From IMG/VR virus record IMGVR_UViG_3300034980_000250, positions 1-21,333 of that record: DNA of 21,333 nt, one strand, 5' to 3'. Position 1 is the stretch's first letter. Every line of letters starts with the position of its first letter. Of this stretch, positions 1 through 21,333 are shown piece after piece. This stretch comes from a virus. The notes under the pieces were generated by a model that ran no database searches, was not told where the DNA came from, and worked only from the letters and a program-made list of their open reading frames with translations. A program made the position numbers and the translations under genes.

Positions 1-1
1 C

Positions 2-127
2 TTTGAAGGTCTGCATCTTTTCAGGTGGCTTAAAGATGAGCGGTGGGAAGAGCAAGAGGTGGTAAAACAAGACGCCTACAAGCCGACCGTGCTACTGAAC
101 TGGTCGCCGTTCGAGGAGGAAGCATGA
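2..127 (+). CDS. 3' end of an unidentified phage protein (5' truncated)
   Basis: An open frame enters from the left edge and stops at TGA 125-127, giving 41 residues that end in LLNWSPFEEEA. The piece is rich in Glu, Lys and Trp (for example RWLKDERWEEQEVV) and matches nothing I recognise. Its stop overlaps the ATG of the helicase gene in an ATGA junction, the arrangement used by most neighbours in this window, which is the main reason to prefer this frame. A second frame ends at 65 with a short basic tail, but leaves a gap before the helicase. The gene probably belongs to the replication region because of its position beside a helicase; that is inference. Confidence 0.6.
   Translation, partial: FEGLHLFRWLKDERWEEQEVVKQDAYKPTVLLNWSPFEEEA
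113..120 (+). promoter_or_regulatory. Ribosome binding site of the helicase gene
   Basis: GAGGAGGA lies 3 bases before ATG 124. It decides the start: the frame is open back to a GTG at 43, but that codon has no Shine-Dalgarno sequence and would overlap the upstream gene by 85 bases. Confidence 0.6.
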
Positions 128-1014
128 GAGATATAACCTCACTTGAATACAGGGAAACTTTTGCTGCTACCCAGCAGCTCCCAACAGCAGCGATTCCTAC
201 CATGCTGCCAACCTTGAACAAGCTGCTGAGAGATGAGGGAGGTGGTGAAGGCTTAGCCCCAGGCTGGGTCTGTGTAATTGGTGCAAACCCAGGCCATGCT
301 AAGACGCTGATCGGGCTCAACCTGGCAGCCAGTGCACTCAGCCACGGCCAGCCAGTCGGATACGTCTCCTTGGAGATGAGTACCAACCAGTTAGCGTCGA
401 GGTACTACGCTATCCAATCCGGTCTACCAGTAGCCTCGATCGAGAGAGGCAGCTTCAACCCTAGGATATGGGACAAGGTAGAGGGCTCGGTCGCAGCCAT
501 GCCTCCACTGTATGCACCGGACAAGGTGAGCTCACGCTGGGAGGACGTGGTCAGATTTGTGAAGGAGACTCACGACGATCATGGCGTTAAATTTTATGTG
601 CTCGATTACATTCAGCTTTGTGCGATAGGGGATTCTCAAAGCATTGCCGATGGCATCTCCAACGTGACCACAGATCTCAGGGCATGGGCAGTGAACAACG
701 ATGCGGTCATGGTGATACTGTCACAGTTCAACAGGCAGAGCTCATCGGATTACCAGACCAGGCCGCGCAGTCAATCACTACTCGGGGGCACTATATTGGA
801 AGCATCAGCCGACGTTTGTGCATTGGTAAATCACGCTGCTTTCAAGCGGGAGCATTCGAGCAATGGAGCGGGTAGGGCGTTGACGTATCTGTGTATAGAT
901 AAGAACCGTCACGGTGCTGCTCAAGTTGACATACCAATCGAGATATCGTTTTCTAACCTACGGGTATCAGAGCCCTTGCCTGACATCCTAGACGAGTGGC
1001 CGGATCCAAAATGA
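124..1014 (+). CDS. DnaB-like (SF4, RecA-fold) helicase ATPase
   Basis: A 296-residue RecA-fold ATPase with the motif order of the DnaB helicase C-terminal domain. In sequence: a P-loop GANPGHAKT (residues 53-61), SLEMS (82-86, DnaB motif H1a), hydrophobic strand plus DYIQL (Walker B, 159-165), SQFNR (200-204, DnaB motif H3), a GGTILEASADV segment (221-231, H4-like), and DKNRHG (259-264), which resembles the arginine-bearing C-terminal DnaB motif. The N-terminal primase-binding domain of cellular DnaB is absent; only about 45 residues precede the ATPase. The expected role is unwinding DNA at the phage fork. The P-loop has Ala where Gly normally precedes the Lys, so activity is not certain. 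It overlaps both neighbours by ATGA. A RadA- or KaiC-like recombination ATPase is the main alternative, but SLEMS and DYIQL favour DnaB. Confidence 0.82.
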   Translation: MRDITSLEYRETFAATQQLPTAAIPTMLPTLNKLLRDEGGGEGLAPGWVCVIGANPGHAKTLIGLNLAASALSHGQPVGYVSLEMSTNQLASRYYAIQSGLPVASIERGSFNPRIWDKVEGSVAAMPPLYAPDKVSSRWEDVVRFVKETHDDHGVKFYVLDYIQLCAIGDSQSIADGISNVTTDLRAWAVNNDAVMVILSQFNRQSSSDYQTRPRSQSLLGGTILEASADVCALVNHAAFKREHSSNGAGRALTYLCIDKNRHGAAQVDIPIEISFSNLRVSEPLPDILDEWPDPK

Positions 1015-1262
1015 GACAACGACTAGGCCATGACCCGTTGCTTGCCGATATTAAGCAAGCGGTTAATGAAGGGTACTTCGACGATAGGCAGCCGAGCGAG
1101 CTTGAGCTCACACCTGTCGAGGAGCTACTGAAACAAGTGGACTTGATGTCTCCCACCAGGAGGCGTGAATACTTAGCTGAGCTGGGGAATATAAGGCGTG
1201 GTACTCCGAGCTTGTCAGGTGTGAAGCCAAGAGAAGGGAGGCGCGAATGGTTGAGTAGATGA
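1011..1262 (+). CDS. Hypothetical protein, 83 aa
   Basis: The ATG at 1011 overlaps the helicase stop (ATGA), so translation is probably coupled. An in-frame GTG at 996 would overlap more and is less likely. The product is charged and probably mostly helical: residues 1-25 contain LLADIKQAVNEGYFDD, a central PVEELLKQVDLMSPTRRREYLAELGNI looks like two amphipathic helices, and the tail is basic. No membrane segment and no recognised domain. It could be a small helicase partner or DNA-binding protein because it follows the helicase directly, but nothing in the sequence proves it. Expression as a protein is supported by the packed cistron arrangement on both sides. Confidence 0.6.
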   Translation: MRQRLGHDPLLADIKQAVNEGYFDDRQPSELELTPVEELLKQVDLMSPTRRREYLAELGNIRRGTPSLSGVKPREGRREWLSR

Positions 1263-1613
1263 ATGAAACAGTTTCACATCAGCCCAGACTTTGGCAACCC
1301 ACGTCACTCCCTTAGAGGGCAAGGTGGCGACCTGGCGATGGCCGGTGCTGTAGTCGAGCTGGCGATTCGTGAGATGAGGACATCTACTAACCTTAAAATT
1401 CGTGTCAACGCTATAATATGGTTAGGTTCAACCCAAGCTACATTTTGGTTCGAGGTAATGGGACTGGAACAAGACTATGCGTTAGAAAATATGAACTGGC
1501 CCAAATACGCTAGCGAAGTGCTAGCGAAACCCGAGCTGATATTGCCAGTGGGGGTAATACATATGCTCCAAACTGGAATTAATGCCCTGTACTACCAGGA
1601 GGAGAATGTATGA
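1263..1613 (+). CDS. Hypothetical protein, 116 aa
   Basis: ATG 1263 follows directly on the TGA of the previous gene with no intervening base. There is no good Shine-Dalgarno sequence at the normal distance (GGGAGG lies more than 20 bases upstream), so translation is probably by reinitiation. The 116-residue product is soluble, with a hydrophobic middle (KIRVNAIIWLG and ATFWFEVMG look like paired beta strands) and a C-terminal helix LPVGVIHMLQTGINALYY. Part of the gene (about 1380-1560) is visibly richer in A and T than its neighbours, hinting at separate ancestry. No family recognised. A later start at ATG 1339 is possible. The stop overlaps the next gene by ATGA. Confidence 0.6.
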   Translation: MKQFHISPDFGNPRHSLRGQGGDLAMAGAVVELAIREMRTSTNLKIRVNAIIWLGSTQATFWFEVMGLEQDYALENMNWPKYASEVLAKPELILPVGVIHMLQTGINALYYQEENV

Positions 1614-1957
1614 AGGTCGAGATTAAGATCATCGGAGCGACCGACGCCGTGCCAATGGCCGTGGCCGAGGCAGCAGTTGCCGCAGCGTGTGAGGCGGGAA
1701 TGGAATCTGCTGTCGCCACCTACAGCTATGGCAACAAGCAGGTCAACCCACCAATCGAGTGGACAGCTCCAGCTCCAGAACCAGAGGAACAAGAAGTTGA
1801 AGTTGAGCAGGCCTCGGTGATGGAGGTCAAGTTCGCTTCGGTCATCGCTGCACGGCTAGCAGACGAGCTCAATGTGGCTCAGTCAGCGTTCGAGGGAATC
1901 AAGCCTAGCGGCAAGAAAGGCTACACAGTTTCCGACGTGAAGTGGATCGCTGAATGA
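1610..1957 (+). CDS. Small acidic protein with a C-terminal PSBD-like module
   Basis: 115 residues, with a strong Shine-Dalgarno sequence AGGAGGAG (1598-1605) and an ATGA overlap with the gene before. The N-terminal half (1-45) alternates beta-like (KVEIKIIG) and Ala-rich helical stretches. A Pro/Glu-rich linker (46-72, with APAPEPEEQEVEVE) follows. The last 40 residues (75-115) fit the pattern of the three-helix peripheral-subunit-binding/E3-binding fold: helix ASVIAARLADELNV, a loop FEGIKPSGKKGYT in the place of the usual G-T-G-x-x-G-R-I-T, and a final helix SDVKWIA. In 2-oxoacid dehydrogenases that domain binds partner subunits, and a related fold occurs in Lsr2-type DNA-binding domains. 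In a phage it is more likely a protein- or DNA-binding module. The fold assignment is by eye and unproven. Confidence 0.68.
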   Translation: MKVEIKIIGATDAVPMAVAEAAVAAACEAGMESAVATYSYGNKQVNPPIEWTAPAPEPEEQEVEVEQASVMEVKFASVIAARLADELNVAQSAFEGIKPSGKKGYTVSDVKWIAE

Positions 1958-2376
1958 TCAGCAACACAGGCTGGATTATCCTGTGCCTCCATGTACCACT
2001 GATCGCATGGGTGGTCATCAATAGGTTCACAGTGCTAAATCGTCTGGCAGATAAATACCTGCAACCCCTCCTACCAGGAGCTCTAGGCACGGGTAAGGCC
2101 TGGACAACCTGGGTGCATCATGCGCTGATCGCTCTCGTAGTGACAGCATACGTCGCAGTGTGGGGTCTGGTTCTGCCAGGCGACTCCTGGATCATAGGAG
2201 CTCGAATCGGCTCAGCAATTGCGCTGGTGCTGTACACAGTCAGAGAGACATACAACTGGAATTACCACGCCAGAGCTGGCACACCAAACAAGTGGGGCTG
2301 GTGGGATGGCTGGGCAGTTGACGGGATTATGGACACCGCTGGGCCAGTGCTCGTACACCTGCTGACCTGGCTATAG
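1954..2376 (+). CDS. Polytopic membrane protein, possible holin
   Basis: 140 residues with about three or four hydrophobic spans: residues 6-23 (GWIILCLHVPLIAWVVIN), 55-75 (HALIALVVTAYVAVWGLVL), 82-97 (IGARIGSAIALVLYTV), and a weaker C-terminal segment from about 126. Between spans 3 and 4 is a Trp- and Gly-rich loop (NKWGWWDGWAVDG). The start is fixed by the ATGA overlap with the previous gene. The product must sit in the inner membrane. Its size, multiple spans and place just before the terminase genes fit a holin, but no endolysin is adjacent in this window and I recognise no holin family, so the lysis role is a guess. Confidence 0.62.
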   Translation: MISNTGWIILCLHVPLIAWVVINRFTVLNRLADKYLQPLLPGALGTGKAWTTWVHHALIALVVTAYVAVWGLVLPGDSWIIGARIGSAIALVLYTVRETYNWNYHARAGTPNKWGWWDGWAVDGIMDTAGPVLVHLLTWL

Positions 2377-2381
2377 GGTAA

Positions 2382-2762
2382 GTGCCTGAAACTCCGGCAC
2401 GTTCGGTAGAGCTCATTCCGCAGCCACACGGAGGCGCTCTCCAGCGTGGAAACCCAGGCAATAGCGGTGGTGGTACGCTCACCAAGAACATCCGTGAAGC
2501 TTTCCGTATCGACCTGGAGACAGCGCGGCAGCGCATTTCGGTGATCCTGGATGACCCAGACGCTGACCCGAAAGACATCATCTCGATCTTCGACAAGCTT
2601 GCGAAGTACAGCGTAGGAGAGAAGCGGGATGGCGTAGTAGTCGATCCAGAGCTGCTCAACGAGTTCTTCGCCGTGGTAGGGCGCTTCATCAGCGACGAGA
2701 AGGCGCTAGAGACCATACGAACAGAATGGCTTGATGTTCTCGGCAACAAGCTTAGAGCCTGA
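2382..2762 (+). CDS. Probable terminase small subunit
   Basis: 126 residues from a GTG at 2382, 5 bases after the membrane protein stop. The N-terminus carries PHGGALQRGNPGNSGGG (residues 15-31), a Gly/Asn/Pro-rich stretch I associate with a family of phage small-terminase-like proteins in which it precedes a helical domain. The remainder is helical (TKNIREAFRIDLETARQRISVILDD, then DIISIFDKLAKYSVG). The gene sits directly before the large terminase and overlaps it, the usual place of the DNA-recognition subunit, which would select phage DNA and present it to the motor. No clear helix-turn-helix is visible, so the call rests mainly on position and the N-terminal motif. Confidence 0.6.
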   Translation: MPETPARSVELIPQPHGGALQRGNPGNSGGGTLTKNIREAFRIDLETARQRISVILDDPDADPKDIISIFDKLAKYSVGEKRDGVVVDPELLNEFFAVVGRFISDEKALETIRTEWLDVLGNKLRA

Positions 2763-4419
2763 CGGGCTGCGGCAGCGTGCCGTCCTCCAGGAATACGAGA
2801 CCTTCGGGCAGCGTGGCGTGGCTGAGCCACACACAGAATACCAGGATAACCCAATCGGATGGTGCGTCGATAAGCTGGGTATCGCAGAGCACACAATCCG
2901 CTGGAGCCTTAACGATGGATACGACAGTCACCAGTGGGACGGTACTGCTGACCCGTTGTCCCAAGTGCTTGAAAGCCTTGCCGCCTGGGAAGATGTGGGA
3001 GTGGAGAGCGGAACCGGAACAGGGAAGACCTTTATCGGAGCAGCGATCGTGCTGTGGTTTCTGGCTTGTTGGGAGGACAGTATCGTCGTTACGAGCGCCC
3101 CAAAGCTATCACAGCTCACAAAGCACATCTGGAAGGAAATCGGAAACCACTGGCCGCACTTCCAGCGGCACTTTCCGCAAGCGGAGCTTCTGGCCTCTGG
3201 GGTAATACGCATGAGGCCTGCTGTCGAGGACAGAGAGACCTGGGCAGCCACGGCGTTCGCTTGTGGTGTTGGTGCAGAGGAAGCGTCAGCTACCAAGGCC
3301 CAGGGCTGGCACGCCGAGCATATGCTGATCCTGACCGAGGAGACGCCAGGAGTTCACCCAGCGATTATGACGGCGTTCGAGAACACCTGCTCGGCTCCAC
3401 ACAACCTACGACTCAGCTTCGGCAACCCTGACTACGAAGAGGACGAGCTCCACCAGTTCTGTCTACAGCCACTGGTCACTCACATACGGGTATCTGCCTT
3501 GGATCACCCAAACGTGGTCAGCGACGATCCATCCATCGTACCAGGAGCGGTCAGCGCATTCGCTATCGATCGACGTAAGGATCTGTACGAGCACATACCG
3601 ACGATGTACGAGAGCAGAGTCAGAGGTATTAGCCCCAAGCAAGCTACAGGTGTCGCACTCAACTTCGTTGAAGCTGACCACCTGGAGACCTGGGACGACG
3701 CCAACATGAAGAAGCAGAAATGGCCGATGTTCGCAGGCATAGACTTCGGAGCATGGCGATTCTCGTTCGTGCTCGCTGCCAGCGACCGTGCAAAGCGGCT
3801 GCACATCCTCGACGAGCTCTTCAGCCAGCAGGAGACCTTGTCGGTTAGGGCCTCGAAGATCAACGACCTGCTGACCAAGTACGGTGCTCCTGCCAGGACG
3901 CCGATCTGGGGAGATAGCGCCAACCCGCAAGACATCATGGAGCTCAACGCAGCATTCAGGAAGCTAAAAGTGAAGTACCGAGTCAGGGCGGTGGCTAAGA
4001 CCTCGGCAGAGGGCAAGTCATTCAGGGCAGCGTGCGTCGAGCGTCTGAACGACCTACTAGGCCGTAGAGCACTGATGTTCAGGAGAGACATAGGCGACAG
4101 CCACCAGTGGTACAAGGGCGCATCGGTCGCCAGCAAGGGCAGGATGATCAGAGGATCGAGGCTGTTGTGGGAGATCCGCAATTGGCGCTACCCTGACAGG
4201 AAGGTAGGCAAGGCCCAGCACCAGAATGTAGACGACGATAGTGCTGATGGAGCCGATGCCGTGGCAGCGTTACGTTACCTTGTGATGAGCTGGTGGCGAG
4301 CTGCTGCATACCGACCACCCAAGAACAGCAAGGCAAGCCGCAACAGGGACACTGGGCTCGAAGAGAAGTTCGAGCGCATGGCCCTACACAAGAGACAAGC
4401 CGAGAGGTATTCGTTTTGA
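2734..4419 (+). CDS. terL: Terminase large subunit (packaging ATPase and nuclease)
   Basis: A complete 561-residue large terminase, the motor that drives phage DNA through the portal and cuts it. Counting from ATG 2734: Walker A GTGTGKT (93-99), Walker B MLILTEE (197-203, with the catalytic Glu), and coupling motif SFGNP (228-232) form the ATPase. The RNase H-like nuclease follows with its acidic residues in order: Asp 337 in FAGIDFG, Asp 394 in WGDSANP, and Asp 505 or 508 in ADGADAVAALRY. The C-terminus is basic. The start overlaps the small subunit gene by 29 bases and lacks a clear Shine-Dalgarno sequence; TTG 2731 is an alternative start. All catalytic motifs are intact, so the protein should be functional. 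Confidence 0.95.
   Translation: MFSATSLEPDGLRQRAVLQEYETFGQRGVAEPHTEYQDNPIGWCVDKLGIAEHTIRWSLNDGYDSHQWDGTADPLSQVLESLAAWEDVGVESGTGTGKTFIGAAIVLWFLACWEDSIVVTSAPKLSQLTKHIWKEIGNHWPHFQRHFPQAELLASGVIRMRPAVEDRETWAATAFACGVGAEEASATKAQGWHAEHMLILTEETPGVHPAIMTAFENTCSAPHNLRLSFGNPDYEEDELHQFCLQPLVTHIRVSALDHPNVVSDDPSIVPGAVSAFAIDRRKDLYEHIPTMYESRVRGISPKQATGVALNFVEADHLETWDDANMKKQKWPMFAGIDFGAWRFSFVLAASDRAKRLHILDELFSQQETLSVRASKINDLLTKYGAPARTPIWGDSANPQDIMELNAAFRKLKVKYRVRAVAKTSAEGKSFRAACVERLNDLLGRRALMFRRDIGDSHQWYKGASVASKGRMIRGSRLLWEIRNWRYPDRKVGKAQHQNVDDDSADGADAVAALRYLVMSWWRAAAYRPPKNSKASRNRDTGLEEKFERMALHKRQAERYSF
4402..4407 (+). promoter_or_regulatory. Ribosome binding site for a TTG start
   Basis: GAGAGG lies 8 bases before TTG 4416. 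It supports TTG as the start of the next gene instead of an upstream codon inside terL. TTG 4416 also makes a TTGA overlap with the terL stop. Confidence 0.45.
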
Positions 4420-4715
4420 GCAATAGAGCGAAGAAGCGCAGGAAGGCACGAGAAGGCGACTACGATCGCAAGATGGTCACCGTCAAAGATCAAAGGGCCT
4501 TGCTTGTGGCGTACCATGAGAAATTCGTGGACCCGAGGATCCAGTTTCTGGAGGAGTACGTCTTCTACAAGAAGATGAAGCCCTGGGAGAAAGCTTGGTA
4601 TCACTGGCTCAACATCCGTAGCTGGTTCGGAGCTCGGTGGCGGGCGTTCGACAAGATGCGCTATGCACGCAAGTGGCATAAGAAGAACGATGAAATCGTG
4701 GAGCAGAAGACATGA
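4416..4715 (+). CDS. Small basic aromatic-rich protein, 99 aa
   Basis: The frame is open back to about 4293, but the part inside terL has no ribosome binding site. TTG 4416 overlaps the terL stop (TTGA) and gives 99 residues. The product is strongly basic: it opens with SNRAKKRRKAREG, carries an acidic/aromatic middle (RIQFLEEYVFYKKM), then a run rich in Trp, Arg and Tyr (WEKAWYHWLNIRSWFGARWRAFDKMRYARKWHKK). The C-terminal stretch could be an amphipathic, membrane-surface or nucleic-acid-binding helix. I recognise no family. Position between terminase and portal is common for small accessory proteins of head assembly or packaging. Confidence 0.6.
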   Translation: MSNRAKKRRKAREGDYDRKMVTVKDQRALLVAYHEKFVDPRIQFLEEYVFYKKMKPWEKAWYHWLNIRSWFGARWRAFDKMRYARKWHKKNDEIVEQKT

Positions 4716-5005
4716 TCGAGACCCTAGCTGACAAGCTTAGAGAGATCGGTGTAGAGAACGCGATGGTGATGGATGGTTATGACGACTGCGTGATTGGCGT
4801 GCTTGAGCGTTATGGAATGGAGCCAATCGTGCTTTATGATAAGGAGAAGGTGATTCAGCGCATCATGGATCTATCTCCTGGTGGCACCTACGAGGAGGCG
4901 GTCGAGTACTACTCGTACAACCAGCTAGGCGGCTGGCATGGCGAGAAGACGCCTGGCTTCCTGGTTAGGCTCAATGGGCCGTTAAGGTTTCCGGTGGTTA
5001 ACTGA
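4712..5005 (+). CDS. Conserved phage protein of unknown function (YDD/YEEAVEY type)
   Basis: 97 residues, starting at an ATGA overlap. It has two stretches I associate with a widespread uncharacterised phage protein: an N-terminal MDGYDDCVIGVLERYG (residues 19-34) followed by PIVLYDKEKVI, and a C-terminal TYEEAVEYYSYN then LGGWHGEKTPGFL. Family members are about 80-100 residues long and this one is full length. The function is unknown to me; the conserved acidic and aromatic positions suggest a compact alpha/beta fold. Its position between terminase and portal gives no further clue. The stop shares one base with the next start (TGATG). Confidence 0.7.
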   Translation: MIETLADKLREIGVENAMVMDGYDDCVIGVLERYGMEPIVLYDKEKVIQRIMDLSPGGTYEEAVEYYSYNQLGGWHGEKTPGFLVRLNGPLRFPVVN

Positions 5006-5280
5006 TGGCGCAGGGCCTGAGCAAGAGCTCGACGCTTCCTGCGGTATCGATTGGCTTCGCTCTGAGCATCCTGGTAGCGACATGGGTAGCCAGCGGCAGG
5101 TTCAGGGAGATGCAGACTATTGACTTACAGAACGCTACACTGATCGAGGACATACGCTCGCGTCAGTCCAAGTACATAGGAGTTTCGGGGTTGCTCACAC
5201 AACGCATCGATGATCTGGAAGGCCGCATCAGAGACCTGGAAGTCGAGATGGCGGTACTCAAAGCCGAGCTCGCAAGATGA
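5005..5280 (+). CDS. Membrane-anchored coiled-coil protein, 91 aa
   Basis: One transmembrane segment near the N-terminus (about residues 12-31, LPAVSIGFALSILVATWVAS) followed by a charged region and a heptad-rich C-terminus (about 62-90, with TQRIDDLEGRIRDLEVEMAVLKAEL) that should form a coiled coil. This signal-anchor plus coiled-coil layout is that of inner-membrane spanins (Rz-like) and of some small phage accessory proteins. No outer-membrane lipoprotein partner is visible nested in or beside it, which weakens the spanin idea. The start is fixed by a TGATG overlap with the previous gene, and the stop makes an ATGA overlap with the next. Confidence 0.62.
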   Translation: MAQGLSKSSTLPAVSIGFALSILVATWVASGRFREMQTIDLQNATLIEDIRSRQSKYIGVSGLLTQRIDDLEGRIRDLEVEMAVLKAELAR

Positions 5281-5597
5281 TAGGCATAAGGTCGCCCTGG
5301 GTCAGCCGTACCGCATACGACCTGGTCATCGAAGAGCGCGATCGTCTCAGGGCACAGAACGACGAGTGGCTAGACCACGCACGTCGCGTGTCGAGGCGAG
5401 AGAAGGGTATGACCGAGCTGCCTCCCCAGCCGAGGAAGCCACAGGAGCCCATACCCTCGTCCTTGAATTACATCATCGACAAGTTCGGCTCCGAGCAGGT
5501 CCGGCAGAACTTACGAAACAACGCGAGGATCGCTCACCACAGGGGAGGCAAGGCCTGGAGCGAGATTACAGCGGAACTTGAGACTAGCATTGGCTGA
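5277..5597 (+). CDS. Hypothetical phage protein preceding the portal gene
   Basis: 106 residues from ATG 5277 (ATGA overlap). The N-terminus has a helical, probably coiled-coil stretch (YDLVIEERDRLRAQNDEWLDHARRV, residues 14-38), then a Pro-rich linker (LPPQPRKPQEPIP), then a C-terminal domain FGSEQVRQNLRNNARIAHHRGGKAWSEI. The order coiled coil, Pro-rich hinge and helical end is reminiscent of small proteins coded just upstream of portal genes in other phages, but no function is known to me. A structural or head-assembly role is suggested only by its position. It ends the tightly overlapped block: 27 untranslated bases follow before the portal gene. Confidence 0.6.
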   Translation: MIGIRSPWVSRTAYDLVIEERDRLRAQNDEWLDHARRVSRREKGMTELPPQPRKPQEPIPSSLNYIIDKFGSEQVRQNLRNNARIAHHRGGKAWSEITAELETSIG

Positions 5598-5624
5598 CGC
5601 ACCCTTGACTTATATCTTCGACTA

Positions 5625-7898
5625 ATGGCGACCCCTCTTAATACCACAGTCTCGTCTTCTGGTCACTACGGTGGCGATGATGCGTCAGCTCAGCCTGACA
5701 ATCAGATGGATGCGGCGGGCATGGGTGATCCGAGCGCGATCGCCAGAGAAGTAGCCGAGTTCCACCGCAAGGGCCTAGACAGCAAGCGATTCCATGATCT
5801 GACAGCCGAGAAGTACCTCATCCACATCGATGGCGAGGGTGATAACCAGTGGGCTGACCTGTACAACGGTGAGAGGATCCAGATCCCGCACAACCTGAGT
5901 GGCGTACCACGAGCTCAGAACAACCTGCTGCGTCCTATGGTGGACAACATGGTAGCCTACCACACGACGATGCCGTTCAGGTTCGTGGTGGAGACCAGGC
6001 CAGATCGCCAATCGAGAGAATCGGGAGCGATCGACCAGGCGTTCGCCAACTACATAGCAACTCAGCAGAACCTGAACAGCTTGTTCGCTGAAGCTATGTA
6101 CATGGCATCGGCTTACGGTCATTGCCCCGTACACGCTCAATGGCGTGACGATCCACAATTCGACGCCTACCAGCCTGTACACGCAGAAGGTATGCAGGGA
6201 CCACAACGTGGATCGATAGATTGCTGGGTAGGAGACCCGTTCGACACGGTATACTCGACTGGCGCAACTCGTGGCAACGTCCAGAGAATGACCTACGGAC
6301 GTGTAGTCAGCGCAGAGGGAGTGCGGCAGGCGTTCCCCGAGATACCAAACATCGAAGGCAGCACCAAGCTCAACTCATCGAGCAGGTTCCAGCGCACGGT
6401 CAGGAAATGGCTGATGGCTGGCAACTCGATTCACGGCACCTCGGCGCTGATGACCGGACAAGGTGGCGAAGAGCTCATAGCCTTGGTCTATCGCGAGATC
6501 GCCCCTGGGGCAGACGTAAACTACCCCTATGGACGACTTACGATGATCGCCCTCAACGGATCCGCGTCAACCGACGCGGCAGACGCCTCCGGCGGTGGCA
6601 CGACAGGTGGCTTCGGTAACGCCGTACTACTACACGACGGGCCTCTACCTGGTGGCTCATTTAGCTGTGTGCAGGTCTACAGCGCAAATCGCTTCGATGA
6701 CGTGCATGGTAAGCCGTATGTGGCCGATTTGGACGAGGACCAGGTCCAGCTCAACCAGCTAGAGACGCTGGTCAACGAGTTTGTGAGACGTTCGGTCAGG
6801 GCTCCACTGATCACTGCCGGAGTGATCGCAGACGACAGTGCGGCCTACATAGACGACGGTGAGATAGAGATCGATCCAGGAGCAGGCTTCGTGCCGCAGT
6901 ACCTGGAGCTCCCCTACCGTCACATACCGCTGCTTGAGAACAAGATCCAGCGCATAGAGGCTGGGATGTTCCGTAAGGGAGGCTGGCAGGCCGCGAGCCG
7001 TGGAGAGAGCAAGTCCGGTGACGCTGCTGCCAAGGTAGTAGCCCTGGCACGGGCAGATGACACCGTACACGGTCCTACCAACCAGAGATTCAGGGAGAGC
7101 GCCGAGCAGTTCATGGGTATCTGTTGGAATCTAATGAAGGAATACGGCGATGTGCCGTGGCTTGTGGATATAGCTGGTGACGAGATCGCACACCTCATCA
7201 AGCCCTACATCGACAGGAGCCAGCTCTCCGAGATGCTGCCGATATACCGACTCACGTCGGGGTTCGGTGCCACGACGGAGAATAAGGCACAGACGCTGAT
7301 GAATCTGTGGGGCATGGTAGATCCAAAGACAGGCGAGCGTGCCATCTCCACCAGGCAATTCAAGAAGCAATACCCAGACAGAAGCCTCTGGCCTGACGAG
7401 CTCGATCCACAAGAGATGCGAGAGCGTAGGGCTAAGGTCGTCAACCAGGGCATAAGGGAGGTGGTCAAGTCTTTCAGAGAGGAGTACGGCCTGGATCCCC
7501 AGCAAGTCACTGGTATGCAGAACCCTATGGTCGAGCAGATTGCACAGCATTTATGGCCTATCATTGACGGGCAGTACCCTATTATGATGGATGACGACAG
7601 CACAGCTCACCTCGAAGCGTTGTCTACGATGACGCAAGACGAGAGCGAAGACTCGATTGTGAGAAGGATAGCCATGCTCAGGCAGGATCAGTTCTTCAAA
7701 TGGCTGAGTGGACAACAGATATCGAGGGCGGCCCAGGTAGAGGCTCCCTCTCCTGGACAGCTAGCGGCGGCATCGACATCTCCTGGTGGATCACCAGGTC
7801 TTGCGAGCGCAGAAGCTGGCTCGCCCACGTCTGAAGCAATGAATACATCCACTACCGAGATATCAAAACTGACTCAAGCAGCGAAGGGTGCTGCATAA
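5625..7898 (+). CDS. Portal protein
   Basis: 757 residues, close in length to the large portals of short-tailed phages (P22 gp1 is about 725). The portal is the dodecameric ring at one capsid vertex through which the terminase loads DNA. Supporting stretches are RAQNNLLRPMVDNMVAYHT (about 96-114) with the following FANYIATQQNLNSLFAEAMYMASAYGH region, a stem/wing-like part EDQVQLNQLETLVNEFVRRSVR, and LENKIQRIEAGMF followed by a Gly/Ser-rich loop. The C-terminus has low-complexity Ser/Gly/Pro/Ala sequence. Position between terminase and scaffold is typical. The ATG has no visible Shine-Dalgarno sequence, unusual here for a highly needed gene; Met codon 5706 is a weaker alternative. Confidence 0.87.
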   Translation: MATPLNTTVSSSGHYGGDDASAQPDNQMDAAGMGDPSAIAREVAEFHRKGLDSKRFHDLTAEKYLIHIDGEGDNQWADLYNGERIQIPHNLSGVPRAQNNLLRPMVDNMVAYHTTMPFRFVVETRPDRQSRESGAIDQAFANYIATQQNLNSLFAEAMYMASAYGHCPVHAQWRDDPQFDAYQPVHAEGMQGPQRGSIDCWVGDPFDTVYSTGATRGNVQRMTYGRVVSAEGVRQAFPEIPNIEGSTKLNSSSRFQRTVRKWLMAGNSIHGTSALMTGQGGEELIALVYREIAPGADVNYPYGRLTMIALNGSASTDAADASGGGTTGGFGNAVLLHDGPLPGGSFSCVQVYSANRFDDVHGKPYVADLDEDQVQLNQLETLVNEFVRRSVRAPLITAGVIADDSAAYIDDGEIEIDPGAGFVPQYLELPYRHIPLLENKIQRIEAGMFRKGGWQAASRGESKSGDAAAKVVALARADDTVHGPTNQRFRESAEQFMGICWNLMKEYGDVPWLVDIAGDEIAHLIKPYIDRSQLSEMLPIYRLTSGFGATTENKAQTLMNLWGMVDPKTGERAISTRQFKKQYPDRSLWPDELDPQEMRERRAKVVNQGIREVVKSFREEYGLDPQQVTGMQNPMVEQIAQHLWPIIDGQYPIMMDDDSTAHLEALSTMTQDESEDSIVRRIAMLRQDQFFKWLSGQQISRAAQVEAPSPGQLAAASTSPGGSPGLASAEAGSPTSEAMNTSTTEISKLTQAAKGAA

Positions 7899-7912
7899 CA
7901 TGAAGAGGTACT

Positions 7913-9190
7913 ATGTCTGACACCGCCGCCGTAACGGCCTCGGAAGTCACAGAAGCACCAGTAGAAGCTCCTGTAGTCGAGGCACCACCGACTCCAGAAG
8001 CACCGCCAGCAGTCGATAGGACACGGCAGACTGTCTCGGACATCAAGCAGGGTGCCAAAGAGCGCCTAGGTGCCAAGCTAGAGGCAGCTATCGCTGAGCA
8101 GGAAACACAAACAAATGCCGCTGACCGTATGCGCCAACCGAAAGGTACGCCGCAGGGCGGTCAGTTTATGAAAGGAGAACAAGCCGAGGAGTCGCCCGAA
8201 AGCTCGACTTCCGGTGCCCAAGCCCCCGATACCGTAGCTGCTTCAGCTTCTGAAGTGGCAATGGGCGGGGCCACGGACACTCAGGCCACTACCCCTGACG
8301 TTACGTCCGTGACAGTCCCCGTCGCAGACAATCATCCCCTGCGACAACGGGGGCGCGAGGCGTTCACGGTAGCTTCTGAAGATGAACGAGATCTCAGAGC
8401 TCTGCTGAACAGCCACGTCCGTAGGTCCGATCTCGACCAAGCGTCTCAACAGCTCAACGAAGTCAGCGCCCAACTCATAGAGACCCGCGCTGATGCAGAG
8501 TACTGGAGGCAACAAGCGAGTTCGGGTGGTATTCTGACTTCCGAACAGGAGCAGACATACCGAGACCTGTTACAGACCTATGGACAGGCCGATGCCGATA
8601 CTTATCGCAACGGTATCTTGACGACACAAGGAGCCGAGGGCCTTGAGCAGGCCAAAGCAGAAGCGCGTAGTCAGTACATGAACGAGGTAGCTGTCCAGCG
8701 GGCCAACAAGTTCGCCAACGACGCTATCGGTGACGCTATGCGGGGCAATCCAAACACGAGTGTGCCTCCGCAGTATCCGCTTTGGAATGAAACAGAGGTC
8801 AGGCAGGCTCTGTCTGGATATGGTTCGATATGCTCAGCCAGAGGTGAGGAGCCTACACCAAGTGGTTGGTATACTTATGCAAATGCTGCGTATGCCCAAA
8901 GCCCAGATGTGCAGGCCCACCAGGCTGTAGATGCCGCTGCGACAAGGAAGAAAGAGCTCGCGGCAGCAGAGGCGAAGGTCAAAGAAGAAGCGCGGCAGCA
9001 AGAGGCGAACAACCTCGAAAAGGCTGCCACTCGTCACGCGACACGACCAGGGTCTATCCCGAGTACGTTGGCGGCAGGAGTGCGAGATCATGGCACACCG
9101 ACCGCGAACAACGAACTCAGGGCTATGAGCCCTAGTCAACAAAAACGAGCTCGTCGATCCCGCATTAGAACGTGGGGTCAGCGGGCGTAA
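7913..9190 (+). CDS. Probable scaffolding protein
   Basis: 425 residues between portal and major capsid genes, where the assembly scaffold is usually coded. The N-terminal 40 residues are low-complexity Ala/Pro/Glu/Val, followed by a basic patch with PKGTPQGGQFMKG (about 76-88), a disordered Ser/Thr/Ala region, then long charged helical and probably coiled-coil stretches (SQQLNEVSAQLIETRADAEYW and KKELAAAEAKVKEEARQQEANNLEKA). The C-terminus is strongly basic (QQKRARRSRIRTWGQRA), as in scaffolds that bind the coat protein electrostatically. Such proteins line the inside of the procapsid and leave or are cleaved before packaging. AGAGG (7904-7908) supports ATG 7913. No protease domain is visible. 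Confidence 0.75.
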   Translation: MSDTAAVTASEVTEAPVEAPVVEAPPTPEAPPAVDRTRQTVSDIKQGAKERLGAKLEAAIAEQETQTNAADRMRQPKGTPQGGQFMKGEQAEESPESSTSGAQAPDTVAASASEVAMGGATDTQATTPDVTSVTVPVADNHPLRQRGREAFTVASEDERDLRALLNSHVRRSDLDQASQQLNEVSAQLIETRADAEYWRQQASSGGILTSEQEQTYRDLLQTYGQADADTYRNGILTTQGAEGLEQAKAEARSQYMNEVAVQRANKFANDAIGDAMRGNPNTSVPPQYPLWNETEVRQALSGYGSICSARGEEPTPSGWYTYANAAYAQSPDVQAHQAVDAAATRKKELAAAEAKVKEEARQQEANNLEKAATRHATRPGSIPSTLAAGVRDHGTPTANNELRAMSPSQQKRARRSRIRTWGQRA

Positions 9191-9207
9191 ATATGAGGTT
9201 TTGACCT

Positions 9208-10530
9208 ATGGCATTAGGATCACAAGTCTCCGGCCTTGAGGCGATTACCGACCTCACGGGGCTGGTACATGAGATTTATGCTGGTGAGGTCAAGCCGAAC
9301 GTGTCCTCCTGGTCACCTACCAGCCAGCTCTTTCAAGAGGCTGGAGCAGGTGACTACCGCATCGATGGCGAGAAGCTTGTCTTCTCAGCCGATCTGACGT
9401 ATGCGGGTGGAGCGATGGGTTCGGACGGTAACCTCCCCGACCACCAGTATGTTGATGCGGTGGAAGGAGAGACCACACCAGCTAGGCTCTACGTTCGTAG
9501 AGCAATCGATAACTTTATCGAAAAGCGTGCAACTCGCGGTCCAGGCGCGTTCGGTGACCTACTCGGTCGTATGTTCGACCAGATGTGGGATGCATTCGGG
9601 CGAGCTCAGATCCGTCACGCTATTGGCACGTCGAACGGTACGCTGTGTAAGGTATCGTCTCGCACGAGCTCAACTGTCTTCGTTGTAAAGGACGGATACG
9701 GTCACGAAGACACACCGCCGCTCCTCCATATGGAGGTAGGCATGATCATCAACTGGGTTGATACTGGCAGCTCGAATGCGTTAGCAGGCGCAGGGACCAT
9801 CAGTGCTATCACCTTTAGCACGAATACGGTAACTGTCACGACTGCTGGCACATGGGAGCCTGGCAACGCCCTGGCGGCTAACGATCTGATCGTTAACGCC
9901 ACAACCCCTAACATCTCGACGGATTACTTCGCATCAGAGTACACGAATGCGCCTAACGGCTTGCTTAATATCGTGGATCCTGACGCAGATTCGACGACGG
10001 TGTTTAACATTTCACAATCGACATATCCGCGCTGGAAGCCTTATCGTAAGGCGAGTGCAACCTTCGATCACATCGAAGTGACCGAGCACTTCAGGCAGCT
10101 TAGGGCGAAATCCACCTCACCCGTAGGGCCGAGCACACACGTTTGCTGCGCCCAGGGTAGTGTGATCGCCGAGCTCGCCAGAACGCTCGTCGGGTTCCAG
10201 CAGCAGACTGCACTCGGACGCACGTTCGAGGGCGGCTATGAGGCTGTTCGGATCGCCAATATGGACTTCATTGAAGACGATTGGCAGATCCACGATGTAC
10301 TCTACACCCTATCGGTTGAAGACCTCTTCACAGTCGATCTCGACGGTGAAGCCGATTACTTCGCTGAAGACGGCAGCCAGTTCAGCCGCCTGAGCGACTT
10401 CGACGGTAAGGAGTGGTACGTCAAAAGTTACAAACAGTCATTCAGTGATCGCCGTAACAGGCACGCTGCGTTGACAGGCATTAGCCTTGCTAACGTGACT
10501 GCTAGTGACTTCAGCCCAGTGCCTAGCTAA
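9208..10530 (+). CDS. Major capsid protein (probable HK97 fold)
   Basis: 440 residues directly after the scaffold gene, with TGAGGT (9193-9198) before ATG 9208. The product has the usual features of a HK97-fold coat protein: an N-terminal arm, a long spine-like helix region (FGDLLGRMFDQMWDAFGRAQIRHAIG, about 117-142), a central Gly/Thr/Ala-rich beta domain (about 185-225), and a C-terminal core with RTFEGGYEAVRIANMDFIEDD and DGKEWYVKSYKQSFSDRRNRHAALTG. It would form the icosahedral shell around the portal. I cannot assign a named subfamily by eye; the call rests on size, gene order and composition. A GC-rich hairpin follows the stop. Confidence 0.85.
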   Translation: MALGSQVSGLEAITDLTGLVHEIYAGEVKPNVSSWSPTSQLFQEAGAGDYRIDGEKLVFSADLTYAGGAMGSDGNLPDHQYVDAVEGETTPARLYVRRAIDNFIEKRATRGPGAFGDLLGRMFDQMWDAFGRAQIRHAIGTSNGTLCKVSSRTSSTVFVVKDGYGHEDTPPLLHMEVGMIINWVDTGSSNALAGAGTISAITFSTNTVTVTTAGTWEPGNALAANDLIVNATTPNISTDYFASEYTNAPNGLLNIVDPDADSTTVFNISQSTYPRWKPYRKASATFDHIEVTEHFRQLRAKSTSPVGPSTHVCCAQGSVIAELARTLVGFQQQTALGRTFEGGYEAVRIANMDFIEDDWQIHDVLYTLSVEDLFTVDLDGEADYFAEDGSQFSRLSDFDGKEWYVKSYKQSFSDRRNRHAALTGISLANVTASDFSPVPS

Positions 10531-10572
10531 TAGGCGTATGGGTAGTATGAATTAGTATCGAAACGGGTTGTT

Positions 10573-10599
10573 GGGCGGGGGGCACAAGGCCTCCCGCCC
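10573..10599 (+). terminator. GC-rich hairpin after the capsid gene
   Basis: Two 11-base arms (10573-10583 and 10589-10599) pair fully with one G-U, around the 5-base loop ACAAG. No run of T follows, so it is not a textbook intrinsic terminator. It may end or attenuate transcription, or protect the 3' end of abundant capsid mRNA. Two similar hairpins lie at 11572-11604 and 14095-14122. The remainder of 10531-10636 holds nothing else I can name. Confidence 0.6.
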
Positions 10600-10636
10600 A
10601 GCCTCTAACGCCTTCTAGGCAAGGGACCATTTTCAA

Positions 10637-11551
10637 ATGTCAAGTCAGGAACTGAATAACAGGCTGCGTAACGCTCTGCGCGAGGTGAAGTATTCGCAGG
10701 AATTGCGGAACCTCATCAACCACACGACGGGCTCCATATACTATGTGGACTCGGGTAGTGGAGCTGCGGCCAACACAGGGGACGCCTCAGACGAGGCTCT
10801 GATCACAATCGACGCCGCGATCAATAAATGCACGGCGAGCAAGGGCGACATCGTTTATGTGATGCCAGGACACGCGGAGACGCTCAGCGCCGCCGCAGGT
10901 ATCGCCGCAGACGTGGCGGGCATCAGCATCATCGGCCTAGGTCGAGGCACTGACCGCCCACAGGTCACGCTCGACGATACGGCAGCGACCGTTACAGTGA
11001 CGGCTGCGAATGTCAGCATCCAGAACATCCACTTTATCAACGATGTGGACGCTCTCGTGGTAGGTATTCCCGTCACGGCAGCTCACTGCCGGATCGAGAA
11101 CTGCCTGTTCGACGACGCTACGGCATCGAAGCAGACGATCCACTGGATCACGCTCAGTGCCGATGCGGATTACTTCGAGTGCATTGGATGCGATCACCAC
11201 GGCAGCGACACCGCCGGATCCACCGCGTTCCTCACCGGAGCAGCGGCTGACCATGTCACGATTCGTAAACTGGTTAGCCACGGCGACTTCTCGGCAGCCA
11301 ACATCGACATGAGTGCTGCATGGACGGACTGTCTCATCGAAGACTGTGCCTTAGAGAACGCCAACGCGGTTGACGTGAACATCGAGGGATACAGTGCTGC
11401 CACGGGTCATGTCAGGTACAACAGTTGCATGATCGCGACGAACGGCCAGGTCACCTGGATCAACACTGTTGGGACGCTGGCCCTGTTTGAGAACTACGGG
11501 GTGAATCTAGGCGGCGAGACAGGTATGATTATCGGTACGGCGAGTAGTTAA
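10637..11551 (+). CDS. Beta-helix virion protein (probable capsid decoration or head fibre)
   Basis: 304 residues; AAGGGA (10621-10626) precedes ATG 10637. A helical N-terminus of about 30 residues is followed by YYVDSGSG and a stretch GDIVYVMPGHAETL (about 72-85) that I know from phage structural proteins with a right-handed beta-helix. Successive short strands then look like beta-helix rungs: VSIQNIHFIND, CRIENCLFDDA, YFECIGCDHHG, VTIRKLVSHG, CLIEDCALEN, VRYNSCMIATN. Such proteins are usually trimeric and face outward. Lying immediately after the major capsid gene, it is probably a head decoration or head fibre, though a tailspike is possible. No catalytic residues of a depolymerase are recognisable, so I do not claim an enzyme. 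Confidence 0.7.
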   Translation: MSSQELNNRLRNALREVKYSQELRNLINHTTGSIYYVDSGSGAAANTGDASDEALITIDAAINKCTASKGDIVYVMPGHAETLSAAAGIAADVAGISIIGLGRGTDRPQVTLDDTAATVTVTAANVSIQNIHFINDVDALVVGIPVTAAHCRIENCLFDDATASKQTIHWITLSADADYFECIGCDHHGSDTAGSTAFLTGAAADHVTIRKLVSHGDFSAANIDMSAAWTDCLIEDCALENANAVDVNIEGYSAATGHVRYNSCMIATNGQVTWINTVGTLALFENYGVNLGGETGMIIGTASS

Positions 11552-11553
11552 GC

Positions 11554-12102
11554 ATGGGTCTGATACACGCTGTAGGGGGCTCGGAACAACGCCGAGCCCC
11601 CTATGAGTTCCAGGACGCTGTCGAGCTGCACTTCAGGAAGAGTGGCAGGCACGCTCATATCGTGTGGATACCCGAGCCTGTCTGTCAGTGGCAGATACGG
11701 ATATCGCTCATGCCGGATGATCCGGTACTGGCGGCCTGGAAAGCAGGAGAGCTCGAAGAGGAGCCAGTCGAGACCGTCGAGATTACCTACTTTGACAAGG
11801 ATGTCGGGCTGTATGTGGGTTACGAATTAGAGGAATTAGGTGTAAGTGGGTTGACTGAGATGCTAGAGAAGGGCGACACATGGAGTGGTCAGGGTGAGTT
11901 TAGTTCGATCCAGGATGCGTTGACCTGGCAGGTGGAGACTCAGCGCAACACAAAGGAGCGCCTACGCCTAGCCATGCGAGAAGAAGCATTGGCAGTTGGC
12001 AGAGATGTGCGTAAGCGTGTTATGAAGGAACCGTTTTTACCAATAGGAATAGACCTATCACAGTCCCCCCCTGAAGAGGGGCCGACACAGGAGACACCAT
12101 GA
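11554..12102 (+). CDS. Hypothetical structural-region protein, 182 aa
   Basis: 182 residues from ATG 11554, two bases after the preceding stop, without a good Shine-Dalgarno sequence. Codons 7-17 lie inside a strong hairpin (11572-11604), so the first residues (VGGSEQRRAPY) are oddly constrained. The convincing protein part begins at about EFQDAVELHFRKSG, continues with beta-like HAHIVWIPEPVCQWQIRIS, and ends with a helical charged segment (TQRNTKERLRLAMREEALAVGRDVRKRVM). No family recognised. It lies among head genes and overlaps the next gene by ATGA. The true start is uncertain, but no better ATG or GTG preserves the conserved-looking EFQDAVEL segment. Confidence 0.6.
   Translation: MGLIHAVGGSEQRRAPYEFQDAVELHFRKSGRHAHIVWIPEPVCQWQIRISLMPDDPVLAAWKAGELEEEPVETVEITYFDKDVGLYVGYELEELGVSGLTEMLEKGDTWSGQGEFSSIQDALTWQVETQRNTKERLRLAMREEALAVGRDVRKRVMKEPFLPIGIDLSQSPPEEGPTQETP
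11572..11604 (+). terminator. GC-rich hairpin inside the start of a coding region
   Basis: Arms 11572-11584 and 11592-11604 pair over 13 bases (12 Watson-Crick, one G-U) around a 7-base loop. The core GGGGGCTCGG pairs with its complement without mismatch. No T run follows. It begins 18 bases after ATG 11554, so it either attenuates readthrough from the beta-helix gene or restrains translation of the gene containing it. Confidence 0.6.
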
Positions 12103-12641
12103 GACAGAGACTGAATAGAATTTCGAGACTGAAGCCACGCACCGTCCTGGGTGAGGACGAGACGATTATCGGCACACATACCGATGGCCGTCCTATCATT
12201 GAACGCACCTACACGAAGGACGTGCGCGAGGCAGTGCTCAACGAGAACGGCGAGCAATCGTGGAAGATGAACCAGCTAGGCATTCCAACGGTGCCGATCT
12301 ACGAGATCCGTCCAAAGAACCACACGGAGGTCTATGTCTGGGACGAGCTCCCAACAGGACACAACCATAAGAACTACGATTTCCGTGTAGATCCAGCAGA
12401 GATCGAGCGCAACGAGAAGAAGGATCGCGTCGAGACGCTGAAGGACGAGTTCTTCGAGGCGGCAGAAGAGCGAGGGCTCAGTGCCGACGATATAGCAGGG
12501 TTCATCGCTGACGGACGGGAAGAGAGCAAGTCCGATGCGACTGGATTCATAGAGGTAGAAGAAGTAGAAGAAGACGAGATCGCTGCGTTACCAGACAGAC
12601 GCCTGCCTCGAAGACGTAAACCCCAAACTACCGTGACCTAA
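12099..12641 (+). CDS. Hypothetical protein, 180 aa
   Basis: The start overlaps the previous stop (ATGA), with AGGAG at 12089-12093. 180 residues; strongly charged. The N-terminal 30 residues are basic (RQRLNRISRLKPR), the middle has beta-like stretches (IPTVPIYEIRPKNHTEVYVWDELP) and a helical acidic part (EIERNEKKDRVETLKDEFFEAAEERGLSADDIAGFIADG), and the C-terminus switches from very acidic (EVEEVEEDEIAAL) to very basic (DRRLPRRRKPQ). I recognise no family. Its place between head and connector genes suggests a virion or assembly role. The acidic-then-basic tail may bind DNA or the capsid inside; that is inference. Confidence 0.6.
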   Translation: MRQRLNRISRLKPRTVLGEDETIIGTHTDGRPIIERTYTKDVREAVLNENGEQSWKMNQLGIPTVPIYEIRPKNHTEVYVWDELPTGHNHKNYDFRVDPAEIERNEKKDRVETLKDEFFEAAEERGLSADDIAGFIADGREESKSDATGFIEVEEVEEDEIAALPDRRLPRRRKPQTTVT

Positions 12642-13339
12642 TGGCTGTACTCACCAATCTGGCAAGTCTACAGCGGGCCTTCTATAGGCTTACTGATACT
12701 GCTGCTGATGACGACTCTCTAATCGAGCACGACGACTCGTCCCTGGAGACCGTCAACCAGTTTCTTCAGTATGGGCTGAACGACGCTCAGGACTATCTGA
12801 TGGACTGCGGGCTGTCCGATCGGTGGGTGTCACAAGCCACGGCGATCACGTCGTGGAGCGGCACGGAAGCCAACGATGGTGGCCGCTACAAGGGGCTTGA
12901 GAGCGACTTCTTCCGGCTGGCTGGCGACGACATGACCAGTGCGCTCAGGAAGATAGATGGCACGCGCTGGGGTAACCTGGTGGACTTCAGGGACAGATTT
13001 AGGGTCAGAGGCAACCGCTACTGGCTGCAAGGCGAGAACCTGTGGATCGCCAGGGGTGCTAATCCACCTGCAAGCTTGATCTACGACTACCATCACCGAC
13101 TGCCTACGCTATCGAGCTCCACAGTCGATTTTCCTAGCGAGGATCGCCCGCTGATCGTGGCATACGCAGCAGAGCGAGCGATGGAAGACTCATGGCTTCC
13201 TGGTGGACAAGAGATGGAAGCCAAGATCCGAAACAAGGTCAGGACGTGCGAGCAACGTGCGTTCCGGCGCTCACGACGTAGCAGGACTCAGAGAAAGCTC
13301 AGACCGAAACCTACTCTGGGCACACATTATTTCACATAG
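12641..13339 (+). CDS. Probable head-tail connector (adaptor) protein
   Basis: 232 residues, TAATG overlap with the previous gene. The N-terminal part (LASLQRAFYRLTDTAADDDSLIEHDDSSLETVNQFLQYGLNDAQDYLMDCG) is helical and resembles the adaptor proteins that dock under the portal: a helix, a loop and a helix, with a central beta-like insertion (NRYWLQGENLWIARG, about 128-142) and a helical C-terminus followed by a basic tail (RRSRRSRTQRKLRPKP). Adaptors such as P22 gp4 and lambda gpW/HK97 gp6-type proteins sit at this genome position after capsid genes. The assignment is by position and general pattern, not by a diagnostic motif. A second possibility is a generic structural protein of the neck. 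Confidence 0.5.
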   Translation: MAVLTNLASLQRAFYRLTDTAADDDSLIEHDDSSLETVNQFLQYGLNDAQDYLMDCGLSDRWVSQATAITSWSGTEANDGGRYKGLESDFFRLAGDDMTSALRKIDGTRWGNLVDFRDRFRVRGNRYWLQGENLWIARGANPPASLIYDYHHRLPTLSSSTVDFPSEDRPLIVAYAAERAMEDSWLPGGQEMEAKIRNKVRTCEQRAFRRSRRSRTQRKLRPKPTLGTHYFT

Positions 13340-13392
13340 TACCAGTAGTACCAACCACCTCAAGAGGGCCGAGAGCCTAGGAGAGCAGTATA

Positions 13393-14076
13393 ATGGCTGG
13401 ATCACAGGGAATTTACCGTACCCCAGCGATGGGGGTTGTCGAGAACCCGACCATAGGTCGTCAAGGCGACTTTTTGGATCTGTCCTTGAGCCGTCAAGGA
13501 GCACAGGTCACGCAGGACCAGGTTCTCGCGTGGGCTATCGCGGGACGACTGTTTCACGCGCAGCAAGGTGACGCGGCAACGCAGTTGGCGTGGACCGAGA
13601 CAGCGTATGACGAGGATCAGCCGCAGTTCGCACTGACAGTGCCGACCGGACGGACGGTCATTCCGGTATCATTGGTTCTCAACATTGAGGACCAGGCAGG
13701 CACGGACAATCACTACATCTGGTCAACCACCACGAACAGCATTGGGGCTGGCACATCGACTTCTATGACGATCAGCCCAATGCGTACAGACGCCCCGCAC
13801 TCTTCGGCGTGCAGCGCCTACAGCCTGTACACGGGCAACGCGACGGCGGCGACTGGCCTCATTGAAGTTGCTCGGTGGGTGGATCCGTTCGCTGCGGCAG
13901 CGGGCACGTCCCCGTTCCAGCTCGTGTGGGACATCAAAACGGCCTCGAACATCCCAGTGTTGGTTGGGCCTGCGACGTTGCAGGCGCACATCATCGCAAC
14001 GAGCACAGACGCCGAGGGCTTCGGTGAATATGTGTGGGCTGAGTTCGAGACTCCAGCATTAGTGGACAAGCAGTAG
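13393..14076 (+). CDS. Probable virion structural protein, 227 aa
   Basis: 227 residues from ATG 13393, with AGGAGAG (13379-13385) upstream. The sequence is poor in Lys and rich in Ala, Thr, Ser and Gly, with alternating beta strands: TVIPVSLVLNIED, DNHYIWSTTTN, TSTSMTISPM, SPFQLVWDIKTAS, ATLQAHIIATST and YVWAEFETPAL. This looks like a beta-sandwich (jelly-roll-like) virion protein such as a decoration or baseplate/neck component. No named family. It is followed by a GC-rich hairpin before the fibre gene, as the capsid gene is, which fits an abundantly expressed structural protein. A 53-base gap before it carries no recognised signal apart from the ribosome binding site. Confidence 0.6.
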   Translation: MAGSQGIYRTPAMGVVENPTIGRQGDFLDLSLSRQGAQVTQDQVLAWAIAGRLFHAQQGDAATQLAWTETAYDEDQPQFALTVPTGRTVIPVSLVLNIEDQAGTDNHYIWSTTTNSIGAGTSTSMTISPMRTDAPHSSACSAYSLYTGNATAATGLIEVARWVDPFAAAAGTSPFQLVWDIKTASNIPVLVGPATLQAHIIATSTDAEGFGEYVWAEFETPALVDKQ

Positions 14077-14094
14077 AAGTAAAACCCTGAAGTA

Positions 14095-14122
14095 GGGGGT
14101 GGGGGCTAAAGCCCCTGCCCCC
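14095..14122 (+). terminator. GC-rich hairpin before the fibre gene
   Basis: Arms 14095-14106 and 14111-14122 pair over 12 bases (two G-U pairs) around the loop TAAA. No T run follows. It sits in the gap between a structural gene and the fibre gene; the fibre ribosome binding site AGAGGGT (14133-14139) comes 10 bases after it. It may partly terminate transcription and so keep fibre output below that of the genes before it. Confidence 0.6.
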
Positions 14123-14146
14123 CCTCACGGCACAGAGGGTACATAA

Positions 14147-17100
14147 ATGGCAGCTTTTGGTATCAAGGCGATCCAACCACAGGACAACTCCCATATCCTT
14201 GGGTTCGCGACAGCTCGCGATACGACAGACGAGTCGTTGCTGGAGATATGGAACGGACCCAACTCTGGGACTCTTGTCTGCACGATAGACAAGGACGGCC
14301 AGATTCAGATAGCCAGCGGATCGGCGTCTCGTCCTAGTTACAGCTTCGAGGCCGACAAGGACTCTGGGCGCTATATGTCTGCCGCAGGCACGTTCCTCGA
14401 CGTGATCGCTGGAACGGCGGTAGGCACCTGGACGGCTGGCAAGCTGGCCCTGGCAGGGGACTTGGAAGTAGGCGATGACGTTACGCTGAAATCGGACGCA
14501 GCAGTCTTGAACTTCGGAGCTGACTCGGACGTAAGTCTGACGCACGTTGCCGATACTGGTCTACTCCTGAATAGCACCCGCCAACTTCAATTCAATGACT
14601 CAACGCAGTACATCGCTGGTACGAGCGGCACAGTACTGTCTATCGCGGCTACTGATGAGATCGACCTTACTGCTACTGCAATAGACCTGAACGGCACATT
14701 AGATGTGTCGGGCACGATCACTGTAGCTGGTAATGCAGACCTCAATGGAGATTTGGATGTAGACGGCACCACCAACCTAGATGCAGTAGACATTGATGGT
14801 GCGGTGCAAATTGATTCAACGGTTACGGTTGGAACCGATGGAAGCGGCCAAGACGTAATCTTCTACTCTGACACTGCTGGCGATCATGTCTTTTGGGATT
14901 CTAGCGCAGAGAAACTCACGATCACGGGGACCAACGGTGCAACCGCCCTAGATATAGCCGATGGAAATGTGACGATCTCAGACGACCTAGATGTAGACGG
15001 TACGTCAAATCTAGATGTAGTAGATATTGACGGAGCAGTAGACATGGCTAGTACGCTGCAAGTAGATGGGGCGATAACAGGCTCTAGCACCATACAGGGC
15101 ACGACAATCACTGCTACGACAGCCTTTGTTCCTGACGCATCAGATGGGGCTGCGCTAGGTACAACGTCACTAGAGTTCAGCGACCTGTATCTTGCCGATG
15201 GCGCGGTCATCGGATTAGGCGATGACCAAGATGTAACCCTGACTCACGTTGCCGATACCGGACTGCTGTTGAATTCCACGATGGCGCTGCAATTCAACGA
15301 CGCATCACAATACATCAACGCTCCGTCAGCCACGGTACTCGATATAAACGCGACTGACGAGATAGAGCTGAACGCAACTCTTGTTGATCTGAACGGAAAC
15401 CTTGATGTGTCCGGTACGACTACCATGACGGGAGTAGCCACGTTTACGGCCACTCCGGTGTTTAGCTCTGACCTCACAATCGAGGATGACCTGTATCTGG
15501 ACAGCGATGCGGCAGTCATCCACCTGGGTGAAGATGGAGATGTCACGCTAACTCATGTTGCCGACACGGGCGTTCTGCTCAACGGCACCATGCAGCTTCA
15601 GTTCAACGATTCCTCTCAGTACATCAACGCACCGTCAAACGCTATTCTCGACATCAATGCTACCGACGAGATTGAGCTCAATGCAACATTGGCTGATGTA
15701 AATGCTAACCTAGATGTTTCGGGTACTATAGTTGGAGCAAGTACCATTTCAGGCACAACGATCACTGCATCCACAGCATTTGTTCCAGATGCATCAGACG
15801 GAGCCGCACTAGGTACAACATCATTAGAGTTTAGTGACCTATTCTTAGCAGATGGTGCACAAATAGCGTTTGGTGACGATCAAGAGGTGACGTTAACCCA
15901 TGTAGCTGACACGGGCCTTCTGCTTAGTGATGATTCCGGCATTGGAACTACGCAACTACAGTTTGGCGATTCTGGAACGTATATCCACCAGTCAGCAGAT
16001 GGTGTTCTCGACTTAGTAGCAGATACTGAAATTGAGATCAACGCCACTACGATAGATGTGAACGGTGCGCTGGATGTATCTGGTACTAGTACGCTTACTG
16101 GTGCAGTAACTGCTACAGCAGGTGTTCTTCCTGCTGCGAGCGATGGTGCTGCACTGGGTTCTGCATCGCTAGAATGGTCAGATCTGTTTTTAGCAGATGG
16201 TGCGGTTATCAACTTTGGCGATGACCAAGACGTAACCCTTACCCACGTTGCAGACACGGGGTTGCTACTCAACACCACAATGCAGCTTCAGTTCTATGAC
16301 TCGTCTCAGTTCATCAACGCTCCATCGAATGCCATTCTTGATATCACTGCCACTGATGAGATTGAGCTAAACGCGACCGCCATTGATCTGAACGGTACGC
16401 TGGATGTATCTGGAACGCTAACTCTAGCTGGAAACGCAGACTTTAATGGCGACCTAGACGTAGACGGCACTACGAACTTAGACGTAGTAGACATCGACGG
16501 TGCGGTAGATATGGCTAGTACTCTAGGAGTTACGGGAGTCGTCACAGCCAACGCTGGTGTCGTAGTAGACAACATCACCATAGACGGTACGGAGATTGAT
16601 TTAAGCTCTGGTGATTTAACTTTAGATGTTGCAGGAGATATTAATCTTGATGCGGCAGGTGGAAATTTCTTATTTCAACAAGCCGGAACAACTTTTTTTG
16701 ATATACAGTTTGATTCAAGTGATGCTCAACTTATTAGCAGAGTTCAAGACAAAGATATTATATTTAGAGGTAATGATGGTGGTTCAATCATCAACGCCCT
16801 CACCCTTGATATGTCAGGAGGAGGTTGGGGTGTTTTTAATACTGGAATAACCTGCAAAGATGGCATCTACATAAATAACGCAGATGGAAGTGCAACCGTA
16901 GGTTATTTATATAATGATTCAAATGACTTCATTATTAGAAGTTACAACTCAGACAATGATATTATTTTTAAGGGAAATGATGGTGGTTCAACCATCACAG
17001 CACTCACCCTTGATATGTCTGATGCAGGGACCGCTACGTTTAATAATAACCTCGTTGCCTCTGGTACAGGGCCACACGCGATAGGAGCCAGCGTAAATGC

Positions 17101-18496
17101 TGGGATGAAAGTAAATCTTGGTGGTGCCTTCACAGGAGGTAGCACAACGCCACACTCTCTTAGGGTGGACGGCAGGTTGACATCGCCATCTTCAACCAGT
17201 GTAGTATACCAGAGCTATTTTGCGAATGCGCTTACCACCGATGCTTCCAGTCATACCGTAACAACAATTGCTCAAGTAGCGATCAATGAATGTGATATAA
17301 CACTTGGTTCTGGTTCGTCTGCAACTAACAGCGCATCACTCTATATCGCGAGTGCCGCAAGCGAAGCTACAAACAACTACGCACTCTGGGTGGATGCTGG
17401 AGATACCCGCTTGGATGGTGACGCCACAGTAGGTGGAAACCTCACTATCGGTGATGGTGGGGCAGAAGACCAGAAGATCGTGTTCGATGGGAACGCAGTG
17501 GACTTCTATATGGGGTTAGATGACACCGATGACGATTTCAAGATTGGCGTAGGCTCGACTGTTGGAAGCGGAGAACTGGGTTTCTTTATGCAAGCAGACA
17601 CGGGTCATGTCAATATCGGGTCCGACAACTTCGCTGGTTATCAATTAACCGTTCAAGGCGACGATGAAGAAGTCACAGCCAACTTCGGGTCAGCGTTATC
17701 GTCTACTGGCGATTGGAACGGCATAGGATTCGGGGCCATGACTCAACCGAAAGCTGGAATTTTATTCAAGCGTACTTCCAGCTACGGCGTTGGCGATTTG
17801 TATTTCTGTAATAATAATGAAGCAAGTACTACCCATGTCTCTTTGGCTGACACTAGTGACTATGCCATGAGGGTAGGTTCAAATAGGGTGGTGCAGTTTT
17901 ATGAGGATGTTCTAGTTACCGCCACCAAAAAGCTCTACTTCGACAGTGGATCTGACACATATATCCAAGGGGAAGTAGTAGGCAATCAGTTGGATTTCTA
18001 CACTTCTGGAGTCCTCGCTATACAAATTGACGGCAATGGAAATGTAGCCATCCCGAACGGAGCATTATCCAAAGAGTCTGGTTCGTTCAAAATCGACCAT
18101 CCTCTACCAGATAAAAAAGATACCCACCACTTAGTTCATAGCTTTATTGAAGGACCGAAAGCTGACCTAATTTACAGAGGTAGCACTGATCTTATTTCTG
18201 GATGGGCACAGGTGGATCTGGACGATGCGGCTGGCATGACTGAAGGCACTTGGGAGCTTCTGTGCCGTGATCCGCAGTGCTGGATACAGAACGACACAGG
18301 CTGGAGTTCGGTGCGTGGCTCTGTCGAGGGGAATACCCTGACAGTGGAATGTGAGTCAACCGACTCCGATGACACTGTAAGCTGGATGGTCGTGGCAGAG
18401 CGTTGTGACCCACATATGTATGACACAGGATGGACTGATGATGACGGTAGAGTCATCGTTGAGCCTGAGAAACCAGAACCGGAGGAAGAAGAGTAA
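14147..18496 (+). CDS. Long modular tail fibre or tailspike protein
   Basis: 1449 residues, by far the longest gene here. AGAGGGT (14133-14139) precedes ATG 14147. The N-terminal 120 residues include YSFEADKDSGRYM (about 66-78), a short motif common in fibre shafts. Residues 128-757 hold five about 63-residue repeats with VTLTHVADTG, interspersed with two shorter repeat families, and about 870-958 hold a 21-residue repeat. The Asp/Thr/Ala/Gly-rich beta pattern fits a trimeric beta-structured shaft. The last about 140 residues form a different domain starting at GSFKIDHPL and including HLVHSFIEGPKADLIYRG and VSWMVVAERCDPHM, a fibre end domain seen in other repeat-rich fibres, then an acidic tail (EPEKPEPEEEE). 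It probably binds the host surface. No S74 peptidase motif is evident. Confidence 0.82.
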   Translation: MAAFGIKAIQPQDNSHILGFATARDTTDESLLEIWNGPNSGTLVCTIDKDGQIQIASGSASRPSYSFEADKDSGRYMSAAGTFLDVIAGTAVGTWTAGKLALAGDLEVGDDVTLKSDAAVLNFGADSDVSLTHVADTGLLLNSTRQLQFNDSTQYIAGTSGTVLSIAATDEIDLTATAIDLNGTLDVSGTITVAGNADLNGDLDVDGTTNLDAVDIDGAVQIDSTVTVGTDGSGQDVIFYSDTAGDHVFWDSSAEKLTITGTNGATALDIADGNVTISDDLDVDGTSNLDVVDIDGAVDMASTLQVDGAITGSSTIQGTTITATTAFVPDASDGAALGTTSLEFSDLYLADGAVIGLGDDQDVTLTHVADTGLLLNSTMALQFNDASQYINAPSATVLDINATDEIELNATLVDLNGNLDVSGTTTMTGVATFTATPVFSSDLTIEDDLYLDSDAAVIHLGEDGDVTLTHVADTGVLLNGTMQLQFNDSSQYINAPSNAILDINATDEIELNATLADVNANLDVSGTIVGASTISGTTITASTAFVPDASDGAALGTTSLEFSDLFLADGAQIAFGDDQEVTLTHVADTGLLLSDDSGIGTTQLQFGDSGTYIHQSADGVLDLVADTEIEINATTIDVNGALDVSGTSTLTGAVTATAGVLPAASDGAALGSASLEWSDLFLADGAVINFGDDQDVTLTHVADTGLLLNTTMQLQFYDSSQFINAPSNAILDITATDEIELNATAIDLNGTLDVSGTLTLAGNADFNGDLDVDGTTNLDVVDIDGAVDMASTLGVTGVVTANAGVVVDNITIDGTEIDLSSGDLTLDVAGDINLDAAGGNFLFQQAGTTFFDIQFDSSDAQLISRVQDKDIIFRGNDGGSIINALTLDMSGGGWGVFNTGITCKDGIYINNADGSATVGYLYNDSNDFIIRSYNSDNDIIFKGNDGGSTITALTLDMSDAGTATFNNNLVASGTGPHAIGASVNAGMKVNLGGAFTGGSTTPHSLRVDGRLTSPSSTSVVYQSYFANALTTDASSHTVTTIAQVAINECDITLGSGSSATNSASLYIASAASEATNNYALWVDAGDTRLDGDATVGGNLTIGDGGAEDQKIVFDGNAVDFYMGLDDTDDDFKIGVGSTVGSGELGFFMQADTGHVNIGSDNFAGYQLTVQGDDEEVTANFGSALSSTGDWNGIGFGAMTQPKAGILFKRTSSYGVGDLYFCNNNEASTTHVSLADTSDYAMRVGSNRVVQFYEDVLVTATKKLYFDSGSDTYIQGEVVGNQLDFYTSGVLAIQIDGNGNVAIPNGALSKESGSFKIDHPLPDKKDTHHLVHSFIEGPKADLIYRGSTDLISGWAQVDLDDAAGMTEGTWELLCRDPQCWIQNDTGWSSVRGSVEGNTLTVECESTDSDDTVSWMVVAERCDPHMYDTGWTDDDGRVIVEPEKPEPEEEE
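14528..16417 (+). repeat. Five 63-residue fibre repeats (THVADTG family)
   Basis: Units at 14528-14716, 15230-15418, 15539-15727, 15884-16087 and 16229-16417. Four are exactly 189 bases (63 residues); the fourth is 204 bases, with a 5-residue insertion after LLL. Each runs from D/E-V-x-LTHVADTG, through LQFxDSxQ(Y/F)I and ATDEIELNAT, to DVSGT. Protein identity is high, but codons differ between units. These are coding repeats, not a CRISPR array. Confidence 0.9.
14750..16507 (+). repeat. Three 19-residue fibre repeats (DLDVDGT family)
   Basis: Units at 14750-14806, 14984-15040 and 16451-16507, each reading D-L-D-V-D-G-T-(T/S)-N-L-D-(A/V)-V-D-I-D-G-A-V. They alternate with the 63-residue repeats in the shaft. 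Confidence 0.9.
15137..16204 (+). repeat. Three 23-residue fibre repeats (ASDGAALG family)
   Basis: Units at 15137-15205, 15791-15859 and 16136-16204, each A-S-D-G-A-A-L-G-(T/S)-(T/A)-S-L-E-(F/W)-S-D-L-(Y/F)-L-A-D-G-A. Each comes just before one of the 63-residue units (second, fourth, fifth), so the two families probably moved as a composite module. Confidence 0.9.
16754..17020 (+). repeat. Two 21-residue fibre repeats (DIIF-GNDGGS family)
   Basis: Units at 16754-16816 and 16958-17020, each D-I-I-F-(R/K)-G-N-D-G-G-S-(I/T)-I-x-A-L-T-L-D-M-S. They lie in the AT-rich part of the fibre gene and, unlike the upstream families, keep more of their base identity. Confidence 0.88.
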
Positions 18497-18543
18497 TGGC
18501 TAATGCATACTCAATGTCTTGGGACGAGGACAATGGAGCTTGA
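18496..18543 (+). CDS. Possible 15-residue minicistron
   Basis: ATG 18496 overlaps the fibre stop (TAATG), and GGAGGAAG (18481-18488) lies 7 bases upstream, a better ribosome site than many real genes here have. The frame reads MANAYSMSWDEDNGA and stops at 18543. A second tiny frame (18533-18577, 14 residues) follows. They may be leader cistrons that carry ribosomes to the gene at 18581, or remnants of a decayed gene. Their translation is unproven. Confidence 0.3.
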   Translation: MANAYSMSWDEDNGA

Positions 18544-18580
18544 AATGGATACTAATACATATTTACCAGAGGCTTAAACG

Positions 18581-19003
18581 ATGGCAAAAGATAAGGTTAC
18601 AATCACGAACTCTGAGCTCGGAACGGTGCACGCTGCACTCAGAGAATGCGGCAACACCAAGATCCCGATGGGCGTAGCACTTCGTATGGTAGAAGTGCAG
18701 AGGCTGATCAAGGATCGCATCGAGGACGTGCAGGAGCTCAATGGCGGTCTTGTCGAGCGATACGGTATACCTGGAGAGGGCGAAGAGACGGCCACCGAGA
18801 TGAGATCCGATATGCCTGGCTGGGCCGAGTACGTCGCTGGGTTCAACGACCTAATGGCCCAGAAGCTCAAGATCCCAGAACAGTTCACGCTCTACCAGGA
18901 CGGCGACGAGCTCGGCTGGGCAGAGGGAACGAACGGGGTGTCACTCTCACCGAACGCGATCATCGATATGGCAGCTCTGCTCCGCATCGAGAAGGCTGAG
19001 TAG
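18581..19003 (+). CDS. Small conserved-looking phage protein, 140 aa
   Basis: 140 residues; AGAGG (18567-18571) lies 9 bases before ATG 18581. The N-terminal half is helical (SELGTVHAALRECGNTKIPMGVALRMVEVQRLIKDRIEDVQELNGGLVERYG, residues 11-62). Its order of a helix, a K-I-P or K-L-P turn, a long helix and an L-x-E-R/K-Y-G ending recalls uncharacterised phage proteins of the DUF1617 type that accompany tail genes. A C-terminal part ends in SLSPNAIIDMAALLRIEKAE. The comparison is by eye and is not firm. The gene ends with two TAG codons in a row. It sits between fibre and nozzle genes, so a tail-assembly role is plausible. Confidence 0.6.
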   Translation: MAKDKVTITNSELGTVHAALRECGNTKIPMGVALRMVEVQRLIKDRIEDVQELNGGLVERYGIPGEGEETATEMRSDMPGWAEYVAGFNDLMAQKLKIPEQFTLYQDGDELGWAEGTNGVSLSPNAIIDMAALLRIEKAE

Positions 19004-19009
19004 TAGCAT

Positions 19010-20668
19010 ATGGCTGTGATGGTTCAAGAGCAGCAGCTCTCGTTTGCCAGGGGCATGAACGACACCGCTGCGCCTGTCGAGTATAAGCCAGACGAGTGCG
19101 AGCTCCTCCAGAATGGGCGTGTGTCCTTCGACGGGCAGACAATCGAGCGTAGAGGCGGCAGCGAGAAGCTGCACACTACTGCTCTTAATTCTGGAGCTCA
19201 AAGCTTTGGGGCCATCGAATATCACACGGCTGCTGGCACACAGCAGCTCGTAGTGTTCATGGGCGACAAGATGTACACGTCAATCAACGAGGGCGCGTCC
19301 TGGACACAGCAAGCTACAGGCCTCACAGAGGCGTTCTGGAGCCTGGTCATCATGCGCGAGGGTGCGGCCAACGTGCTCTGTGCAGCGAACGGTGGCACGA
19401 ATTCCTATCAGTGGAACGGATCCACTTGGGCCACGATATCGAACATCCCAGACGACGTGAAGTATCTGGCAGTGTTCGGTAACCGTCTCTGGGCTACAGG
19501 CCACAGCGGCATAGACGTGGTCGCTTCCAAGGTGGGAGACATAGACACCTGGGCCACCCCAGACGGGCTGACGGTCAAGGCACAGACCCATGACGGTGAT
19601 ATACACCTCACTGGGCTCTACCAGCTTGGTAGCGTGCTGATGGTGTTCAAAAGCGAGAGTACTGGCTACATCGAGGGATACGGGTTCAATACGCTGGAAG
19701 TCGAGGCTGGAGCTCGGGGTATATCACGATCGGTGGGCTGCGTGGGATCACGCACGATCCAGGCCGTGGGTAACCAGGGCGTGTGCTGGCTGAGCAAGCG
19801 AGGTGTGGAATCCTACCAGATCGGCGGCCAGATACAGCTTGCCACTCGCAGCATCCAGAAGTTCATGGACGGCATCAACTGGTCTCAGCTAACGGGCGAT
19901 GCATCAACGGCTGTCGGCTTGTATTGGCCGCAGAAGCACGAGTACTGGTGTGCGGTTCCGCTAACCTCGTCCCAGAACGACTACATGATCGGCTATCGCC
20001 CGCCGACAGAGGAGCACCCTCCAGCACTCATGCTGCACCACTATGCGTCTTCAGACGACGATACTCTGTATGTGGACAGCAGCGGCTACCTGGAAAGAAG
20101 CGCAACGTCGGATCGAGACCTTGGCGACACGCTGCTCGGGTATCTGACGACCACGCTCAGTGGTGGCGAGTACATGACGATAGATGATGACGGGTATCTC
20201 GCATTTGCGTCCACCGTACATGACCACGCTGCACTGTTCCTGGCAGATCTGGCTGGAGCTCAGTTGACCACGACACCAATCAGTTGTGGCTACGACGGGT
20301 TCGTGCGGCAACTGGAGAAGGGTGACACAGACAACGCCGAGCCAGGAGGTACTGGTGGCGAAGACATATCGTTCAAACTCGTGACACGTCCGTTCATGTT
20401 CCAGCAGGCGATGCGCGAGAAGCGGGCTCGTGTGGTGCGTGTTTCCTCGCAGCAGGCGTCAGCCAGCGAACTGACAGTGAGGGTTAAGGCAGACGGCGTG
20501 GACAGCACGGCACATACGATGAGTTTCAGCACCTCAGTCAAGCCAACCACCAAGAAAGCCAGGGTAGGTGCCAAGGGTGTTGCGTTGCCTGTAGAAGTCA
20601 CCTCTACAGCGGCTGTCAAGATAGCTGCTATTGAGCTGGCTGCTGGATTGCAGCGGGAGTCATGGTAA
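19010..20668 (+). CDS. Probable beta-propeller tail nozzle or hub protein
   Basis: 552 residues. The N-terminus FARGMNDTAAPVEYKPDECELLQNGRVSFDG followed by ERRGGSEKL (residues 12-53) has the pattern that opens P22 gp10/T7 gp12-like tail hub or DNA-stabilisation proteins: a set of residues on the D-x-x-x-L-x-N-x-x-(F/V) plan, then R-x-G. The middle shows beta-propeller-like repeats with aromatic-rich blades (QLVVFMGDKMYTSINEG, WSLVIMREGAANVLCAANG, YLAVFGNRLWATGHSG, VLMVFKSESTGYIEGYG). The C-terminal part (about 440-552) is a smaller beta domain. In short-tailed phages this protein sits beneath the connector and holds packaged DNA in. ATG 19010 lacks a strong ribosome site; ATG 19019 is possible. 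Confidence 0.62.
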   Translation: MAVMVQEQQLSFARGMNDTAAPVEYKPDECELLQNGRVSFDGQTIERRGGSEKLHTTALNSGAQSFGAIEYHTAAGTQQLVVFMGDKMYTSINEGASWTQQATGLTEAFWSLVIMREGAANVLCAANGGTNSYQWNGSTWATISNIPDDVKYLAVFGNRLWATGHSGIDVVASKVGDIDTWATPDGLTVKAQTHDGDIHLTGLYQLGSVLMVFKSESTGYIEGYGFNTLEVEAGARGISRSVGCVGSRTIQAVGNQGVCWLSKRGVESYQIGGQIQLATRSIQKFMDGINWSQLTGDASTAVGLYWPQKHEYWCAVPLTSSQNDYMIGYRPPTEEHPPALMLHHYASSDDDTLYVDSSGYLERSATSDRDLGDTLLGYLTTTLSGGEYMTIDDDGYLAFASTVHDHAALFLADLAGAQLTTTPISCGYDGFVRQLEKGDTDNAEPGGTGGEDISFKLVTRPFMFQQAMREKRARVVRVSSQQASASELTVRVKADGVDSTAHTMSFSTSVKPTTKKARVGAKGVALPVEVTSTAAVKIAAIELAAGLQRESW

Positions 20669-21097
20669 ATGCCAGGCGGTCCCTACAGTCTGCCTCTGGG
20701 CCTGCCGCCGGAGCTCGACAGATTCCTGCGCGGGCTTGCTTCGTTCTGGGACAACCAACAGAGGGTATCGATCGAGGGACAGAAGGACACTGGCACTGGG
20801 ACAGACGTGAACGTGCGGTTCGTAGCATCGAGAGCCACCCAGTTTGTGCAGGCACAAGTACAGAGCACTGCCACGAGCAAGGGCGGTGCGACCTACAGCA
20901 CCAGCAGCTATGTGAGCTCGACCAGGGTGGATTGCAGGAGCAACCGCCAGCAGGATCTGACGATCAGCAGGAACGGCACGAACCGCTACTACCTGTTCTT
21001 GATTCCGGTATTCCTGGAAGGGGACGGCAGCACATACACGAAGTTCGACGGCGACGATGGAGCAGATAAGATGGCCTTCGCAGACTTGGGTACATAA
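20669..21097 (+). CDS. Hypothetical virion-region protein, 142 aa
   Basis: ATG 20669 directly follows the TAA of the previous gene, with GGGAG upstream. 142 residues. After a Pro/Leu/Gly-rich start (PGGPYSLPLGLPPELDRFL) comes a helical segment, then beta-like strands rich in Thr, Ser and Val (DVNVRFVASRATQFVQAQVQST), an Arg/Asn/Gln-rich stretch (VDCRSNRQQDLTISRNGTNRYY) and YLFLIPVFLEGDG. No family recognised. The composition resembles small beta-structured tail components, and its neighbours are tail genes, so a virion role is likely but unproven. The stop overlaps the next gene (TAATG). Confidence 0.6.
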   Translation: MPGGPYSLPLGLPPELDRFLRGLASFWDNQQRVSIEGQKDTGTGTDVNVRFVASRATQFVQAQVQSTATSKGGATYSTSSYVSSTRVDCRSNRQQDLTISRNGTNRYYLFLIPVFLEGDGSTYTKFDGDDGADKMAFADLGT

Positions 21098-21333
21098 TGC
21101 CGATTAACACAGATACTCCACTTGTAAGGCCTCCGAAAGCGAGAGACATACAACTAAAGAAGGGCGGCTTCTCAGTGCCGCCAGATATGTTCGGCGGCCA
21201 AGCGATGAGCGACGTTGATAGATCCGCTAACTTGGAAGCTGCGTGGCAAGAGGCTAACCCAGGACAGACTTTCGATCCATCACTAGCTACATGGCAGGCT
21301 CAAGCTGCGCCAGGCGGCGGGTTCGCTGCTGGT
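21097..21333 (+). CDS. 5' part of an unknown virion-region protein (3' truncated)
   Basis: The TAATG overlap with the preceding gene sets the start; the frame stays open for 79 codons to the window edge. The visible part opens with MPINTDTPLVRPPKARD, contains LKKGGFSVPPDMFGGQAM, and continues with an AWQEANPGQTFDPSLATWQAQ stretch and a Gly/Ala-rich run. It is probably disordered at first. In short-tailed phages internal virion proteins often follow the nozzle gene, which makes such a role possible, but nothing in these residues shows it. Confidence 0.6.
   Translation, partial: MPINTDTPLVRPPKARDIQLKKGGFSVPPDMFGGQAMSDVDRSANLEAAWQEANPGQTFDPSLATWQAQAAPGGGFAAG

Follow-up and report, generated by a model that had tools for sequence, protein, structure and literature searches.

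An excess of the palindrome GAGCTC, possibly HIP-like, in one clade of phages

Introduction

While the avoidance of palindromes and restriction sites is a known trait of phages (PMC6286503; GAGCTC did not turn up in a term search of that paper), some genomes carry a palindrome in excess. The highly iterated palindromes (HIPs) of cyanobacteria, which include HIP1 (GCGATCGC) and alternatives such as GGCGCC, occur at 500–2500 per Mb and track DNA methyltransferases, every one of them having a matching predicted methyltransferase (PMC4390886). Certain cyanophages carry HIP1 as well, with observed/expected counts of 39/1.2 in Nostoc phage N1, 14/0.7 in Nostoc phage A1, and 11/0.3 in Planktothrix phage PaV-LD, and the annotations of N1 and PaV-LD include DNA methyltransferases. 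A repair process can also raise one methylated word, as very-short-patch repair (Vsr) does at the Dcm sites of E. coli.

Here we describe a 21,333-nt stretch of phage DNA (the window) in which GAGCTC is in excess. As with cyanobacterial HIPs, one palindrome is in genome-wide excess, at about 1–2 per kb, and lineages switch between words; however, the carriers here are phages, the word is GAGCTC, and the excess is only 2–3.4 fold. Cyanobacterial HIPs have matching predicted methyltransferases, whereas here we infer the link to one. The HIP1-rich cyanophages likewise have a single strongly enriched palindrome in a phage genome, but their word is the HIP1 of the host group, their excess is 20-fold or more (39/1.2 in N1), and two of them are annotated with DNA methyltransferases.

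Results

GAGCTC is over-represented at the DNA level

An exact-match search returned 36 copies of GAGCTC in the window (Table 1), reproducing the count and positions given in the first-pass annotation. In the count of all 4096 hexamers that it had proposed, GAGCTC ranked first in both frequency and over-representation. Its density, 1688 per Mb, lies within the cyanobacterial HIP range, as do the steady densities of the enriched relatives (1285–2007 per Mb, or approximately 1.3–2 per kb). Base composition predicts 6.0 copies, and Markov models of order 1, 2, 3, and 4 predict 9.7, 10.6, 13.0, and 23.7; the order-4 value involves some circularity, since 36 of 57 GAGCT copies and 36 of 61 AGCTC copies lie in the palindrome itself. 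Synonymous-codon shuffling gave 10.7 ± 2.8 copies, with a maximum of 19 among 300 shuffles. The excess thus survived both comparisons that the first-pass annotation had named as able to overturn it, a Markov prediction of about 36 copies and an equal count with protein and codon use preserved. A stricter shuffle, in which proteins, codon use, codon-junction dinucleotides, and the counts of the other 63 palindromes were held fixed, gave 11.2 ± 3.0 (maximum 20). The excess is therefore confirmed as real, at about three times expectation, and is not a by-product of purging other palindromes, since it persists with their counts fixed.

By codon phase (0, 1, and 2), the observed/expected counts in the stricter shuffle were 20/7.0, 10/1.9, and 6/2.35, and all three phases were also raised in the related record G016 (16/2.45 and 4/1.55 in phases 1 and 2). 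This bears out the earlier claim that the excess extends beyond one codon pair; the effect is at the DNA level, and a codon-pair effect is ruled out as the sole cause. The proteins of the window permit GAGCTC at 98 places, 37% of which are occupied, compared with 18% for the next palindrome and 0% for the median palindrome. The flanks showed no fixed extension into a longer motif (symmetrised −1 base: C 183, G 121, T 112, A 82).

The premise that phages shun six-base palindromes holds for this phage too: 35 of the 64 are absent from the window, and about half are likewise missing from lambda, T7, and N4. Avoidance is thus the general background of these genomes, but GAGCTC runs the opposite way. 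The highest palindrome z was at most 4.3 in fourteen other reference phage stretches, compared with 8.1 in the window and 9.1 in G016.

Table 1. Positions of the GAGCTC sites and of two genes in the window.
Feature	Position	Strand	Remarks	Basis
GAGCTC site 1	528..533			exact match
GAGCTC site 2	738..743			exact match
GAGCTC site 3	1104..1109			exact match
GAGCTC site 4	1865..1870			exact match
GAGCTC site 5	2078..2083			exact match
GAGCTC site 6	2198..2203			exact match
GAGCTC site 7	2409..2414			exact match
GAGCTC site 8	3445..3450			exact match
GAGCTC site 9	3814..3819			exact match
GAGCTC site 10	3940..3945			exact match
GAGCTC site 11	4630..4635			exact match
GAGCTC site 12	5025..5030			exact match
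GAGCTC site 13	5266..5271			exact match
Portal protein gene	5625..7898	+	Marker for clade tree	PHROG 156 portal, E 1.4e-6
GAGCTC site 14	5911..5916			exact match
GAGCTC site 15	6471..6476			exact match
GAGCTC site 16	6906..6911			exact match
GAGCTC site 17	7398..7403			exact match
GAGCTC site 18	8397..8402			exact match
GAGCTC site 19	8954..8959			exact match
GAGCTC site 20	9147..9152			exact match
GAGCTC site 21	9602..9607			exact match
GAGCTC site 22	9666..9671			exact match
GAGCTC site 23	10171..10176			exact match
GAGCTC site 24	11749..11754			exact match
GAGCTC site 25	12345..12350			exact match
GAGCTC site 26	13114..13119			exact match
Long fibre-like structural gene, 1449 aa	14147..18496	+	GAGCTC-poor; same palindrome avoidance as rest	
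GAGCTC site 27	15674..15679		Sole site in fibre gene (0.98 expected there)	exact match
GAGCTC site 28	18614..18619			exact match
GAGCTC site 29	18734..18739			exact match
GAGCTC site 30	18908..18913			exact match
GAGCTC site 31	19100..19105			exact match
GAGCTC site 32	19194..19199			exact match
GAGCTC site 33	19710..19715			exact match
GAGCTC site 34	20256..20261			exact match
GAGCTC site 35	20711..20716			exact match
GAGCTC site 36	20914..20919			exact match

A single clade carries the excess

Among the relatives, the excess is limited to one clade, at 2–3.4 fold (observed/expected 53/16.7 in G016, 21/5.8 in L022, 24/8.6 in L009, and 32/15.1 in G002), and most of its records have GAGCTC as their top palindrome. 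The portal tree places the enriched records in a single group, with one change (support 85/87). Sister and distant lineages hold few copies or none (G008 0/10, G009 0/10.1, G005 0/13.3, G019 1/20.9, G021 3/35.4), so a word avoided by kin has become favoured in this clade; L018 and L019 stand at about 1-fold. Comparison by terminase and capsid found no close relative among named phages. Between the window and G002, 8 of 25 GAGCTC sites are common, with 23% of all hexamers kept, and G002 still totals 32. Conservation of individual sites was not significantly better than that of other hexamers (18/23 vs 66%). Individual sites are gained and lost as other hexamers are, and the density persists.

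In G002, the excess falls mainly in phase 0 (phases 0, 1, and 2: 23/9.9, 3/0.85, and 6/4.75), so codon context may contribute there. This raises the possibility that no site-specific process is involved and that release from restriction has been combined with a host-like codon-context or oligonucleotide bias, such as a GAG-CTC pair or an AGCT preference. Phase 0 holds the largest absolute share in the window as well (Glu-Leu is written GAG CTC in 20 of 42 pairs), the predominance of phase 0 extends to the G002 sister subclade (approximately 2-fold), and certain bacterial stretches have a mild excess of at most 1.7 fold by codon shuffle (host_L085, 24/13.8, and host_L104, 35/20.4, among them). 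However, in the window and G016 the enrichment of phases 1 and 2 equals or exceeds that of phase 0, all control stretches, phage and bacterial, stay below 3.3-fold for GAGCTC, and release alone yields the 1-fold level of L018 and L019. We consider this explanation unlikely, if a serious one.

Sparse stretches and spacing

The first-pass annotation had proposed that the excess follows modules and is nearly absent from a long gene that it called a fibre gene, a name of its own for a product that matched nothing in a family search. The sparse stretches are real, bounded by the sites at 13114, 15674, and 18614 and by those at 10171 and 11749, but their reading as modules is weak. The gene holds 1 GAGCTC where its own codon use predicts 0.98, and it shares the avoidance of other palindromes, with 0 copies of 29 avoided palindromes vs 23.4 expected. 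Of the 16 places permitted in it, 1 is occupied, as against 35 of 82 in the rest of the window (Fisher p 0.005 when codon use is ignored); with codon use and the excess elsewhere allowed for, approximately 3.5 copies are expected (Poisson P ~0.14). The gap over this gene mostly reflects protein and codon content.

Might GAGCTC be bound by a phage protein that acts in packaging, the nucleoid, or transcription? The sites are scattered across the structural region, in line with such binding. However, they are spaced as if drawn at random from the permitted places, neither clustered nor evenly, their positions are no more conserved than those of other hexamers, and GAGCTC is absent from close relatives with the same packaging genes (terminases 71–79% identical). 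These observations count against the packaging role suggested earlier, and we find any such binding function very improbable.

Search for a methyltransferase and a host

The DNA methyltransferase families PF01555, PF00145, and PF02086 had no match in the enriched-clade records, which are fragments without the early region, and a DnaB-helicase scan for that missing region matched only L002. One C5 methyltransferase was found in G005 and in G004, both without GAGCTC. No tRNAs were found as a clue to the host. In the host search, distant capsid relatives turned up on just two MAG contigs, at 51% (Planctomycetota) and 44% (Deltaproteobacteria). GAGCTC was then counted against CTCGAG in 294 and 237 genomes from Planctomycetota and Deltaproteobacteria. 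These 531 genomes include GAGCTC-rich members, but none had the pattern of the phage and none was a GAGCTC-HIP host. A few were GAGCTC-rich and CTCGAG-poor (G385, G491), but their excess was only 1.7 fold against a Markov model of order 2 and 1.1–1.2 fold when codons were shuffled in the stretches read; they were rejected as matches, their palindrome profiles correlating poorly with that of the window (0.31–0.35).

A methylated cytosine could also act through repair. Biased repair of deaminated GAG(m5C)TC, which would call for no more than a Vsr-like enzyme and a C5 methyltransferase, would turn GAGTTC/GAACTC into GAGCTC and raise one palindrome at the DNA level. However, unlike the Vsr/Dcm case of E. 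coli, the donor words are not depleted in this clade (GAACTC+GAGTTC 12 vs 12.0 expected in the window; 72 vs 78 ± 8 pooled over the clade), and no C5 methyltransferase was found in its records, which lack the early region. None of the one-mismatch neighbour classes of GAGCTC was depleted, which speaks against very-short-patch-like repair, and we give this route very little weight.

Discussion

The window shows a clade-specific, genome-wide, DNA-level excess of one palindrome amid genomes that otherwise purge palindromes. Among the records and genomes searched, neither a matching methyltransferase nor a host was found, and we therefore infer the mechanism: the clade may carry a HIP-like GAGCTC signature most likely left by a GAGCTC methyltransferase of the host, a reading to which we assign a probability of roughly 0.4. 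A sequence-specific process such as modification, already suggested by the first-pass annotation, remains the best reading of an excess that is at the DNA level and in all phases. The hosts of the clade would leave GAGCTC uncut, and a sequence-specific factor in them, most likely a methyltransferase of SacI-type specificity, would mark or read it. Marked sites might confer a small advantage in replication or survival, or methylation-guided mismatch repair might tend to fix new sites, a ratchet that Elhai reportedly proposed for cyanobacterial HIPs. In the relatives, the lack of GAGCTC would be due to restriction of the word by their hosts.

Host factors other than a methyltransferase could favour the same word. 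If GAGCTC were a Chi-like or other host DNA-processing site (in recombination, nuclease protection, or replication) that protects phage DNA, a gain that spans the genome, is specific to the lineage, and is not tied to fixed positions would match a protective word varying by host. However, known Chi sites are not palindromes and are biased by strand, as no palindrome can be, and one GAGCTC per 0.6 kb is denser than Chi in E. coli. We regard this as improbable.

Beyond the methyltransferase signature itself, the clade might reveal a HIP system outside cyanobacteria, in which an uncultured host methylates GAGCTC and the marking selects the word or ratchets it up in its phages; this is possible, though on the unlikely side. 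If true, the word that kin phages must purge would be the word that this clade accumulates, and past restriction as well as past methylation in the host could be read from a phage's palindrome profile. The purpose of HIPs has to date been debated from cyanobacterial chromosomes. A clade in which a palindrome switched from purged to favoured, beside sister clades without it, is a natural comparison, and such small, fast-evolving genomes could tell selection from a repair ratchet. The finding suggests that enriched palindromes, besides missing ones, may help to infer hosts and host methylation from phage sequence.

Results

An exact count confirmed, in number and position, the 36 copies of GAGCTC that the first-pass annotation had reported in the 21,333-base window. 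GAGCTC is the commonest hexamer overall, and its excess is the largest of any hexamer under both an order-2 model and a synonymous-codon shuffle. Base composition predicts 6.0 copies, and Markov models of orders 1, 2, 3 and 4 predict 9.7, 10.6, 13.0 and 23.7; the last value is partly circular because the palindrome itself accounts for 36 of the 57 GAGCT and 36 of the 61 AGCTC words. The synonymous-codon shuffle gave 10.7 ± 2.8 copies (maximum 19), and 11.2 ± 3.0 (maximum 20) when it also fixed codon-junction dinucleotides and how often each of the remaining 63 palindromes occurs. Neither Markov prediction nor shuffling that preserves protein and codon use, the two explanations named beforehand, came to about 36. 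Copies had already been noted in all three reading phases, and the excess is present in every codon phase (20 vs. 7.0, 10 vs. 1.9 and 6 vs. 2.35 expected). The proteins permit GAGCTC at 98 places, 36 of which (37%) are occupied, while the runner-up palindrome occupies 18% of its permitted places. The spacing of the 36 sites is indistinguishable from a random draw among permitted places.

The window codes for a DnaB-like helicase, large terminase subunit, portal, and major capsid protein (Pfam, PHROGs), and no named phage is closely related to this 21-kb virus record. The earlier expectation that phages avoid six-base palindromes held here, with 160 found vs. approximately 342 expected, 35 of the 64 missing, and CAGCTG absent (0 vs. 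18.6). This class-wide avoidance is ordinary for phages (codon-shuffle ratio 0.49 in the window, 0.53 in lambda, 0.44 in T7, 0.52 in N4 and 0.40 in Arthrobacter phage Ottawa) and consistent with their known avoidance of restriction sites (PMC6286503). What is unusual is that one palindrome, GAGCTC, runs opposite to it. Over the coding portion of 21 kb, Halorubrum phage HF2 (L144) shows extreme avoidance, with a ratio of 0.07 and 56 of 64 palindromes missing. The non-palindromic pair ATCAGG/CCTGAT is also missing from the window's coding strand (0 vs. 8.3 and 6.8 expected), perhaps owing to an asymmetric restriction site.

The GAGCTC-sparse stretches reported earlier do exist, but they are mostly explained: given its own codon use, the fibre gene (1449 codons) should hold 0.98 copies and holds one. 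Permitted places are occupied at 1 of 16 there, compared with 35 of 82 in the remainder of the window (Fisher p 0.005, codon use ignored), so a weaker excess inside the gene is possible but not established. Palindrome avoidance is common to the fibre gene and the remaining genome; the 29 words missing from the relative G016 occur 0 times in the fibre gene vs. 23.4 expected.

Relatives' records were gathered from viral contigs with terminase, capsid, portal, and tail queries and sorted by GAGCTC codon-shuffle counts.

GAGCTC in relatives of the window (observed/expected under synonymous-codon shuffle)
Group	Records
Near relatives, enriched	G016 53/16.7; L022 21/5.8; L002 13/3.4; L064 17/5.7
Second enriched subclade	G002 32/15.1; L009 24/8.6; L024 20/10.4; L025 16/7.7
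Neutral	L018 8/6.9; L019 5/6.4; L070 3/2.1
GAGCTC-free	G005 0/13.3; G008 0/10; G009 0/10.1; L014; L017; L030
Distant, strong avoidance	G019 1/20.9; G020 4/20.0; G021 3/35.4; L032 1/6.8

The portal tree places the enriched records in one group, with a single change (support 85/87). At that depth the terminase tree lacks resolution; it needs two changes, with one also possible. The most economical reading is that GAGCTC, once avoided in this family, came to be favoured within it. Habitat is not the cause of the excess, since enriched and non-enriched relatives share IMG samples (L024 and GAGCTC-free L014 in 3300009786; L004, L019 and L030 in 3300010883).

Among alignable window sites, 18 of 23 are kept in G016 (all hexamers, 66%) and 8 of 25 in G002 (all hexamers, 23%), which has 32 sites in total. 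What persists across the clade is density, not position. No one-mismatch neighbour class of GAGCTC is depleted over the clade (GAACTC plus GAGTTC: 12 vs. 12.0 expected in the window, 72 vs. 78 in the clade), which argues against Vsr-like repair conversion into GAGCTC.

Other features were seen among the relatives. G008 and G009 (L043-L046), without GAGCTC, carry CTCGAG at about twofold (20/9.2 and 19/7.9), mainly in phase 0, so codon context may explain it. GAGCTC-free G005 has a C5 methyltransferase gene (L041 14325-15815, minus strand), and its most raised palindromes by a Markov measure, TCCGGA and ACCGGT, have CCGG in common. At the end of G016, an open frame spanning 2857 codons or more (L036 3-8573, minus strand) runs off the contig; it has no Pfam or PHROG match.

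As controls, each palindrome was scored as z in 19 reference phage stretches. In 14, no palindrome exceeded z 4.3, compared with 8.1 for the window and 9.1 for G016; the remaining five phages infect freshwater cyanobacteria. The octamer HIP1 (GCGATCGC), a highly iterated palindrome (HIP) of cyanobacteria, was in large excess and reached 39/1.2 in Nostoc phage N1 (L131, L136), 14/0.7 in A1 (L137) and 11/0.3 in Planktothrix phage PaV-LD (L140). Without HIP1, Anabaena phage A-4L (L138) has GTTAAC at 30/10.4, plus 7 in 2.9 kb of noncoding DNA, and Microcystis phage Ma-LMM01 (L139) has GGGCCC at 13/2.7, each in more than one phase. DNA methyltransferases are annotated in N1 and PaV-LD. In bacterial stretches, GAGCTC reached at most about 1.7-fold under the codon shuffle, and other palindromes up to z 8.4 (CGATCG 82/43.1).

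Distant capsid relatives in one Planctomycetota and one Deltaproteobacteria MAG are weak host hints, and no sampled genome of those two phyla has the phage's GAGCTC pattern. Over 7.0 Mb, the bacterial genome G385 (L073-L077), which belongs to the same phylum as the Deltaproteobacteria MAG, holds 7092 GAGCTC vs. 200 CTCGAG, and the portion of it that was read shows strong avoidance of CTCGAG (4 vs. 68.8 expected).

Discussion

Cyanobacterial HIPs have densities of approximately 500–2500 per Mb, and the word can change between related cyanobacteria (Elhai, PMC4390886). The window (1688 GAGCTC per Mb) and its relatives (1285–2007) fall within that range. No paper reporting HIPs in phages was found, which is weak evidence given partial literature coverage. 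A methyltransferase acting on part of the word is predicted in every HIP-bearing cyanobacterial genome, and Elhai proposed either that the methylated site is used or that a ratchet operates, whereby new sites become fixed through mismatch repair that takes its direction from a methylated G-C step (PMC4390886). GAGCTC includes a G-C step at its centre. By analogy, a GAGCTC methyltransferase may mark the DNA of these phages, and it would probably be host-encoded; none was found in the enriched clade's fragments, outside which the early genes lie. The strongest rival, release from restriction combined with a host-like codon-context bias, does not easily account for GAGCTC being enriched in phases 1 and 2. 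Membership among the HIPs is well short of proven; the signature is HIP-like in its anatomy, and the GAGCTC excess is a real, unusual, and lineage-specific signature of these phages.
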